A stretch of DNA of 64,000 nt, from the NCBI RefSeq assembly GCF_024436435.1, contig NZ_JAFMZP010000002.1, positions 124,001 to 188,000 on the forward strand, in the 5' to 3' direction. Shown in pieces: positions 1-64,000 of this stretch. A program made the position numbers and the translations under genes. The stretch is from Desertivirga xinjiangensis. Lineage in GTDB: Bacteria; Bacteroidota; Bacteroidia; Sphingobacteriales; Sphingobacteriaceae. Each line of letters opens with the position of its first letter. Within the stretch, counting starts at the first letter, position 1. The notes under the pieces were generated by a model. It made no database searches and was not told the DNA's origin. It saw only the letters and a list, made by a program, of their open reading frames with translations.

Positions 1-1134
1 TAAGCCTGTTGCGGCACCCATCAGAGTAATCCTGAAAAAAGGCTTGTCCATTTTCAGGTTGATCATTGTTTGAATACCGAAAAGATCTCCTAAAGCCAGT
101 ATCAGCGGTACAAAACATAAAATTCGCAACACTACTGTAGCTTCAGAAAACTGAGGTCCATACAAAGCAAGAATAAGCCAGGGGGCCAAAACCCATATGC
201 CTATACCGGCTATAAGTGTGAATATCGTAATAAAGGGAGCCAGCTGCTTTACTTTAGATACGCCCTCTTGTTTTCCCTTTCCAAAGCTTTCGCCGATAAA
301 TGGAAACAGGGACAGTCTCAGCGGAAGCGAAACGAAAGTCTGAAGGATCATGATCAGCTTCCAGCCCGCAGTGTAGAATGCAACATCTTTGTTGGTTTGA
401 ACCAGGCCAAGGATAATAGTATTTGTGGTGGTATATAGTGTCACCACGATCATGGAGAAAAAAATCATTTTTTCAGTCCATAAAAGCTTAAAGATGTTCG
501 GTATTGCAATGGGCTGAATTTTAATTTTATAACGTTTTATGGCCCATAAGAATGAACCTATTCCTACCACAATTTGAGATAAGCTGGTTAACAGAGGCTG
601 AAGGATATAATCCTCCTGCTGTCTGATAAAGAAGATTAACGAGATCGTAAAAAGCAGCTTGGCAATGAAGTTAAAAATTGCCATTTGATGCAGCTCCTGC
701 ATTCCCTGGTAAAGCCAGTTAGGTGTGATTACCATGGAGAAACAGGCGAGGTAGGTATAAATAAAGAGCTTCTTTTCTGAGGCCATTTGCGGGATATAGA
801 AAAGAGTGATAACGAATATACCTGCCGAAAGCAGCAGTAATAAAGCTTTTGCAAAAAGGATCTTACTAAATATCCGGCTCCTTTCTTCTTCATCTTCACT
901 ATTAGCCGCAATTGCCCTGGTAGCTGTAAGGTCGAACCCGTAATTTATCAGCAGGCTGAAATACGTAACTATAGCTCCTGCGAAATTAATTACTCCGAAT
1001 TTGTCGGGCCCGATGATGCGGGCGATTATAGGTACAGCCAGTAAGGGCAAAAAGTTATTGGCGAATTGAACCAGACTCAAGGAAAAAAAGTTCCTGGCTA
1101 AGTTTTTTACCGGACTTGTTTTTCTAGCACTCAT
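1..1134 (-). CDS. Oligosaccharide flippase (Wzx/RfbX-like), 3' end cut off by window edge
   Basis: The reading frame is open from an ATG at 1134 down to base 1, giving 378 residues without a stop, so the C-terminus lies outside the window. The N-terminus (MSARKTSPVKNLARNFFSLS) followed by NNFLPLLAVPIIARIIGPDKFG is typical of the polysaccharide_synt flippase family, which moves lipid-linked oligosaccharide units across the inner membrane. Many hydrophobic segments follow, as expected for the usual 12 or so helices. It lies 62 bp beyond the end of the Wzc-like gene on the same strand, with a 38-bp palindrome in the gap, and belongs to the left-hand polysaccharide cluster. The exact sugar substrate cannot be read from the sequence. 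Confidence 0.88.
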   Translation of the reverse strand, partial: MSARKTSPVKNLARNFFSLSLVQFANNFLPLLAVPIIARIIGPDKFGVINFAGAIVTYFSLLINYGFDLTATRAIAANSEDEEERSRIFSKILFAKALLLLLSAGIFVITLFYIPQMASEKKLFIYTYLACFSMVITPNWLYQGMQELHQMAIFNFIAKLLFTISLIFFIRQQEDYILQPLLTSLSQIVVGIGSFLWAIKRYKIKIQPIAIPNIFKLLWTEKMIFFSMIVVTLYTTTNTIILGLVQTNKDVAFYTAGWKLIMILQTFVSLPLRLSLFPFIGESFGKGKQEGVSKVKQLAPFITIFTLIAGIGIWVLAPWLILALYGPQFSEATVVLRILCFVPLILALGDLFGIQTMINLKMDKPFFRITLMGAATGL

Positions 1135-1148
1135 ATGTTAGAATAGTT

Positions 1149-1186
1149 ATGAATTATGAGTTATGAATTCATAACTCATAATTCAT
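1149..1186. repeat. 38-bp perfect palindrome between wzc-like and flippase genes
   Basis: The two halves are exact reverse complements centred on GAATTC at 1165-1170, with no loop. The half-site is ATGAATTATGAGTTATGAA. The copies of CATAATTCA and related strings around it (to about 1198) look like further degenerate units. It is AT-rich and has no T-tract of its own, so it could be a dispersed palindromic repeat, a terminator-like hairpin or a processing site. It sits between two co-directional genes. Confidence 0.85.
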
Positions 1187-1196
1187 TATTCATAAT

Positions 1197-3551
1197 TCAA
1201 TTCGAAATAGCGAGTCTTCTTGACATATCTTTCATAACGGATTTGAAAGATGTTTTTTGGTTGTCAACATAATAACCGTATCCGTAACGATGCTCGCCCT
1301 TCATATGAACACCATTAAACACGATCTTCATTTTAGGCATTTTCTGTTCCTTACGCAGTTGCTCTATAAACTCAAGGTGAACCTTGTATGTATAATCCTG
1401 CCTTACCAGGTAGAGTGAGGCATCTGATAATCTGGATAGTATCAGGGCATCGGTTACCAGGTAAATAGGAGGTGTATCGATCAGAATATCATCGTATTCG
1501 GTACGTAACCATGCAATTAGTTCGTCGAGTTCGATCTGCTCAAGCAATTCAGAAGGATTGTCAGGCAAAGAACCAGTCCCAATCACAGACAATCCGGGAT
1601 GGATATCTGATGGCTGGATAATTTCATGTTTGTCTGCGCGACCTTGCAGATAGTCGCTCAAACCCTTGCTCTCATGCAAATTAAAGTTTTGTGCAATTTT
1701 TGGCTTACGCATGTCAAGTTCAAGGATAATGGTCTTTCTTCCTGATGCAGCTAATGTTACACCCAGGTTACTGGTTACAAAACTTTTTCCTTCGCTTGCA
1801 ATACTGGAAGTGATCAGGGTAACCCGGCCTTTATCTTTTTTATTGTGCAGATACTGGAGGTCAGTCCTGAGCGACCTGAACTGTTCACCCACCATATAAC
1901 CGCTTTTAGGCTGGATTACGATAGGAGAGTCGGATTCTTCATAAAATAATTCTGTAGAAATAGGTACATTGGTTAATATTTCAATGTCCTTGCTCGAGGT
2001 AACCCTGTTGTTCATCAGGTTTCTGCCGAATACTAAACCTGCAGGGATAAGTAGGCCTGCCAGTAATGCAAAAGTATAAGCAAGAGGTTTTTCAGTACCA
2101 TCTACATAGGCCTCATCAACAGTTTGGCTAAAGGCAAGGGTTGAAGTGTTTCCAAGCGCTGCCTCTTCGCGTTTTTGCAGCAGGTATATATATAAATTTT
2201 CTTTAATGCTTTGCTGACGTTTAATGCTTACCAATTGACGTTCGTCGCTCGGAAGTTCCTTAATAGAAGCCATAAACTTCGAGTTATAGGATTCCAGTTG
2301 ATTCCTGGTCGAAGTAAGTGAGTTTTTAATACTTCTGATATTTTCACGAATAGCCGATTTGGTTGTTGCGATCTGACCATCTAAGGTGCCGAAAATTGGG
2401 TTACCTTCAGGAGTAGTCGCCAATAGCCTTTCGCGTTGTAATTGAAGTTCATTGAGTTTATTGATCAGCGCAATTAAACCAGGATCAGATATACCCATAG
2501 TCGAGGGCGTGCTATTTGCGTCGTTACTTGCAAGGTAGCTTTCAATGCCTCTTATAATATTCAGCTGAACATTTACCTCGTTCAGGTTGGCATCGTTAGA
2601 ACGTACATTTTCAAGATAGATCTTCGATTCAGAGGAAATGTCGGTTAAACCACGGCTGCTTCTGAAACCCTCTACATCTTTCTCTACCGAATACAATTCA
2701 TCGCGTAGTGAAGCTAACCTGTCGTCGATGAATTTCAGTTCACCCTCAGACGCTTTTTGTTTTTCATTTTGCGAAAGAAGATTATACTCGCTGATCAGGT
2801 TGTTCAAAACATCTTTGCCACGCTTAACTTCTTTATCTTTCAAACTTAGTTCCACAACGGAAGCCTTTTTATTTAGCTGAGATGTACTTACAGCTTTAAG
2901 ATATTTGCTGGTTGTCATTTCCGGATCTTCGATAGTAAGTTTTATCGTTTTGCCGACGTAGTCCTTTAAGTTTTCTGTTTTGTTCAGTTTCCAGGAACCA
3001 AAGTCGTTTTTCAGGTTTTGACCGAAAGCAAATTCCTGGCTTTTTCCATCCGCATGCTTAATGATAAACTTGTCAGCATTTTTTATTTCAATATCGAAAG
3101 TTCTTTCAGTCAGCAAGTCGGTAGGCCGTGTCAGGCTAAAACGGAAAGGAGTGGTTGAGTACACATCCTCTTCGGCTAAAGTTCCGGGAGTTTCATACTT
3201 AACCCACAGCTGAAGCTTCTTGACAACTCTTTGCATCAACTCACGCGATTCAATGATTTCAATTTCATTTTCCACATTTTTGCCTCCCTGATAAGGCATG
3301 ATCATCTCTTTCAGGGCAGCTTGAGAGTTATTTGCATTTTTTTCATCTTTTATCAGGAGCTTTGCCTTTATTGAATAGGTGGGTTTAGTATATTCGAGAT
3401 AAAAGAAGGCAACGCCAATAGATAAGGCGAGGAACAATACAAATAAAGGCCAGTGGTATACATATTTTGCCACTGTGTCCTTAAGGCTCCCGGCTTCATG
3501 ATCATCCGATTGTCCAGATACAGGGGATAAAAGTATTTTTTCAGTTTTCAT
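1197..3551 (-). CDS. Polysaccharide co-polymerase / tyrosine autokinase (Wzc/GumC-like)
   Basis: The 784-residue inner-membrane protein is expected to control chain length and export of a capsular or exopolysaccharide. Two transmembrane segments (about 35-53 and 490-508) flank a large periplasmic coiled-coil Wzz/GNVR region ending in the typical RQQSIKENLYIYLLQKREEA stretch. The cytoplasmic kinase domain has Walker A (SSIASEGKS, about 582-590), A' (ELDMRKP, about 611-617) and Walker B (DDILIDTPP, about 687-695) motifs. A C-terminal tyrosine cluster (YGYGYY, about 756-761) is the expected autophosphorylation site. It follows the Wza-like gene by 15 bp, so the two are almost surely cotranscribed. 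A second Wzc paralogue lies at 39318-41564. Confidence 0.93.
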   Translation of the reverse strand: MKTEKILLSPVSGQSDDHEAGSLKDTVAKYVYHWPLFVLFLALSIGVAFFYLEYTKPTYSIKAKLLIKDEKNANNSQAALKEMIMPYQGGKNVENEIEIIESRELMQRVVKKLQLWVKYETPGTLAEEDVYSTTPFRFSLTRPTDLLTERTFDIEIKNADKFIIKHADGKSQEFAFGQNLKNDFGSWKLNKTENLKDYVGKTIKLTIEDPEMTTSKYLKAVSTSQLNKKASVVELSLKDKEVKRGKDVLNNLISEYNLLSQNEKQKASEGELKFIDDRLASLRDELYSVEKDVEGFRSSRGLTDISSESKIYLENVRSNDANLNEVNVQLNIIRGIESYLASNDANSTPSTMGISDPGLIALINKLNELQLQRERLLATTPEGNPIFGTLDGQIATTKSAIRENIRSIKNSLTSTRNQLESYNSKFMASIKELPSDERQLVSIKRQQSIKENLYIYLLQKREEAALGNTSTLAFSQTVDEAYVDGTEKPLAYTFALLAGLLIPAGLVFGRNLMNNRVTSSKDIEILTNVPISTELFYEESDSPIVIQPKSGYMVGEQFRSLRTDLQYLHNKKDKGRVTLITSSIASEGKSFVTSNLGVTLAASGRKTIILELDMRKPKIAQNFNLHESKGLSDYLQGRADKHEIIQPSDIHPGLSVIGTGSLPDNPSELLEQIELDELIAWLRTEYDDILIDTPPIYLVTDALILSRLSDASLYLVRQDYTYKVHLEFIEQLRKEQKMPKMKIVFNGVHMKGEHRYGYGYYVDNQKTSFKSVMKDMSRRLAISN

Positions 3552-3566
3552 AGGGGTATTGTGTTT

Positions 3567-4337
3567 CTAACGGGTTAATAGTACAACAACTATAGATATG
3601 GCAGATAAGAGGATGCCGATGTTTCGATAAGTGTTATCTACACTTGCATATTTATTTTTTCCGGGCTGCACATAAATAACATCATTGCTTCTTAGATAAT
3701 AATATGGTGAGGTAAATAGTTTTTTTGAAGTTAAATCTATAGGAATATACTCCCTGGTACCATTTGTTTCGCGTATAAGCATAACGTTGTCGCGAAGTCC
3801 GGTTATATTAAGGTCGCCAGCCAAGCTGATAGCTTCAGGAATGGTAATTCTTTCATTCTGCACCTGGTAAACTCCTGGCCTGGCCACATCTCCCATCACA
3901 GACACTTTAAAATTGAGGATACGAATATTTACTACAGGCTCCTTAAGATAGGTAAGTAGCTTTTTTCGGATGTTCTCACGTAGTTCTGAAGTGGTTTGGC
4001 CGGAAACTTTATAGTTTCCAATTAGCGGCAGCTGAATTTCGCCTTTCCTGTCTACCAGGTAACCTATAACAGGATTGTTATTTGTTGTTTGATTGGTTCC
4101 TGTGATGGTATGAAGGTTATAATTAAATATAGACGAAGCTTCTGGGTTAAGGCTGCTCACGCTAATACCCAGGATATCCTCAGGCTGAACAGTCAAAGAG
4201 GTATAATTGTCAATAGCCTCCTTAGAGGGAATTTTCTGATTTACATCCTGAAAGTAGGGGACCCTGTTATAAGATCCGCACGAAGTAATAAAAAGTATCA
4301 GCCCCGTTATAAAGGGTAATTGTAATTTTTGTTTCAT
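3567..4337 (-). CDS. Polysaccharide export outer-membrane lipoprotein (Wza-like)
   Basis: The 256-residue protein starts with a lipoprotein signal ending at Cys20 (FITSC). It then has a Poly_export domain (from about residue 45, LTVQPEDILGISVSSLNPEA) and an SLBB domain (VMGDVARPGVYQV, about 150-162). A C-terminal hydrophobic helix (about 239-255) resembles the membrane-spanning helix of Wza-family translocons. It is the first gene of the minus-strand wza-wzc-wzx group and is paralogous to the lipoprotein at 38500. It should form the outer-membrane pore for polymer export together with the adjacent Wzc-like kinase. Confidence 0.92.
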   Translation of the reverse strand: MKQKLQLPFITGLILFITSCGSYNRVPYFQDVNQKIPSKEAIDNYTSLTVQPEDILGISVSSLNPEASSIFNYNLHTITGTNQTTNNNPVIGYLVDRKGEIQLPLIGNYKVSGQTTSELRENIRKKLLTYLKEPVVNIRILNFKVSVMGDVARPGVYQVQNERITIPEAISLAGDLNITGLRDNVMLIRETNGTREYIPIDLTSKKLFTSPYYYLRSNDVIYVQPGKNKYASVDNTYRNIGILLSAISIVVVLLTR

Positions 4338-4808
4338 ATATAGAATTAAGTGTATGTTCGCGTTTTGGTAGAAATTGTCTGTGTTGTTAATTGTTGTTTT
4401 TGTATAAATTCATTTATTTCGTTAATATTTTTCTATTTTTTTATCAAAAGAATCAACTCACTGTATAATTAATAACTTTACGAATTGTTTTATGAAAAAA
4501 ATAAAATTTGAAATTTTTCGCGACTGATTCACAAAACTGTCGGATAATTTCTCATCATACAAATACTTTTTATCCGGATATTGTTTCGTCAGACTGCTGA
4601 AAATTTCTACACATTTGCGAATTGTTATTTTGAAGTGTATTTTTAAATAGTTGTAAATCAATAGCTTGTTCCGTTTTTAAAAACCTGGCACAGTATTCTA
4701 AAGTCACCCAATTGTAAGGGGACCTATACAAAAGAGTTAGAATTAAGTTTTAAAAAATGTAACATCCTTTTCCCTTCTTGCGTAAAGGATGCTAAGTGTG
4801 AATGAGTT
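4338..4808. other. Divergent intergenic region between wza-like and beta-helix genes
   Basis: This is 471 bp of very AT-rich sequence separating two divergently transcribed genes, so it must carry promoters in both directions, but I could not fix a convincing TAnnTTTG pair. The only structure noted is a short stem (4763-4770 with 4784-4791, 8 bp) about 18 bp before the beta-helix start codon, which would lie in its 5' leader. A 67-codon AT-rich minus-strand frame here is not believed to be a gene. Confidence 0.5.
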
Positions 4809-6269
4809 ATGAGAAAAATGAATCAAAAAATGTTATTAGTGTTTTTAGTACTTAGTACTTTTGCTTGTAAAAAAGACGCTTTAGTTGAACCTCTTGCCGA
4901 ACAGTCGGCGAGCCAGCCTGTTACAATAGAAGAAGTAGTTTCAGCTACAGCTTCGGCCGAAACTAAGACCCTGAAGGGCAATGGAACTACTGATAACAGG
5001 ACAGAGCTTCAAAAGCTTGTAAATGCCTACGCGGCGAAGAGTAAAACCTTAGTGCTTCCTAAAGGTAAGTTCTTAATATCTGATGAGATAGTATTACCAG
5101 CAAATACCTCTATAGAGGGTCAGGGCGATGCTACTGAGATTATACTTACAGGTGGATCTGCTGCAAACAGGAGAGTTTTCAAAGTGCCATCAAAGGTTAG
5201 TAATATAAAGCTTAAAAATCTTAAAATCAATGCTAACCAATCTAAAAATACCGGTGCCCAGCTGGTGGCCTTTTATGTAAGTGAAAATGTCAAAAACGTA
5301 TATTCAGAAAAAGTAACCTTTGCAGGTGGACGCGACGGTGGCGCAGTTCAGGTTAAAGGATTGAATTCTGCCCAGGTTACCCCTCTAAGCTTTATTAGCT
5401 GTAAATTTGCAGAGGCGGGACGTACTTCACTGGAACTTCGCGGAACTAAAGATGTAGTGGTTACTAACTGTGTGTTTGAAAACTGGGGCTCACAAAACCC
5501 AAACTCGCCTGCTATCCAGCTTCAGAGTCAGGATAACGTAAACGTGAAGATCACCAAAAATACATTCAATAATAAATATGGCGTTCAGTTTGCCATCGAA
5601 TGTGCCAATGCTTACGTGGTTAACTCGGTTATCTCTGATAATAAGTTGAACGATCCTAACAACCTTGGCGGTAATGGAATCTCAGGATATTTCAAAAATA
5701 CAAAGATTACCAACAACGTTATGAAAGGTGGAAAAGGGCATCAGAGAAGTGGATTAGAGATCTTTGGATCATACAATACCTTAAGCTATAATACGATAAC
5801 GGCGGGAAATATTGCAATCTCTGGCGGAAAGGCTGAAGATGGAACCGGTATAGTGATCTCCTTCAATAATGTTAAAACCAAAAATGATAATGTTTGCGGA
5901 ATCATGTTAGGTGGTGGCGGTTACAATCTCAACAATGTTAAGATCGCAAACAACATAGTAGACACCCGATTGTCGAAAGGAAATTCTTCTGCAATTATCT
6001 TAGGAACCTATGGAGCAACACGTGCTGTATCTGACATTAATATCGTGTCCAATACTTTATATACCAACGCACATTGTATCCGACTTCAGGCTTTAGCTGG
6101 TAGCAAAAACATCACTATTGAGAGAAATGCTTTTAAAGCCGGGAATACATGGTTAGGTTATATTACGAATACCTTCAGCAATATTGTAATCAAAGGCAAC
6201 ATCAATTCGCTGGCGAATAAGGGAGTAAGCTACAGTGTAGCTAGCACTCCGAAAGTGTCAGTTCAATAA
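4809..6269 (+). CDS. Secreted right-handed beta-helix lipoprotein, pectate-lyase-like fold
   Basis: The 486-residue protein has a lipoprotein signal with Cys20 (LSTFAC, followed by KK). An N-terminal pectate-lyase-3-like segment follows (DNRTELQKLVNAYAAKSKTLVLPKGKFLIS). Many Asn-rich coils of about 22-30 residues come next (for example VVTNCVFENWG, VKITKNTFNN, ITIERNAFKAGN), diagnostic of a parallel beta-helix. This fold is shared by polysaccharide lyases, hydrolases and epimerases; no catalytic signature was recognised, so substrate and reaction are unknown. It is monocistronic, ends at a strong terminator and is divergent from the wza-like gene, which suggests it may act on the exported polysaccharide. 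Confidence 0.75.
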   Translation: MRKMNQKMLLVFLVLSTFACKKDALVEPLAEQSASQPVTIEEVVSATASAETKTLKGNGTTDNRTELQKLVNAYAAKSKTLVLPKGKFLISDEIVLPANTSIEGQGDATEIILTGGSAANRRVFKVPSKVSNIKLKNLKINANQSKNTGAQLVAFYVSENVKNVYSEKVTFAGGRDGGAVQVKGLNSAQVTPLSFISCKFAEAGRTSLELRGTKDVVVTNCVFENWGSQNPNSPAIQLQSQDNVNVKITKNTFNNKYGVQFAIECANAYVVNSVISDNKLNDPNNLGGNGISGYFKNTKITNNVMKGGKGHQRSGLEIFGSYNTLSYNTITAGNIAISGGKAEDGTGIVISFNNVKTKNDNVCGIMLGGGGYNLNNVKIANNIVDTRLSKGNSSAIILGTYGATRAVSDINIVSNTLYTNAHCIRLQALAGSKNITIERNAFKAGNTWLGYITNTFSNIVIKGNINSLANKGVSYSVASTPKVSVQ

Positions 6270-6290
6270 TTTATAATATCTGGTTTATCA

Positions 6291-6324
6291 AAAGAAGCCC
6301 TGCAATTTTGCAGGGCTTCTTTTG
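6291..6324 (+). terminator. Rho-independent terminator after beta-helix gene
   Basis: A perfect stem AAGAAGCCCTGCA / TGCAGGGCTTCTT with an ATTT loop is followed by TTTG, 20 bp after the stop codon. The flanking A and T runs mean it could work in both directions. Confidence 0.88.
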
Positions 6325-6334
6325 TTTAGATCGC

Positions 6335-6365
6335 TATGCTAGCGCTCGCGTGCCGCGTGTGCTTA
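6335..6365 (+). repeat. REP-like GC-rich hairpin, copy 1
   Basis: The sequence TATGCTAGCGCTCGCGTGCC then GCGTGTGCTTA matches the unit at 12201-12231 with one difference (CTC against CAC). It can fold around a TGC loop with imperfect stems. It lies between the terminator of the beta-helix gene and the 3' end of the convergent baeRF gene. Confidence 0.75.
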
Positions 6366-6373
6366 AAAAAAAC

Positions 6374-7546
6374 TTACATCGCAAACCTCAGAAAAGCTGC
6401 AATGGGACTATCAGTAGGCATTTTTTCCCTTTCAAGGATATGAACTTCGCCTCCGTTAACTATCGTTTTTAAAATCGCCTTGTTAATAAGGCATTCATCA
6501 TCGTCTTTTTTGTTTTCGTTTATAACAATTTTATTCTCTGTGTGATCAAAAGAGCCCCAAATATGGCTGTTTTTCTCTACAAACAGATCAGAGACCTGGG
6601 CGTAATGAGCAGCAGGAACAACCTCGGTGGGCATTGTTGAAGACAAGCCATTAGCAGAATTGTCGTAAAAGTTTTTTAACGCCGTTTTTGAATATTCTTT
6701 AAAGTAAGGCGTCAACTTTTCTCTTACCTTTAGATAAAGGCTATGCCTGTCTTCATGATCGTAATTACCCTGCAGGCAAACTTCGGAAATATGTTTATAA
6801 TTTGAAATTTGCTTATATGCAGCGATCTCGTAATCTACAGCAGCCAAAACAAGCGGTACATGCTGGTTGTGCAATACTTCTGTCCAGAGGGTTTGGTCTA
6901 CCTCTCTCAGATACTGAAGCAAGTATTCCTCTTCGTCAGCAAGACCGCTGCCATGTCCATGAAAACTGGCACCTACTACAGCCCGCTCTCCGGCACCGGC
7001 ACCGGCTCTTCGGTGAGTTTGCCTCTTGTCTTTTTCTTCGAAATGAATAACATCGTTAATTCCGTATGGCAAACCCTCTACTTCCAGTTTCTTCATCTCA
7101 AACTGGTCGGCTTCATAGAACTTACAGCTGTTTTTACTGAAAACAAGCATGTAAAAACGGTGCCTTCGTTCAAGCAGCGGCATCAATTGGGTCAGAAGGA
7201 AAGTGCTGTTTACCAATAACTCTTCCTTAACCTCCAGGGACACCTGGAAATATTTGAAAAAGCCTTTGGCCATAAAGACAGCCAGACCTTGCGACTGCTT
7301 ATTCCAAAATTCTTCATCATTAAGTAGTTCAAAGGCAGGAGCCAGGATAGCTTCGATTTCCCTTAGTTCCACCCCTTTTGCAATCAGGGTGGTTTTGGCT
7401 TTTTGCAGGTTGTTTTTGAAAACGATCTGATCGTACCGTTCGTTAACAGCCAGGCCCGAACTATGAGTTGGAATATAGATACTGATACAATTATTTGCCT
7501 GGTAACTGCCAAGCTCGGTATATTCTTCTTTGGTGATTATCTCCAT
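6374..7546 (-). CDS. Bacterial eRF1-like protein (baeRF family)
   Basis: The 390-residue protein begins with ISIYIPTH and has the FHGHGSGLADEEEYLLQYLREVD segment followed by LVLAAVDYEIAAYKQISNY. These features belong to the bacterial archaeo-eukaryotic release-factor-like (baeRF) families. The family is related by fold to eRF1 domains and has been proposed to act on stalled or hibernating ribosomes, but the biochemical role is not established. A Gly/Ala-rich loop (RRAGAGAGERAVVGASFHGHG, about 179-199) sits where eRF1-like proteins carry their central loop. It is downstream of a small acidic protein by 11 bp and probably co-transcribed with it. Confidence 0.72.
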   Translation of the reverse strand: MEIITKEEYTELGSYQANNCISIYIPTHSSGLAVNERYDQIVFKNNLQKAKTTLIAKGVELREIEAILAPAFELLNDEEFWNKQSQGLAVFMAKGFFKYFQVSLEVKEELLVNSTFLLTQLMPLLERRHRFYMLVFSKNSCKFYEADQFEMKKLEVEGLPYGINDVIHFEEKDKRQTHRRAGAGAGERAVVGASFHGHGSGLADEEEYLLQYLREVDQTLWTEVLHNQHVPLVLAAVDYEIAAYKQISNYKHISEVCLQGNYDHEDRHSLYLKVREKLTPYFKEYSKTALKNFYDNSANGLSSTMPTEVVPAAHYAQVSDLFVEKNSHIWGSFDHTENKIVINENKKDDDECLINKAILKTIVNGGEVHILEREKMPTDSPIAAFLRFAM

Positions 7547-7557
7547 ATTTCTTGAAT

Positions 7558-7785
7558 TTAATTGTCCTCACTATGATCTTCTCCTTTATTCGTATGGCGA
7601 TTGCTATGTCTCACATATACGTTTGCCGCTGGCTGATCCGGGGCATCCATGTATTTGTCTGCAAGTTCATTGTCTTTATCGAGATCATTAACTGCAAAAG
7701 CATCTCTTAATCCTGCAGTCTCTTTCGGCGAGCCGGTCGGGCGGCCCTTGGGAGGAATATAGGTCCCGTTTCTGTCTTTTCCCAT
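7558..7785 (-). CDS. Small hydrophilic protein, unknown function
   Basis: The frame encodes 75 residues, highly charged and without membrane segments, starting MGKDRNGTYIPPKGRPTGSP and ending in a His/Asp/Glu-rich tail (NKGEDHSEDN). I do not recognise a family. It ends 11 bp before the baeRF start and runs in the same direction, so the two are likely an operon and may be functionally linked. Low complexity and composition suggest a largely disordered protein. The ATG at 7785 is the only sensible start. Confidence 0.65.
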   Translation of the reverse strand: MGKDRNGTYIPPKGRPTGSPKETAGLRDAFAVNDLDKDNELADKYMDAPDQPAANVYVRHSNRHTNKGEDHSEDN

Positions 7786-8060
7786 AGATATTGATTAATT
7801 AATTAAATAATTGGACATTATTAATTGTCTTTCGCTGTAAACTTTTTATACAAAAGTCCAGCCAATTTCTTTTAAGATCCATTAACACCCGGGTCTCGGG
7901 AGTTTTATTCTTAATTGTCATCATAGAATAAATTGTTCAGGTAGATGTTATTCCATAAGGGTGCCTCAATTGAATGCCAGTCTAAAATTCTAACTGTTTA
8001 AAATTGAAAGAGTTTTTAAAAAATTAACAATTTAATTATCTGAACGGGAGGGTGAGCTGG

Positions 8061-8939
8061 TTACAGATTTTGGGGTACTAAAACTACCAGCGAACGCGGT
8101 ATAATATCCACTTCAATCTCCTTTGTTTTACCAATTACCTCCCCATCGACCTGTAGGGTGGTGCTTTTTGCTGTTCTGATCTTAGCACGGTTGCAACTGA
8201 TCACTTCAACATATTCTGATGTCTGCAGAGTGCCCAGAAACATCTTCAGTGCAATAGAGAGCAGCTTTATACGGGGAAAGGGCTTAATGATCACCAGCTC
8301 AAATTTACCATCGTCAACTTTCCCTGTGGGATTTATCACAGCTCCGGTACCATATTTAGAAGCATTGGCGAATGTAAGCGACACAGCTTTCCGTACAATG
8401 TCAATTCCATCCTGGCGGATATAAAAACGATATTTTTTAATCAGGAAGATTTCATTGAACAAGTGGCGGGTGTAGGTCCATATTCCGCGTTTCGGGTCCT
8501 GGTCGAAACGTTTCACTACCCGGGCGTTTAAACCTACATCCGCAAGGTGAACGCAGATTTCGCCGTTTATTGTCAGCACATCGATGGCTCTGCGAACGCC
8601 GTTTGATATCAGACTCAGCGCCAGATCTATCTTATTACCAATACCCAGTTCCTTCGCCATCCCATTAGCCGAACCCAGCGGAATAATGAGCAGTGCGATG
8701 CCCGTGTTTTTCAAAAGTCTCGCCAGGAAATTTACAGTGCCGTCGCCACCTGCAACAGCAACAATTTCAGGCGAATATTCTTCAATCTCGGCTAAGATAT
8801 TCTCTTCATCACCCTCACGATGCAGCCGGTATATCAAAAATTCAAATCCTTGTTTTCTCGATTCTTCAGAGATAGTAGCTTCCAGGTTACCCGGATCACG
8901 TTTTCCCGATTTCGGATTGATTACAAACAATACCTTCAC
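8061..8939 (-). CDS. Diacylglycerol/lipid kinase family protein (YegS-like)
   Basis: The 292-residue protein has the DAGK catalytic domain: FVINPKSGKRD at the N-terminus and the nucleotide-binding AVAGGDGTVNFLARLL motif (about residues 61-76). The C-terminal half contains LGSANGMAKELGI and the LQVDGEVIG segment typical of YegS/BmrU lipid kinases, which phosphorylate diacylglycerol-type lipids at the membrane. The start codon is GTG at 8939. It lies 26 bp beyond the MerR gene on the same strand, so the two may be co-transcribed. Confidence 0.88.
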   Translation of the reverse strand: MKVLFVINPKSGKRDPGNLEATISEESRKQGFEFLIYRLHREGDEENILAEIEEYSPEIVAVAGGDGTVNFLARLLKNTGIALLIIPLGSANGMAKELGIGNKIDLALSLISNGVRRAIDVLTINGEICVHLADVGLNARVVKRFDQDPKRGIWTYTRHLFNEIFLIKKYRFYIRQDGIDIVRKAVSLTFANASKYGTGAVINPTGKVDDGKFELVIIKPFPRIKLLSIALKMFLGTLQTSEYVEVISCNRAKIRTAKSTTLQVDGEVIGKTKEIEVDIIPRSLVVLVPQNL

Positions 8940-8965
8940 GTAGTATGAATTGAGGTGCTTTAATA

Positions 8966-9301
8966 TTACAGCTGTTCGCGTACTTCCAGCAAGAACTGTT
9001 TAAGGCGTTCCAACGAATCAATTACCTTTTGGTTTTCTTTTACTTCCGATTTGTTGCTTTTCAGGTAATCTTTTGCTCCCTGCAATGTGTAGCCCTTATC
9101 TTTCACCAGGTGGAAAATGATCTTCAGGTTCTCCACATCGTCTGGCGAGAAAAGCCGGTTACCCTTTTTGTTCTTTTTTGGCTGCAGGATATCAAATTCA
9201 CGCTCATAAAAACGTATCTGCGATGCATTGACATCGAACATCTCCGTCACTTCACCCATGGTGTAGTAAAGTTTATTTATTTCACGTTCTTTATAAGGCA
9301 T
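8966..9301 (-). CDS. MerR-family transcriptional regulator
   Basis: The protein has an N-terminal winged-helix MerR DNA-binding domain (YYTMGEVTEMFDVNASQIRFYEREFDIL), then the RLFSPDDVENLKIIFHLVKDKGYTL second helix pair and a short C-terminal coiled coil. I place the start at ATG 9301 (111 residues); an in-frame TTG two codons upstream (9307) is less likely. With no effector domain beyond the coiled coil, it resembles small MerR proteins found in many Bacteroidota near lipid kinase or peptidase genes. Its targets are unknown. It is divergent from alaS across a gap of about 170 bp. Confidence 0.88.
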   Translation of the reverse strand: MPYKEREINKLYYTMGEVTEMFDVNASQIRFYEREFDILQPKKNKKGNRLFSPDDVENLKIIFHLVKDKGYTLQGAKDYLKSNKSEVKENQKVIDSLERLKQFLLEVREQL

Positions 9302-9446
9302 AGACAAAGATAGTTATTATTGGATTTATAAGTTGCAAGTTTTAAGCTAAGAGCAGTTGATTGAAAGCAAAGAGTCGAAAGTTTAAGTTTGAGAGGACGG
9401 GGAAGGGGCAAAGTAAATTTCAAAGTAAAAAGTTCAAATCTCCTGC

Positions 9447-9454
9447 TAACTTTG
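9447..9454 (+). promoter_or_regulatory. Candidate -7 box (TAACTTTG) for alaS
   Basis: TAACTTTG matches the Bacteroidota -7 consensus TAnnTTTG exactly. It predicts a transcript start near 9461 and a leader of about 12 nt before the ATG at 9473, which excludes translation from the upstream frame extension. The -33 element is not clear. Confidence 0.6.
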
Positions 9455-9472
9455 CATTCCCAAATATTGAAA

Positions 9473-12106
9473 ATGACAACGAAAGAGATACGGAAAGCTT
9501 TTTTAGATTTTTTTGCAAGTAAAGGTCATCAGATCGTCCCATCCGCACCTATTGTGGTTAAAAATGATCCTACATTAATGTTTATTAACGCAGGGATGAA
9601 CCCCTTCAAAGAAATCTTCCTGGGTGAAGCTCCTGTGAAGTATTCAAGGGTGGCCGATACTCAACGTTGTTTGCGTGTATCCGGTAAACATAATGATCTG
9701 GAGGAAGTAGGCATCGACACCTATCACCATACCATGTTCGAAATGCTCGGAAACTGGAGCTTTGGTGACTATTTCAAAAAAGAAGCTATCGAGTGGAGCT
9801 GGGAGCTGCTAACCAGCGTATATGGTATTCCTAAAGACAGGTTATATGTGACCGTCTTTCAGGGCGACGAGAAAGAAGGCTTGCCTAAAGATCAGGAAGC
9901 TTTTGACTTCTGGAAGCAATGGATCGCGGAAGATCGTATCCTTTTAGGAAATAAAAAAGACAATTTTTGGGAAATGGGAGACACAGGCCCCTGCGGACCT
10001 TGCTCAGAGATCCATGTAGATTGCCGCTCCGATGAGGAAAGAGCGACGGTTGACGGAAGTGCCCTGGTTAACAACGACCATCCCCAAGTGATTGAAATCT
10101 GGAACAACGTATTTATGCAGTTTAACCGCCTTAAAAACGGTTCCCTGCAGCCGCTGCCAGCGCAGCATGTGGATACGGGGATGGGACTTGAGCGTTTGGT
10201 TCGCGTACTACAGCAGAAATCATCTAATTATGATACTGATACTTTCCAGCCTTTAATCCAGTTTATTTCACAACAAAGCGGAATAGCTTACAACCTGGGT
10301 GAGAGTGACAGTAAAACCGATATTGCAATGCGTGTTATGGCCGATCATATCCGTGCCATCGCGTTCGCGATAGCCGATGGCCAGCTACCTTCAAATAATA
10401 AAGCAGGATATGTTATCCGCAGGATTCTACGTCGCGCTGTTCGGTACTCTTACACCTTTTTAGGCTTCAAAGAGCCTTTCTTCAATAAACTAGTGCCTGT
10501 TCTTGCAGACCAGTTTGATGGCGTATTCCCCGAACTTAAAGCCCAGCAGGATTTCGTGCAAAAAGTGATCCTTGAAGAAGAGGTGTCTTTTTTAAGAACA
10601 CTGGCTACTGGTATCCAGCGCTTTGAAAAATACGCTACCGAAAATACAGATGTAGTTGGCGACTTTGCGTTTGAACTGTACGATACTTTCGGCTTTCCGA
10701 TAGATCTGACAGAGCTGATGGCCCGTGAAAAAGGACTTGCAGTGGATATGGAGGGCTTTAACCAGGCACTTGAACAGCAAAAAAGTCGCTCAAGAGCTGC
10801 TACCGCCATTGATACCAGCGACTGGGTGATTGTTAACGAAGGTGATGAAAATGAATTCCTCGGATATGATGTCTCCGAAACAGAATCGCGGGTATTGAAA
10901 TATCGTAAGATCAGCGCTAAAGGAAAGGAACAATTCCAGATCGTTCTCGACAAAACTCCTTTTTATGCAGAAAGCGGGGGGCAGGTAGGGGATACCGGGA
11001 CATTAAAAACCTCTGGCTCAAATCCTGAAGTCCTTATCGTTACAGATACTAAAAAAGAAAATGCACTGATCGTACATTTTGTGGATGAGATCCCGGAAGG
11101 ATTGGATCTTTCGCAGCCTCTCACAAGTTCAATCGACCTGCACAAGCGTGTCCAGACGGAGAATAACCACTCGGCTACACATTTACTGCAAGCGGCACTG
11201 AGAGAAGTTATCGGCAATCATGTACAGCAAAAGGGCTCTCTGGTAAATTCAGATTACCTGCGTTTCGACTTCTCTCACTTCGCAAAGGTTACCGAAGAAG
11301 AAATAGCCCGTATTGAGACCATAGTGAACCGTCGGATCCGTGAAAACATAACGAAGAAAGAGGAGCGGGCAGTCCCTTATCAGGAAGCAATCAATCGGGG
11401 CGTAACTGCGCTTTTCGGTGAAAAATACGGCGACGTAGTAAGGGTGATTACATTTGATCCCGAGTTTTCAATGGAGCTTTGCGGAGGAACACACGTAAAA
11501 TCCACAGGACAGATCGGTTATTTCAAGATAATCTCCGAAGGTGCAGTAGCGGCCGGAGTTCGCCGTATTGAAGCCATTACAGGCGAGGCCGCCGAAGCAT
11601 ATATCAACGAGCAAAACAGGTTGATCAGCGAAATCAGGAGCTTAATGAAAAATCCAAGGGACCTTACAAAATCGCTCGAAACCTTGCTGGAAGAAAATTC
11701 AAGGCTGAAAAAAGAGATCGAAAAAAGCGTTTACGAAAAAGCGGCCAACCTGAAACATGAGTTAGCAGCAAAGGCTGAGCAAATAAACGGAATCAACTTC
11801 ATTGCAGAGCGTGTGGATCTCGCGAGTGCTGATGCGGTAAAAAACCTTGCTTACAATCTTAAAGACATTGTTGAGAATTTATTCCTTGTTATTGCCACCG
11901 AAACAGAGGGTAAACCAGGTCTGACTGTAATGATCTCTGAGAGTATAGTTGATCAAAAAGGTTTCCATGCGGGTAACATTGTGAGAGAGCTTGCTAAAGA
12001 AATAAAAGGCGGCGGCGGCGGTCAGCCATTTTACGCCACTGCAGGTGGAAAAGATGCTGCCGGACTTGATGCAGCTCTGAAAAAAGCACGCACCTTACTG
12101 GGTTAA
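9473..12106 (+). CDS. alaS: Alanine--tRNA ligase
   Basis: The 877-residue protein charges tRNA-Ala. The class II catalytic core starts at the N-terminus (MTTKEIRKAFLDFFASKGH, then PTLMFINAGMNPFKEIFLG). The editing domain carries the zinc-binding HSATH (about 566-570) and CGGTH (about 669-673) motifs. The C-terminal DHHA1 domain ends with GNIVRELAKEIKGGGGGQPFYATAGG. Length is normal. The frame stays open upstream to 9389, but the conserved start is the ATG at 9473, supported by the promoter box just before it. Confidence 0.98.
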   Translation: MTTKEIRKAFLDFFASKGHQIVPSAPIVVKNDPTLMFINAGMNPFKEIFLGEAPVKYSRVADTQRCLRVSGKHNDLEEVGIDTYHHTMFEMLGNWSFGDYFKKEAIEWSWELLTSVYGIPKDRLYVTVFQGDEKEGLPKDQEAFDFWKQWIAEDRILLGNKKDNFWEMGDTGPCGPCSEIHVDCRSDEERATVDGSALVNNDHPQVIEIWNNVFMQFNRLKNGSLQPLPAQHVDTGMGLERLVRVLQQKSSNYDTDTFQPLIQFISQQSGIAYNLGESDSKTDIAMRVMADHIRAIAFAIADGQLPSNNKAGYVIRRILRRAVRYSYTFLGFKEPFFNKLVPVLADQFDGVFPELKAQQDFVQKVILEEEVSFLRTLATGIQRFEKYATENTDVVGDFAFELYDTFGFPIDLTELMAREKGLAVDMEGFNQALEQQKSRSRAATAIDTSDWVIVNEGDENEFLGYDVSETESRVLKYRKISAKGKEQFQIVLDKTPFYAESGGQVGDTGTLKTSGSNPEVLIVTDTKKENALIVHFVDEIPEGLDLSQPLTSSIDLHKRVQTENNHSATHLLQAALREVIGNHVQQKGSLVNSDYLRFDFSHFAKVTEEEIARIETIVNRRIRENITKKEERAVPYQEAINRGVTALFGEKYGDVVRVITFDPEFSMELCGGTHVKSTGQIGYFKIISEGAVAAGVRRIEAITGEAAEAYINEQNRLISEIRSLMKNPRDLTKSLETLLEENSRLKKEIEKSVYEKAANLKHELAAKAEQINGINFIAERVDLASADAVKNLAYNLKDIVENLFLVIATETEGKPGLTVMISESIVDQKGFHAGNIVRELAKEIKGGGGGQPFYATAGGKDAAGLDAALKKARTLLG

Positions 12107-12134
12107 TTTATCAAGTAAGATCAGGTAAGGTAGG

Positions 12135-12264
12135 CCCTAGAGCCGGTCCCATTGAGCACACGAGGCACGTGTGCGCTAGCTTTATGTTACCCTGCTGGCA
12201 TATGCTAGCGCACGCGTGCCGCGTGTGCTTAGTCTTATACTATTCTCTGGCAGCGGCTCTAGGG
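12135..12264. repeat. Nested inverted repeat with two opposed REP-like hairpins
   Basis: An outer inverted repeat (CCCTAGAGCCG at 12135-12145, CGGCTCTAGGG at 12254-12264, 11 of 11) encloses two REP-like units in opposite orientation (12155-12180 and 12201-12231). Each unit folds by itself around a GCA/TGC loop and the two can also pair with each other. The layout resembles the bacterial interspersed mosaic elements built from paired REP sequences. It sits in the gap between convergent alaS and the SGNH gene, where it could stop transcription from both sides. Confidence 0.8.
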
Positions 12265-12303
12265 GTTTAGTAATGAAAAGGAGTCTCAGAATCCGTTAAA
12301 GTG

Positions 12304-13281
12304 CTATAATTTAACGCCCAACGAATCGGAGATTGGTTTTGCTGAAAATTTTTCGGAGAATAACTTCAAATGACTTAGTTTATTAACTATTTCATTAGTA
12401 AATTCGGTTGCTCCTTGATCATTGAGATGCGTTCCGTCGTAAAATAACGTATAATCGTTAAACTCTGGAAGCTCTGAGTAATTGAATAATGGGATTTTAG
12501 CCTCCTGGGTTATTTTTTTAATAAGATGTATGGATCCGGCATTTAATCTTCGCGTAGTTGGTGAGATCACTACATACAGTTCCACTTTGTTAGCCTTCGC
12601 AAGAGATATAAATCCCCTAAAAACCCTTATTAGCTCCGGATCGTTGCTGACTTGTTCACTTTTTTCTATTCTTTTGACTTTTTTTGAAATCTTGTTTCCT
12701 TTTAGCGCTATATATCCATTATTGCTTTCGTCGTTAATAAACCCATAGTGATAGCCAAGGATTTCTGCAACATCTGTGTTGTAGGGATAAGTTTTGAACA
12801 AATTGGATAGAAGAATTTCACTCTTCCTTATTTTTGAAATATTCTTGTTAATTTCCGGGAAGTCTTTAAATGGTAAAAGTGCATCGATCATTGCGTCTTC
12901 GCCTTCCCGTCCCGCCTTCCATGAGAACTCTGAAGGTTGTACATCAAGAATTACGACTTTAGGTTTATAAGTACTGAGCAACTGGGAAAAGACCGCATAA
13001 GAATATAGTATGTTTTTTCCGCTTCTGCCGAGGTTGTAGGTTGGTACCTGAAAGTGTTCTTCTATAATATGTGACTTGTAATGATGCATGGCCCGGGAGC
13101 TTCCGAATATTAAAATGTCTTCTTTCGCTTTCGTTAGAGCATGAATCGTTTGATAGAATTCTCCATTTTGTAATTTAAAATAAATCTTTTCAAGATAATA
13201 TCCGATCGCACGATCGGCGCTAAACAAAATCAATAAAAACAACAGAGTACTTTTGCCAGCATTGAGGAATGTTTTTTTCAT
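12304..13281 (-). CDS. SGNH/GDSL-like hydrolase domain protein, partner of MBOAT acyltransferase
   Basis: The 325-residue protein has one N-terminal membrane anchor (about residues 9-27), placing the rest in the periplasm. An SGNH-type core follows: the nucleophile block ILIFGSSRA (about 57-64), an oxyanion NLGRSG block, and the C-terminal catalytic pair in DGTHLN (D282, H285). Such proteins accompany MBOAT proteins (AlgI/AlgX or DltB/DltD style) and complete O-acetyl transfer to an exported polysaccharide. It starts 4 bp after the MBOAT stop and surely shares its transcript. The acceptor is unknown. Confidence 0.82.
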   Translation of the reverse strand: MKKTFLNAGKSTLLFLLILFSADRAIGYYLEKIYFKLQNGEFYQTIHALTKAKEDILIFGSSRAMHHYKSHIIEEHFQVPTYNLGRSGKNILYSYAVFSQLLSTYKPKVVILDVQPSEFSWKAGREGEDAMIDALLPFKDFPEINKNISKIRKSEILLSNLFKTYPYNTDVAEILGYHYGFINDESNNGYIALKGNKISKKVKRIEKSEQVSNDPELIRVFRGFISLAKANKVELYVVISPTTRRLNAGSIHLIKKITQEAKIPLFNYSELPEFNDYTLFYDGTHLNDQGATEFTNEIVNKLSHLKLFSEKFSAKPISDSLGVKL

Positions 13282-13285
13282 AAGA

Positions 13286-14710
13286 TTAGAATTGGAAGTA
13301 GATAAATTGAGAAGAACTTAATACGCCGAACAGCAAAATCAAAATGATCAGGCCTGCATACGTGAGGTGTCTTACTAATTTATACCTGTTGTTAAGTAAA
13401 GTAAATGACCCAGGATAAAACTCCTCAGCGATTTCCGTTACAAAAAGGGCACTAATACCTAATAGCGCATATAGCATATTTGAAGTTGAACCGATAAAAA
13501 GGTCACCTGCTTTCCAGGTAAATATGCTATGAACGATAGTGAAAGCTTCATTTACCGAACTTGCCCTGAAAAATACCCATGCAAATGCTACAAAAGCGAA
13601 GGTCAATAAAGTTTGAAAGGCTGAAGGTAGAAATCCTGTAAATTTCAGGTTGGGAAATCGCTGCATTAGACGGTCGAAGTTAATACCGGCAATTTGATAG
13701 ACTCCATGTAAGGCTCCCCAAACAATGAATGTCCAGTTAGCTCCATGCCACAATCCACTGATCATAAATACTATGAAGATATTTAGATACATCCTGTTGA
13801 AAGCTACCCTGTTCCCCCCTAGCGGGATGTATAAATAATCTTTAAACCAGGTGGACAGGGAAATGTGCCAGCGAGACCAAAAATCCTTTATTGACCGGGC
13901 GAGGTAAGGCCGCCTGAAATTCAACATTAGCTTATAGCCCATTACTCTTGCCGTGCCCAGGGCGATGTCTGAATACCCCGAAAAATCACAATAAATTTGT
14001 ATTGCAAAGAACACGCTTGCTACAATCAGTGACACTGCACTATGCTTATCCGAATTATTATAAACACTATCTACATAAACAGCAAGTCTGTCTGCGATAA
14101 AGACCTTTTTAAAAAATCCCCAAAGCATTAATCGTAGTCCGGCCACTACATTATCATAGTTAAATGAGTGCTTTTCACGAAATTGATGAAGAACGTTTTG
14201 TGGTCTTTCAATTGGTCCGGCAACCAGTTGCGGATAAAACATTACGTATAAGGAATAGATACCGAAGTGCCTTTCTGCTTTTTGATTTCCGCGATAGACC
14301 TCTATAGTATAGCTCATGGCCTGAAACGTGTGGAAAGAGAGCCCGATTGGAAGAAGAATTGATAGATATGGTACAGATTCCTGGAAGCCTGCACTGCCAA
14401 GTAAGAAAGAAAGGTTATCCGCGATGAAGTTATAGTACTTAAATACTGCCAGAACTCCCACATTTGCTGCAATACTCAATATCAAGTAATTCTTTCTTCG
14501 CTTTCCAGTGGATCTTTCAATGAGAATACCGGCAAAATAATCTATAACAATTGTGAATCCCAGTATCAATATATAAAGGGGTACAAAGGTCATGTAGAAA
14601 TAACAACTGCTTAGTAACAGGATTTTCCACCTATGCCCATGCGGCGACAAAAAATAGGTGGTGGTGATAATGATAAAGAAGATTAAAAAGTGTAAGGAGT
14701 TGAAGAGCAT
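13286..14710 (-). CDS. MBOAT family O-acyltransferase (AlgI/DltB-like)
   Basis: The multi-spanning membrane protein (474 residues from ATG 14710) starts with MLFNSLHFLIFFIIITTTYF, the typical MBOAT N-terminus. It contains YRPYLARSIKDFWSRWHISLSTWFKDYLYIPLGGN-like motifs and the catalytic histidine in GLWHGANW (about residue 325). The frame extends nine codons upstream to a TTG at 14737, but the ATG gives the family-typical start. It likely moves acetyl groups across the membrane onto a periplasmic polymer together with the SGNH protein immediately downstream. No polymer biosynthesis genes adjoin it, so the acceptor may be the product of either polysaccharide locus in the window. Confidence 0.92.
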   Translation of the reverse strand: MLFNSLHFLIFFIIITTTYFLSPHGHRWKILLLSSCYFYMTFVPLYILILGFTIVIDYFAGILIERSTGKRRKNYLILSIAANVGVLAVFKYYNFIADNLSFLLGSAGFQESVPYLSILLPIGLSFHTFQAMSYTIEVYRGNQKAERHFGIYSLYVMFYPQLVAGPIERPQNVLHQFREKHSFNYDNVVAGLRLMLWGFFKKVFIADRLAVYVDSVYNNSDKHSAVSLIVASVFFAIQIYCDFSGYSDIALGTARVMGYKLMLNFRRPYLARSIKDFWSRWHISLSTWFKDYLYIPLGGNRVAFNRMYLNIFIVFMISGLWHGANWTFIVWGALHGVYQIAGINFDRLMQRFPNLKFTGFLPSAFQTLLTFAFVAFAWVFFRASSVNEAFTIVHSIFTWKAGDLFIGSTSNMLYALLGISALFVTEIAEEFYPGSFTLLNNRYKLVRHLTYAGLIILILLFGVLSSSQFIYFQF

Positions 14711-15031
14711 AGCTTTAAGGTCATTGGTAAATTTCAACTAAATTACCTATCGAAAGCTAGTTCGAAAAGTCACTGAAGAATTTGCACGCAGTTTGTAAAA
14801 TTGTGTAAACGTCACATTTTCTGTTGGTTCCGCCTGTGAAATGAAAGTTAATCAGTCAGGTGTGGTTGTCTGAAGTATGGCCGGCCTGTTAGTCCGGCTG
14901 AACTACAGGTTATCCGATAAACTAGAGCCTGCGTATCCAGGTTGTGCCGGGAATTCGACTTTCTAAAAATTATAAATTTTAGCAACCCTTTGTTTTTGAT
15001 CTCCGTATAACCAATCAATAAACAAAAGCTG

Positions 15032-15253
15032 ATGATGAGGATAGAAGCTGAAAAAGATGTACGGCAGTCAAAACATTACATTGTTTTTAGAATAGGTGCA
15101 GATACAGATATAAAAAATGGCAGAATTGCAATGGTTGAGAAAACTTTAAAGGCACTTGAAGCTAAAGAAGACTATATAGCATGTCAGGCTTTATACGATT
15201 CCCTGCAATATTATAGCATCAGCTCTTCAGAAGCCGTCGAGGTTCTGGCATAA
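15032..15253 (+). CDS. Small hypothetical protein (73 aa)
   Basis: The frame starts at tandem ATGs (15032 and 15035) and encodes MMRIEAEKDVRQSKHYIVFR, followed by a predicted helical, Ala/Glu/Lys-rich second half that resembles a small helical-repeat protein. It has no signal or membrane segment. Base composition fits its surroundings and it is followed after 22 bp by a possible 25-residue membrane peptide. I do not recognise a family. The alternative is chance, but codon usage looks protein-like. Confidence 0.5.
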   Translation: MMRIEAEKDVRQSKHYIVFRIGADTDIKNGRIAMVEKTLKALEAKEDYIACQALYDSLQYYSISSSEAVEVLA

Positions 15254-15275
15254 CCCGGCGTTACAGGAACTGAAC

Positions 15276-15353
15276 ATGAAAGTAGTTATAGTCCTGCTAG
15301 CCGCTGCCGCTATTCTTTTCCTGATCGCTGTCAGAAGAAGAAAGGTTAAGTGA
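15276..15353 (+). CDS. Possible 25-aa single-helix membrane peptide
   Basis: A short frame encodes MKVVIVLLAAAAILFLIAVR followed by RRKVK and TGA. It is one uninterrupted hydrophobic helix with a strongly basic C-terminal tail, the layout of many small membrane proteins. It follows the 73-residue ORF by 22 bp on the same strand. No homology is claimed; the case rests on composition only, and the size leaves a real possibility of chance. Confidence 0.35.
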   Translation: MKVVIVLLAAAAILFLIAVRRRKVK

Positions 15354-15376
15354 TGAAGAAAGAAGCGCTTAGACCG

Positions 15377-15807
15377 TTAAGACGGTTGCTTTAACTTGAT
15401 CCTGCCTTTTGGCCCCACCCTCTGAGCGCGGGAACCAGGTACTTTTGGCACCGGCACGAGTTTTTGCGGCTTACCATATATCTCCCACAACTGCTCAACT
15501 GCGGAAATATAATGATCTCAGCGGGCTCCATTCCCGGTTATTATACTCTACCCGTTCGTCCAGCAGGTTAATGTTGAAGGCCCGCAAAAAAACGGTTACA
15601 ATGATCACACATCCCTCTGGAAGATCTTATACATCGGTGTTAAAGCGGTTGACCATCTTCTTGTCTGGAACGGCGCAAAGAGGGACTAGCGTTTGCCGGA
15701 TACTCAAAGCGGTAGCACTGGCCAGACCAAACTCCAGGACACTTGCCTTGCTGTTAACAGTTTGCTTAACAAGCTTCAGTCTGCTTTGAACTATGGCTTC
15801 TTAGCAT
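15377..15807 (-). pseudogene. Decayed coding region with frameshifts and stops
   Basis: On the minus strand three successive reading-frame segments look like protein but are broken by stops and shifts: KASVLEFGLASATALSIRQT then PDKKMVNRFNTDV (stop); then FNINLLDERVEYNNREWSPL; then AVEQLWEIYGKPQKLVPVPK ending at the stop at 15377-15379. The first part resembles a widespread Bacteroidota family of unknown function with an FGxASxxxxxIR motif, but I hold that loosely. The segments may derive from one or two genes. A plus-strand frame over the same bases is regarded as its shadow. Confidence 0.45.
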
Positions 15808-15839
15808 AACTTAAAGTTATTCGGGATTACAATTGGTCA

Positions 15840-15871
15840 TTTGACTTAACGTCCGTTTGTGCCAACATTTG
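15840..15871 (+). promoter_or_regulatory. Candidate promoter for the reductase/ferredoxin operon
   Basis: TTTG (15840-15843) and AACATTTG (15864-15871; one mismatch to TAnnTTTG) are separated by 20 bp, the usual Bacteroidota spacing. This predicts initiation near 15878 and therefore the ATG at 15892 as the start codon. Confidence 0.6.
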
Positions 15872-15891
15872 TAGTAAATATAAACAAAAGT

Positions 15892-16902
15892 ATGGCACAA
15901 ATAACAACTGACATTTGCATTATCGGCGCAGGGCCTGTAGGTTTATTCGCTGTGTTTGAAGCCGGTCTCCTAAAAATGAGATGTCATTTGATTGATGTCC
16001 TCCAACAGGTGGGCGGGCAGCTTTCCGAAATATATCCTCAAAAACCTATCTATGATATCCCGGGCTTTCCGGTAATAAATGCGCAGCAACTGGTAGACGG
16101 TTTAATGGAACAGATTGAACCTTTTAAGCCCGGGTTCTCCCTCGGAGAAAGGGTTACCGGCCTGGAAAAACTTGACGACGGAAGCTATATTGTCAGCACA
16201 AACGAGGACACTGTTGTAAGATCAAAGGTTGTGGTGATAGCGGGTGGTTTGGGCTGTTTTGAACCCCGCAAACCTCCAATTGATAATCTCGAAACTTATG
16301 AAGGAAAGGGCGTAACTTATATGGTAAAGGATCCCGGGCTGTTCAGAGATAAAAAAGTGGTGATAGCGGGCGGAGGTGATTCGGCTCTCGACTGGACTAT
16401 CTATTTATCCGAGCTAGCTGAACAGGTAACCCTGGTACACAGGGGAGACACCTTCCGGGGAGCCCCCGACTCAGCCGAAAAAGTTGCTCACTTAGCCGGT
16501 CAGGGTAAAATAAATCTCTTACTGCAGTCGAATGTCACCGCAATTCAGGGAAACGGCCGGCTTCAGAAAGTGCAAGTTTTGGATAAGAACAAACTGATAC
16601 AAACCGTTGAAGCAGACTACCTGGTTCCCCTGTTCGGTTTAACGCCCAGGTTAGGACCTATTGCCGACTGGGGTCTGCAGATCGATAAATCCGCTATTAG
16701 CGTAAATACGCTTGATTACTCAACTAATATTGAGGGAATATATGCTATTGGCGATATCAATACTTATCCGGGAAAACTTAAATTGATTCTTTGCGGCTTT
16801 CATGAGGCAGCCTTAATGGCTCAGAGCGCGTTCAAATACGTTTATCCGGAACAGAAGCTAAGTTTTAAATACACCACAGTTTACGGTGTGAATACATTTT
16901 AA
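15892..16902 (+). CDS. Ferredoxin--NADP reductase, thioredoxin-reductase-like type
   Basis: This 336-residue flavoprotein has an FAD-binding GAGPVG motif at residues 12-17 (CIIGAGPVGLFAVFEAGLL), the HLIDVLQQVGGQLSEIYPQKPIYDIPGFP segment and a second Rossmann motif (VVIAGGGDSALDW). It lacks the CxxC redox pair of thioredoxin reductases, as in the YumC/TrxR-like ferredoxin-NADP reductases. An upstream GTG (15859) would add 11 residues but overlaps the predicted promoter, so I use the ATG at 15892. A [2Fe-2S] ferredoxin gene follows after 3 bp, giving a coherent pair that passes electrons from NADPH to an unidentified oxygenase or other acceptor. Confidence 0.9.
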   Translation: MAQITTDICIIGAGPVGLFAVFEAGLLKMRCHLIDVLQQVGGQLSEIYPQKPIYDIPGFPVINAQQLVDGLMEQIEPFKPGFSLGERVTGLEKLDDGSYIVSTNEDTVVRSKVVVIAGGLGCFEPRKPPIDNLETYEGKGVTYMVKDPGLFRDKKVVIAGGGDSALDWTIYLSELAEQVTLVHRGDTFRGAPDSAEKVAHLAGQGKINLLLQSNVTAIQGNGRLQKVQVLDKNKLIQTVEADYLVPLFGLTPRLGPIADWGLQIDKSAISVNTLDYSTNIEGIYAIGDINTYPGKLKLILCGFHEAALMAQSAFKYVYPEQKLSFKYTTVYGVNTF

Positions 16903-16905
16903 TTT

Positions 16906-17226
16906 ATGATACGAATCAGAGTTGAAGATAGAGATGGAAGTATACGTGTCATTGAGATACCAGATACGGTTGATCTCAATCTGATGGAAACACTTAAAAT
17001 ATATGAATATAAATTACGTGCTACATGCGGTGGAATGGCCTTATGTGCTGATTGCCATTGCCAGGTTATTGATGGTGGTAATAATCTACCAGAGCCGCAA
17101 GATGCTGAATTGATTACTCTTGAGAACCATCCGGGTGCAAGCTTTAACAGCCGCCTGGCATGTCAGATCAGGGTGGCTGAAGAAATCGACGGCCTGTCCA
17201 TCCGCCTTATGGGAGAGACAGAGTAA
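16906..17226 (+). CDS. [2Fe-2S] ferredoxin, adrenodoxin-like
   Basis: The 106-residue protein has the cluster ligands C41-x5-C47-x2-C50 and C86 in the spacing of adrenodoxin/putidaredoxin-type ferredoxins; an extra Cys sits at 52. It starts 3 bp after the reductase stop codon and is evidently its redox partner. Such ferredoxins feed P450s, heme oxygenases or Fe-S assembly; no acceptor gene is adjacent, so the electron sink is unknown. Confidence 0.92.
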   Translation: MIRIRVEDRDGSIRVIEIPDTVDLNLMETLKIYEYKLRATCGGMALCADCHCQVIDGGNNLPEPQDAELITLENHPGASFNSRLACQIRVAEEIDGLSIRLMGETE

Positions 17227-17264
17227 GTTTAACCTAATAAATTATATAACATGATCACAATATT

Positions 17265-17430
17265 TTATGTCAGCACGATGCTCCGTGCATTTATCCAGGA
17301 AACCTTTCTAAAAAAGCTAAAAAGCTTTTTCATCAGAAAGAACCGCCTTGATCCAGCGCCAAATATCTCAGACACGATTCTTTTTATATGACACTTAATC
17401 AAAGGGCTCTGATTCAGAACTCTATTTTAA
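17265..17430 (-). pseudogene. Remnant of the 3' end of an acyltransferase-3 gene
   Basis: Read on the minus strand, this stretch gives RVLNQSPLIKCHIKRIVSEI then FGAGSRRFFLMKKLFSFFRK, which aligns with the last 45 or so residues of the neighbouring acyltransferase (KILNSMVIKAFHAKRITSEI then FKPESKGGFLIKKIVNIFRN). No start or upstream domain remains. It looks like the leftover of a tandem duplicate lying just beyond the intact gene. A plus-strand 46-codon frame over it is a shadow. Confidence 0.7.
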
Positions 17431-17554
17431 AGGCTCTTCGAGATATCCATACTCGAAGCCCTAATCGTAGGTTCTCCGAACCGATTGATCTAGATCAAAG
17501 TCATTTAAAAACTGATAAGGGTTAAATAATGGGCCTCACCAAATGTTATTGTTC

Positions 17555-18733
17555 TTAGGAAGCATTTCTAAAAATATTCACGATTTTTTTTATTAAAAAT
17601 CCGCCCTTTGATTCAGGTTTGAATATCTCAGATGTAATTCTTTTGGCGTGAAAGGCTTTGATTACCATGCTGTTCAGTATCTTTTCAAAGAAATTATAGA
17701 AAACCACGCTTCCCCCAAGGGTAAAGACCAATGTAAAAATTATGAACAGATCGCTGTTCCCGATACCTGAATACAAAAACAATTTGATTGAAAGCGGGAT
17801 CAGCAATAAAGTATGGATCAGATAGCAGGAGTAGGATGAGTCGCCAAGTTTGCTGAATAACCGCGGAATCTTAAAGTTAAACAACTGCTCTAGTAGCACA
17901 AATCCTGTTAAGAAAAACATGCAGGGTACACCCCATACAAGCACTCTTAGAAAAGCAAGCTTGCTGTTTTCTGACACCATGGCTGCGTCACTGATGGTAT
18001 GGCAATCAGTAAAGATAGAGCAAAGCATGAGGGCGAATCCCCCAGCAGTCAGTAGGGCAACACTGATCTTGGTTTTAATGTCCGCAGGGGAATTTTCGGA
18101 CGTAATTTGTTTAAATATGAGGCCTGCCATGATACCGAAAGCAAATTCGATTAACAGCGGAGATAACAGAAATTTGAGCAATTGATCGTGCGGATTGCTA
18201 AAGTTTCCTGCCAGGGCAAGCAGGAGTAATATACCCACAAGATAATGATACATATTCTTGCCGGCAGTTTTCAAAAGGATCGCTATAAGCATATAGAAAT
18301 AGACTTCAAGGGATAAGGACCATCCAACCGGAATCACAGGAAATATAAACTCGCTTCCGGATACCGGGAAGAAGAATATGGTCTTCCATATTTTTTCTGC
18401 ATGCAGGGCCGTCCCTTTGAACGCAGAAAGACTGAGGGAGAGGACCGACAATATCCAGTACAGGGGAATTACCCTCAATATCCTTTTTGTGATGAAATCT
18501 TTCCAGTTTCCCGACTCAATGTAGGCAGCGCTTACCATGGTCATGATGAAACCGCTGATGATATAAAAAAGATCAAGCCCGATAGCGCCCCAGTTTTCAA
18601 GGAACATATAGCTTTTTTGGATAGAGTTGTTACTATAAGGACTGTCCATGATATGAGTGTATACCACAAGGGCAACTGCAAGTGCTCTTAAACATTGGAT
18701 GGATTCTATTTTGGGTCGGTAGATGTGAGCCAT
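17555..18733 (-). CDS. Acyltransferase 3 family membrane protein (OafA/YrhL-like)
   Basis: The 392-residue protein has about ten hydrophobic helices and begins IESIQCLRALAVALVVYTHI, the family signature with the conserved histidine (H22 region). It continues with WGAIGLDLFYIISGFIM, GWSLSLEVYFY and a C-terminal SSYSCYLIHTLLL block. These enzymes O-acetylate or O-acylate surface carbohydrates. It stands alone on the minus strand, opposite the ferredoxin operon, with a broken duplicate of its 3' end just downstream. The substrate is unknown. Confidence 0.9.
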   Translation of the reverse strand: MAHIYRPKIESIQCLRALAVALVVYTHIMDSPYSNNSIQKSYMFLENWGAIGLDLFYIISGFIMTMVSAAYIESGNWKDFITKRILRVIPLYWILSVLSLSLSAFKGTALHAEKIWKTIFFFPVSGSEFIFPVIPVGWSLSLEVYFYMLIAILLKTAGKNMYHYLVGILLLLALAGNFSNPHDQLLKFLLSPLLIEFAFGIMAGLIFKQITSENSPADIKTKISVALLTAGGFALMLCSIFTDCHTISDAAMVSENSKLAFLRVLVWGVPCMFFLTGFVLLEQLFNFKIPRLFSKLGDSSYSCYLIHTLLLIPLSIKLFLYSGIGNSDLFIIFTLVFTLGGSVVFYNFFEKILNSMVIKAFHAKRITSEIFKPESKGGFLIKKIVNIFRNAS

Positions 18734-18863
18734 ATGAGAGATTTTTTCTAAAAATAATTTTTAATTTGGTGGCTTAGATCTGTGAAAATCAGATTGTAAA
18801 CGGATGTACAGGTTGGTTTACAGGAAAGATATGCTAATTTTCTAAATATTTATTCAGCAAGCG

Positions 18864-18895
18864 GTTGTGTTTGAAAAAGTAAAACTCTATATTTG
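18864..18895 (+). promoter_or_regulatory. Candidate promoter for rplU-rpmA
   Basis: GTTG (18864-18867) and a perfect TAnnTTTG box, TATATTTG (18888-18895), are spaced by 20 bp. Initiation near 18902 would leave a leader of about 20 nt. Confidence 0.72.
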
Positions 18896-18921
18896 CACCT
18901 CATTTAAAAAAATACATAATA

Positions 18922-19233
18922 ATGTACGCAATAGTAAATATAGCAGGGCAACAATTTAAGGTTGCAAAAGACCAGCAGATCTTTGTACACAGATTACAAG
19001 GTGATGAGGGCGCTAGTATTGAATTTGACAATGTATTATTAGCAGCAAATGGTAGTGATATCCAGGTAGGTGCTCCGGCATTGCAAGGCGCTAAGGTTTC
19101 CGCTAAGATCGTGTCTCATTTAAAGGGAGATAAAGTAATCGTTTTCAAGAAAAAACGCCGTAAAGGTTATAAAAAGAAAAACGGTCACCGTCAGCAATTC
19201 ACTAAAATTGAGATCACTGGTATCTCTTTATAG
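18922..19233 (+). CDS. rplU: 50S ribosomal protein L21
   Basis: The protein has 103 residues, the normal length. It starts [20 protein letters not shown] and carries the basic C-terminal signature [21 protein letters not shown] of L21, a 23S rRNA-binding protein of the large subunit. It is followed by rpmA after 77 bp, the universal L21-L27 pairing. Confidence 0.98.
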
Positions 19234-19310
19234 TAGGAGGTCTGTTTCAGCAGACTTATTTAAAACAGATTGTTAAACATTTTGGGATATTCCCTTAAAA
19301 ATAAAATAAA

Positions 19311-19580
19311 ATGGCACACAAAAAAGGAGCCGGTAGTTCGAAGAACGGTCGCGAGTCGCATAGCAAACGTTTAGGTATCAAGATTTTCGGTGGTCAGAAT
19401 GCTATTGCAGGAAACATTATCGTACGTCAGCGTGGTACTAAACATCATCCGGATAAAAACGTTGGTTTAGGTAAAGATCATACTTTATTTGCGTTGATCG
19501 ACGGACAAGTCGTTTTCAAAAAGAAAGCAGATAACAAGTCTTACGTATCGGTTCTTCCGGTAGCTGCTGTTGCAGAATAG
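19311..19580 (+). CDS. rpmA: 50S ribosomal protein L27
   Basis: The 89-residue protein starts [20 protein letters not shown], the L27 signature, with the N-terminal tail that reaches toward the peptidyl transferase centre. There is no N-terminal extension of the kind cleaved in Firmicutes. It is cotranscribed with rplU and ends before a clear terminator. Confidence 0.98.
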
Positions 19581-19604
19581 TAAGTACTAAGAATTTAATA
19601 GATA

Positions 19605-19637
19605 AAGAAAGCCTCGTTAGATAACGGGGCTTTTCTT
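19605..19637 (+). terminator. Terminator after rpmA
   Basis: The stem AAGAAAGCCTCGTTA / TAACGGGGCTTTTCTT has a short GA loop, one G-T pair and one shifted base. It lies 25 bp after the rpmA stop and is followed by a T-rich stretch. Confidence 0.82.
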
Positions 19638-19740
19638 GTTTGAAGGAAAATTTTGATGCTTTAGCGAGTCAGAGACTCTTTTCATTGATAGATCCGGAGA
19701 GCGCTCTGCTAACTCTCGCGGACAGAATCGCTTAGTCTCC

Positions 19741-19949
19741 AGTTTAAGGGATCAAGTGGAAAAGTTGGGGGATGTTCTTTCTTTCGTCATCCTGAACTTG
19801 TTTCAGGACCTCTTGCTTAAGCATGTCTTTTATAGTCCAAGAGTTGCCGAATCCTGAACTTGATTCAGGATCAGCATGACGACCGTTTTAAAAAGTTTGG
19901 CACTAATGCGCTTAGCCGCCCCCAACTTTTCCGCTTGATCCAGTTTAAG
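19741..19949 (+). mobile_element. MITE-like element, copy 1, with 8-bp target duplications
   Basis: The element occupies 19749-19941 (193 bp). Its ends are 23-bp inverted repeats starting GGATCAAG(T/C)GGAAAAG, 22 of 23 matching, and it is flanked on both sides by the identical octamer AGTTTAAG (19741-19748 and 19942-19949), a target-site duplication. Inside are short palindromes around CCTGAACTTG-TTCAGG. It has no coding capacity. A second copy lies inverted at 27858-28048. It sits 12 bp beyond the stop codon of the polyprenyl synthase gene. Confidence 0.9.
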
Positions 19950-19960
19950 GGTGACAGGTC

Positions 19961-20935
19961 CTAGTTTTCCCTTACCAGGAGCTCTTCGGCAAAGTGTCGC
20001 AGCGCTTTTTTCTTATCATCGCCGGCATTTACTTTTTCGAGTGCCGATAAGGCCTTCTCGGCAAATTCATTCATTTGTTCGTCAGCCAGCTGGCGCACTC
20101 CCAGGCGGTTATAGATATCGGTTACCGACCTTACTTTAGTTTCAGGATCGGCGTTCTCCTCATTTAGCCAGTAATGAAGCTCTTCCTCTTCCAGGTTCTC
20201 TGCAAGCTCGAGCGCTTTAATTAGCAAAAAGGTTTTTTTATTGGCAAGAATATCGCCGCCTACCTGTTTTCCGAACTTTTCTGGGTTCCCATATACATCC
20301 AGCAGGTCATCCTGCAGCTGAAAAGCGAGACCGAGGTTTTCACCAAACGTGTAAAGATGTTCAGCATCTTCGGGTGATGCATTCCCGATCAGGGCTCCGA
20401 TCTTCAAACTGCCCGCTAGCAATACGGCCGTTTTAAGCCTGATCATTTCGAGGTATTCCTGGACGGTAACACTATCAAGCGCCTCGAAGTTCATGTCGGT
20501 TTGCTGGCCCTCGCAGACACCTGTTGCCGTATTGTTGAAAATGCTCAATACTTCCCTTAGAATTTTATCGTCGACCCTGGCTATAAGTTCATAGGCTTTT
20601 ACCAGCATCACATCTCCGGATAAAATAGCTACGCTATCATTCCATTTCGTGTGCACCGTTTGCTTGCCTCTCCTAAGCGGTGCTTTGTCCATAATATCAT
20701 CATGCAGCAATGTGAAATTATGGAACACTTCAATGGCTACTGCAGGATCCAGGGCTTTGATGATACTGCCGTCGAATAAATCGCAGGCCATTAACAGGAG
20801 CACAGGTCGCATACGCTTGCCGCCAAGTGACATGATATAGCGTATTGGCTCGTATAGCTCGTCAGGAGCTGAAGGATACCGGCTTTCTGCGATTTGCTTA
20901 TTGATCAAATCTTGTAATTGAGGGATTGAGTACAT
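19961..20935 (-). CDS. Polyprenyl synthetase (trans-isoprenyl diphosphate synthase)
   Basis: The 324-residue soluble enzyme condenses isopentenyl diphosphate with allylic diphosphates. Both aspartate-rich motifs are present: DDIMD (79-83, followed by KAPLRRG) and DDLLD (209-213, in LGLAFQLQDDLLDVYG), and GGKRMRP occurs at 38-44. Product length (farnesyl, geranylgeranyl or octaprenyl-type for menaquinone) cannot be fixed from sequence alone. It is monocistronic, and its 3' end is bordered by a MITE-like insertion. Confidence 0.92.
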   Translation of the reverse strand: MYSIPQLQDLINKQIAESRYPSAPDELYEPIRYIMSLGGKRMRPVLLLMACDLFDGSIIKALDPAVAIEVFHNFTLLHDDIMDKAPLRRGKQTVHTKWNDSVAILSGDVMLVKAYELIARVDDKILREVLSIFNNTATGVCEGQQTDMNFEALDSVTVQEYLEMIRLKTAVLLAGSLKIGALIGNASPEDAEHLYTFGENLGLAFQLQDDLLDVYGNPEKFGKQVGGDILANKKTFLLIKALELAENLEEEELHYWLNEENADPETKVRSVTDIYNRLGVRQLADEQMNEFAEKALSALEKVNAGDDKKKALRHFAEELLVREN

Positions 20936-21096
20936 ATATTATTTGCCAATAGACTAATGAGGCGAAGTTATAAGATATATCTTTTATCTGCCTTCATTTA
21001 ATTGATTAATTACCTTTGGACTTGAAATTATACGGTTTAATAACCGTGTTTTAACAAAAAGGTTTATCGCATCACCAACATAAGAGTTCCTTGCTA

Positions 21097-21128
21097 TTGG
21101 GGCAAATTTTTTGCTAAATTTAGTTTTG
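21097..21128 (+). promoter_or_regulatory. Surviving promoter of the broken aldehyde dehydrogenase gene
   Basis: TTG (21097-21099) and a perfect -7 box TAGTTTTG (21121-21128) are spaced by 21 bp, 10 bp before the original start codon. The promoter appears intact although the gene is destroyed. Confidence 0.55.
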
Positions 21129-21138
21129 AGGATAAAAA

Positions 21139-22211
21139 ATGGACTTTTTAACAGGCTTAGAACTGGAACATATAAATCCGGGCGTTGGGACAGGAGCTAA
21201 AAATGGTTGGATTCATCCGAATCTCGGTTTGGGCCTGGAATGCTATGATTGCCCTGGTTTGCGGCGATGTATGCATGTGGAAGCCTTCCCATAAAACACC
21301 TCTTACTGCTGTTGCCTGCCAGATGATCGTAGCTGATGTATTTAAGCAAAATAACATGCCCGAAGGAATTTCGTCGATTGTTAACGGCGACAGGCATGTT
21401 GGCGAGTGGCTGGCGAAGGACGCTCGGGTCGCATTAGTGTCTGCCACGGGATCAACGGCTATGGGAAAGAGTGTGGCCGGGCTTGTTGCACATCGACTGG
21501 GACGTAGCCTGCTTGAACTCGGCAGTAATAATGCTATAATGATTTCTGCTGATGCAGATCTGGATATGGCTTTGCAGGCCTCGGTGTTCGGCGCTGTGGG
21601 GACTGCAGGTCAACGCTGCACTTCTACGCGTCGCCTGATCATTCATTCTTCCGTATATTCAGAGTTAGCGAAAAACTTGTCCATGCTTATCGGCAATTGA
21701 AAGTGGGCGATCCCCTGGATGAAAATATTCATATGGGGCCGCTCATAGACCAGGATGCGGTGAAAACCTACCTTGATGCGATTGAAGCATGTAAACTGCA
21801 GGGAGGGAAATTTATTGTTGACGGAGGTGTTTTGGAAGGTGAGGGTTTTGAGAGTGGTTGTTATGTTAAACCCTGTATTGCAGAAGTGAGCAGTGGTTTG
21901 CCTATTGTAGATATGGAAACTTTTGCGCTGCTACTTTATATTATGAAGTATGACTCTATTGAGGAAGCGATAGCTATGCAGAATTCGGTTTCCCAGGGGC
22001 TTGCTTCTTCAATTATGTCTTTAAATATGAGAGAGACAGAGTTGTTTTTATCGGCTGCGGGCTCTGATTGTGGGATAGCTAACGTGAAACGGGCGGAGGC
22101 AGGGAATCAGGGTCGGATGCCTGGAAAGTGTATATGCGGAGGCAGACGACTACTATCAATTATGGAAGGGGTATTCCGCTGGCGCAGGGGATCAGGTTTG
22201 AAATTGAGTAG
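21139..22211 (+). pseudogene. Aldehyde dehydrogenase (L-aminoadipate-semialdehyde dehydrogenase-like), broken
   Basis: The original N-terminus survives (MDFLTGLELEHINPGVGTGA, from ATG 21139). It is joined out of frame to ISVWAWNAMIALVCGDVCMW at about 21210, so roughly 130 codons are missing. The next frame carries LGRSLLELGSNNAI and GAVGTAGQRCTSTRRL, with the catalytic cysteine block, then shifts near 21660 into LVHAYRQLKVGDPLDENI. A further deletion after SDCGIANV loses the glycine-rich segment and shifts to [16 protein letters not shown], ending at TAG 22209-22211. Three lesions make function impossible; the parts fit the AmaB/PcD (ALDH7) family of lysine breakdown. The two open segments (21185-21700, 21697-22278) should not be read as separate genes. 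Confidence 0.93.
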
Positions 22212-22313
22212 TATAGTTTCAACACAGAGAACGCGGAGGATACAGAGAGACACGGAGGCATGTTTGCGTGTGCCTTAGTTGACAGAATCTACTGCAGGCT
22301 TGAAAAAAAATCC

Positions 22314-22321
22314 TATTTTTG
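22314..22321 (+). promoter_or_regulatory. Candidate -7 box (TATTTTTG) for thrS operon
   Basis: TATTTTTG fits TAnnTTTG, 54 bp upstream of the thrS ATG. No good -33 box was found, so the call is tentative. Confidence 0.4.
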
Positions 22322-22375
22322 CCAGCCAGCCGGAATAGTACCGGTTGTTCAACATTAATTAAATCATAGTTGTAG

Positions 22376-24301
22376 ATGATTAATATTACACTTCCTGATG
22401 GTTCTGTTCGTGAATATGAAAAAGGAACTTCATCCTATCAAATTGCATTATCAATATCCGAAGGATTAGCAAGAAACGTACTAGCTGCCGAAGTGAACGG
22501 CGAAGTTTGGGATGCTGCACGTCCGATCGAAACGGATTCGACCGTTAAATTGCTGACCTGGAATGATACCCAGGGCAAATCAACTTTCTGGCATTCATCG
22601 GCTCACCTCATGGCCGAAGCCCTAGAGGCTTTATATCCCGGAACGAAGTTCGGTATCGGGCCCGCTATCGAGACCGGTTTCTACTATGATGTAGATTTCG
22701 GCGACCGCGACTTTTCTTCCGACGATTTCAAGAAAATAGAGGATAAGATCATGGAGCTGGCAAAAACGAAGTCAGAGTTTGTGAGAAAACCGGTGAGCAA
22801 AGCAGATGCTGAAGCTTACTTCAATGAAAAGGGCGATGAATACAAACTGGACCTGATCAAGGATCTTCCTGATGGTTCTATAACTTTCTATACACAAGGT
22901 AAGTTTACGGATCTCTGCCGGGGACCGCATATCCCGAATACAGGATTCGTCAAAGCTGTAAAACTAATGAACGTGGCCGGGGCTTACTGGCGTGGCGATG
23001 AGAGCCGCAAGCAGCTGACCCGTATCTATGGCGTAACTTTTCCAAAACAAAGTGAGCTAACAGATTATCTTAAGATGATCGAAGAAGCTAAAAAGCGTGA
23101 TCACCGCAAGCTTGGAAAAGAGCTTGAGTTGTTTGCTTTTTCTGAGAAGGTGGGAATGGGGCTGCCATTATGGTTGCCTAAAGGAACTGCTCTGCGGGAA
23201 AAACTGGTAAGGTTCCTTCAGAAGGCCCAGGAAAAAGCAGGTTACGAGCAGGTAATTACCCCGCATATCGCCCATAAAAACTTATACATCACTTCCGGCC
23301 ATTATGATAAATATGGTGCGGATTCTTTCCAGCCAATAAAGACGCCGCAGGAAGGAGAGGAGTTTTTCTTAAAGCCGATGAACTGCCCTCACCATTGCGA
23401 GATCTATAAGACTAAACCCCGTTCTTACAAGGACCTGCCGGTCCGTTTTGCTGAATTTGGTACTGTTTACCGCTATGAGCAAAGTGGGGAGCTGCATGGT
23501 TTAACCCGGGTTCGTGGTTTTACTCAGGACGATGCGCATTTATTCTGCCGTCCGGATCAGGTAAAAGAAGAATTTAAAAAAGTAATTGACCTGGTATTAT
23601 ACGTTTTCAAATCCCTGGGCTTTGATGACTATATAGCACAGGTGTCTTTGCGTGATCCTGAAAACACTATTAAGTATATTGGATCGGATGAAAACTGGAG
23701 GCTTGCCGAGACTGCCATTATTGAAGCAGCCGCTGAAAAAGGGCTGCCGACAGTGGTTGAATTCGGAGAAGCTGCATTTTATGGGCCCAAACTAGACTTT
23801 ATGGTAAAGGACGCCTTAGGCAGAAAATGGCAGCTTGGAACTATCCAGGTGGATTATAACTTACCTGAGCGCTTTGAACTGGAGTATACCGGAAGTGATA
23901 ACCAGAAACATCGTCCGGTAATGATACACAGAGCGCCTTTTGGTTCCCTCGAGCGTTTCGTAGCGGTGCTGATAGAGCATTGTGCCGGAAACTTCCCTCT
24001 GTGGTTAAGTCCGGAGCAATTTATCGTTCTTCCTATTTCTGAAAAGTACGAAGATTATGCAAAAAAAGTTTTGGAATCCCTTAATAATTCCGATATTCGC
24101 GGGCTGATTGACTTGCGGGATGAAAAAATCGGCAGGAAAATCAGGGATGCGGAGGTCAAAAAGATCCCGTATATGCTGATCATTGGTGAAAAAGAAATGG
24201 CGGAAGGAGTAGTTTCACTACGGAAACATGGCCAGGGCGATTTAGGAAGTATGACAGCAGAACAATTTAAGAGTCAATTAATTACAGAAATAACCGTTTA
24301 A
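22376..24301 (+). CDS. thrS: Threonine--tRNA ligase
   Basis: The 641-residue protein has an N-terminal TGS domain (residues 1-62) and an editing domain with the HSSAH motif (H73 and H77). The class II catalytic core includes [10 protein letters not shown] (about 336-345, with the zinc-ligand cysteine), and a C-terminal anticodon-binding domain follows. It is the first gene of the thrS-infC-rpmI-rplT cluster conserved across many bacteria. Confidence 0.98.
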
Positions 24302-24314
24302 ATAAAAAACAAAT

Positions 24315-24884
24315 TTGGCATTAGGAAGACCAGGTTTTAACAGAGGGCCAAGACCTCCGTTTAAGAAAAAAGAGGCTGAACACAATATTAACGAGTTCAT
24401 CAGGGCACCGCAGGTACGTCTGGTCGGTGAGAATGTTGAACAAGGTGTGTTTTCTTTGAGCGAAGCACGTGCAATAGCTGAAGAACAGGAACTTGATTTG
24501 GTTGAAATCTCTCCAAACGCGAATCCTCCGGTTTGTAAAGTAATTGACTATAACAAGTTTATCTACGAGCAAAAGAAGAAGCTTAAAGAGATAAAAGCAA
24601 ATGCTAAACAAACGGTGATAAAGGAGATCCGTTTTGGGCCTAACACCAATGAGCACGATTTCCAGTTTAAACTGAAGCATGCGATCAGCTTTTTGGAAGA
24701 TGGTGAAAAGGTTCGGGCTTATGTTCACTTTAAAGGCCGTGCCATTGTGTATAAAGAGCAAGGGGAAATTCTTTTGCTGAAGTTTGCACAAGCACTTGAA
24801 GAGGTGGGAAAAGTAGAGCAGTTGCCGAAATTAGAGGGAAAACGAATGTTTTTAATCGTTGGTCCCAAAACAGGTAAGAAATAA
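24315..24884 (+). CDS. infC: Translation initiation factor IF-3, with TTG start
   Basis: The 189-residue protein has the IF-3 N-domain ([26 protein letters not shown]), linker ([20 protein letters not shown]) and C-domain ([20 protein letters not shown]). The start is TTG at 24315; no ATG or GTG occurs in frame before the conserved N-domain, so a rare initiation codon is required. IF-3 discriminates against non-canonical starts, and in other bacteria infC uses a rare start for autoregulation; the same is plausible here. It is 13 bp after thrS. Confidence 0.96.
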
Positions 24885-24908
24885 TTAACAGGTCAAAATA
24901 AATAGGTT

Positions 24909-25109
24909 ATGCCAAAAATGAAAACCAATTCCAGTGCTAAAAAGCGTTTTAAGCTTACTGGAACAGGTAAAGTTAAGAGGAAGAATGCATTCATGAGTCA
25001 CATCTTAACTAAGATGTCTACTAAGCGTAAGCGTGCCTTAGGTCAATCAAGTCTGGTATCAGATGGTGACATGGGTAACGTAAAACGTATGCTTTGCATC
25101 GGAAAGTAA
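24909..25109 (+). CDS. rpmI: 50S ribosomal protein L35
   Basis: The 66-residue, strongly basic protein starts [20 protein letters not shown], the L35 signature. It lies 24 bp after infC and precedes rplT in the expected order. Confidence 0.98.
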
Positions 25110-25234
25110 GACCTGCATTATTCAGGTTATGTCTGAATTAAATTAAGGATTCAGACAATTAATTAAATTTTAACCCGGCCTTCGGTTGTAAGTTTGCTGA
25201 GAAACGCAGCGCCGCCCGCCAAAAATCAAAACAA

Positions 25235-25579
25235 ATGCCACGTTCGGTTAACGCAGTTGCGTCAAGACGCAGAAGAAAAAAGATCTTAAAATTAGCCAAG
25301 GGTTATTACGGATCAAGAAGCAAAGTTTACACTATTGCTAAAAACACGGTTGAAAAAGGTTTGCAATATGCTTACCGTGACCGTAAAACCAAAAAGAGAG
25401 AGTTCAGAGCATTATGGATTCAGCGTATTAACGCTGCTGCTCGTCAGAACGGATTATCTTACTCACAATTAATTGGAAAGTTAGCTGCTAAAGAAATCGG
25501 TTTAAACCGTAAGGTATTAGCTGATTTAGCGATGAATGAGCCTGCAGCTTTCAAAGCAATTGTTGATGCAGTAAAATAA
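25235..25579 (+). CDS. rplT: 50S ribosomal protein L20
   Basis: The 114-residue protein starts [20 protein letters not shown] and contains [24 protein letters not shown], diagnostic of L20, which is essential for early 50S assembly. A 125-bp gap separates it from rpmI, larger than other gaps in the operon, which leaves room for an L20 autoregulatory leader, though no specific structure was established. A terminator follows. Confidence 0.98.
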
Positions 25580-25596
25580 ACCAGCAATAAAAAATT

Positions 25597-25629
25597 AAAA
25601 AGGGAACCCAAAACGGTTCCCTTTTTTTG
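25597..25629 (+). terminator. Terminator of the thrS-infC-rpmI-rplT operon
   Basis: The stem AAAAAGGGAACC / GGTTCCCTTTTT with a CAAAAC loop is followed by a T run, 18 bp after the rplT stop codon. Confidence 0.92.
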
Positions 25630-25694
25630 TGCACTTTGTATTCGTAGCTTTAATATTCTTTAGTATTGTTTAATATTACTACTTAATTTTATCT

Positions 25695-26615
25695 ATGGAT
25701 TTTGGAAAGATACCCGAAGAGCAGTTGCCAGAGGTTCAGTTTGCTCTTCCCGCCGATTCTCTATTTACAAATGAGGTTTTGAAACAGGCGGGTAAGCCTG
25801 CACAACCACAGATCTATATAGGTTGCGCAAAGTGGGGAAGAAAAGAGTGGGTGGGCCTTATTTATCCTCCAAAAACGAAAGAGGCTACTTTTTTAGATGA
25901 GTATGTAAAGCATTTTAACTCTATTGAGCTGAATGCTGTTTTCTATAACATGCCTAAAAAGGAGCAGATCAGAACCTGGAGAGAAAAGGCAGAGGCGGTA
26001 AGGACCGATTTTAAGTTCTGCCCCAAGTTTACGCGGGGTATCAGCCATATACGCCGTTTAAAAAATGCGGAGGAGGATACTAACCGTTATCTTGAAAGTA
26101 TTTATGAATTTGGACCATATTTAGGTGCTTCATTTTTGCAGTTGGCTGATAATTTTGGTCCTGCTAATTTTGAGGTATTGAGAGCGTACCTGCAGTACCT
26201 GCCTCATGATTTTGAGATCTTCGTGGAAGTTCGGCATAGTGCATGGTTTGAAGACGCCGCTGCCAGGAACGACTTCTTCGGCATGTTGAAAGACTTAAAA
26301 AAAGGCGCTATTATTACAGATGCCAGCGGCAGAAGGGATTGCGTACATATGGAACTAACCACACCTCAGGCCTTCATTCGCTTCGTGGGCAACGGCCTGC
26401 ATCCCACAGATTATGTCAGGATCGATGCATGGGTTGACAGAATTAGCAGCTGGGTGGACAAGGGGCTGCAGGAGGTCTATTTTTTTCTACACCAGCACGA
26501 CGAGAAGGATACTCCTGTCCTCGGCGACTACACAGTGAGGAAGTTCAATGAAAAGCTTTCCGGTAGTTTGGCCGCTCCCATTTTTGTAAATCAAAGCCCA
26601 CAACTTTTTACATAA
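25695..26615 (+). CDS. DUF72 family protein (YecE-like)
   Basis: The 306-residue protein has the DUF72 TIM-barrel signature: IYIGCAKWGRKEWVGLIYPP, FNSIELNAVFYNMPKKEQIRTW, KFCPKFTRGISHIRRL, then VEVRHSAWF and FIRFVGN. The family is widespread but its activity is not established. It has its own unit after the rplT terminator and is followed by a peroxiredoxin gene after 87 bp. Confidence 0.9.
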   Translation: MDFGKIPEEQLPEVQFALPADSLFTNEVLKQAGKPAQPQIYIGCAKWGRKEWVGLIYPPKTKEATFLDEYVKHFNSIELNAVFYNMPKKEQIRTWREKAEAVRTDFKFCPKFTRGISHIRRLKNAEEDTNRYLESIYEFGPYLGASFLQLADNFGPANFEVLRAYLQYLPHDFEIFVEVRHSAWFEDAAARNDFFGMLKDLKKGAIITDASGRRDCVHMELTTPQAFIRFVGNGLHPTDYVRIDAWVDRISSWVDKGLQEVYFFLHQHDEKDTPVLGDYTVRKFNEKLSGSLAAPIFVNQSPQLFT

Positions 26616-26702
26616 GTTTTATAAATTGTATGCCAGAATAAGAATAAAACCTATTACTTTAGTAGAGTTAGATATTTTCTTAAACTTAAAAAGATTTATA
26701 CT

Positions 26703-27338
26703 ATGAGCTTACGATTAGGCGATACCGCCCCCAACTTTAAAGCACAAACATCCTTAGGTGAAATTGATTTTTACGAATATCTTGGTGATAGCTGGGCAGT
26801 GTTATTTTCACACCCTGCAGATTACACGCCGGTATGTACTACTGAATTAGGCAGGACCGCTGCATTAAATAACGAATTTAAAAAACGAAATGTAAAGGTC
26901 TTAGCCCTGAGCGTGGATCCTATCGATAAACATCAGGGATGGATTCAGGACATCAACGAAACCCAGGGTGTAGAAGTCGACTTCCCGCTTATTGCAGATG
27001 AAAACAAGGAAATTTCTGAAGCCTATGGCATGATCCACCCAAATGCTTCTGAAACAGCTACAGTAAGGTCGCTTTTTATCATTGCGCCTGATAAGAAGAT
27101 TAAACTGATCATATCTTATCCTGCCTCTACGGGTCGTAACTTCCAGGAGATCCTTCGTGTGATCGATTCTCTGCAGTTAACAGCAAATTACAGTGTGGCA
27201 ACACCTGCGGATTGGAAAGAAGGCGAAGATGTGGTAGTTACTCCGGCAATCAAGACGGAAGATATTCCGGCGCGTTTTCCGAAGGGGCACCGTATAGTGA
27301 AACCATATCTGCGTTTTACTCCTCAACCGGATAAATAA
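26703..27338 (+). CDS. Peroxiredoxin, Prx6 (1-Cys) type
   Basis: The 211-residue thiol peroxidase reduces H2O2 and organic peroxides. The active-site block HPADYTPVCTTELGR places the peroxidatic cysteine at C45, and the long C-terminal part (LTANYSVATPADWKEGEDVV, RFPKGHRIVKPYLRFTPQP) is typical of the Prx6/AhpC-TSA subfamily. No second conserved resolving cysteine is present. A hairpin follows the gene. Confidence 0.93.
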   Translation: MSLRLGDTAPNFKAQTSLGEIDFYEYLGDSWAVLFSHPADYTPVCTTELGRTAALNNEFKKRNVKVLALSVDPIDKHQGWIQDINETQGVEVDFPLIADENKEISEAYGMIHPNASETATVRSLFIIAPDKKIKLIISYPASTGRNFQEILRVIDSLQLTANYSVATPADWKEGEDVVVTPAIKTEDIPARFPKGHRIVKPYLRFTPQPDK

Positions 27339-27351
27339 ATAAGAATCTTGT

Positions 27352-27382
27352 GATTTACGGTTGTTTATATCAACCGTAAATC
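27352..27382 (+). terminator. Hairpin after peroxiredoxin gene
   Basis: A perfect 12-bp stem, GATTTACGGTTG / CAACCGTAAATC, with a 7-nt loop starts 13 bp after the stop codon. Only a weak T-run follows (TGAGTTTAAT), so its terminator strength is uncertain. Confidence 0.65.
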
Positions 27383-27430
27383 TGAGTTTAATCATTGTCA
27401 AACCGGAGGAAATTTTTATACAATGAATAA

Positions 27431-27460
27431 TTGCTTTTGTAAAAAAAATATCTATGTTTG
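27431..27460 (+). promoter_or_regulatory. Promoter of the cold-shock gene
   Basis: TTG (27431-27433) and a perfect TAnnTTTG box, TATGTTTG (27453-27460), are spaced by 19 bp. Initiation near 27467 leaves an untranslated leader of about 98 nt before the ATG, AT-rich and long for this genome, as in cold-shock mRNAs whose leader senses temperature. Confidence 0.65.
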
Positions 27461-27564
27461 ATATAAATCTCCAGTTTTTAAATATAACCTGAATTATAAA
27501 TACCCTTTCTTTTTCAGTATACTTTTATAACGGTGATTTAATGCTAATTTTATTATAATATTTT

Positions 27565-27762
27565 ATGAAAACTGGAAAAGTTAAATGGTTCAATGCCGAA
27601 AAAGGTTATGGCTTTATCACGCAGGAAGACGGAAAAGAAATCTTTGTACATTTTAAAGATATTCAGGGTGGGGTAAACGCACTTCGTGATAACGACAGTG
27701 TTGAATTTGAAGTTGCTGAAGGTCGCAAAGGCTTACAGGCTGTAAATGTGAAGAAAGCATAA
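27565..27762 (+). CDS. Cold-shock domain protein (CspA family)
   Basis: The 65-residue single-domain RNA chaperone carries RNP1 (KGYGFI) and RNP2 (IFVHF) motifs in [20 protein letters not shown] and the following strand. It is monocistronic, preceded by a promoter with a long leader and followed by a terminator. Cold or growth-phase regulation is inferred from the leader, not shown. Confidence 0.95.
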
Positions 27763-27786
27763 GTTCAATTTGAACCTACTCACGAA

Positions 27787-27821
27787 AACCTATAAGGAGT
27801 TGAAATCCTTATAGGTTTTTT
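27787..27821 (+). terminator. Terminator after the cold-shock gene
   Basis: The stem AACCTATAAGGA / TCCTTATAGGTT with a GTTGAAA loop is followed by a T run (TTTTTG), 24 bp after the stop codon. Confidence 0.9.
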
Positions 27822-27849
27822 TGTTTAACATCGAATCAAGCTGAAAAAG

Positions 27850-28056
27850 TTGGGAGGGGATCAAGTGGAAAGTTCGGGTCGGCTAAGCGCATTAATGCCA
27901 AACTTTTTAAAACGGTCGTCATGCCGATCCTGAATCAAGTTCAGGATTCGGCAACTCCAGGATTATAAAGGACATGCTTAAGCAAGAGGTCCTGAAACAA
28001 GTTCAGGATGACGAAGGAAAGAACATCCCCCAAATTTCCGCTTTATCCTTGGGAGG
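27850..28056 (-). mobile_element. MITE-like element, copy 2 (inverted), with 8-bp target duplications
   Basis: The element occupies 27858-28048 (191 bp) and is the reverse complement of the element at 19749-19941 with scattered differences. Ends are GGATCAAGTGGAAAG and its decayed partner (reverse complement of the right end: GGATAAAGCGGAAAT). The octamer TTGGGAGG flanks it on both sides (27850-27857 and 28049-28056). It separates the cold-shock terminator from the exbD 3' end. The more diverged ends suggest it is the older insertion. Confidence 0.88.
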
Positions 28057-28174
28057 CTTCTTTCAAGAATCTACGTTGATTATGAAAAGCTTTATGTGCC
28101 AAGAAACCGGATACAGGCTAGACAGCAATTTCTGTCCAATCTCCCAATTTTTACGCTTCATAACAATACTCCCC

Positions 28175-28720
28175 TTAATACACCCTCGCTTTTTTCATGA
28201 TCTCTGTGTCCCCCGGAACCAGATCTACAATGTAATAGCTCTTGATCTGGCTTATATTCAATTCATCTAGCAGATCAACCAGGTTCTTATAGTTTGATTT
28301 GTCGCTGGGTTTGATAATTACGATCAATCCTTTGCTGGAATCCCCGGTTCGTTTAATTGCTTCAATATTTTTGGCGCGAAGAGTGTTCCGGATAGTGTTG
28401 CGTTGAAATCCATCATTTGAGGAGCTTTCGAGCGGCTTAGCGCTGTTGCCAACCAGCCAGTGCAGTTTGTTTTCTTTGCCAATATATATTGTCATGGTGC
28501 GGTCTTCGGGGACCCTGGTGTTTGGTTCGCTTTCCGGATTAACCGGCATTGCCAGGGGCATAGCCACTGGTTTAGATAAGGTGGTAGTCAGCATGAAAAA
28601 AGTGATGAGCAGGAACATCAGATCGACCATCGGAGTCATGTCTACCCTTGGAGATAGCGATACATTTCTGGATTGGTTTCGGCCTCTAAGGCTTCCTCCG
28701 GATGATTTTAATTCGGCCAT
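28175..28720 (-). CDS. ExbD/TolR family protein without an ExbB partner
   Basis: The protein (181 residues from ATG 28720) has the ExbD layout: a short basic cytoplasmic N-terminus (MAELKSSGGSLRGRNQSRN), one transmembrane helix with the conserved aspartate (VDMTPMVDLMFLLITFFMLTTT), and a periplasmic domain. An ATG 48 bp upstream (28768) could add 16 residues. ExbD works with ExbB and TonB to energise outer-membrane transport, but no exbB or tonB lies nearby, so it must pair with subunits encoded elsewhere. It is 60 bp downstream of the App1 gene on the same strand. Confidence 0.85.
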   Translation of the reverse strand: MAELKSSGGSLRGRNQSRNVSLSPRVDMTPMVDLMFLLITFFMLTTTLSKPVAMPLAMPVNPESEPNTRVPEDRTMTIYIGKENKLHWLVGNSAKPLESSSNDGFQRNTIRNTLRAKNIEAIKRTGDSSKGLIVIIKPSDKSNYKNLVDLLDELNISQIKSYYIVDLVPGDTEIMKKARVY

Positions 28721-28780
28721 TGCTTTAAGGATTATAATAACCTGATGCAGCCAGGACCGAATTTCCATAAAGGTTCTGAA

Positions 28781-29941
28781 TTACTCTAGCAAGCTTGCTT
28801 CTTCTTTACCAGGTAGAGTACCTTTATCCAGCTCTTTCTCCGTTTCAATTGCAGGCAGTGCTTCTGTATATATAAGTCCGATCTTTGCTGCATGTTCCGC
28901 TGCCTGGGCGGCATTGTCTATGATCAGCATTTCCAGGTCTTCTGTACGCGTCTTTTCGGCTATTTCAAGGGCGATCTTCTCTCTATGTGCCAGCTGCACA
29001 TCGCGGATGTAAATGGCCAGAACTCTTCCGGGATATTGTTTTGCAACTTCCTGGTAAATGGTCGGATCTTCCTGTCCGCTATCACCGATTAGCACAAAGT
29101 TGAGGTGTGGATAGGTGAGGAGTATATTTTCGATCTCTTTAAACTTATGGCCCATATGGCCGCTGCTGATAAATTTATTTTCTTCCAGCCCAAAATCTCT
29201 CAGCAGCAGGGGTCCTGCGGGTATTTCATTCAGGTCCAGGTAGTCTTTCAGGAGATCGTATAAGTTCCAGGGACTGCTGGAAACGTAAAAGAAAGGGTTG
29301 TTTCGTTTTCCGTTTCGTCCCAGTTGCAGGGATTTATAAAATTCGGAGACGCCTGCAAAGGGAAGCCTGGTCCTGGCATTATTCAGGAAAACAGTCCTGG
29401 CCATTCTCAGTGCGTTGGTGGCTGAAGTTTCTACGATAGTATCGTCGATATCGCTGATAATTCCATATTCTGCATCGAAGGGAGGGATCAGCACTTCTGC
29501 ACTGGTTTTTATATTTGTTTCAAAAGGAATGGGGGCGTGTTCCAGCTCGATTTCAATGTTGTGCCAGATATCATCCAGGTGAAGAACTTGCGACGGGGCC
29601 AGATTTAACAAGAAGTAGCCCTCTTCGTCGGTTATGACCTGATGTGTCTGGTCCTGAAAAGATACTTTTAATAAGGCGCCCGGAACTTCGTCGCTTTCGA
29701 AGCGCTTGTACATGTTTAAGAGATTCGTGAAGATGGTGTCCTTATCTGAGGCACTTTTGAGAAGTTTGTCTTCCAAAACGCGACCTTTTAGATATAAACG
29801 GTTTGTTGTGCCGTAGCTTCTGTAAGGGACGATCTGGACTGGGTCGTTTAGTTTGAGTCGTCGCCTAAGTTTGAAGGTGATGTCGTCAAACTGTTCTTCA
29901 ATGTTTGATACCGAATCTTTAAAAAGCTTTTTCCAGTTCAC
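28781..29941 (-). CDS. App1-type phosphatase domain protein (DUF2183)
   Basis: The 386-residue protein has a central catalytic domain with the HAD-like DxDxT motif in ISDIDDTIVETSATNALRMA (about residues 158-177), then YVSSSPWNLYDLLKDYL, and HKFKEIENILLTYPHLNFVLIGDSGQEDP, as in App1 phosphatidate phosphatases. A transthyretin-like beta segment (VSFQDQTHQVITDEEGYFLL) precedes it. The start is GTG at 29941. It follows a small conserved-looking ORF by 14 bp and likely shares its transcript. The substrate in bacteria is not established. Confidence 0.87.
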   Translation of the reverse strand: MNWKKLFKDSVSNIEEQFDDITFKLRRRLKLNDPVQIVPYRSYGTTNRLYLKGRVLEDKLLKSASDKDTIFTNLLNMYKRFESDEVPGALLKVSFQDQTHQVITDEEGYFLLNLAPSQVLHLDDIWHNIEIELEHAPIPFETNIKTSAEVLIPPFDAEYGIISDIDDTIVETSATNALRMARTVFLNNARTRLPFAGVSEFYKSLQLGRNGKRNNPFFYVSSSPWNLYDLLKDYLDLNEIPAGPLLLRDFGLEENKFISSGHMGHKFKEIENILLTYPHLNFVLIGDSGQEDPTIYQEVAKQYPGRVLAIYIRDVQLAHREKIALEIAEKTRTEDLEMLIIDNAAQAAEHAAKIGLIYTEALPAIETEKELDKGTLPGKEEASLLE

Positions 29942-29955
29942 AGGCCTCCTTTGGT

Positions 29956-30246
29956 TTAAAGTAATCCGGGATAATCGTTTTCGATCGCCTTGCCAAGTTC
30001 CTGTAAGTCGTTGTGGTCAAGGTCAAAGGAGCCTTCGTCTAAAATAACCCATCCGCTGGTTTTAGTTTTCTGCACGATAAGGTTGGGTTCCTTTTGGCTT
30101 ACAACTGTTTCATTTTTAGGGTCTTTGTCTTCGTCGAAAGCGTTGGCGCTTTCGAGCTCTATTGCGAAAAGATTATCTTCTACCTGGGTAACGGTGACGT
30201 CTGTGCGTACACCTTTTACAGGGAAATGGGTTTTGAATGCAGGCAT
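29956..30246 (-). CDS. Small hypothetical protein upstream of App1-type phosphatase
   Basis: The protein (96 residues from ATG 30246; the frame extends to a TTG at 30276) starts MPAFKTHFPVKGVRTDVTVT and is acidic, without membrane segments. The strand-rich N-terminal half is followed by SGWVILDEGSFDLDHNDLQE, suggesting a small alpha/beta fold. I do not recognise a family. The 14-bp gap to the phosphatase gene argues for a shared operon and perhaps a shared role. Confidence 0.6.
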   Translation of the reverse strand: MPAFKTHFPVKGVRTDVTVTQVEDNLFAIELESANAFDEDKDPKNETVVSQKEPNLIVQKTKTSGWVILDEGSFDLDHNDLQELGKAIENDYPGLL

Positions 30247-30331
30247 ATGTATTATAATAGTTTTTCTAATAGACAAAGTTCTGCAAGTAAGGTTTGTTAA
30301 CGATGGAGGGAAATTGAGATGGGTGGTAATT

Positions 30332-30356
30332 TAGCACACGCGGCACGCGTGTGCTA
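30332..30356. repeat. REP-like hairpin, best-preserved copy
   Basis: A perfect 11-bp stem (TAGCACACGCG / CGCGTGTGCTA) surrounds a 3-nt GCA loop. It is the reverse-orientation relative of the units at 6335-6365 and 12201-12231. It lies in a gene-free stretch of about 320 bp between two minus-strand genes. Confidence 0.85.
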
Positions 30357-30402
30357 GCAAGGAGTCGATATGCTCCGTCTGTCTTAAGTGTTCCGCAGGA
30401 TC

Positions 30403-30500
30403 ACTAAGGATTCAGAAATGAGAAAGAGTCTCAGACTCGATAAAGCGCTATGTTTATTGCCTAACGAGTCAGAGACTCTCTTTATTGTTTAATCCTTAGT
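30403..30500. repeat. Nested inverted repeat (ACTAAGGATT outer arms, GAGTC-rich inner arms)
   Basis: Outer arms ACTAAGGATT (30403-30412) and AATCCTTAGT (30491-30500) match exactly; inner arms are AAAGAGTCTCAGACTCG (30423-30439) and CGAGTCAGAGACTCTCTTT (30465-30483). The inner string recurs as GCGAGTCAGAGACTCTTTTC at 19664-19683 and, degenerately, as AATGAAAAGGAGTCTCAGAA at 12273-12292. It is therefore a second dispersed repeat family. No coding capacity. Confidence 0.7.
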
Positions 30501-30567
30501 CCCTGGCGCGCTTGGACCCAAGCTACGGAATAAGGACAGCGCGTGTCGTCTCTGCGCTCTGTGGTTA

Positions 30568-30909
30568 CTAAGAAATTAAAAAATCTTCCCGCACCGGCGA
30601 AAAGCTATCTACTAACCTTGCTGTTTGGGTAAGCAGCTGTATGGCGTGTTGTTTTCCGGATGGAACATAAAACATGTCTCCGGCTTTAAGATGGACAGGA
30701 GCTTCGTCTTCTATGAAGAACAGGACTTCTCCTGCTGCAATATAGCAGGTTTGTTCGTGAGGGTGAGAATGCATTGGATCGGGCTCCGCTTGTGGTCCGT
30801 TACTGAAATCCAGAACCGCTGTCATGAGCTTTTCCAGGCTCACCAATCTTCGTTCAAGTCCTTCGGCTGGCTTTTGTACCTCCGCGGTACCATAATGTAA
30901 TACAGGCAT
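30568..30909 (-). CDS. Cupin domain protein
   Basis: The 113-residue single-domain protein has cupin motif 1 (HSHPHEQTCYIAAGEVLFFIE) with the metal-binding histidines and glutamate region, and motif 2 (GDMFYVPSGKQHAIQLL). Small cupins bind a metal and act as sugar-binding, isomerase or dioxygenase domains; the substrate cannot be told. It is 10 bp after ribD on the same strand, probably co-transcribed. Confidence 0.87.
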   Translation of the reverse strand: MPVLHYGTAEVQKPAEGLERRLVSLEKLMTAVLDFSNGPQAEPDPMHSHPHEQTCYIAAGEVLFFIEDEAPVHLKAGDMFYVPSGKQHAIQLLTQTARLVDSFSPVREDFLIS

Positions 30910-30919
30910 GTCTAGCTAT

Positions 30920-31990
30920 TTAGTTATTAGTAAATATTCGCAGGATATCTGCACCAACTTTAGTTTCTGATCTCCGGCTGCCTTTAACTTCTGGTGCTTT
31001 AAGGCCTTCATTCCAATAGTCGCCGCTGATGAATATCCTGGCTTCGTCCCATAAACCTGCTTTAATGAACAAGTCCAGTGTTTTAACTCCTCCTTCGACG
31101 ATCAGCGACTGCACGTCCATTAAATATAGCTGGTAGCAGATCAATTGGGGCAGGTAATGGTCAAAATCTTCAAGCTGCAAGTATTTAATGTTGTTGCTGA
31201 TCTCTGTTTTGATAGCGTTAAAAACGATTGTTTCCTGGCTTCCGTCGAATAAGTTCAGACTGGATGAGAGTTCCAGGTTTCTGTCAATAACTATCCGTTT
31301 AGGATTTCGGCCAGCCCATTCCCGCGCGTTAAGCCTGGGATTATCAACATGCGCTGTGTTTTTTCCTATTAAAATGGCATCTTCTTCGGTGCGCCAACGA
31401 TGAGAAAGTATTTTTGAACTGGCGGAGCTGATCCATTTTTGCTCTCCATTGAGGGGTGCGAAATAAGCATCGGCAGTTTGTGCCCATTTGAGAATAATGT
31501 AAGGCCGTTCTTTACTTATACGTGTAAAAAAACGCCTGTTCATGTGCCTGCAATCATGCTCCGATACATTTTCAACAACTTCAATACCCGCATGGCGCAG
31601 CTTCTGAACACCGCGTCCGTTTACATGCTCGAAGGGGTCCGCGCAGCCGATCACAACCTTTGGAATGTTATGACGGATAATAAGATCGGCACAGGGCGGG
31701 GTCTTTCCCTGATGAGCGCAAGGTTCCAGACTTACGTACAAGGTCGATTCGCTAAGCAGTGTCGCAGCCGCGGCTCCATACTTAGAAAGCACTGCATTGA
31801 TGGCATTCGCCTCTGCATGAGGGTGCCCATAGGTTTCGTGATAAGCCTCGCCAATAATTAAGCCCTTGTGCACGATCACAGCTCCCACCATCGGGTTCGG
31901 ACTCACGCTGCCGGCGCCAAGCTGAGCCAGGTCGAGGCAGCGGCGCATATATTTTTCGGGATCCAAATCTTTTTCTTTAATGTTAAACAA
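30920..31990 (-). CDS. ribD: Riboflavin biosynthesis deaminase/reductase RibD
   Basis: This bifunctional enzyme performs steps two and three of riboflavin synthesis. The N-terminal deaminase has the zinc site HAEANAI and PCAHQGKTPPC; the C-terminal reductase has EDAILIGKNTAHVDNPRLNAR and VEGGVKTLDLFIKAGLWDEA. The frame begins at a TTG (31990, 356 residues); an ATG at 31948 would drop the conserved EKY before MRRCLDLAQLG, so the upstream start is kept with moderate certainty. It is divergent from prmC. Confidence 0.94.
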   Translation of the reverse strand: MFNIKEKDLDPEKYMRRCLDLAQLGAGSVSPNPMVGAVIVHKGLIIGEAYHETYGHPHAEANAINAVLSKYGAAAATLLSESTLYVSLEPCAHQGKTPPCADLIIRHNIPKVVIGCADPFEHVNGRGVQKLRHAGIEVVENVSEHDCRHMNRRFFTRISKERPYIILKWAQTADAYFAPLNGEQKWISSASSKILSHRWRTEEDAILIGKNTAHVDNPRLNAREWAGRNPKRIVIDRNLELSSSLNLFDGSQETIVFNAIKTEISNNIKYLQLEDFDHYLPQLICYQLYLMDVQSLIVEGGVKTLDLFIKAGLWDEARIFISGDYWNEGLKAPEVKGSRRSETKVGADILRIFTNN

Positions 31991-32081
31991 AAGTGTAAAA
32001 AAATATGTTTTTTAAATGCCATTTCCGATTATTACTTAAGCTTGTACTAAAATAAAGCAGACATTTATTACTTATCACACT

Positions 32082-32939
32082 ATGACAATTTCCGCAATAG
32101 AGAGTATTTATACCGACCAGTTGCCACCGATGTACGATAAGGACGAGGCAAAATCGCTTGCCCTTCTGGCTGTACAGCATGTATGTGACCTTACCAAGAA
32201 TTACATTCTTCTTCATAAAAGTCATGAAATAACACTCAAGGAGGAAACTTCGCTCATCAGGATACTGGATGAACTTCGGTTTGGAGTGCCTCTGCAATAC
32301 GTACTTGGGGAAGCTGATTTTTACGGGTTGCGTTTTAAGGTAAATTCCAGTGTGTTAATTCCCCGGCCGGAAACTGAGGAACTGGTGTTCTGGGCGCTGG
32401 ATAGCGTGAAAAGGGATCCTGAGCTCGGGATCAATGTGATCGATATTGGCACCGGCAGCGGCTGTATACCTATTGCTATTAAAAAGAACCTGCCTGAGGC
32501 GGAAGTGAGTGCATGCGATATCTCCCATGAAGCAATAGAGGTCGCTATAAATAATGCGGTGTTAAACCAGACAGAGGTGCATTTTTTTCATGCGGATATT
32601 TTGAGTCCCCGCTTTACTTTGCTGCCTCTTACATTCAACCTTATTATAAGCAATCCTCCTTACATTACGGATTCAGAAAAAAGGCAGATGCATAAAAATG
32701 TTTTAGAGCATGAGCCGCATACTGCGCTCTTTGTTCCAGACGATAATCCACTTCTATTTTACAATTCAATAGCCGACTTCGCTGCAAAGCACCTCAGCTC
32801 AAAAGGATTGTTGTTTTTGGAGATCAATGAGGCGATGGGCAGGGAGGCAGAGAATATGCTTCATAGTAAAGGATTTAACACGGAGCATAAAAAGGATATA
32901 AACGGAAAAGATAGAATGATAAAAGCCTGGCTTAACTAG
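32082..32939 (+). CDS. prmC: Peptide chain release factor N5-glutamine methyltransferase
   Basis: The 285-residue protein methylates the GGQ glutamine of RF1/RF2. It has an N-terminal helical domain, IPRPETEEL (93-101), the SAM-binding DIGTGSGCIPIAI (121-133) and the catalytic NPPY (191-194). It is divergent from ribD. The last codons overlap a terminator stem. Confidence 0.95.
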   Translation: MTISAIESIYTDQLPPMYDKDEAKSLALLAVQHVCDLTKNYILLHKSHEITLKEETSLIRILDELRFGVPLQYVLGEADFYGLRFKVNSSVLIPRPETEELVFWALDSVKRDPELGINVIDIGTGSGCIPIAIKKNLPEAEVSACDISHEAIEVAINNAVLNQTEVHFFHADILSPRFTLLPLTFNLIISNPPYITDSEKRQMHKNVLEHEPHTALFVPDDNPLLFYNSIADFAAKHLSSKGLLFLEINEAMGREAENMLHSKGFNTEHKKDINGKDRMIKAWLN

Positions 32940-32955
32940 CAGGCTTTTATTTTCA
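32921..32955 (+). terminator. Terminator overlapping the prmC stop codon
   Basis: AAAAGCCTG (32921-32929) pairs with CAGGCTTTT (32940-32948) around the stop codon (TAG 32937-32939), followed by ATTTTC. The 5' arm is therefore coding sequence. Confidence 0.75.
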
Positions 32956-32976
32956 CGCAATATTATTTATCCTGAT

Positions 32977-33195
32977 TTATTTAACCTGCTCTTCTTTTGG
33001 AATGATTTGAATTTCGCGTTTTGATTTTGCAGTGAAAGATATGTTATGGTCTTCCAAAAGTTCTTTTACGCTTAGAAATTCTGAATCCCTCGAAGTCAGG
33101 ATACGATCATTACGTTTTAGCGCAGTTGTCAGATCGGAGAAGATTGCCAACTCCATAAAATCGTTGTAGGTATACTTTACTGGTACTAAGTTCAT
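32977..33195 (-). CDS. Small hypothetical protein (72 aa)
   Basis: The frame starts MNLVPVKYTYNDFMELAIFS at an ATG and encodes a soluble, charged protein with a helical middle (LTTALKRNDRILTSRDSEFLSVKELLE) and a basic C-terminus. It is convergent with prmC and divergent from the SNF2 helicase. I do not recognise a family. The even amino-acid composition supports a real gene. Confidence 0.55.
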   Translation of the reverse strand: MNLVPVKYTYNDFMELAIFSDLTTALKRNDRILTSRDSEFLSVKELLEDHNISFTAKSKREIQIIPKEEQVK

Positions 33196-33398
33196 AGGTC
33201 ATTAGATAGAATTGATAAAGCAAAGGAAATACGAAAAAGTTTTATTTAATTCAATAAACTCTTATCTACATTCTGCTATATCCAGATAATCTCTGCTAAA
33301 AGTTTAAAAAAAACTGAAGATGTATAATTAAAACTTTGGATCTTTTAGTTTTAATTTGCCTTTGATTTTGTATCCGGGGCGAATGATAAGAAGAACAG

Positions 33399-36300
33399 AT
33401 GAGCCAGAAAGAAGCTAAAACTTATATACTTAATAATGTACGCGTTTCTTCTTTAGATGAAGTGCTTATTCAGAATCATTCGGCCGAAATTGTTTACGCG
33501 CCACTTAAATTCTACGACATCGAAGTGGTGTCCATGCAGCTGAACCTTGCTACGTTTAGTCATTCGGCGTCCTCAGGTACCTTAGTAAGCGTTTGCCAGC
33601 AAGAAGGTAGTATCGGGCTTTCCTGCACCTGCAACAGTATGCATGAAAAGTTGTGCCGATACCAGGTGTTAACCCTTCATTCAATCCGGAAAAATAAAGA
33701 TTACCTGTTGTTTTTTGATGATGCATTCAGGCAGGAAAAAATAAGGAAGTTAGCAGAATCTTATGGTTTGCAGCACGAAGAGCAGCCGGATGATTTTTTC
33801 CAGGTTGAATATATTGATAGCAGGGCCGTTATCAAGCCCAGGCTGCAAGGTTTATTTCCGGTTACTAAAGAGTCTACGTCAATCCTAAAGGAAAACCTTT
33901 TTGTAAGGGATAATACTGACATCCCTTTGAAATTCAAGCTGAAGCTGGGGCTGCAACCATTTGTCGTGGTCCGGCAGCACAGGTTTTACAGGCATCTTAA
34001 CATGGATATTTATGAGGGAGGTACCAGCCTGGCTGGAAAACTGAAAAATCCACTGACCCTGGTAGATCCTCAGACGCAGATCTGGAAAACACAGGGACAG
34101 GAAGAACTGAAGTTCTATACAGGAGTTACCTGGTTTCAGAACAATCACACCCGGGAAAGGTCGGAATCCGACATTCATGCTTTGAAATCAGTTTTTAAAA
34201 ACCCGCTTGCACTTAAGTTTTATCAGCACGATCCGGAAATCTCCGAAAAAGTAAACGCAGCCAGCTTAAGTCCCATTACCTTAGGCTCCGTTATTACCGA
34301 TGCAAGGGCATCGGTTTGTGAGAAGTCGGGCTTGTATCATATCCATGTTGAAGTACAGATAGACAAGCAGCTGTATTTGCTCCAGGATCTGGTTTTCAAG
34401 CATGGCTACTTTATTCAGATGGGAGGTAGGCTCCACCTGGTCGGAGATCTGCAGCTACTTAATGTCTTTGATTTTTTCAGGCAAAATGGTTCGGTCCTGA
34501 TTATCCATAAGTCGAAGTTCACTGGATTCAAGGAAGATATCCTCGATAAACTTGAAGACCGTATTTCTATTTCGTACTCCTGGGTTAAGCAGGAAGCGCC
34601 AAAAACGGAAGGTGCAGGGAAAGAAGTGGAGCCTGAAAGGATCATTTACCTGTCAGACTCGGAAAGCTATGTGCTGATCAATCCGGTAGTGAAATATGGG
34701 GATGTTGAAGTGCCCGTTTTGAGCCGGCGCCAGGTTTATGCTCCGGGTAGCAGGGGCGACATCATCGCCATAACGAGAAATAACGAATATGAAGACGAAT
34801 TTACTTCCCTGCTGATAAGGCAGCATCCCTTTTTCCAGGAACAACTTGACGACGGCCTGCTATATTTCTACCTTCACAAGGACCGTTTTCTGAAGGAAGA
34901 TTGGTTTTTGACGGCTTTTGATGAATGGCTGGGACAAGGTATTACCGTTCTTGGGTACAATGAGTTAAAAGGTAGCAGAATAAACCCTAACAAAGCGAAG
35001 ATTTCGATTAACGTAGTAAGTGGTCTGGACTGGTTCAATGCAGAGTTAACGCTGAGGTATGGGCAGAAGAAAGCCTCCTTAAAGCAGGTTCAGAAAGCCG
35101 TCAGGAACAAACATAAATATGTTCAGCTGGATGACGGAACTTTTGGTATACTGCCGGCAGAGTGGATTGAAAAACTAAGCGCTTGCCTGCAGGCCGGTGA
35201 GATCAGAGGTGAGACGAGTCTGAAGATCCCCAAAATTAATTTCCAGCTTATAGAGGAGATGGGGGAGGATGGAGTGCTGGATGAAGCCGTTAAAGATGAA
35301 CTGGCTGTAATCCGGTCCAAATTGAGCAACTTCAAGTCGATCGAAAGTGTGGAAGTGCCTACAGGGCTAAATGCTGTACTTCGTCCTTACCAGAAAGAAG
35401 GATTAAACTGGATGAATTTTCTTGATGAATTTAACTTTGGTGGCTGCCTGGCCGATGATATGGGATTGGGTAAATCACTACAGATCATTGCTTTTATATT
35501 ATTGCAAAGACAAAAAGCAGGGAGAAATACTAATTTACTGGTCGTTCCTACCTCGCTGATCTTTAACTGGCAGGCGGAGATTGAAAAGTTAGCTCCTTCA
35601 ATCAGAGTGCTTACATTTTATGGTTCAAGCCGCATAAAGGATACGAGCTCGTTTGAAAACTACGAGGTGATCCTTACCTCGTACGGAACTCTCTTGTCGG
35701 ATAGTGCATTTTTGAAGAGCTATAGATTTAATTATATATTCCTCGATGAATCGCAGAACATAAAGAATCCGAATTCGCTGCGCTACGGGGCGGCTGCTAT
35801 GTTAAAGTCGAGGAATAAAATTGTGATCAGCGGTACACCTTTTGAAAATAACACCCTGGATCTTTATGGCCAGTTATCTTTCGCCTGCCCTGGCTTATTG
35901 GGAAGTTTACGGTATTTCAAAGATATCTTTTTGATACCTATAGATAAATTCCAGGACAGGAGGAGAACAGAGGAGCTTCAGAACCGGATCAGGCCGTTTA
36001 TTTTGAGACGAACGAAAGCTCAGGTCGCTCTGGAACTTCCTGACAAGACCGAAATGGTTCTCTATTGTGAAATGTCCGCCGGACAGCGAAAGGTATATGA
36101 TGCCTATGAAAAAGAATTCCGAGACTTTATTTCCGCCCAAAGCAACGAGGATCTACCCAGGAGTTCCATTCATGTCTTGAAAGGATTGACACGTTTGCGC
36201 CAGATATGCAATTCTCCGCTATTGTTAAATGAAGAGAATCTGCCTGATTATTCTTCTTCAAAGATCAGTACATTGATAGAGCAGATAATGGACAAGGCCG

Positions 36301-36767
36301 TATCGCATAAAATACTGGTGTTCTCCCAGTTTGTGTCGATGCTCGACCTTATAAGGACAGAACTTTTGAACAGAGAGATCGGGTTTTCTTATCTGACGGG
36401 CAGTACAAGGGATCGGGAGGCAGCGGTAAACGGATTTCAAGATAATGAGGAAGTAAGGGTGTTCCTGATCAGTTTAAAAGCTGGAGGGACAGGCTTAAAT
36501 CTTACTGAAGCGAATTATGTTTTCCTGGTTGATCCCTGGTGGAATCCGGCTGTTGAAAACCAGGCAATCGATCGCAGTTACCGAATTGGGCAGGACAAAA
36601 AAGTAATTGCTGTGCGCCTGATATGCCCGGGTACGATAGAAGACAAAATGCTGCAATTACAACAGCGTAAAAAAGATCTGCACAACGTTTTGCTTAGCCG
36701 GGAAGTGTCTGACCTTAAATTATTCAGCAGAGAAGATTTAATGTTTCTGTTAAATCCGTTGAAATAA
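33399..36767 (+). CDS. SNF2-family DEAD/DEAH-box helicase with SWIM-like N-terminal motif
   Basis: The 1122-residue protein has the bacterial SNF2 layout. A SWIM-like zinc motif near the N-terminus (C76-x-C78, then C86) precedes a long middle region. The ATPase core carries LRPYQKEGLNWMNFL, DDMGLGKS (about 686-693), the DESQ box (about 781-784), SGTPFENN, then the second RecA lobe with FSQFVSMLDLI, LKAGGTGLNL and DRSYRIGQ. The SWIM motif is variant: the usual C-x-H is C86-R-Y88. Such proteins translocate on double-stranded DNA; a role in nucleoprotein remodelling is inferred. Monocistronic. Confidence 0.92.
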   Translation: MSQKEAKTYILNNVRVSSLDEVLIQNHSAEIVYAPLKFYDIEVVSMQLNLATFSHSASSGTLVSVCQQEGSIGLSCTCNSMHEKLCRYQVLTLHSIRKNKDYLLFFDDAFRQEKIRKLAESYGLQHEEQPDDFFQVEYIDSRAVIKPRLQGLFPVTKESTSILKENLFVRDNTDIPLKFKLKLGLQPFVVVRQHRFYRHLNMDIYEGGTSLAGKLKNPLTLVDPQTQIWKTQGQEELKFYTGVTWFQNNHTRERSESDIHALKSVFKNPLALKFYQHDPEISEKVNAASLSPITLGSVITDARASVCEKSGLYHIHVEVQIDKQLYLLQDLVFKHGYFIQMGGRLHLVGDLQLLNVFDFFRQNGSVLIIHKSKFTGFKEDILDKLEDRISISYSWVKQEAPKTEGAGKEVEPERIIYLSDSESYVLINPVVKYGDVEVPVLSRRQVYAPGSRGDIIAITRNNEYEDEFTSLLIRQHPFFQEQLDDGLLYFYLHKDRFLKEDWFLTAFDEWLGQGITVLGYNELKGSRINPNKAKISINVVSGLDWFNAELTLRYGQKKASLKQVQKAVRNKHKYVQLDDGTFGILPAEWIEKLSACLQAGEIRGETSLKIPKINFQLIEEMGEDGVLDEAVKDELAVIRSKLSNFKSIESVEVPTGLNAVLRPYQKEGLNWMNFLDEFNFGGCLADDMGLGKSLQIIAFILLQRQKAGRNTNLLVVPTSLIFNWQAEIEKLAPSIRVLTFYGSSRIKDTSSFENYEVILTSYGTLLSDSAFLKSYRFNYIFLDESQNIKNPNSLRYGAAAMLKSRNKIVISGTPFENNTLDLYGQLSFACPGLLGSLRYFKDIFLIPIDKFQDRRRTEELQNRIRPFILRRTKAQVALELPDKTEMVLYCEMSAGQRKVYDAYEKEFRDFISAQSNEDLPRSSIHVLKGLTRLRQICNSPLLLNEENLPDYSSSKISTLIEQIMDKAVSHKILVFSQFVSMLDLIRTELLNREIGFSYLTGSTRDREAAVNGFQDNEEVRVFLISLKAGGTGLNLTEANYVFLVDPWWNPAVENQAIDRSYRIGQDKKVIAVRLICPGTIEDKMLQLQQRKKDLHNVLLSREVSDLKLFSREDLMFLLNPLK

Positions 36768-37563
36768 ATATTTCTTTGCTGACCACTTCAATCCTTTTGT
36801 CCGCTTTTTTATCATTTTAAACTTCACACTATTTTTTCAAACTGTTGCATTTGTAATATATTAAATTTAATTTTAAGGAAAGTTTAGGCAAAGTTTTAAT
36901 TTTGGAAGTTCTTAACACGTGTAATTCGTTGTACCAACAGGATTTTCAGAAAACATACGTTGCAGAGCTAGCATAAATTAATTTACTTGCAGTTTAGGAA
37001 CAAAGTTAGCTGTGTGTTAACGATGTGTTGTCTTAACCTATATTATAAACATCTGTTAAAACTAGAATGCGTGTATCATTAATAAATGTATAATAACTTC
37101 ACATATTTTACAAATTTGTAAAATTTTTGCTTTGTATCTTAAAAGTTAATTACATTTACGGTAATAAAAATCAAATCTACCAAACTATGAGAACATTTTA
37201 CAACGACCAGGCAAGGCCCCCAGGGTGCCCTTAGCTTTCCAGAGTTAACTAACAGGATACGGACAATAACAGCCTTTAGAAAATGAATAAAGTAAAATTA
37301 CATATTTCTCCAAAACATCTGTTTTCTCCTATATCGTATGTTAGTAAGCAGCTTACTTATTTGAATACATTAACTGTGTTTTTTTATTACAGCATTTATT
37401 AGAAAATGAGAATTAAAAAGATGCGCCGGGGAGGGACGTCTTTACATTCAGCTTTCAATAGGTTATTTTAATTAGACATCAACAAACAAGGATTAACTGT
37501 AAGAGAGAGAGGACTCTTTTACAAGCTATTAAAAACATTTCTTTAATCATTTAATTTACCGAT
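36768..37563. other. Long leader/regulatory region upstream of the polysaccharide locus
   Basis: This 796-bp AT-rich gap holds a perfect 18-bp palindrome (37106-37123) and a promoter-like pair (TTTG 37126-37129, TACATTTA 37151-37158, 21-bp spacing). Three short plus-strand frames follow: 37187-37234 (15 codons, MRTFYNDQARPPGCP), 37283-37402 (39 codons) and 37406-37471 (21 codons, basic). None can be called a gene with confidence. No terminator was found directly after the helicase. Confidence 0.5.
37106..37123. promoter_or_regulatory. 18-bp palindrome, candidate operator
   Basis: TTTTACAAATTTGTAAAA is a perfect palindrome with a TTACA-N4-TGTAA core. It lies immediately upstream of a -33-like TTTG (37126). 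The same core recurs at 38189-38202 upstream of the wza-like gene. Confidence 0.55.
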
Positions 37564-37929
37564 ATGCATAACGGAGAAATTGTAGAACTTGTAATTCGTC
37601 GTGATAACATTAGTATCAGCGAACTTTCCCGACGACTAAACGTCAGTAGAAGATCAGTTTACAACTGGTTTACGCAGGAAAATCTAAGTCTAAACATTAT
37701 AAGCAAAATCGGAGAAGTCCTGGACCATGATTTTTCGACGGATTTTCCAGAGTTGGCGAACACCTCTGCCAGGAAGATCAGCGGCTATAACTTCAGAGAT
37801 GGAGAAATTAATGATGAAGCCTCGCTTAATTCAGTGCAATACTGGCGGGATAAGTATATAGATCTGCTTGAGAAACACAACGACTTTTTAAGCCGAAATA
37901 CATCGCTATCATCAATGTTAAGTTATTAA
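37564..37929 (+). CDS. Helix-turn-helix DNA-binding protein at head of polysaccharide locus
   Basis: The 121-residue protein has an N-terminal HTH (ISISELSRRLNVSRRSVYNW, residues 17-36, then FTQENLSLNIISKIGEVLDH) of the lambda-repressor/XRE kind. A C-terminal Asp/Asn-rich helical tail follows. It precedes the wza-like gene by 570 bp and ends at a strong terminator, so it is its own unit. Two TTACA-N4-TGTAA palindromes flank it and are its natural candidate targets. Direct proof is lacking. Confidence 0.8.
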   Translation: MHNGEIVELVIRRDNISISELSRRLNVSRRSVYNWFTQENLSLNIISKIGEVLDHDFSTDFPELANTSARKISGYNFRDGEINDEASLNSVQYWRDKYIDLLEKHNDFLSRNTSLSSMLSY

Positions 37930-38022
37930 TCTTTCAAAAATATCCTGTTAAACTGGATCCATTTATAATCAGATCTATTGAATATACATATACTCCCAAT
38001 CAGTTTAAGCAGATATTATGTA

Positions 38023-38064
38023 GCCTTTATCCGGAAACCCAAGACCCGGATAAAGGCTTTTTTG
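38023..38064 (+). terminator. Terminator after the HTH gene
   Basis: The perfect 12-bp stem GCCTTTATCCGG / CCGGATAAAGGC (38023-38034, 38046-38057) has an 11-nt loop and is followed by TTTTTTTG. Confidence 0.93.
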
Positions 38065-38188
38065 TGGAATAAGCTTACTGACCAGGGGGCTTCTTTTTTC
38101 TCATTCCGTACGCTGAATCTTGCAAATTTTAATCATTGATTTACCACCGTTTCTGCCAGCTATAGTTTCTTGTTGTGTTAAGAAATCT

Positions 38189-38202
38189 TTACAATATTGT
38201 AA
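38189..38202. promoter_or_regulatory. 14-bp palindrome, candidate operator
   Basis: TTACAATATTGTAA is perfect and shares the TTACA-N4-TGTAA form with the palindrome at 37106-37123. It is about 250 bp upstream of the predicted wza promoter. Confidence 0.5.
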
Positions 38203-38448
38203 TATTTCGACATGACGTTTTTTTTATCAAAAACTACACCGCTAATAGTACTTTTTTCGGGATATTTCAAAGCTGTTACTTCCACTTATACACTCTCTTG
38301 TTGCCAGGAATATGGCCATGTACTATATAAAAGGCGATTTCTTTTTGCGCTGTAAATATTGCTTTTACAGGTTCGTATTCCCTTTGTAAAGCTTATACAT
38401 TTCAATTTACAAGTTAAAAAATCAGTGTTTTTATTTCTCATATGTACA

Positions 38449-38456
38449 TACATTTG
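38449..38456 (+). promoter_or_regulatory. -7 box (TACATTTG) for the polysaccharide operon
   Basis: TACATTTG matches TAnnTTTG perfectly, 44 bp before the ATG at 38500, and places the transcript start near 38463. It overlaps the upstream part of the open frame, which supports the later start. The -33 region is only T-rich. Confidence 0.6.
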
Positions 38457-38499
38457 AGTGTTCAGTAAAGCGAATTCTGAATCTGCCAATTTGAAAAAC

Positions 38500-39279
38500 A
38501 TGAAAGACATTTACTTGAAAGCATTAAAAAAAATAGGAGTTCTTTCCATACTTTCTATCTCCGCCTGTGCTCCTCAAAGGGACCTGGTTTACTTCAGCGA
38601 TATGACTAAAAAAGGGGCTGGAAATGATATAATAATTAATAGTATTGAACCCAGGATTCAATCGAGCGACTTGTTAAATATTACGGTTAATTCGCCTAGT
38701 GCTGAATCGAATGTATTGTTTGCCGCCAATTATAATACACCGGCAGGAAACGGTGATTACGAGCTGGTGGGTTACCGGGTAAACAAAAACGGAAATATAA
38801 ATTTTCCTGTTCTTGGTAATGTAAAGCTGGAAGGATTTACAATAGAACAAGCTCAGCAAGAACTGACACGTGAGTTGAAAAACTATGTTAAAAATCCCAT
38901 CGTCAATATTCAATTTCTGAATTTTAAGGTGACGGTTATTGGGGAAGTAAATAATCCCTCAACTTTTACTGTTACAAACGATAAGATCACTCTACTCGAA
39001 GCTCTGGGTATGGCTGGAGATATGACTGCTTATGGTAAAAGGGAGAATGTGCTGATCATCCGGGAGAATAATGCAAAACGTACGATGGTCAGGGTAAATC
39101 TAAACAAAAAGGATGTTCTGAGCTCACCCTATTTCTATCTGAAGCAGAATGACGTAGTATATGTAGAGCCGGATAAAGCAAAATCCATGGAAATTAGCCG
39201 AAATAACCGGTTGATGCCTTTAATTGTGGCTTCGATATCCGCGGCTGCTGTTATTGCTACAACCTTTTTAAGACGCTAG
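38500..39279 (+). CDS. Polysaccharide export outer-membrane lipoprotein (Wza-like), main locus
   Basis: The protein (259 residues from ATG 38500) starts MKDIYLKALKKIGVLSILSI and has a lipobox cysteine at 23 (SISAC). The Poly_export domain (IQSSDLLNITVNSPSAES) and SLBB domain (VIGEVNNPSTFTVTNDKITL) follow, with a C-terminal membrane helix (LIVASISAAAVIATTFL). A GTG at 38458 would extend the frame but overlaps the promoter. It is a paralogue of the gene at 3567-4337 and is followed by its Wzc partner after 38 bp. Confidence 0.92.
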   Translation: MKDIYLKALKKIGVLSILSISACAPQRDLVYFSDMTKKGAGNDIIINSIEPRIQSSDLLNITVNSPSAESNVLFAANYNTPAGNGDYELVGYRVNKNGNINFPVLGNVKLEGFTIEQAQQELTRELKNYVKNPIVNIQFLNFKVTVIGEVNNPSTFTVTNDKITLLEALGMAGDMTAYGKRENVLIIRENNAKRTMVRVNLNKKDVLSSPYFYLKQNDVVYVEPDKAKSMEISRNNRLMPLIVASISAAAVIATTFLRR

Positions 39280-39317
39280 TATACTAACTGACAATATCCC
39301 AAATAAAAATATTTGTT

Positions 39318-41564
39318 ATGAATGAGATAATGAAATACCTCAAGTATTGGTATATATTTATTATAACAGTGGCTATTAGTGTGACTCTTGCATTCTTTTA
39401 TCTGCGCTATGCTACCCCTGAATATAAGATCACAAGTACTCTTCTAATTCAGGATGATAAGAAAGGCGACGGTATGTTAAAGGGGACCGCATTCAGTGAT
39501 CTTCAAATGTTTCAGACAACAAGAACTGTTGATAATGAAATAGAAGTTCTAAGGTCCCGTGACCTTGTCTACAATGTGTTAAAAAGCTTATCCATGGAGA
39601 CTAAATATTCTATCAAACATCCTTTTATGACGAAAGAGTTGTATGGTGAAGATTTGCCTGTAAAAGTAGTTATACATAAACTCAACCGCTCTGCATATAC
39701 CCGGGAGATAACTTTGAAACCTATTGATGATAAGACCTTTTTATGGCAGGATTCAGCTAAAAAAGTTATCTATAGATATGGACAAACTATCACCAATCCT
39801 GCTTACGTTGTTCATGTGGAAAAAGGCCCGGCCTTTTCAAATAACAAGACAAAAATATCGGTAAAGTTTCGCAGTTTAAAAGGGCTTACTGAAGCATACA
39901 GCCTGTCCAAATTAAGTATTACACCTATTATCAAAGATGCAAATACTATCATTCTAAGTTTGGTTGACGAGATTCCTCAAAGAGGGATTGATATATTGAA
40001 TAAACTTATTGATGAATACAATCTTCAAAATGTCAATAATAAGAGTGTTATAGCCAGGAATACCATTAAGTTTATAGATAACCGGTTAAAATATCTTACT
40101 GCGGATCTGGCGATGGTAGAACAGGATGTAGAGAATTATAAACGAGTAAACCGGGTCACTAATATTTCTGCTGATGCCCAAATTAATCTTGAAAATTCTG
40201 GCGGTTCCAATCAGCAATTGGCCGACCTTGGAGTTCAACTCAATATTGTAAGATCGCTGGAGAACTATTTAAGTCAGACAGACCAGAGTTTCGGTTTGGT
40301 TCCCAGCACCCTGGGCTTAAAAGATCAGACATTGGTTGATCTGACAACCCGTTATAATGACCTTCAACTGGAACGGCAGCAATTACTTCGTTCTGCCAAT
40401 TCTCAAAACCCTTTGGTGCTGAACGTAAACGATCATCTTGCGAGCTTAAAAACAAGTATGATGGAAAACTTAAGAAACATCAGAAAGGGATTGCTTCTAG
40501 AAAGAAACAACCTCCTTGCAAGATCATCGTTCTTTGAGTCGAAGGTAAGGAACGTTCCGGTGATAGAGCGGGGGCTTCTGGAACGTACCAGGGAACAAAG
40601 CGTGAAGCAAAGCTTGTATCATTATCTCTTACAGAAGAGGGAAGAGACGGAATTATCTTTATCCGCAACAGTGCCTACATCGCAAGTGGTTGACCGTCCG
40701 TCGTATAATAGTGTCCCCCAATCCCCAAAAACGCAACTCATCTACTTATGCTCTGTAATATTTGGATTTATTTTACCAGCCGGGTTTATCTTTTGCAAGG
40801 ATCTGCTGAACACTAAGGTCCAAAACTCATCCGAAGTCGAAATGATCCCCGGAGCGCGGATTCTGGGCGAGCTGAGTCATAAGGGAATGAAAGGATCGGT
40901 AGTTATACAGAGAGGCAGTAGAACAACTATCTCCGAGCTGTTCAGATATATCAGAAGCAATCTGAGTTTTATGAACCCAAACAACCAGAACCAGGTCCTC
41001 CTGGTAACATCAAGTACAAAAGGGGAGGGTAAAACATTCTTTAGCATTAACCTTGGAATTACTCTTTCTATGGTGGATAAAAAAGTAGTATTGCTGGAGT
41101 TTGATCTTCGTAAGCCTGACTTGTTAAACAGTTTGAAGCTTAAATGTGAGGCGGGGCTTTCTGATTATCTTACTTCTGACGATGTTCTGCTGAATGATAT
41201 TATCCTCTCTTCAAATGTTTCTCCTAACTTATCAGTGATAGGATGCGGTTCACTTCCGGAGGACCCTTCAGAGCTTCTAACTACTCACAGGGTACATCTT
41301 TTATTTGAAAATCTAAGAAAATCATTCGATTATATCATTATCGACACTCCACCGGTAGGTATGGTGGCAGATGCATTCAGTCTTGGACTGCATTCTGATG
41401 CCAGCATATACCTTGTACGTTACAATTTTACCAATAAATATCAGCTGAAAATACTGCATGATATCTATGAAAATAAGAGCTTAAGGAATCCTCTGGTTGT
41501 GTTTAACGACGCAAAAAGTGAAAATAAATATACTTATGGATATGGCAAATACGCTTATTCATAG
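39318..41564 (+). CDS. Polysaccharide co-polymerase / tyrosine autokinase (Wzc/GumC-like), main locus
   Basis: The 748-residue protein has transmembrane helices near 14-32 and 475-493 flanking the periplasmic Wzz/GNVR region (VKQSLYHYLLQKREETELS). The BY-kinase domain has Walker A (SSTKGEGKT, about 565-573), A' (EFDLRKP) and Walker B (YIIIDTPPV, about 672-680). The C-terminal tyrosines (YTYGYGKYAY) are the autophosphorylation cluster. It regulates polymer length and export and is normally balanced by a phosphatase, which is not encoded nearby. It is shorter by 36 residues than its paralogue at 1197-3551. Confidence 0.93.
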   Translation: MNEIMKYLKYWYIFIITVAISVTLAFFYLRYATPEYKITSTLLIQDDKKGDGMLKGTAFSDLQMFQTTRTVDNEIEVLRSRDLVYNVLKSLSMETKYSIKHPFMTKELYGEDLPVKVVIHKLNRSAYTREITLKPIDDKTFLWQDSAKKVIYRYGQTITNPAYVVHVEKGPAFSNNKTKISVKFRSLKGLTEAYSLSKLSITPIIKDANTIILSLVDEIPQRGIDILNKLIDEYNLQNVNNKSVIARNTIKFIDNRLKYLTADLAMVEQDVENYKRVNRVTNISADAQINLENSGGSNQQLADLGVQLNIVRSLENYLSQTDQSFGLVPSTLGLKDQTLVDLTTRYNDLQLERQQLLRSANSQNPLVLNVNDHLASLKTSMMENLRNIRKGLLLERNNLLARSSFFESKVRNVPVIERGLLERTREQSVKQSLYHYLLQKREETELSLSATVPTSQVVDRPSYNSVPQSPKTQLIYLCSVIFGFILPAGFIFCKDLLNTKVQNSSEVEMIPGARILGELSHKGMKGSVVIQRGSRTTISELFRYIRSNLSFMNPNNQNQVLLVTSSTKGEGKTFFSINLGITLSMVDKKVVLLEFDLRKPDLLNSLKLKCEAGLSDYLTSDDVLLNDIILSSNVSPNLSVIGCGSLPEDPSELLTTHRVHLLFENLRKSFDYIIIDTPPVGMVADAFSLGLHSDASIYLVRYNFTNKYQLKILHDIYENKSLRNPLVVFNDAKSENKYTYGYGKYAYS

Positions 41565-41890
41565 ACGGCTCAAAATTTTATCATCTACCTGTATTCAACA
41601 ATCGCTTTGTTAGAGCTGAGCTCTACTCTCAGTTCTCAACAAAGCCAATCACAACAATTAAGCCGCTCGCGGTGCATTTAACGGTCGAGATCTGCAAATG
41701 ATCTGAAGCCAAAAAGATAATCATGTAAGTGAGATAGCGAAGCTCTGCCATTTAGAGACCCGGCTAAACACTTCAAAAGACGCTAGCGTCAAAACAACAT
41801 TAATATTAAAGAAAATTAGTCATGTAAGTGAGGTAGCGAAGCTCTGCCCGCCCGCATAGTATCCTGATCATAAACTAATCACGTTCACAA
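41565..41890. promoter_or_regulatory. Structured leader before the UpxY antiterminator
   Basis: The region contains a long imperfect hairpin at 41604-41645 (GCTTTGTTAGAGCTGAG pairing with CTCAGTTCTCAACAAAGC) without a T-run. It also contains a 29-bp direct repeat with one mismatch, beginning TCATGTAAGTGAG(A/G)TAGC (41721-41749 and 41820-41848). UpxY-type factors act on 5' leaders of their own operons, so these structures are candidates for a pause, attenuator or recruitment site. That role is inference. Confidence 0.55.
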
Positions 41891-42421
41891 ATGGAAAAGA
41901 ATATCCCCATAAGGCCTTCATTAACGAAACGCTGGCAGGTAATTTACACCCGGCCACGGTGGGAGAAAAAGGTTGACCAGCTTTTGCAGGCACAAGGAAT
42001 TGATTCTTACTGTCCGGTGCGAAAAGTGGAGAGCCAGTGGGCCGATAGAAAAAAGATGGTTGAACTACCGCTTTTCAATTCGTATGTTTTTGTAAAGATT
42101 AACTGGAAAGAGGAGCATAAGGTAAGGCAAACCTTAGGGGTGCTGAACTTTGTGTATTACATGGGTAGGCCTGCAATAATAAGAGATAATGAGATAGATG
42201 AGGTAAGGCACTTCCTGCAAGAAGCACCTGATCTTGAAGTGGTGAACTTACAAGACTTAAGTATTGGCGACCGTGTAAGTATTAAAAGTGGTGCTTTTCT
42301 TAATCAATCCGGACAGATCATCGAAATTCAGGGAAAAAATGTGCTGATGGTTTTCGATAACCTGAGTTGTGCACTGGTCACCAAAGTAGATGCATATAAC
42401 CTGTCATTAATAAACAACTAA
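41891..42421 (+). CDS. UpxY-family transcription antiterminator (NusG paralogue)
   Basis: The 176-residue protein has a NusG N-terminal domain ([40 protein letters not shown] then FNSYVFVKI) and a C-terminal KOW domain ([20 protein letters not shown]). In Bacteroides, UpxY proteins allow polymerase to read through long polysaccharide operons. Its place just before the 17-gene run and after the wza-wzc pair fits that role. It is 4 bp from the dehydrogenase gene. Confidence 0.9.
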
Positions 42422-42425
42422 ATCC

Positions 42426-43724
42426 ATGAGGAACATTGTTGAAAACGTAAAGATCGCTGTAGTAGGCTTGGGTTATGTAGGCCTGCCTCTCGCTGTCGAA
42501 TTTTCTAAAAGATATAAGGTCTTTGGCTTTGATATTCATTCAGAAAGGGTGGAACAGTTAAAATCTGGCCATGATCATACTCTGGAGGTTTCTGAAGCAG
42601 ATCTGAAAGATGTCATTACTCAGGATTGCACGGAGCCGACCGGTTTGTTCTGTACCAGCGATGCTGAGTTACTGAAACAATGCAATGTTTATATCATTAC
42701 CGTACCTACACCCGTAGATAAAAATAAGCGCCCGGATCTGATTCCTCTTTTTAAGGCCAGCACTACTGTCGGAAAGGTGTTAAAGAAAGGAGACATTGTA
42801 GTTTACGAATCAACGGTATATCCCGGTGTAACCGAAGATGAATGTGTTCCGGTCCTTGAAAAACACTCAGGCCTCAAATTTAATACAGATTTTTTTGCCG
42901 GATATTCCCCTGAGCGGATCAATCCCGGTGATAAGCTGCACACCGTTTCCAAGATCCTTAAAATCACTTCAGGTTCAACTCCTGAGGCTGCAGCTATAGT
43001 AGACAATCTATACAGGTCGGTAATTGGGGCAGGTACTCATAAAGCTACCTCTATTAAGGTTGCCGAAGCTGCTAAAGTTATCGAGAATGCTCAAAGAGAT
43101 ATAAACATTGCTTTCGTTAATGAACTAGCTATGATTTTCAATAAAATGGGAATCGATACGCAGGACGTGCTTGATGCAGCAGGCACTAAATGGAACTTCC
43201 TGAAATTTCAACCTGGCTTGGTCGGAGGGCACTGCATAGGAGTAGATCCCTATTACCTGGCGCAAAAAGCGCAGGAAGTGGGTTATCACCCGGAAATCAT
43301 ACTTGCCGGCAGGCGGGTGAATGATGGAATGGGTGGATATGTCGCTGATCAGTTAGTTAAACGGATGCTTTCTAAAGGAACAAACGTTGCCAATAGTGAT
43401 GTCCTGGTGCTAGGTTTTACCTTCAAAGAAAACTGCCCTGACGTAAGAAATACAAAAGTGATAGATATAGTTAAACGTCTTGAGGAATACAAAATAAATG
43501 TATGTATTCATGACCCATGGGCAGATGCCACCCAGGTAAAGCATGAATACGGAGTGATCTGCCAAAATGGAGAATCCAAACAGAGAAAATACGACGCCAT
43601 ATTACTTGCAGTAGCTCACCATGAATTCAAAGACCTGGATATTCAGAGCTTGTGTAAAACAAATGCGGTTGTTTATGATATCAAGTCGGTATTGCCGGCT
43701 TCCGTTGTAGACGCGCGCCTTTAG
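42426..43724 (+). CDS. Nucleotide-sugar dehydrogenase (WbpO/TviB-like)
   Basis: The 432-residue protein is a four-electron UDP-sugar dehydrogenase. It has the N-terminal NAD-binding [20 protein letters not shown]-like motif (about 9-28), the central [20 protein letters not shown] helix, and the catalytic cysteine in [13 protein letters not shown] (about C268). Similarity in pattern to TviB/WbpO suggests oxidation of UDP-GlcNAc or UDP-GalNAc to the uronic acid. The adjacent epimerase supports UDP-GalNAcA as final product. Confidence 0.9.
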
Positions 43725-43759
43725 TATTATCTGTTCATTATCTAAAAAAAAAATCTCTT

Positions 43760-44818
43760 ATGACTATCATGTATAACATTCCATACCATAACGGCGTTGA
43801 TCTGGCTAACCTCAATTTCCTGGTAACCGGCGGTGCCGGATTCATAGGATCGCACCTGGTAGAGTACCTGTTGAAATATGGTGCAGCTAAAGTGCGGGTG
43901 CTTGATAACTTTTCAACCGGTTTTAAAGCGAATATAACACAGTTTGTTAATCATCCTTCATTTGAACTGCTTGAGGGTGACATCCGTGATCTGTCTGCAT
44001 GCAAAAAAGCCTGTGAAGGAATCAACATCGTGCTGCATCAGGCCGCCTTAGGTTCCGTTCCCCGGTCAATAGAGGACCCGTCTACAACAAATGAGGTTAA
44101 TATCAATGGCTTTTTAAATATGCTGATAGCCGTAAGAGATGCAGGAGTGGCCAGAATGGTCTATGCAGCGTCTTCTTCAACTTACGGTGATAGTAAAGAG
44201 CTGCCAAAAGAGGAAGATAAAATAGGCAAGCCTTTATCTCCCTATGCTGTCACTAAATATGTTAATGAAATCTATGCCGATGTTTTTGCACGTACTTACG
44301 GATTAAAATTAATTGGCCTGCGCTATTTTAATGTATTTGGACCCCGTCAGAACCCGAATGGCGCCTACGCAGCTGTTATACCGAAGTTCATACTGAAGCT
44401 TTTAGCTCATGAGAGTCCGCTGATCAATGGCACCGGAGAGTATTCCCGCGATTTCACGTTTATCGACAACGTGGTCCAGATGAATATAAAGGCTGCGCTT
44501 ACCACAAATGACCGGGCTGTTAACCAGGTGTATAATGTGGCTTATGGCGAGCAAACGAACCTGAATGAACTTGCCATGTATCTGAAAGAGGACCTTGCAG
44601 AAACCGATGAATTGATAGCAGATGTTCCTGTCTTATATGGACCGGAAAGAGCAGGCGACATTCCGCATTCCCTGGCTTCAATAAACAAGGCTATACAGCT
44701 CTTGGACTATAAGCCGCGGTTCTCCTTCCAGGAGGGGCTTAAGGAAACAGTAAAATCATACGTTTCAGACAACCGGTTCACAGTAGCTGCGTCTGAACAC
44801 CAAAGTGCCTATTCATGA
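43760..44818 (+). CDS. NAD-dependent UDP-sugar 4-epimerase (WbpP/TviC-like)
   Basis: The 352-residue extended SDR protein has the Rossmann motif FLVTGGAGFIGSHLVEYLLK, ASSSTYGDS with the catalytic Ser/Thr, and the YAVTK (YxxxK) pair. GLRYFNVFGPRQNPNGAYAAVIPKF is typical of WbpP/TviC enzymes, which interconvert UDP-GlcNAc(A) and UDP-GalNAc(A). It overlaps the flippase start by 4 bp (ATGA) and so is translationally coupled. Confidence 0.9.
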   Translation: MTIMYNIPYHNGVDLANLNFLVTGGAGFIGSHLVEYLLKYGAAKVRVLDNFSTGFKANITQFVNHPSFELLEGDIRDLSACKKACEGINIVLHQAALGSVPRSIEDPSTTNEVNINGFLNMLIAVRDAGVARMVYAASSSTYGDSKELPKEEDKIGKPLSPYAVTKYVNEIYADVFARTYGLKLIGLRYFNVFGPRQNPNGAYAAVIPKFILKLLAHESPLINGTGEYSRDFTFIDNVVQMNIKAALTTNDRAVNQVYNVAYGEQTNLNELAMYLKEDLAETDELIADVPVLYGPERAGDIPHSLASINKAIQLLDYKPRFSFQEGLKETVKSYVSDNRFTVAASEHQSAYS

Positions 44819-46257
44819 CTTTGCGTGAAAAAACAATCGCGGGCTTGCTATGGTCTATTACCGAACAATTCAGTTCCAAACTGATAGGGATTTTAATATC
44901 TATTTTCCTTGCCAGAATATTGGCGCCGGCGGAGTTTGGTTTGATCGCCATGCTTTCGGTGTTTATTTCAATTGGGAATTCTCTGATAGAAAGTGGATTA
45001 ACTTCATCACTGATACGAACAGATAATCCAACAAATGAAGATTTTTCAACCGTTTTTTTCTTTAACCTTTTCGGTAGTATCATCATTTATGGGATACTTT
45101 TTTTTAGTACCCCTTATATCGCTTTGTTCTATAGACAGGAACAACTAATAAATATTATCCGCGTTTACGGCATTTCCTTTATTATCAATGCACTTTTCAC
45201 TGTTCAAAGTGCAAGGCTAACGAAGGCGATGAATTTTAAGATTCAAACACTTATTAACATTCCATCGGTGATCGGAGGGGGGATAACTGGTTTAACCCTG
45301 GCTTATGCGGGTTATGGAGTCTGGAGTTTAGTGTGGATGATGTTATGCAGCTCCTCTATATCAACGCTGATGTACTGGATTTACTCAGACTGGCGTCCAA
45401 TGCTGACCTTTAATACAAACAGTTTCAAAAAGCACTTTTCTTTTGGTTATAAGATGACTTTGTCCGGAATTCTGGAAAATATCTATAGGAACACCTTTGT
45501 CATAATCATAGGGAAGTATTATTCGGCAACACAATTAGGGTTTTACTCTCGTGCTGAGTCGCTAAGCCAGTTGCCATCTACCAATATATCGATTGCCTTA
45601 GGCAAAGTAACGTATCCCATGTTTGCTTCTATAACCCATGATAATGAAAAATTAAAAGTTGTATATAAAAGGGTTCTCCAGCAGGTATTGTTCTGGAATG
45701 CACCCTGCCTGGTACTGTTATGTGTCATTGCCGAACCGCTGTTTGCATTTCTGCTGACTGAAAAGTGGTTGCCCGCCGTCCCATATTTTCAGATACTATG
45801 TATAGCAGGAATAATGTATCCTCTGCATGCATACAACCTTAATATTTTAAAGGTTAAGGGCAGGAGCGATCTGCTGCTAAAATTGGAGTTTATTAAAAAG
45901 ACCATCAGCGTTGCCGGAATACTTATGGTAATCCCATTCGAAATCTTCGGACTATTGTATTTTCAGCTTGGATGCAGCTTCCTGTTCTATTTTATAAACT
46001 CCGTTTATAGCGGGAAAATAATAAGTTATCCGGTGAGCGAGCAAATTGGAGATATATTTCCAACCATTGGATTGTCTGCCATTACCGGGCTCTTATGCAG
46101 GTATGTCGACATACAGATGGTTAAACAGTTCAATTCTGTTGACATAGATCGCATTCTAATTATCAGCCTTCTCTATCTTTTAGCTTACTTAAGCTGCAGT
46201 AACATGATCAGACTTACTGCTATAACTGATTTTAAACATCTAATCTTGAAAAAATGA
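44815..46257 (+). CDS. Lipid-linked oligosaccharide flippase (Wzx/WzxC-like)
   Basis: The 480-residue polytopic protein starts MTLREKTIAGLLWSITEQFS and continues FLARILAPAEFGLIAML, typical of the WzxC/MviN-like polysaccharide exporters. About twelve hydrophobic helices are visible. It overlaps both neighbours by 4 bp, so the three genes are translationally coupled. Confidence 0.9.
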   Translation: MTLREKTIAGLLWSITEQFSSKLIGILISIFLARILAPAEFGLIAMLSVFISIGNSLIESGLTSSLIRTDNPTNEDFSTVFFFNLFGSIIIYGILFFSTPYIALFYRQEQLINIIRVYGISFIINALFTVQSARLTKAMNFKIQTLINIPSVIGGGITGLTLAYAGYGVWSLVWMMLCSSSISTLMYWIYSDWRPMLTFNTNSFKKHFSFGYKMTLSGILENIYRNTFVIIIGKYYSATQLGFYSRAESLSQLPSTNISIALGKVTYPMFASITHDNEKLKVVYKRVLQQVLFWNAPCLVLLCVIAEPLFAFLLTEKWLPAVPYFQILCIAGIMYPLHAYNLNILKVKGRSDLLLKLEFIKKTISVAGILMVIPFEIFGLLYFQLGCSFLFYFINSVYSGKIISYPVSEQIGDIFPTIGLSAITGLLCRYVDIQMVKQFNSVDIDRILIISLLYLLAYLSCSNMIRLTAITDFKHLILKK

Positions 46258-47420
46258 TACCTGTTACTAAACCCTATCTCCCTAATGTTCATGAATATGA
46301 AGATTATTTGAACAGTATCTGGGAGCGGCAATGGTTAACCAACAATGGCCCATTGGTGAATGAATTCGAGTTAAAACTTAAACGCTATCTTAAAATTCAG
46401 CATTTGCTTTTTGTTTCGAACGGAACGATTGCACTGCAAATCGCCATAAAGGCGCTTGATTTAAGAGGCGAAATTATCACAACACCTTTTTCTTATGTGG
46501 CAACCAGCAGCAGCATTGTATGGGAGGGATGCACACCTGTTTATGTCGACATAGACAAGGATACATTTAACATCGATCCAGCAAAAATTGAAGCTGCTAT
46601 CACACCCCAAACGTCTGCAATAGTAGCAACACATGTATTCGGTAACCCTTGCGATATTGATGCCATTCAGGAGATTGCCGACCGGTATGATTTAAAAGTG
46701 ATCTACGATGCGGCTCATTGTTTCGGCACCACCTACAAGAATAAATCTGTATTTGAATACGGGGATATCAGCACAACCAGCTTTCATGCGACAAAACTTT
46801 TTCACACGATAGAAGGTGGGGCTGTTTTCACCATGGATCCGGAATTGTTGAAGAAGATGTCTTATATGAGAAATTTCGGTCATAATGGGCCTGAAAGTTT
46901 TGCTGAGCTGGGTATAAACGCAAAGAACTGCGAATTCCATGCAGCCATGGGTTTATGTAATTTGAATTATGTCGATGAAATACTGGAAAAAAGGAAGTCC
47001 TTATCATTTTATTATTGGAAGCATTTAGAGGAATTGGAAGCGACCTATCCAAAGTTAAATGATGATCTCGACTACAATTATGCCTATTTTCCGGTAGTGT
47101 TTGAGTCTGAAGATCTGATGCTTAAGTCACTTGAAGCATTAGCGGCGGAAAAGATTTACGCACGGCGATACTTTTATCCCTCTTTATCAAGTTTACCTTA
47201 TGTTAATAAACAGTTTGTTCCTATCTGCGAGTCAATCGCAAATAGGATTGTATGCCTGCCTCTTTATCATTCTCTCACGTTTTCAGATCTTGAATTGATT
47301 AGCAGAGTGTTGCTTCGTGTTCAAAACTATTATAAACCACAACAATTAAATACCAGTCGTTCTCCAATATTGGTTGAAAAAGAAGTTGTGTTTGAAATCA
47401 ACGCGCACAAGAATCCTTAG
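46254..47420 (+). CDS. DegT/DnrJ/EryC1-type sugar aminotransferase
   Basis: The 388-residue PLP enzyme has the Schiff-base lysine K181 in TTSFHATKLFHTIEGGAVF, D152 in YDAAHCFG, and the N-terminal WERQWLTNNGPLVNEFE signature. It should transaminate a UDP- or dTDP-4-keto sugar to a 4-amino or 3-amino sugar. No 4,6-dehydratase is present in the window, so the keto-sugar supply must be encoded elsewhere. It is translationally coupled to the flippase gene. Confidence 0.9.
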   Translation: MIPVTKPYLPNVHEYEDYLNSIWERQWLTNNGPLVNEFELKLKRYLKIQHLLFVSNGTIALQIAIKALDLRGEIITTPFSYVATSSSIVWEGCTPVYVDIDKDTFNIDPAKIEAAITPQTSAIVATHVFGNPCDIDAIQEIADRYDLKVIYDAAHCFGTTYKNKSVFEYGDISTTSFHATKLFHTIEGGAVFTMDPELLKKMSYMRNFGHNGPESFAELGINAKNCEFHAAMGLCNLNYVDEILEKRKSLSFYYWKHLEELEATYPKLNDDLDYNYAYFPVVFESEDLMLKSLEALAAEKIYARRYFYPSLSSLPYVNKQFVPICESIANRIVCLPLYHSLTFSDLELISRVLLRVQNYYKPQQLNTSRSPILVEKEVVFEINAHKNP

Positions 47421-47461
47421 AGCTATAACTCAATCATTTCAAAATCAAACATATCTGTTTA

Positions 47462-48325
47462 ATGGAAAACCATACCTCCGACATTAAAGTTAGTATTTGC
47501 TGTATCACCTATAATCACGAAAAATATATAGCAAAGGCAATTGAAGGATTCTTGAATCAAAAGACATCTTTTAAGTATGAAATCCTAATAGGCGAAGATT
47601 GTTCAACAGATAATACTTTAGCTGTGATCAACGATTATATAAAAAGATTTCCCGGTCAGATCAAACTGATTACCGGAGATAAAAATATAGGATCTATAAG
47701 AAATCTGGTCAGGGTTTTTGCCGAAGTACAGGGTAAATACATTGCATTTTGTGACGGAGACGACTATTGGACGGACCCCCTCAAAATTCAAAAACAGGTC
47801 GATTTTCTCGAAAATAACCTGGATTATACATTATGCTTCCACTATTCAGAAGTAGTTGACAGTTTTGAAAAAACCATATATGTTTCTCAATGTCCCAAAC
47901 CGCTTAGTTATACCTATAAAGATTTCTTAATAGGCAGGAGAGATGAAACCAGAATTGGCACTATGATGGTTGTTAACTCCGAGGAAGTAAGAAACATTAG
48001 TAAAAACGACTGGTACTATACCACTAATGGAACCGATGCGATCTTCAAGCTTTATGCAACTGCTGTTACCGGGGGTAAGGGATTTGTTCTGCCCGAAGTG
48101 ATGAGTTGTTATCGTATACATGCCGGTGGTGTCTGGAGTATGATCAATTCAAAAGTGAAAAAGAAAAAAATGCTTAGTGATTTTAAAATAGTGATAAATA
48201 ATTTCAAGTATTCTTCCTTTCAAAAAAGAGAATTGCTGAAAATCTACATGAAAAAATACTTCTTCTTCGAGATTCGAAACTTTCGGCTGAATAGTGTTCT
48301 TCATACGTTGTCTACCCTATTGTAA
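47462..48325 (+). CDS. Family 2 glycosyltransferase
   Basis: The 287-residue GT-A fold protein starts KVSICCITYNHEKYIAKAIE and carries GEDCSTDNTL, the DGDDYW metal/nucleotide-binding block (about residues 98-103) and a C-terminal SCYRIHAGGVW segment. It adds one sugar to the repeat unit on the cytoplasmic side; donor and acceptor are unknown. Confidence 0.88.
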   Translation: MENHTSDIKVSICCITYNHEKYIAKAIEGFLNQKTSFKYEILIGEDCSTDNTLAVINDYIKRFPGQIKLITGDKNIGSIRNLVRVFAEVQGKYIAFCDGDDYWTDPLKIQKQVDFLENNLDYTLCFHYSEVVDSFEKTIYVSQCPKPLSYTYKDFLIGRRDETRIGTMMVVNSEEVRNISKNDWYYTTNGTDAIFKLYATAVTGGKGFVLPEVMSCYRIHAGGVWSMINSKVKKKKMLSDFKIVINNFKYSSFQKRELLKIYMKKYFFFEIRNFRLNSVLHTLSTLL

Positions 48326-48366
48326 TTTCTGACATAAGCAGGAATTCACGGTTAATTCCTATAGCC

Positions 48367-49572
48367 ATGTTTAAAAAGCTAACCATATTTGGGATCGTTC
48401 TCTTGTATTTATACACGTTATCGTTTAATGTGTTTATGACATCTGTCTTTAGAATCCCAACTCCTCTTTTATTCGGTTTACCCTTAATTTTTTTATTCGG
48501 CAAGATTAAACAAATTGCTTTTTCCTATAGACGGGAATTATTGGTCTTTTATATTGCAGCAATTTTTCATTATCTCGTTGGATACGAAGATGTAAAATCG
48601 TTTTTTGTAGTCATTATCATTATTACCTGTTGCAGCCTGTTCTATAATTATTTCATAGGAGATAATTTGAATAGGATGAAACTCGCCATTTTTATATTTT
48701 ATGCTTTATTGATATTTTCTTCGATGATAATGTTGCTTAATCATGTTTATACCAGTCAGATTAATCAATTAAGAGCGTTGTTGACAGGTGAGTCGGTAAA
48801 AATCCTGCAAAGTCCTTCTGGAATATCTGCTTTTATTTTTACTTTCGGCTATCAAATAGCAGCCCTCACCTCATTTGGGATAGTGTCTGTCGCTGTTTTT
48901 AGAAAGAATCTTCTTATTCAGCTGCTAGTATTTATATTTTGTGTATTGCTGATATTCTGGGGAATGAGTCGGTCGGTGCTGGTTGTTCTTGCGTTGTCAG
49001 TTGGCACTTTCTGGGTGTTATTTTACAGGATTAAAACGGTCATTATCTTCGCTGCTTTATTTTCGGTTGTTATGCTTTTGAGTTCCTCTATTCAAAACCT
49101 GGCAGGCGGCCGGAAACAAAACATTTTTGCCAAAAATGAAAAGCATGTCAAAGAAAATCGCAGTGGTTTGGCTGTTGAAAATCTAAAGATCATTGCAGAT
49201 AATCCACTAGGTTTAACCTGGACAGGCAAGACATGGGAGCAGGTAGCCAGATACAACCCGACCTTTAAGTTGGGAGAATCCGGCCTGGTTACATCCCACA
49301 ATGCTTACCTTATGTTTATTACTTATTTGGGAATTGTTCCCGGTTTAATTTTTCTTCTATTATTTTATCAGAGAATTATCAGGATATTCTGGCTTATCGC
49401 AGGGCAGGTTCGAAAACCAGAAAACGCCTTGCTGGTTTCCCTATGTTTTTCCCTATTTGCTATATCTCTCAATTCTTTTTTCCATAATGACTGGCTACTT
49501 GGCGGAAGTGGGCCTACACTGTTTCTTTATTTCGGTGTTCTCCACCTTGCAAGGCTCCAGGGTATAAGGTAA
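48367..49572 (+). CDS. Polysaccharide polymerase (Wzy-like)
   Basis: The 401-residue protein has about ten or eleven hydrophobic segments and a large loop around 260-310 (NLAGGRKQNIFAKNEKHVKE, ending LVTSHNAYLMFITYLGIVPG), the S/T-H-N motif of O-antigen ligase/polymerase-like proteins. Sequence conservation in this group is always low; assignment rests on topology, this loop and the locus lacking any other candidate polymerase. Confidence 0.78.
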   Translation: MFKKLTIFGIVLLYLYTLSFNVFMTSVFRIPTPLLFGLPLIFLFGKIKQIAFSYRRELLVFYIAAIFHYLVGYEDVKSFFVVIIIITCCSLFYNYFIGDNLNRMKLAIFIFYALLIFSSMIMLLNHVYTSQINQLRALLTGESVKILQSPSGISAFIFTFGYQIAALTSFGIVSVAVFRKNLLIQLLVFIFCVLLIFWGMSRSVLVVLALSVGTFWVLFYRIKTVIIFAALFSVVMLLSSSIQNLAGGRKQNIFAKNEKHVKENRSGLAVENLKIIADNPLGLTWTGKTWEQVARYNPTFKLGESGLVTSHNAYLMFITYLGIVPGLIFLLLFYQRIIRIFWLIAGQVRKPENALLVSLCFSLFAISLNSFFHNDWLLGGSGPTLFLYFGVLHLARLQGIR

Positions 49573-49621
49573 CTGAGAGGTTCCTTCCTTTACTTTTTAT
49601 TTCTCATCTAACTTCGAAACT

Positions 49622-50869
49622 ATGAAAATTCCCTTCTCACCCCCGTTTATTGATCAAAGTGTAATAGATCAGGTCCTTGATACACTACAGTCAAATTGGA
49701 TTACCACAGGTCCGAAAGTAAAAGCTCTGGAACAAGAGATAGTAAAGTTGACGGACTCAAAGGCGGCAATATGTGTTAATTCCTGGTCTTCAGGCGCTCT
49801 TTTAATGCTTAAGTGGTTCGGAATCAAAGAAGGAGATGAGGTAATTGTGCCTGCCTACACCTACTGTGCAACGGCCCTAAGTGTGATGCATTGTGGCGCT
49901 ACACCTGTTATGGTAGACATTAACGATGATTTTACTATAGATCCCGCTGAAATAATGAAAGCCATAACCCCCCGTACCAAAGCAATTATTGGAGTAGATA
50001 TTGCTGGTTTGCCGTGTGAATATCAGGTGATTAAATCTATTATTACAGATCCTGTCATTCAAAGTCTCTTTACTGCAAGTTCAGAAAAACAGCAAAGATT
50101 AGGAAGGATATTATTGATTGCGGATGCTGCTCATTCTATTGGGGCTTCTTATGGGGACCGGGCGTCCATTCTCATGTCAGATATAGGAATATTTTCCTTT
50201 CATGCAGTTAAAAATATTACGACAGCTGAAGGCGGTTGTGTCTGCCTTAATTTACCTGAGGCTTTTGATACTGCAAGTGAATATAATTTTCTCAAAATCT
50301 TTTCTTTAAACGGCCAAAATAAAGATGCTTTTCTAAAAAATAATGGGGCGGGATGGCGATATGATATACTCTATCCCGGCCTGAAAATTAATATGCCCGA
50401 TATTTGTGCAGCAATCGGGCTAGCGCAGATCGTTAAATACAAGGAGGACTTGCTCGCTCTCCGAAAGGCGATTGCTTTGAAATACGATGAATCTTTCAGG
50501 TTATTCGATTGGTTTATTCCTCCTGTTCTAAAAGATAAAGATAGGGAGTCGTCCTATCATTTGTTCCCATTAAGGATAAAAAACATAATCGAGTTACAAA
50601 GAGACAGAATCATTGAGCGGCTCATGGCTAAAGGTATCGTAGTAAACGTTCATTTTATCCCTTTGCCAATGCTTACATTGTTTAACGACCTTGGGTATAA
50701 TATTAAAGACTATCCTAATGCTTATAAACAATACTCCTCGGAAATCTCCCTGCCAATATATCCACAGCTAACAAATGAACAAAGTGATTTTATCATTCAG
50801 TCCGTAATTGAAGCTGTTGTTGCAGAAGTAGGTCTGGACAGTATGGTTGAACCAGTTTATACAGTATAG
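49622..50869 (+). CDS. DegT/DnrJ/EryC1-type sugar aminotransferase, second copy in locus
   Basis: The 415-residue PLP enzyme has K197 in IGIFSFHAVKNITTAEGGCV, D168 in LIADAAHSIGASYG, and NWITTGPKVKALEQEI at the N-terminus. An insert of about 25 residues (ITDPVIQSLFTASSEKQQRL) precedes the PLP aspartate. It differs from the enzyme at 46254 and probably makes a second amino sugar. It is followed by the initiating transferase after 6 bp. Confidence 0.9.
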   Translation: MKIPFSPPFIDQSVIDQVLDTLQSNWITTGPKVKALEQEIVKLTDSKAAICVNSWSSGALLMLKWFGIKEGDEVIVPAYTYCATALSVMHCGATPVMVDINDDFTIDPAEIMKAITPRTKAIIGVDIAGLPCEYQVIKSIITDPVIQSLFTASSEKQQRLGRILLIADAAHSIGASYGDRASILMSDIGIFSFHAVKNITTAEGGCVCLNLPEAFDTASEYNFLKIFSLNGQNKDAFLKNNGAGWRYDILYPGLKINMPDICAAIGLAQIVKYKEDLLALRKAIALKYDESFRLFDWFIPPVLKDKDRESSYHLFPLRIKNIIELQRDRIIERLMAKGIVVNVHFIPLPMLTLFNDLGYNIKDYPNAYKQYSSEISLPIYPQLTNEQSDFIIQSVIEAVVAEVGLDSMVEPVYTV

Positions 50870-50875
50870 ATCTAT

Positions 50876-51472
50876 ATGGTTACAAAACGTACTTTTGATA
50901 TTGTAATTTCCTTTTTGGCACTCCTTTTTCTGTTTCCTGTATTTATAATTATATCTGCTGCGATCATTATAGACTCAAAAGGAGCTGTGCTTTTCAGGCA
51001 GAGAAGAGTTGGCCGTAATAAAGTTGATTTTGATCTTCTCAAATTCAGAACGATGGAATCAAACGCCAGTAAACTCGGACTGCTAACCATTGGAGATCGC
51101 GATGCTCGTGTGACCCGAGTGGGATATTGGCTGCGCAAATATAAACTGGATGAGCTGCCTCAATTATTAAATGTTCTTAAGGGCGATATGAGTCTTGTCG
51201 GACCGCGTCCCGAAGTAAAACGTTATGCTGATCTTTATAATCCTACTCAGCAAAGAGTTTTTGAGGTGAAACCAGGTATTACAGACTGGGCGTCCATCCA
51301 ATTCTGCAATGAAAGTGAGCTTTTGGCTCAATATAGCGATCCCGAAGTATTTTATGTTCAGGAGCTGCTTCCTGCAAAGCTTGCGAAAAACCTTAGCTAT
51401 ATCGAACATCACGACTTATGGATTGATCTTAAAATAATTTGCCTTACACTTCGGAAAATTGTTAAGAAGTAA
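50876..51472 (+). CDS. Initiating sugar transferase (undecaprenyl-phosphate glycosyl-1-phosphate transferase)
   Basis: The 198-residue protein has the bacterial sugar-transferase fold: membrane hairpin (RTFDIVISFLALLFLFPVFI), then LFRQRRVGRN, FDLLKFRTM, YKLDELPQLLNVLKGDMSLV and GPRPE. It is the short form without the N-terminal multi-helix domain of WcaJ. It starts each repeat unit by transferring a sugar phosphate to undecaprenyl phosphate. Confidence 0.93.
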   Translation: MVTKRTFDIVISFLALLFLFPVFIIISAAIIIDSKGAVLFRQRRVGRNKVDFDLLKFRTMESNASKLGLLTIGDRDARVTRVGYWLRKYKLDELPQLLNVLKGDMSLVGPRPEVKRYADLYNPTQQRVFEVKPGITDWASIQFCNESELLAQYSDPEVFYVQELLPAKLAKNLSYIEHHDLWIDLKIICLTLRKIVKK

Positions 51473-51482
51473 TCAATAGAAT

Positions 51483-52631
51483 ATGAAAGATAGTTTGTTA
51501 CTGCTAATGACACCTAATATGAGCCTTCAGAGATGGAGTGAGTTGGGTCACTTGTCAAGGGAACTAAATTATTACAACGCATTATGCACCAAAGGAAACC
51601 TCAAGTTGATTATTTTCAGCTATGGAAGGCACGATTCAAAATATATTGAGAATTATCCCCAGGTTAAACTATTGCAGATGCCCGCCTGGATTCCCGCAGG
51701 AATTCCCTACAAGCTTCAGAATTTTATATATAATCTGTGCTCGCTTATCTTATTCAGACAATTATATAATCGTGTTGCCTTAATTAAAACAAATCAGTTT
51801 GCTGCAGCTGGCTTTGGATTACTTCTTAAAACTGTTTTGAATGTACCTTTAGTTATAAGAATGGGATATTATTATTCTCATTTTCAGCAAATAGGTTGGC
51901 TGCAGAAAATTAAAGAGTTTATAGCATTCAAATACGGGGACTTAATTGTCGCAACCTCTCCCGAAGCCGTTTCATTTATTATCAGGTTCTATGGTATCCG
52001 TCCAGAGAAAATACTTAGCATGCGCAATACAATAGACCTGGAAAGGTTCAAGCCGTTGGAGAGAGAGAAAAAGTTTGACTTAATATTTATAGGTCGTTTT
52101 GAAGCACAGAAAAACATCCAATTGCTTACCACTGTCCTGAATACTGTTAAACTGCGGACGTTAATTATAGGGAAAGGATCGCTTGCTCCTTTGATTAAAA
52201 AATGTATCAAAAGCAACGAAAAGATTGAGTGGAAGGAGCGGGTAGACAATGTAGATCTGCCTGAGTATTATAACAGTTCGAAATGCTTTGTGATCTTTTC
52301 CAAATATGAGGGTAGTCCTAAGGTGTTATTGGAAGCCATGGCATGTGGATTACCTTGTATAGGAACAGAAGTTCCAGGAATAAGAGAATGTATTATGCAT
52401 AAAGAAAACGGCTTGCTGGTCACCGAAGACGCGACAGATATTAGCAAACAAATAAACAGTTTGTTTGAAAGTGAAACGAAACTTAGAAACCTTGGAGATA
52501 ATGCAGTTGCCTGGGTAAATGAGAATTGCGATATGACTGAAAATATCAATAAGGAGCTTATGTTCTATGCAGCTCATCTGAGTATGAAACATGTGCTTTT
52601 CCCACTTAATAGCCATAATTATGTTAATTAG
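51483..52631 (+). CDS. Family 4 glycosyltransferase
   Basis: The 382-residue GT-B protein has the C-terminal nucleotide-sugar domain with LIFIGRFEAQKNIQLL, FVIFSKYEGSPKVLLEAMAC and GTEVPGIRE. The N-terminal acceptor domain is divergent. It overlaps the next gene by 11 bp. Confidence 0.9.
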   Translation: MKDSLLLLMTPNMSLQRWSELGHLSRELNYYNALCTKGNLKLIIFSYGRHDSKYIENYPQVKLLQMPAWIPAGIPYKLQNFIYNLCSLILFRQLYNRVALIKTNQFAAAGFGLLLKTVLNVPLVIRMGYYYSHFQQIGWLQKIKEFIAFKYGDLIVATSPEAVSFIIRFYGIRPEKILSMRNTIDLERFKPLEREKKFDLIFIGRFEAQKNIQLLTTVLNTVKLRTLIIGKGSLAPLIKKCIKSNEKIEWKERVDNVDLPEYYNSSKCFVIFSKYEGSPKVLLEAMACGLPCIGTEVPGIRECIMHKENGLLVTEDATDISKQINSLFESETKLRNLGDNAVAWVNENCDMTENINKELMFYAAHLSMKHVLFPLNSHNYVN

Positions 52632-53589
52632 TGTTCTTATGTCGGTGTATGATTCCGGGCAATATCTGGAAAATGCCATACTTTCCATTCTTAACCAAAC
52701 CTTTGAAAACTTTGAATTTATCATTATTGATGATGGCTCTACAGATAATTCGGTTGCCATTTGTCAAACATATGCGTCTAAAGATTCCAGGATTAGATTC
52801 ATACAAAATGAACAAAATCTGGGTCTTGCAGCCTCGTTAAATAAAGGGATACAGATAGCTAAAGGGCACTATATTGCCCGTCAGGATGCAGATGATATTT
52901 CGTCGGTCGACCGGCTTTCTCTTCAGCTAAAGTACGCTTTAGCACATCCAGAGGTTGATGTTATCGGATCTGATTGCTATGTTATTGATATTACAGGCCA
53001 AATTGTTTTTCTTAATAGCAGCTATTCCAGGCAGAAAAATTTTCGATCTGTTTTATTGAACCGTAGGGCTATCTTTCCACATGGAAGTGCATTTATTAAA
53101 AGAAAAAAGCTTGAAGAAGTGGGATTATACGATACTAGATACTATTATGTTCAGGACGGTGAGTTGTGGTTGCGCTTTTTAAGCAATGGTGCGTTAGTTC
53201 ATGTATTAAATCAGCCGCTATATTTATACCGAACCGGTCCCGTAGCCACTACTAGAAGAAAGGTAGCTAAAGATTCATTTAATAATGCACTGCGCTTATC
53301 ATATTCTGAACATAAAAATATAGAACTCGCAAATCTGGAGCTCGATCAGGTTAAAGTGTATTTAACAAATAGCAAATTAGTACAGCGCCCTAATTACATG
53401 GCAGAGTATTGGAAAAGTCTCGGAAATGCAGCTTACTTCAATAGTTGGAACATTAGAGTATCATACAAATATATTTTCAAGGCATTTAGAGAGAAGAATT
53501 CTATAAATAACTATCTAAAATATTTATTTCTAGTCTTAATTTATTTGATTCCACCAAATATTATCAGGCCAATCCTGGCAATTAGGTGA
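52621..53589 (+). CDS. Family 2 glycosyltransferase
   Basis: The 322-residue protein starts MLISVLMSVYDSGQYLENAI and has IIIDDGSTDNS and the ARQDADDIS metal-binding block (about residues 86-90), then SAFIKRKKLEEVGLYDTRYY and EDGELW-like QDGELWLR. The frame is open to ATG 52591, but the ATG at 52621 matches the family start and gives an 11-bp overlap with the preceding gene. Confidence 0.9.
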   Translation: MLISVLMSVYDSGQYLENAILSILNQTFENFEFIIIDDGSTDNSVAICQTYASKDSRIRFIQNEQNLGLAASLNKGIQIAKGHYIARQDADDISSVDRLSLQLKYALAHPEVDVIGSDCYVIDITGQIVFLNSSYSRQKNFRSVLLNRRAIFPHGSAFIKRKKLEEVGLYDTRYYYVQDGELWLRFLSNGALVHVLNQPLYLYRTGPVATTRRKVAKDSFNNALRLSYSEHKNIELANLELDQVKVYLTNSKLVQRPNYMAEYWKSLGNAAYFNSWNIRVSYKYIFKAFREKNSINNYLKYLFLVLIYLIPPNIIRPILAIR

Positions 53590-53636
53590 TGTACAAGTCA
53601 GTTGCATCATTGCTATATAGAATTAACAAATAAACT

Positions 53637-53806
53637 AAACCATCATGCGCAGCCGCTAAAAAGCAGAAACAAACAATGCTCATGATAGCTTCACTGCCTT
53701 AAAAAATAAATCACTGTAATAAAACCATCATGAGCAGCCGCTAGAAAGTGGAAACAATCAATGCTCATGATAGCTTCATTGTCTTTGAAAAACAAATCAC
53801 TGTAAT
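53637..53806. repeat. Tandem pair of about 84-bp hairpin repeats within the operon
   Basis: Copy A (53637-53720) and copy B (53722-53806) run AACCATCATG(C/A)GCAGCCGCTA through to AAATCACTGTAAT with about ten differences. Each contains an inverted repeat, ATCATGAGCA with TGCTCATGAT (exact in copy B, one mismatch in A). The last bases of copy B run into the methyltransferase start codon (ATG 53805). Confidence 0.82.
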
Positions 53807-54485
53807 GAAAAACTATACATTAAGCGATGTAATTGGCTGGGATGTGGTCAATTGGTCAAAAGCGATTTCTTTTTGGGAAAAGCATATTGATTTACAAAAT
53901 AGGAATTTTCGATGCCTTGAACTGGGAGCGAGTAAAGGAGGATTGTCGCTTTGGTTAGCTTTAAATAAAAATAACGTATTGTGCACCGATCTTCGCGGCC
54001 CTAAAAAAGAAGCGGAATGGCTGCATGGAAAATACAATTGTTCTGAGGAAATTAGCTACGCTTCTGTTGATGCAACAAATATTCCGTTTGAAGGCCAGTT
54101 TGATCTTATTGTTTTTAAATCAATACTTGGAGGGATCTGTGGAATGGAAAAAAATGAGCTAAAGAAGAAGATTGCCGAAGAAATATATAAAGCGTTGAAA
54201 CCTGGTGGCGTTTTGCTGTTTGCCGAAAATATGGAAGCTACATTAGTTCATAAATTCTTTCGGAAGAAATATGGAACCAGAAATTGGAATTATCTGAAGA
54301 TGAATGAGATAGGTGACGTTTTCTCATCTTTCTCCAACCTTAGGTATACTACTGTGGGATTTCTTGGATGTTTTGGCAGGAATGAACAACAAAGGAGCTT
54401 TTTCGGAAGAGTTGACACCGTCATTGAAAAGCTCTTACCTCAAAACTATAAGTATATCCTAATTGGTGCAGCCGAAAAGCGTTAA
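53805..54485 (+). CDS. Class I SAM-dependent methyltransferase
   Basis: The protein (226 residues from ATG 53805) has RCLELGASKGGLSLWLALN (motif I, about 32-50), CTDLRG, SVDATNIPFEGQFDLIVFKS and LKPGGVLLFAENM, the standard class I order. A GTG at 53748 would extend the frame into the upstream repeat and is disfavoured. Position in the locus suggests O- or N-methylation of a sugar, though the target is not shown. Confidence 0.82.
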   Translation: MKNYTLSDVIGWDVVNWSKAISFWEKHIDLQNRNFRCLELGASKGGLSLWLALNKNNVLCTDLRGPKKEAEWLHGKYNCSEEISYASVDATNIPFEGQFDLIVFKSILGGICGMEKNELKKKIAEEIYKALKPGGVLLFAENMEATLVHKFFRKKYGTRNWNYLKMNEIGDVFSSFSNLRYTTVGFLGCFGRNEQQRSFFGRVDTVIEKLLPQNYKYILIGAAEKR

Positions 54486-54526
54486 GCTGATTAAGTTATA
54501 TATTTTTTTCAACCAGCATACAAAAA

Positions 54527-55591
54527 ATGAAAAGAAAAATTTTCTTTATTCTCAGTTCTCTCAGTGCGGGAGGTGCCGAAAGGGTCTTTTGGCTATTATC
54601 CCAGGGGTTTGACAAAAAAATGTATGATGTATCCATTGTCCTTCTAAACCCAAATAAAAAATGTTTTTCTAATGAGCTGGAAGGCGTCACTATAATTGAT
54701 CTTGGTACCACAAAAGCTTCGCTTTCTTTTTTTAAACTTCGTAAATTGTTGCGAAGAGAACGTCCCGACACTGTTTTTTCGACTGTGGACCATATTAATA
54801 TCCTGGTTGCACTCGTATCGTTTTTCGTATCTGTTCCAAATCTAATTGCAAGGGCCTCAAATATTCCCTCACAAATTCGAAAATACAGGGGCAGTAAAGC
54901 CAGATTTTATAATTTCTTCACTCGTTTTTGCTATGCTAGATTTGATAAGGTTGTCTGTCAATCAGAGGAAATGGAACAATCTGTGAGAACAGAGTTTCGT
55001 GTCAGGTCCAACAAATTAGTCGTAATTCCAAATCCTGTGATTTTTACTGATATTAAAGGTATAGGAAACCTGAAAGCAACCGCTAAAAAACTTATACTGG
55101 TTGCCCGGCTATCTCCCGAGAAGGGAATAAGTCGTTTATTGCATATTTTACACTCATTGCCTGATCACTATTCCTTAACAATAGTAGGTGATGGGGCATT
55201 AAGATCGGACACCGAAGAAAGGTTGAGAAGTCTGAACTTACAAAATCGTGTTAGATTATTAGGCCAGCAATCCAATGTAGTTGGCCTCATCGCACAACAT
55301 GATCTCTTAGTCTTGAGTTCATTCACAGAGGGCTTTCCAAACGTTGTGCTAGAAGCCTTGTCGGTCGGTATACCAGTTGTTGCATTTAAGGTCGGTGGCA
55401 TATCCCGTATCATCCGTGATGATTTTAATGGGTTTATGCTAGAACAGGACGACGTACAAGGCTTTAAAAATGCCATAGTGGCTGCATGCTCAAAAAAGTG
55501 GGACGCTACAGCTATAAAAAACGATGTGTTTGAACAATGTGCCCTTGACAAAATTACCGACAGGTATGAAAGTCTGATGACCCATAACTAA
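54527..55591 (+). CDS. Family 4 glycosyltransferase
   Basis: The 354-residue GT-B protein starts KIFFILSSLSAGGAERVFWL, the glycine-rich N-terminal motif, with LILVARLSPEKGISRLLHIL, HDLLVLSSFTEGFPNVVLEA and VAFKVGGISRII in the donor-binding half. It resembles GalNAc-alpha-GalNAc transferases (PglH/PglJ-like) in motif style, but specificity is not assigned. Confidence 0.9.
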   Translation: MKRKIFFILSSLSAGGAERVFWLLSQGFDKKMYDVSIVLLNPNKKCFSNELEGVTIIDLGTTKASLSFFKLRKLLRRERPDTVFSTVDHINILVALVSFFVSVPNLIARASNIPSQIRKYRGSKARFYNFFTRFCYARFDKVVCQSEEMEQSVRTEFRVRSNKLVVIPNPVIFTDIKGIGNLKATAKKLILVARLSPEKGISRLLHILHSLPDHYSLTIVGDGALRSDTEERLRSLNLQNRVRLLGQQSNVVGLIAQHDLLVLSSFTEGFPNVVLEALSVGIPVVAFKVGGISRIIRDDFNGFMLEQDDVQGFKNAIVAACSKKWDATAIKNDVFEQCALDKITDRYESLMTHN

Positions 55592-55648
55592 AAATGGGGT
55601 CTACCAGTTCCAGTTCTTTGAACGACTAAATCTAAATAATAATTTCTT

Positions 55649-57535
55649 ATGTGTGGTATATTCGGTTCAACAATTAAATATAATGAGGCGATACTAGCTG
55701 AAAAACTGGATAAAATAAATTTCCGGGGCCCAGATTACTCGGGATCTCTTTATATAGACGATCTTGTATTGGGTCATAACAGGTTAGCAATCATTGATCT
55801 GGATCATCGATCAGATCAGCCATTTTCTTATTTACATCTACATATAGTTTTTAATGGTGAGATCTATAATTACCAGGACATTAAAAGTGACCTTGTTAAG
55901 AAAGGTTACCGGTTTACAACCGCTGCGGACACGGAAGTGATATGTGCTGCGTTTCTTGAGTATGGCAGGGCCTGCGTAAATTATTTCAATGGCATGTTCG
56001 CTTTTGTTATCTATGATTCACAAAAGAAAACGCTCTTCGGAGGGCGCGACAGGCTCGGAAAAAAACCACTTTATTATAGCTTGGCTGGTGGAGAGTTTGA
56101 GTTTGCTAGTCAGCCCTCACAAATTACTCTGGCACGCAATTTTACATTAGATACACAAGCTATTTATGAATATTTAAAGTGGGGTTATATTCCTGAACCC
56201 AGGTCTGTTTGGACTCAGATAAGGAAAGTGCCAGCCGGACACACATTCACTTATTCTTTAACTAACCGGTCTTTTGAAACGGAAAAGTACTGGGATCTTG
56301 ACTATAGCTGGAAAAAGCGTTTTACAGGCGACTACGGGAAGGCAAAACACATATTAAATAATCTCTTGTTTGATGCGGTAAAACTAAGGATGCATGCTGA
56401 CGTGCCGCTTGGAGTTTTTCTGTCGGGTGGAATTGACTCTTCGCTAGTAGCTACAGTGGCTACAAAAATAGTCTCGAACGTCAAAACCTTTTCAATGAAA
56501 TTTAATGAAAAAGGCTTTGATGAAAGTATTCACGCGGCAAAAGTAGCAAATTGTCTTGGAACAGATCATCACACCATTGAGTGTAACTATAGCCAGGCTA
56601 TGGATCTTATCAGGAATTTTTCATTGTACTATGATGAACCATTTGCAGATTCAAGCGCCATTCCAAGTATGTTATTAAGTAAACATACAAAACAGCACGT
56701 AACAGTAGCCCTCAGTGGCGATGGTGGTGACGAGGTCTTTCTGGGTTATGAAAGATATAAATGGATAAGATCCAGAAATTATCTGTTCAGATCTCCGCAA
56801 TTTGTACGTAAATATATATCCAGTTTGATCAGCTTATCACCACTGTACAAACATAAGTTGGTTGCAAAAGCAATAAACATTGAAAATATCCAATCGCTTT
56901 ATGTGAAAATGTTTGGAGGGCTTGATAACAGTTGGATAGATATGCCGAAATGCGGCGCCGATGGTCCTTTTATACATCTCCTCTCAAATTCAAATAAGCC
57001 GTTGATGGAAACAGTCTCTGACTTTGATATTAAAACTTATCTGAACGATGATATAAACACTAAGGTTGACCGGGCTTCTATGGCCTTTTCTCTTGAGGCA
57101 AGGTCTCCTTTAATGGACTACCGTATTATCGAATTTGGAAGAAGCTTGCCTACAAGTTTCAAGTATAAAGGTAACATACAAAAGAGAATATTGAAGGATA
57201 TTCTCTTTGAGCACCTCTCAGCCCGCCTATTCGACAGGCCAAAAGCGGGATTCACCATGCCGTTTGCAGAATGGTTTCGAAACGAGCTGAAAGAATATGT
57301 GTTAGACAATCTTTCTGCGGCCAAGTTAAAACAAATTCCCGGCATAAACATCAGGAGAAGTCAGGAGATCATTAATGAACATATGACGGGGAAATGGAAC
57401 AGGTATCCACAGATCTGGAAGCTTCTGGTCTTGAGCCAATGGCTTAATAACCAGAATAAGACAGAACACTTCCATCGAATCTCTTTGAACGCTGTGGGAT
57501 CCCTAAAGGACAGGTCGCCAGGATCAACAGACTAG
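55649..57535 (+). CDS. Asparagine-synthase-like amidotransferase
   Basis: The 628-residue protein has an N-terminal glutaminase domain starting MCGIFGS (nucleophile Cys2) with FRGPDYSG, HNRLAIIDL and FNGEIYNY. The C-terminal ATP-binding synthetase domain has the PP-loop VFLSGGIDSSLVA (about 256-268) and SGDGGDEVFLGYERY. Paralogues in O-antigen loci amidate uronic acids, for example GalNAcA to its amide. With UDP-GalNAcA synthesis genes in the same operon, that is more likely here than cellular asparagine supply, but both remain possible. Confidence 0.9.
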   Translation: MCGIFGSTIKYNEAILAEKLDKINFRGPDYSGSLYIDDLVLGHNRLAIIDLDHRSDQPFSYLHLHIVFNGEIYNYQDIKSDLVKKGYRFTTAADTEVICAAFLEYGRACVNYFNGMFAFVIYDSQKKTLFGGRDRLGKKPLYYSLAGGEFEFASQPSQITLARNFTLDTQAIYEYLKWGYIPEPRSVWTQIRKVPAGHTFTYSLTNRSFETEKYWDLDYSWKKRFTGDYGKAKHILNNLLFDAVKLRMHADVPLGVFLSGGIDSSLVATVATKIVSNVKTFSMKFNEKGFDESIHAAKVANCLGTDHHTIECNYSQAMDLIRNFSLYYDEPFADSSAIPSMLLSKHTKQHVTVALSGDGGDEVFLGYERYKWIRSRNYLFRSPQFVRKYISSLISLSPLYKHKLVAKAINIENIQSLYVKMFGGLDNSWIDMPKCGADGPFIHLLSNSNKPLMETVSDFDIKTYLNDDINTKVDRASMAFSLEARSPLMDYRIIEFGRSLPTSFKYKGNIQKRILKDILFEHLSARLFDRPKAGFTMPFAEWFRNELKEYVLDNLSAAKLKQIPGINIRRSQEIINEHMTGKWNRYPQIWKLLVLSQWLNNQNKTEHFHRISLNAVGSLKDRSPGSTD

Positions 57536-57557
57536 ACTATATTATTATCCTACCATT

Positions 57558-58655
57558 ATGAGCACAAAAATACTATTTCTAACCCCGGGTATGTGGAAGG
57601 GTGGCGCCGAAACTCAGCTTTTGAAGATAGCCCGGTTTTTAAAGTTTCAAAATAACGACGTTATGATTATTTCTCTGAAACCAATAAACGGGTTTAACAC
57701 AAATTTTGAGGAGGAGGGGCTGCGGGTTGTATTTCTCAAAAACTGGAAAACACATTCAATATCCAATTGCATGTTATTGTATAAGGCCGTGAAAGCATTT
57801 AAACCAGACGTGACTATTGCTTTTATGTTTATAGCCATCATTTTTGCTAGAATACTGAAAATTCGTTTTAAGTTTAATTTAATTTCCAGCATCAGAACTT
57901 CGGTGCTTCCTAAAAAATGGAATATACCATTTAGGCTTACCGCTGTCCTGGACGATAAAGTGGTGTATAATTCTCATGCATCAAAATTAAACTTTGAGAA
58001 CAGGAATCTGGTTCGAAAACTAGGCATCGTTATCAATAATGGAATCTTTTTGCCCGAACTCCAATGCCAGAATAATGTAAATTCTAGCGGAATCTTCGTT
58101 TGGATTTGTATAGCACATTTTAAGTGGAATAAAGATTATCTAACTTTATTCAAAGCGATCGCCCTGTTGAAACAATATAAGTTCAGAGTAGATATTATAG
58201 GAAATTTAAACGATGAAGTTTGGCCGTTTAAAGTTATTAAGGACCTTGGAATTGAAAACCATGTTCGTTTGCTCGGATTTAAGCCCAATGCTTCTGAATA
58301 TCTTAGAAGGGCTGAAGCATTCGTTCTTTCGTCATTCATGGAGGGAATGCCTAACGCTATTTTAGAAGCCATGGCTTATAGAAAACCTGTTGTGGCATCT
58401 GCCATTGATGGCAATATTGAATTATTACAAGGAGCTAATGCCGGACTTCTTTTTGAACCTGCTAACCAGCAGGATTTGGCCGATAAGATGGTGCAGGTTA
58501 TGCATATGAGTGAGGATAACCGTATTGCTTTGGGAAGGAGGGGTCGAAACTATATCGAAAGTAATTTCTCCGAAGCGAAGGTGATGAGCGATTGGTCTGA
58601 CATTATTAGTGATTATTCAAAAAATGGAAAGGCGAGGTTAAACGCCTCTGTTTAG
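57558..58655 (+). CDS. Family 4 glycosyltransferase
   Basis: The 365-residue GT-B protein starts KILFLTPGMWKGGAETQLLK and has IAHFKWNKDYLTLFKAI, LGFKPNASEYLRRAEAFVLS, SFMEGMPNAILEAMAYRKPV and SAIDGNIELL. It lies 22 bp after the amidotransferase gene. The donor is unknown. Confidence 0.9.
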   Translation: MSTKILFLTPGMWKGGAETQLLKIARFLKFQNNDVMIISLKPINGFNTNFEEEGLRVVFLKNWKTHSISNCMLLYKAVKAFKPDVTIAFMFIAIIFARILKIRFKFNLISSIRTSVLPKKWNIPFRLTAVLDDKVVYNSHASKLNFENRNLVRKLGIVINNGIFLPELQCQNNVNSSGIFVWICIAHFKWNKDYLTLFKAIALLKQYKFRVDIIGNLNDEVWPFKVIKDLGIENHVRLLGFKPNASEYLRRAEAFVLSSFMEGMPNAILEAMAYRKPVVASAIDGNIELLQGANAGLLFEPANQQDLADKMVQVMHMSEDNRIALGRRGRNYIESNFSEAKVMSDWSDIISDYSKNGKARLNASV

Positions 58656-58711
58656 AACTTAAATTGTATCTATTAAAAACTGATTAATAATTAACTTATA
58701 ACATCTATCTT

Positions 58712-59827
58712 ATGAAAGTATTAGTAACCGGAAGCGCAGGTTTTATTGGTTTTCATTTAGTAAAGCAATTGTTGGAACGGGGAGATGAAGTTGTGGGCAT
58801 TGACAACATTAATGATTACTATGATGTAAATCTAAAGTATGCCAGATTGCGCGAAACAGGCATACTCAAAAATAAAATAGTTTATGGTCAGACTGTAAGG
58901 AGTGTTGAATACCCAAACTACCAGTTCGTGAAGTTGGATTTAACAGATGCCGAAGCACTGGATGACCTTTTTAAAATGCATAATTTCGACTCGGTTTGTA
59001 ATCTGGCAGCTCAGGCTGGCGTAAGATACAGCCTGGTTAATCCACGGTCGTATATTGAATCAAACATCAATGGTTTCATCAATCTCCTGGAATGTGCCCG
59101 TCATCATCACATTAAACATCTACTTTATGCAAGTTCATCAAGTGTATATGGATTGAACTCAAAAATGCCTTTCTCGGCCAATGATAATGTCGACCATCCG
59201 ATATCATTATACGCTGCTTCCAAAAAAAGCAATGAGCTTATGGCTCATTCCTATAGTCATCTTTTTAATTTACCAACCACTGCCCTCAGATTTTTCACAG
59301 TCTACGGACCGTGGGGCAGGCCTGACATGGCGATGTTTCTGTTTACGAAGGCTATGTTAGATGACAAACCAATAGAAGTATTTAACGGGGGAGACATGAA
59401 GCGTGATTTTACTTATATCGATGATATTATTGATGGAATAGTGAAAGTAATTGATAATCCGGCACAAAGAAATGAAGATTGGAACGCTGCGGCCCCTGAT
59501 CCGTCGTCCTCAAATAGTCCTTATCGTATATACAATATCGGTCGTGGAGAGCCCGTCAGGCTTATGGACTTTATTACGGAAATAGAGAAAAACCTCGGTA
59601 TTATAGCTAAAAAGAAGTTTCTTACGATGCAAGATGGTGACGTATCAAAAACCTGGGCAGATATAAGTGATCTCAAATCGCTTGGTTATCAACCTAAAGT
59701 CTCTGTAAAAGAGGGAATTAAAAGTTTCGTAAAATGGTATAAAGACTTCTACAATTTCGACGAAATCGAGACTAAACTTAGAGAAATCAACATACCAATA
59801 CTTAACGAATTACCAGTGACTCGCTAG
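58712..59827 (+). CDS. UDP-glucuronate 4-epimerase-like SDR protein
   Basis: The 371-residue protein starts MKVLVTGSAGFIGFHLVKQL with GIDNINDYYDVNLKYARLRE, the hallmark of UDP-GlcA 4-epimerases. It continues with NLAAQAGVRYSLVNPRSYIE, SSSSVYG, YAASKKSNE (YxxxK) and FFTVYGPWGRPDMA. It would make UDP-galacturonic acid for the polymer. It is the last gene of the run; no clear terminator follows. Confidence 0.92.
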   Translation: MKVLVTGSAGFIGFHLVKQLLERGDEVVGIDNINDYYDVNLKYARLRETGILKNKIVYGQTVRSVEYPNYQFVKLDLTDAEALDDLFKMHNFDSVCNLAAQAGVRYSLVNPRSYIESNINGFINLLECARHHHIKHLLYASSSSVYGLNSKMPFSANDNVDHPISLYAASKKSNELMAHSYSHLFNLPTTALRFFTVYGPWGRPDMAMFLFTKAMLDDKPIEVFNGGDMKRDFTYIDDIIDGIVKVIDNPAQRNEDWNAAAPDPSSSNSPYRIYNIGRGEPVRLMDFITEIEKNLGIIAKKKFLTMQDGDVSKTWADISDLKSLGYQPKVSVKEGIKSFVKWYKDFYNFDEIETKLREINIPILNELPVTR

Positions 59828-60312
59828 TGTCCTCTACTGAGGAAAACTTGACTGTTTTACCGCTCACTTTTCGGTTTTTATTTAAAATAAAATCGTTCCA
59901 AATTCACAACACTTTTCCAAGAATGAGATTGTGGTGATCAAATGTGACAATCATATAGCGTTTTTGTGACATCTTGATGGCATTTTCCGTATCCAAGAGA
60001 GTTTGAATTGTGCCAAACGTGAGAAATTTTTTTACGCTTTTAGTTTAATGCACTGAAATCTTCAAAAAAATTCTGGAAATAAAAAACTCAATATTAATCG
60101 AAGGGTTTTCTTTTGTAAAGTAGCTTATTTCTTAAAGTGATAATAGATGGCGTCTGTCGAAAGTTTAAAATATATCTTTTTTGTCTAAGCGTAATTTTTT
60201 TTGGAATGAGATACCTGGCTTAATACGCAAATTAATCGTTCTTTCATACTGATTCACCCCGTATCCTATTCGCTGTGAAATGCGTTACAGGGGTGTAAAT
60301 TTTTAAAACAGT
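59828..60312. other. Upstream region of first pectate lyase gene
   Basis: This is a 485-bp AT-rich gap. The last 36 or so bases, GTTACAGGGGTGTAAATTTT followed by TAAAACAGT before the ATG, recur almost unchanged before the second lyase gene (62549-62584), so they are a shared leader. Shorter matches (AAATCGTTCCAAA at 59889-59901; TGTGACAAT at 59943-59951) also recur in the second upstream region. No promoter pair could be fixed. Confidence 0.5.
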
Positions 60313-62031
60313 ATGAAGAGAACATTAAAGCTTAAAAACGGATTAGCAAAAGGTCTGCTATTTTCAACAGTTATCTTATTCAGCCAATGTCAGAAAGAGC
60401 AAAATGACTTGGTTCCGGAGGTAACAGTAAATTCCATTTCGGCAGTAAGTTCGCAAACATTTTCACTAGATGTTGCTGCAGCGTCATCAAAAGGAGGATA
60501 TTCTTATGTGATCTATAAGGATTTTAAAACTCCTGGAGATACTGATGCAAAGAAAACTCAGTCTATCCTCAAGATCTATGAGAATGGTAAAGAGTTGGGC
60601 CCAGCACATTCTTTGCACCGGGACGTAAAAATTTCCGGTAAAGGAAGGTTTAGTCATTGGGGAAATGAACTGTATTTTTCAGCGTCTGATAATACAAACC
60701 CACGTACAAACGGTCGTAAGTACACCTATAGTGTCGGAAGTATAGCAAGTGAACCTACACCTACACCTACACCGACTCCTGCACCTACGCCAAGCCAACC
60801 ACTCTCGCTAAACGTTTCTGATGCGTCGTCAATGGGAGGGTATTCTTATGTAATTTATGAGGATTTTAAAACTCCAGGCGATAGCGAATCAAAGAGAACC
60901 CAGTCTATCCTCAAGATTTATGAGAATGGTAAAGAGTTGGGCCCAGCACACTCTTTGCATAGGGATGTAAAAAACCTGGGTAAGGGAAGGTTTAGTCACT
61001 GGGGAAATGAGCTGTATTTTTCAGCATCTGATAATACAAACCCACATACAAACGGACGTAAGTATACTTATACTATTGGAAGTGCAACTGGTACTCCGAC
61101 ACCTATACCTACACCAACGCCTGTACCGACTCCGACACCAACACCTAGCACTGGTATTATAGGATATGCCAATGTTGATGGGAAAACCACGGGAGGTCAG
61201 GGCGGTCAAACAGTAACAGTAACCAGCCTGTCGGCTCTAAAGAGTGCAGCATCTTCTTCTTCCCCAATGATCATCCAGATATCTGGTACGATCACCGGAA
61301 CAGGAAGCGTAACACTTAAATCAAACAAAACCATTGTTGGACTTAAAGGTGCCGTAATGAATGGAGTAGGATTTAAGATTTTTAATATATCGAATGTAAT
61401 AATTCAAAATTTGAAGATCCAGAATGTAGTGGCTGGGACAGATGATAATGATTGTGTTAATATCAAGAATTCACACCACATCTGGATAGATCATTGTGAA
61501 ATGTCGGCTAGCAAAATGAGCAATTGGGATTATTACGATGGCTTGATAGATATCACAAAAGGATCAGATTATATAACAGTATCCTGGAACAAGCTGCATG
61601 ATACCAACAAGGCGATATTAATCGGCGGCGGAGACGGAACAACTTCGGATCGTGGTCATCTACGTGTAACTCTGTATAAGAACTACTTATATAACATTGC
61701 AGAAAGACAGCCACGAATCAGGTTTGGTAATGTCCATGTATTCAATAACTATATTAAAAATGGAAGTGGATACGGTGTAGCAGTTGCCATGGGAGGAACA
61801 GTTCGTACCGACAACAATTACTTTGAAGGAACCAATGCGCCTCTTAAAACAGATGTAGGTGGCACAGCTGGTTATGTAAGTGGTGCAAGCACAAACATAT
61901 TCAAAAGTTGTGGAGCAAACCGAATCACTTCTTCTGCATCTACCTGGTTGCCTCCATACAGTTATAATTCAGAAGTTATTGCGGCAGCTAACGTACCTTC
62001 AGTAATAATGAATGGTGTAGGTCCAAAATAA
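60313..62031 (+). CDS. Pectate lyase family (PL1) lipoprotein with two N-terminal repeat domains
   Basis: The 572-residue protein has a lipobox cysteine C26 (LFSQC). Two copies of a domain of about 93 residues follow (about 49-142 and 164-255; GYSYVIY, KTQSILKIYENGKELGPAHS, GRFSHWGNELYFSASDNTNP), each with a Pro-Thr linker behind it. The PL1 domain runs from about 280 to the end, with IWIDHCE, DGLIDITKGSDYITVSWNKL and RQPRIRFGNVHVFNNY, the last holding the catalytic-type arginine. It should cleave polygalacturonate-like polymers by beta-elimination at the cell surface. The repeat domain is not one I can name. Confidence 0.88.
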   Translation: MKRTLKLKNGLAKGLLFSTVILFSQCQKEQNDLVPEVTVNSISAVSSQTFSLDVAAASSKGGYSYVIYKDFKTPGDTDAKKTQSILKIYENGKELGPAHSLHRDVKISGKGRFSHWGNELYFSASDNTNPRTNGRKYTYSVGSIASEPTPTPTPTPAPTPSQPLSLNVSDASSMGGYSYVIYEDFKTPGDSESKRTQSILKIYENGKELGPAHSLHRDVKNLGKGRFSHWGNELYFSASDNTNPHTNGRKYTYTIGSATGTPTPIPTPTPVPTPTPTPSTGIIGYANVDGKTTGGQGGQTVTVTSLSALKSAASSSSPMIIQISGTITGTGSVTLKSNKTIVGLKGAVMNGVGFKIFNISNVIIQNLKIQNVVAGTDDNDCVNIKNSHHIWIDHCEMSASKMSNWDYYDGLIDITKGSDYITVSWNKLHDTNKAILIGGGDGTTSDRGHLRVTLYKNYLYNIAERQPRIRFGNVHVFNNYIKNGSGYGVAVAMGGTVRTDNNYFEGTNAPLKTDVGGTAGYVSGASTNIFKSCGANRITSSASTWLPPYSYNSEVIAAANVPSVIMNGVGPK

Positions 62032-62064
62032 AAAAATCGGGCTTTCAACATTCATCAAATATCT

Positions 62065-62106
62065 AACGCATAAATAAGGGCTAGTACTAGCCCTTATTTA
62101 TGCGTT
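62065..62106. terminator. 42-bp perfect palindrome after first lyase gene, terminator-like
   Basis: The arms AACGCATAAATAAGGGCTAGT and ACTAGCCCTTATTTATGCGTT are exact reverse complements with no spacer, 34 bp after the stop codon. The T-tract is short (TTTATAAC), so it may act in either direction. The same AACGCATAA string begins after the second lyase stop at 63981. Confidence 0.75.
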
Positions 62107-62584
62107 TATAACAAGTGTTAAAGGGAGTTAAAATTTGACTAGTTTTCAATCCACTTTAACCCCAAAAAATCGTTCCAAAAAATGCTGGGTTTATGTAGAA
62201 AAAAATAACAATAGATTTAAAGATTTAGAAGATGATGTTCTTATGATAGTTTAATGATCTTCTTGTGACAATAGCTTTTCTGTATAGTGAAATTTTTAAG
62301 AAAATCTGTGAACTTATTTTACGATATCTAAAATACCTTTGATTATGTTACCATAAATCTAAATTAATTTATCGCTCTGCTTACCACACCGGAAGAATTA
62401 TTTTAAGTGAAATTGCTTATTGCAGTTAATCCGGTTGATTTATAGTTTGTGCATTTGTTTGTAAGTTAAATCGCATAAAGCATTGTTAATTTGATTATAT
62501 AAATTTACCGAGCTTTCCAACTGTGTACCCGCGTATCCTTTATTGTAAAAGGGCCGTTACAAGGGTATAAATTTTTAAAACAGT
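62107..62584. other. Upstream region of second pectate lyase gene
   Basis: This gene-free AT-rich stretch of 478 bp parallels 59828-60312: the 3'-most part (GTTACAAGGGTATAAATTTT, then TAAAACAGT) is nearly identical and the rest is diverged. This indicates that the duplication unit included the promoter region. No confident promoter boxes were identified. Confidence 0.45.
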
Positions 62585-63979
62585 ATGAAGAGCAAAGTTA
62601 ATTTTAGAGGTAGGCTACCAATGAGCTTATTATTATCCACTATCTTTTTATTTAGTCAGTGCCAGAAAGAGTCAGACAATGATTTTAATCTAGAGACCTT
62701 ACCTGCTAGCACCATCTCAGCAGTACCGACGTCACCGGCTATTATCGCCATAGACGTTAACAGTGTATCATTAAAAAGCGGAAATTCTTATGTCGTATAC
62801 AAGAATTTCAGCACTCCCGGAGACAACTCTTCGAAACCAACTCAATCTATCCTCAAGATTTATGAGAATGGTAAAGAGTTGGGCCCGGCACACTCGTCGC
62901 ATGCGGATATAAAGAATCTTGGTAAAGGAAGATTCAGTCATTGGGGAAATGAGTTGTATTTTTCAGCTTCTGATAATACAAACCCACGTACAAACGGGCG
63001 TAAATATACTTATACCATTGGAAGTGCAGGAGCAGGTAGTTCCGTGTCAATTCCTACAACACCAACGCCTGCACCGACTCCGACACCAACACCTAGCACT
63101 GGTATTATAGGATATGCCAATGTTGATGGAAAAACCACGGGAGGTCAGGGCGGTCAAACAGTAACGGTAACCAGCCTGTCGGCTCTAAAGAGTGCAGCAT
63201 CTTCTTCTTCCCCAATGATCATCCAAATATCTGGTACGATCACCGGAACAGGAAGCGTAACCCTTAAATCAAACAAAACCATTGTTGGACTTAAAGGTGC
63301 CGTAATGAATGGAGTAGGATTTAAGATTTTTAATATATCGAATGTAATAATTCAAAATTTGAAGATCCAGAATGTAGTGGCTGGGACAGATGATAATGAT
63401 TGTGTTAATATCAAGAATTCACACCACATCTGGATAGATCATTGTGAAATGTCGGCCAGCAAAATGAGCAATTGGGATTATTACGATGGCTTGATAGATA
63501 TCACAAAAGGATCAGATTATATAACAGTATCCTGGAACAAGCTGCATGATACCAACAAGGCGATATTAATCGGCGGCGGAGACGGAACAACTTCGGATCG
63601 TGGTCATTTACGTGTAACGCTGTATAAGAACTACCTATATAACATTGCAGAAAGACAGCCACGAATTAGGTTTGGTAATGTCCATGTATTCAATAACTAT
63701 ATCAAAAATGGAAGTGGATACGGTGTAGCAGTTGCCATGGGAGGAACAGTTCGTACCGACAACAATTACTTTGAAGGAACCAATGCTCCTCTTAAAACAG
63801 ATGTAGGTGGCACAGCTGGTTATGTAAGTGGTGCAAGCACAAACATATTCAAAAGTTGCGGAGCAAACAGGATCACTTCTTCTTCATCTACCTGGTTGCC
63901 TCCATATAGCTATACTTCAGAAGTTATTGCGGCAGCTAACGTACCTTCCGTAGTAATGAACGGCGTAGGTCCAAAATAA
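62585..63979 (+). CDS. Pectate lyase family (PL1) lipoprotein with one N-terminal repeat domain
   Basis: The 464-residue paralogue of the preceding gene has a lipobox C26 (LFSQC), one copy of the unnamed domain (about 54-148), a Pro-Thr linker and the PL1 domain. The catalytic part differs from its neighbour by only three residues near the C-terminus (SSSST, YSYTS, VPSVVM) and the DNA from about 63061 on is nearly identical to 61113 on, whereas the N-terminal halves have clearly diverged. This indicates recent conversion or selection on the catalytic half. The gene is complete within the window. Confidence 0.88.
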   Translation: MKSKVNFRGRLPMSLLLSTIFLFSQCQKESDNDFNLETLPASTISAVPTSPAIIAIDVNSVSLKSGNSYVVYKNFSTPGDNSSKPTQSILKIYENGKELGPAHSSHADIKNLGKGRFSHWGNELYFSASDNTNPRTNGRKYTYTIGSAGAGSSVSIPTTPTPAPTPTPTPSTGIIGYANVDGKTTGGQGGQTVTVTSLSALKSAASSSSPMIIQISGTITGTGSVTLKSNKTIVGLKGAVMNGVGFKIFNISNVIIQNLKIQNVVAGTDDNDCVNIKNSHHIWIDHCEMSASKMSNWDYYDGLIDITKGSDYITVSWNKLHDTNKAILIGGGDGTTSDRGHLRVTLYKNYLYNIAERQPRIRFGNVHVFNNYIKNGSGYGVAVAMGGTVRTDNNYFEGTNAPLKTDVGGTAGYVSGASTNIFKSCGANRITSSSSTWLPPYSYTSEVIAAANVPSVVMNGVGPK

Positions 63980-64000
63980 AAACGCATAATAGAACATATT

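Follow-up and report, generated by a model that had tools for sequence, protein, structure and literature searches.

Polysaccharide lyases encoded among the genes for polysaccharide synthesis raise the question of whether they cut the polymer that the cell itself makes or plant pectin. We analyzed such a case in a 64,000-nucleotide stretch of the Desertivirga xinjiangensis genome (contig NZ_JAFMZP010000002.1, positions 124,001 to 188,000; hereafter the window). We consider it fairly probable that its two putatively lipid-anchored PL1 lyases, encoded in a Wzx/Wzy locus, act on that locus's own polymer.

Gene content and extent of the locus

For export and assembly the locus has Wza-, Wzc-, Wzx- and Wzy-like proteins together with an initiating sugar-phosphate transferase; Vi-type systems use the ABC transporter VexA-E and the TviE polymerase. 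Synthesis genes and their neighbors in the window are as follows:

38458..39279, + strand: Wza-like polysaccharide export protein (PF02563, SLBB domains; syntenic in relatives)
39318..41564, + strand: Wzc-like co-polymerase/tyrosine kinase (PF02706 Wzz, PF13807 GNVR, AAA_31)
41891..42421, + strand: NusG-family protein (PF02357), UpxY-like antiterminator by position
42426..43724, + strand: TviB-type UDP-GlcNAc 6-dehydrogenase (NCBIfam NF011729, 594.3 bits, cut-off 592)
43760..44818, + strand: TviC/WbpP/WbgU-like 4-epimerase (NF011728, 367 bits, cut-off 760)
44815..46257, + strand: Wzx-type flippase (PF13440, 305 bits)
48367..49572, + strand: Wzy-like polymerase (PF04932, 34.8 bits, cut-off 31.7)
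50876..51472, + strand: initiating sugar-phosphate transferase (PF02397, E 6e-59)
55649..57535, + strand: asparagine-synthase-like amidotransferase, AsnB (PF00733 and TIGR01536 over cut-offs)
58712..59827, + strand: UDP-glucuronate 4-epimerase-like protein, UGE (Epimerase family; best PDB relatives 5u4q and 6zl6)

Every gene named in the first-pass annotation was recovered at its position. That annotation had the lyases following the synthesis operon immediately; the adjacency holds, but they do not close the locus, since it runs on beyond the window with a glycosyltransferase, ORF339, a GNAT protein, two PF13480 (FemAB-like) proteins and a PF02719 PglF-type dehydratase. The PL1 pair therefore lies inside the locus, between UGE and the glycosyltransferase. 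A DegT-like reading of ORF339 (L007:3521-4540) was dropped for this neutral name after Pfam and NCBIfam searches returned no match.

A TviB plus TviC pair, the Vi-type combination for UDP-GalNAcA, is present, with TviB barely above its cut-off. The TviC-like product falls below its own, yet it is closest to WbpP/WbgU-type enzymes (best PDB relatives 10ke, WbgU and WbpP, each at ~350 bits). AsnB might amidate the polymer. Because no NCBIfam equivalog among the matches listed for UGE attains its cut-off, we name UGE a UDP-GlcA 4-epimerase only by the motif RFFTVYGPWGRPDM, which we take to be the signature of that specificity.

Lyase architecture, predicted lipid anchor and upstream element

Both lyases combine a PL1 domain with one or two copies of an N-terminal domain:

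60261..60287, + strand: promoter-like element GTATCC-N16-CGTTA, 25 nt before the lyase 1 ATG
60313..62031, + strand: PL1 lyase 1 (PF00544), predicted lipoprotein (Cys26), two N-terminal domains and a PL1 domain
60442..60744, + strand: N-terminal domain, copy 1 of lyase 1
60790..61083, + strand: N-terminal domain, copy 2 of lyase 1 (83% identity to copy 1)
61111..62031, + strand: catalytic-domain part of lyase 1, matching lyase 2 at 898 of 921 nt
62533..62559, + strand: promoter-like element GTATCC-N16-CGTTA, 25 nt before the lyase 2 ATG
62585..63979, + strand: PL1 lyase 2 (PF00544), predicted lipoprotein (Cys26), one N-terminal domain and a PL1 domain
62741..63025, + strand: the single N-terminal domain in lyase 2 (75% identical to copy 1)

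PF00544 scores were 134.7 and 135.6 bits against 24 (E about 1e-39). The lyase 2 model (pLDDT 83) is a right-handed parallel beta-helix of the pectate-lyase type, and its residues 172-464 superpose on pectate lyase 7bbv (Z 44.6, rmsd 1.4, 286 aligned). The solved structures most similar to the window lyases are one fungal and one bacterial pectate lyase (7bbv, 7xks), and both window lyases have the canonical residue at all six catalytic-site positions. This likeness, together with the intact site, suggests that the two enzymes may be active on pectate, cutting polygalacturonate.

The N-terminal domain was modeled with high confidence (pLDDT 93.4). Foldseek returned no match for it with E ≤ 0.001, and its best structural alignment, to XylC (3vst, Z 7.8), is at a level that the tool calls common; a sequence profile gave no PDB match at E ≤ 10, and Pfam gave only a sub-threshold match to Cyclophil_like (19.1 vs 27 bits). 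Outside the family Sphingobacteriaceae, the domain occurred in 2/395 genomes of the phylum besides the source genome, one of these matches being weak and with a broken frame. One plasmid record matched (58% of the probe covered), and no match was found among the phages searched. A polymer-binding role seems plausible.

Cys26 is invariant in the 49 aligned lyases, although the preceding residue (Gln here, Lys or Asn in others) differs from the textbook lipobox. The residues that follow (CQKEQND, CQKESDND) resemble what we take to be Bacteroidota surface-lipoprotein export signals. A lipid anchor and a cell-surface location are tentative predictions.

The median gap before a lyase is 214 nt (n = 56), compared with 22 nt for 470 other gene pairs, and the promoter-like pattern, picked after viewing the alignment, precedes 49/62 lyases but only 17/703 other locus genes. 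Promoter function, perhaps of the ECF-sigma type with a -35/-10 pair at constant spacing, and regulation are putative. The standard Bacteroidota promoter pattern was found before 6/58 lyases (five of them close relatives) and 3/521 control genes, and its -7 part alone before 9/62 lyases and 10/527 controls; as a general explanation it was rejected because most lyases stay unexplained. The stretches before the two window lyases also seemed to hold covarying arms. A leader RNA element was abandoned in favor of the promoter-like one after Rfam gave no match over a gathering score and RNAalifold predicted no pairs across 48 leaders.

These features bear on an alternative in which the lyase works on the periplasmic side, breaking down polymer that goes astray there during export, the role proposed for AlgL, rather than the finished polymer outside. 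A lipid anchor is compatible with either face, embedding in a synthesis locus fits equally well, and the PDB title of the fold relative VexL (Z 35.2) calls it a periplasmic depolymerase. However, the residues after Cys26 presumably favor the surface, AlgL and VexL are, to our knowledge, not lipoproteins, and a separate promoter-like element is less expected for an enzyme needed whenever synthesis runs. We judge periplasmic housekeeping to be rather unlikely, and prefer an enzyme acting on the polymer outside the cell.

Retention in relatives and the pectin question

Within Sphingobacteriaceae, the N-terminal domain was present in 64/399 genomes. The flanking glycosyltransferase (match threshold E ≤ 1e-80) was found in 66, of which 64 also encode the domain; two genomes with this glycosyltransferase had no PL1 match. 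In 58 of the 63 other domain-bearing genomes, a lyase occupies the same place in the polysaccharide locus: 55 have a direct UGE-lyase-glycosyltransferase order, two contain an additional gene or a second lyase in tandem, and one ends at a contig edge. Arcticibacter svalbardensis is among the species in which the lyase sits in the locus in this order. This outcome of a check proposed in the first-pass annotation, that lyase genes follow the locus in relatives, backs the producer-plus-lyase arrangement suggested there: the lyase lies within the locus, and the two remain together in different genera. The GalNAcA enzymes, by contrast, are not fixed partners of the lyase. By blastp, TviB was present in 12/18 and TviC in 2/18 upstream stretches examined, whereas in 62/63 relatives UGE is the immediate neighbor of the lyase or of a gene for the domain alone, the 63rd being at a contig edge. 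In titles and abstract openings, the literature retrieved on lyases in Pedobacter/Sphingobacteriaceae or in other polysaccharide synthesis loci yielded no description of this lyase.

We also compared lyase variation with that of other locus genes. For 44 loci, trees built from other genes of the locus require 4-6 changes of the catalytic-site class (Wzy 5, UGE 4, glycosyltransferase 5, PglF 4, FemA 6), against ~19 with shuffled labels; a ThrRS tree of 29 genomes requires 6, compared with 4-5 for the trees of locus genes. Partial Mantel correlations of catalytic-domain distances within one genus, calculated on unequal subsets, were 0.69 for ORF339, 0.66 for Wzy, 0.20 for the glycosyltransferase and 0.10 for UGE. 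For the 19 genomes in which every gene was present, they were 0.79 for ORF339, 0.76 for Wzy, 0.67 for PglF, 0.46 for the glycosyltransferase, 0.42 for UGE and 0.31 for FemA, so that the contrast of Wzy and ORF339 with UGE and the glycosyltransferase shrank. Special co-evolution of lyase and Wzy was set aside, as the class-change counts do not single out Wzy; our verdict is that the lyase is co-inherited with its locus, with a special Wzy link unproven. Conserved synteny could result from inheritance as a block.

A beta-helix protein (PF13229; 4809-6269) had likewise been noted beside the second wza/wzc pair. It does adjoin that pair, but the link is not conserved: matches occurred in 7/399 genomes, source genome included, and none of ten loci from relatives had Wza or Wzc within ~1.5 kb. 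It was thus discarded as a third self-lyase.

Would the lyases instead digest plant polygalacturonate, and merely be located in this locus? Besides the close pectate-lyase structures and the six canonical residues of the window pair, such foraging is favored by 13 GH88/105 matches elsewhere in the genome that could use the products, and by the five remaining relatives, whose lyases are located elsewhere than at the UGE site and have, in all five, a TonB/SusC-like gene at a distance of 2-7 kb. These five retain a domain-only gene beside UGE, and two of their lyases lack wza/wzc linkage in the stretch examined; in one in-locus case (L060), a SusC-like gene follows the locus. The neighborhood of the window lyases argues against foraging. 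As the first-pass annotation had stated, the window contains no SusC/SusD pair: tblastn with 17 reference sequences gave no match there or in L006 and L007. The nearest SusC downstream (C19:218914) is ~31 kb off, which leaves the lyases without an adjacent SusC/SusD, and no GH88/105 was found near them. The genome does have other PL1-type matches in such a setting (C23:13190 and C23:119823, with SusC 3-5 kb away and SusD genes adjoining those), and a third at C19:22849, for which the nearest SusC listed is ~20 kb away. Catalytic sites of the relatives also speak against foraging, as does the shared place in 58/63 of their loci: the canonical Lys is substituted in 39/49 and the second Arg in 25/49 homologues, and only 9/49 aligned lyases, window pair included, keep the full pectate-lyase site. 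We therefore regard pectin foraging as quite improbable and infer that the target is most likely a self-made polysaccharide. If this holds, a PL1 gene in Bacteroidota need not mean plant-pectin degradation.

All 49 of 49 aligned lyases retain the equivalent of PelC Arg218, which we take to be the catalytic Arg (as we assume the roles of the Ca2+/substrate residues), and likewise the Asp of WIDH, so that catalysis seems to be kept under selection. Although 14 relatives' loci have domain-only genes (106-165 aa) directly before UGE and at least one Ca2+/substrate position is altered in 40/49 lyases, this invariance makes it very improbable that the system mainly binds, with the N-terminal domain tethering polymer to the outer membrane and the PL1 domain having little or no remaining activity in many relatives.

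Proposed mechanism and comparison with known systems

If the lyases act on the locus's own polymer, UGE would supply UDP-galacturonate, and TviB/TviC would add N-acetylgalactosaminuronate in this strain. Wzx/Wzy would assemble the polymer, and Wza/Wzc would export it. Attached to the cell through its lipid anchor, with the N-terminal domain(s) probably binding the chain, the lyase would cut a uronate linkage by beta-elimination, trimming or releasing chains outside the cell. With a separate promoter-like element before the lyase gene, cutting could be tuned apart from synthesis.

A broader hypothesis, which we put forward tentatively and with some doubt, is a widespread self-lyase system of Sphingobacteriaceae. 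An undescribed polymer-binding domain, PL1-fused or stand-alone, would tether the coat and guide cutting; the substrate pocket would have diversified with coat type, and a dedicated promoter would switch the lyase alone. If true, the family would have a system for coat release and, ready to use, a collection of coat-type-specific depolymerases. It would make self-lyases a fixed part of coat machinery common to several genera of this environmental family, beyond odd cases such as AlgL, VexL, WceF and RbmB, provide many natural lyases, each specific to a coat, for structural studies of uronate polysaccharides, and offer a simple test of whether bacteria shed their coat by cutting.

Each known system shares part of this arrangement. 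AlgL is encoded within the synthesis locus of alginate, the polymer it cuts, and is a periplasmic PL5 alpha-barrel. PL1 pectate lyases (7bbv, 7xks, 3zsc), degraders of a plant polymer, share the fold (Z 40-45) and the catalytic site of the window pair, but their matches leave the N-terminal domain uncovered (model range 171-464). RbmB (PDB 9ozl) is pectin-lyase-like (fold match Z 21.4, 18% identity in that alignment), and we know of no lipid anchor or N-terminal domain in it like those of the window lyases. This Vibrio cholerae enzyme is reported to be a lyase of the species' own matrix polysaccharide and to act in biofilm disruption (PMC11637428). WceF of Pantoea stewartii is reported to be a beta-helix enzyme of the stewartan synthesis operon that cuts stewartan, with longer chains in mutants (PMC7949094); it is described there as a trimeric hydrolase that resembles tailspikes and bears a Tat signal, whereas the window enzymes are PL1 and predicted lipoproteins. 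VexL, the Vi-antigen depolymerase of Achromobacter denitrificans, is reported to come from a strain that makes the polymer it cuts (PMC9597891). It has the same PL1/pectate-lyase fold (PDB 6fi2, Z 35.2, 279 residues aligned, 27% identity), and TviB/TviC-type enzymes belong to Vi synthesis by their NCBIfam names. VexL is, however, periplasmic by its PDB title and part of an ABC-transporter capsule system, whereas the window lyases are predicted lipoproteins of a Wzx/Wzy locus, carry extra N-terminal domains and have UGE, not TviB/TviC, as their constant link.

Lyase genes within a Wzx/Wzy polysaccharide locus

The window (C19:124001-188000 of a 5.5 Mb genome) carries a Wzx/Wzy-type polysaccharide locus that starts at 38458. 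Up to the lyases, it encodes Wza, Wzc, a NusG-family protein, TviB, a TviC-like enzyme, Wzx, two DegT aminotransferases, glycosyltransferases, Wzy, an initiating transferase, an asparagine-synthase-like amidotransferase (AsnB) and a UDP-glucuronate 4-epimerase-like protein (UGE). Two PL1 genes, both matching PF00544 (Pfam), directly follow UGE.

42426-43724, TviB
43760-44818, TviC-like enzyme
55649-57535, AsnB
58712-59827, UGE
60313-62031 (+), lyase 1
62585-63979 (+), lyase 2

The first-pass annotation had placed the lyases beside this locus; they do follow UGE directly but do not end the locus. Past the window edge follow a glycosyltransferase (GT4d), ORF339 (L007:3521-4540, in a neighboring stretch), a GNAT protein, two PF13480 (FemAB-like) proteins, and a PglF/WbpM-type dehydratase. 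Because locus genes continue beyond them, outside the window, the lyases lie inside the locus. A beta-helix protein (4809-6269), previously linked to the second wza-wzc pair, is divergent from that pair here, but in relatives its copies have neither wza nor wzc as a neighbor; some of these copies occupy open frames of ~800 aa.

TviB scores just over its curated cut-off and the nearest relatives of the TviC-like enzyme are WbpP/WbgU-type enzymes, so this strain can reasonably be predicted to supply UDP-GalNAcA, as first proposed. A second TviB-like dehydrogenase is encoded elsewhere in the genome (C22:258707-259951, stretch L190; 549 bits vs. a cut-off of 592). UGE bears a sequence signature of the UDP-GlcA 4-epimerase type; among PDB structures, it matches 5u4q and 6zl6 best. 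UDP-GlcA could come from a dehydrogenase at C11:19139 resembling the UDP-glucose 6-dehydrogenase TuaD (516.6 bits, under the cut-off of 700), and AsnB is a putative sugar-amidating enzyme. The Arcticibacter locus encodes a PhyH-type dioxygenase (267 aa, PF05721; L015:13807-14610) that may modify a sugar; many relatives have a gene of 267-269 aa in this position, and the studied genome's locus lacks the dioxygenase gene.

Conservation of the lyase and its N-terminal domain

The N-terminal domain of both lyases had nothing above cut-off in Pfam and no match in NCBIfam or among PDB sequences. Its predicted structure is beta-rich and confident (pLDDT 93.4), and a fold search with this model returned no convincing match. 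A 101 aa probe of the domain, searched in 399 family genomes, detected it in 64 (7/25 genera); within the studied genome it occurs only in the two window lyases. Among relatives with a species name, two of the genus Arcticibacter (Sphingobacteriaceae) carry the same lyase. The downstream glycosyltransferase (E ≤ 1e-80) was present in 66 of the 399 genomes, 64 of which carry the domain (kinship ignored), and none of the 399 encoded the domain without it. The two genomes with the glycosyltransferase but no domain (G076 and G143) have a different locus and no PF00544 match.

Neighborhoods were compared in the 63 other domain-bearing genomes and five second loci. The order UGE-lyase-glycosyltransferase was uninterrupted in 55 of the 63, and an additional gene or a tandem lyase intervenes in 2 others, answering affirmatively the earlier question of whether lyase genes accompany the locus in relatives; in 1 genome the contig starts at the lyase, and in 5 the lyase is located elsewhere. 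As this order is kept while TviB and TviC were found in only 12/18 and 2/18 of the upstream stretches read, UGE is the constant partner of the lyase, not TviB/TviC. One relative has a second PL1-like gene, lacking the N-terminal domain, after pglF (L099:758-1876).

All five displaced lyases (L078, L080, L086, L091, L093) share the same two neighbors (476-506 aa and 326-327 aa), as if from a single move, and in these genomes a small gene for the domain alone stays directly before UGE. Three lie at most four genes from a wza-wzc pair and ~26 kb from their own domain-only gene; two have no wza-wzc linkage within the stretch read. Nine other loci hold both a lyase and a domain-only gene, giving 14 domain-only genes in total (106-165 aa as called).

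Outside the family, a 742 aa protein from another family of the phylum carries the domain C-terminally (L156:9814-12042; multi-pass by eye, no Pfam match), and the surroundings of its gene read as a polysaccharide locus. A partial copy, covering 58% of the domain, is part of an SGNH/GDSL hydrolase encoded near glycosyltransferase and asnB genes on a plasmid of Solidesulfovibrio (NZ_CP026539.1, L158:9791-11482). These contexts suggest that the domain may bind polysaccharide.

Expression, catalysis, and substrate

The gap 5' of the lyase has a median of 214 nt (56 loci), compared with 22 nt for 470 other adjacent gene pairs, and holds a block pair, (A/C/G)TA(A/C/T) and CGTT(A/T), 16-19 nt apart. 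The relaxed pattern, composed after viewing the alignment and counted among related genomes that are not independent, was present in 49/62 lyase upstream regions (130 nt), vs. 17/703 of other locus genes, 0/13 domain-only genes, and a mean of 3.3/62 in shuffled upstreams. A stricter GTA form was present in 28/62 lyase upstreams vs. 5/703 other locus genes, and also 6 times elsewhere on the window's + strand. GTATCC-N15-17-CGTTA occurred 10 times in the studied genome vs. 6 for the reversed control; only the two lyase sites fell within 150 nt upstream of a same-strand ORF start, both 25 nt before the ATG, and as the genes are paralogous, the pair counts as one case. The lyase leaders yielded no RNA structure. 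In spacing and sequence, this putative promoter element resembles ECF-type promoters and could give the lyase a control of its own.

The lyase 2 model (built on 49 sequences, mean pLDDT 83) matched pectate lyases (7bbv with Z 44.6) and VexL (Z 35.2). Across 49 lyases (MAFFT columns), the catalytic Arg and the Asp of WIDH were invariant; the first DGLID Asp was canonical in 27, the second in 23, the Lys in 10, and the second Arg in 24, with all six positions canonical in 9/49, both window lyases included (residue roles as generally assigned in pectate lyases). Given these invariant and variable residues, the chemistry seems to be retained and the substrate pocket changed class by class, which makes it less likely that these enzymes all share plant homogalacturonan as their substrate; the window pair may still use it. 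A hydrophobic stretch followed by a Cys in the position of Cys26 is shared by all 49 lyases and may signal a lipid anchor and surface export, but the residue preceding the Cys in the window pair is Gln, atypical for a lipobox. The catalytic stretches of the twin lyases (61111-62031 and 63059-63979) are identical at 898/921 nt (97.5% DNA) and their N-terminal domains share 74-82% DNA identity, consistent with recent duplication (with domain change) or gene conversion.

Ordinary pectin foraging, with plant polygalacturonate as the substrate, is very improbable here, even though a TonB/SusC-like gene lies 2-7 kb from the lyase in all five displaced cases. The reported lack of SusC/SusD in the window held and extended to the flanking stretches L006 and L007, and none of the genome's 13 GH88/105 matches lies near the lyase locus. 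Nor does a pectin utilization locus, envisaged just beyond the window, lie there: the nearest SusC is ~31 kb downstream of the lyases, in what reads as an alginate utilization locus. This region, ~25-38 kb downstream (L008:7130-20000, C19:213130-226000), encodes a PF05426/PF07940 alginate-lyase-like protein, an MFS transporter and an SDR (both by eye), SusC, SusD, and a PF14592 (chondroitinase B, PL6-type) lyase. The genome has three other PL1-type matches: C23:13190 and C23:119823 (the latter below the Pfam cut-off), 3-5 kb from SusC/SusD genes, and C19:22849, ~20 kb from the nearest SusC among those listed.

Proposed function and precedents

We consider it probable that a lyase with a predicted lipid anchor cuts the cell's own polymer. 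The locus would make a uronate-containing polymer; the lyase, subject to separate control, would bind this polymer and cleave it through beta-elimination, outside the cell or perhaps in the periplasm, and so shorten chains or set them free. Literature searches turned up no PL1 lyase that combines such an uncharacterized domain with a fixed place in a Wzx/Wzy locus in several genera of Bacteroidota. Cutting of a cell's own polymer has precedents in WceF (PMC7949094), RbmB (PMC11637428), and VexL (PMC9597891), the last of which is also a fold relative of lyase 2 by structure comparison with the model.
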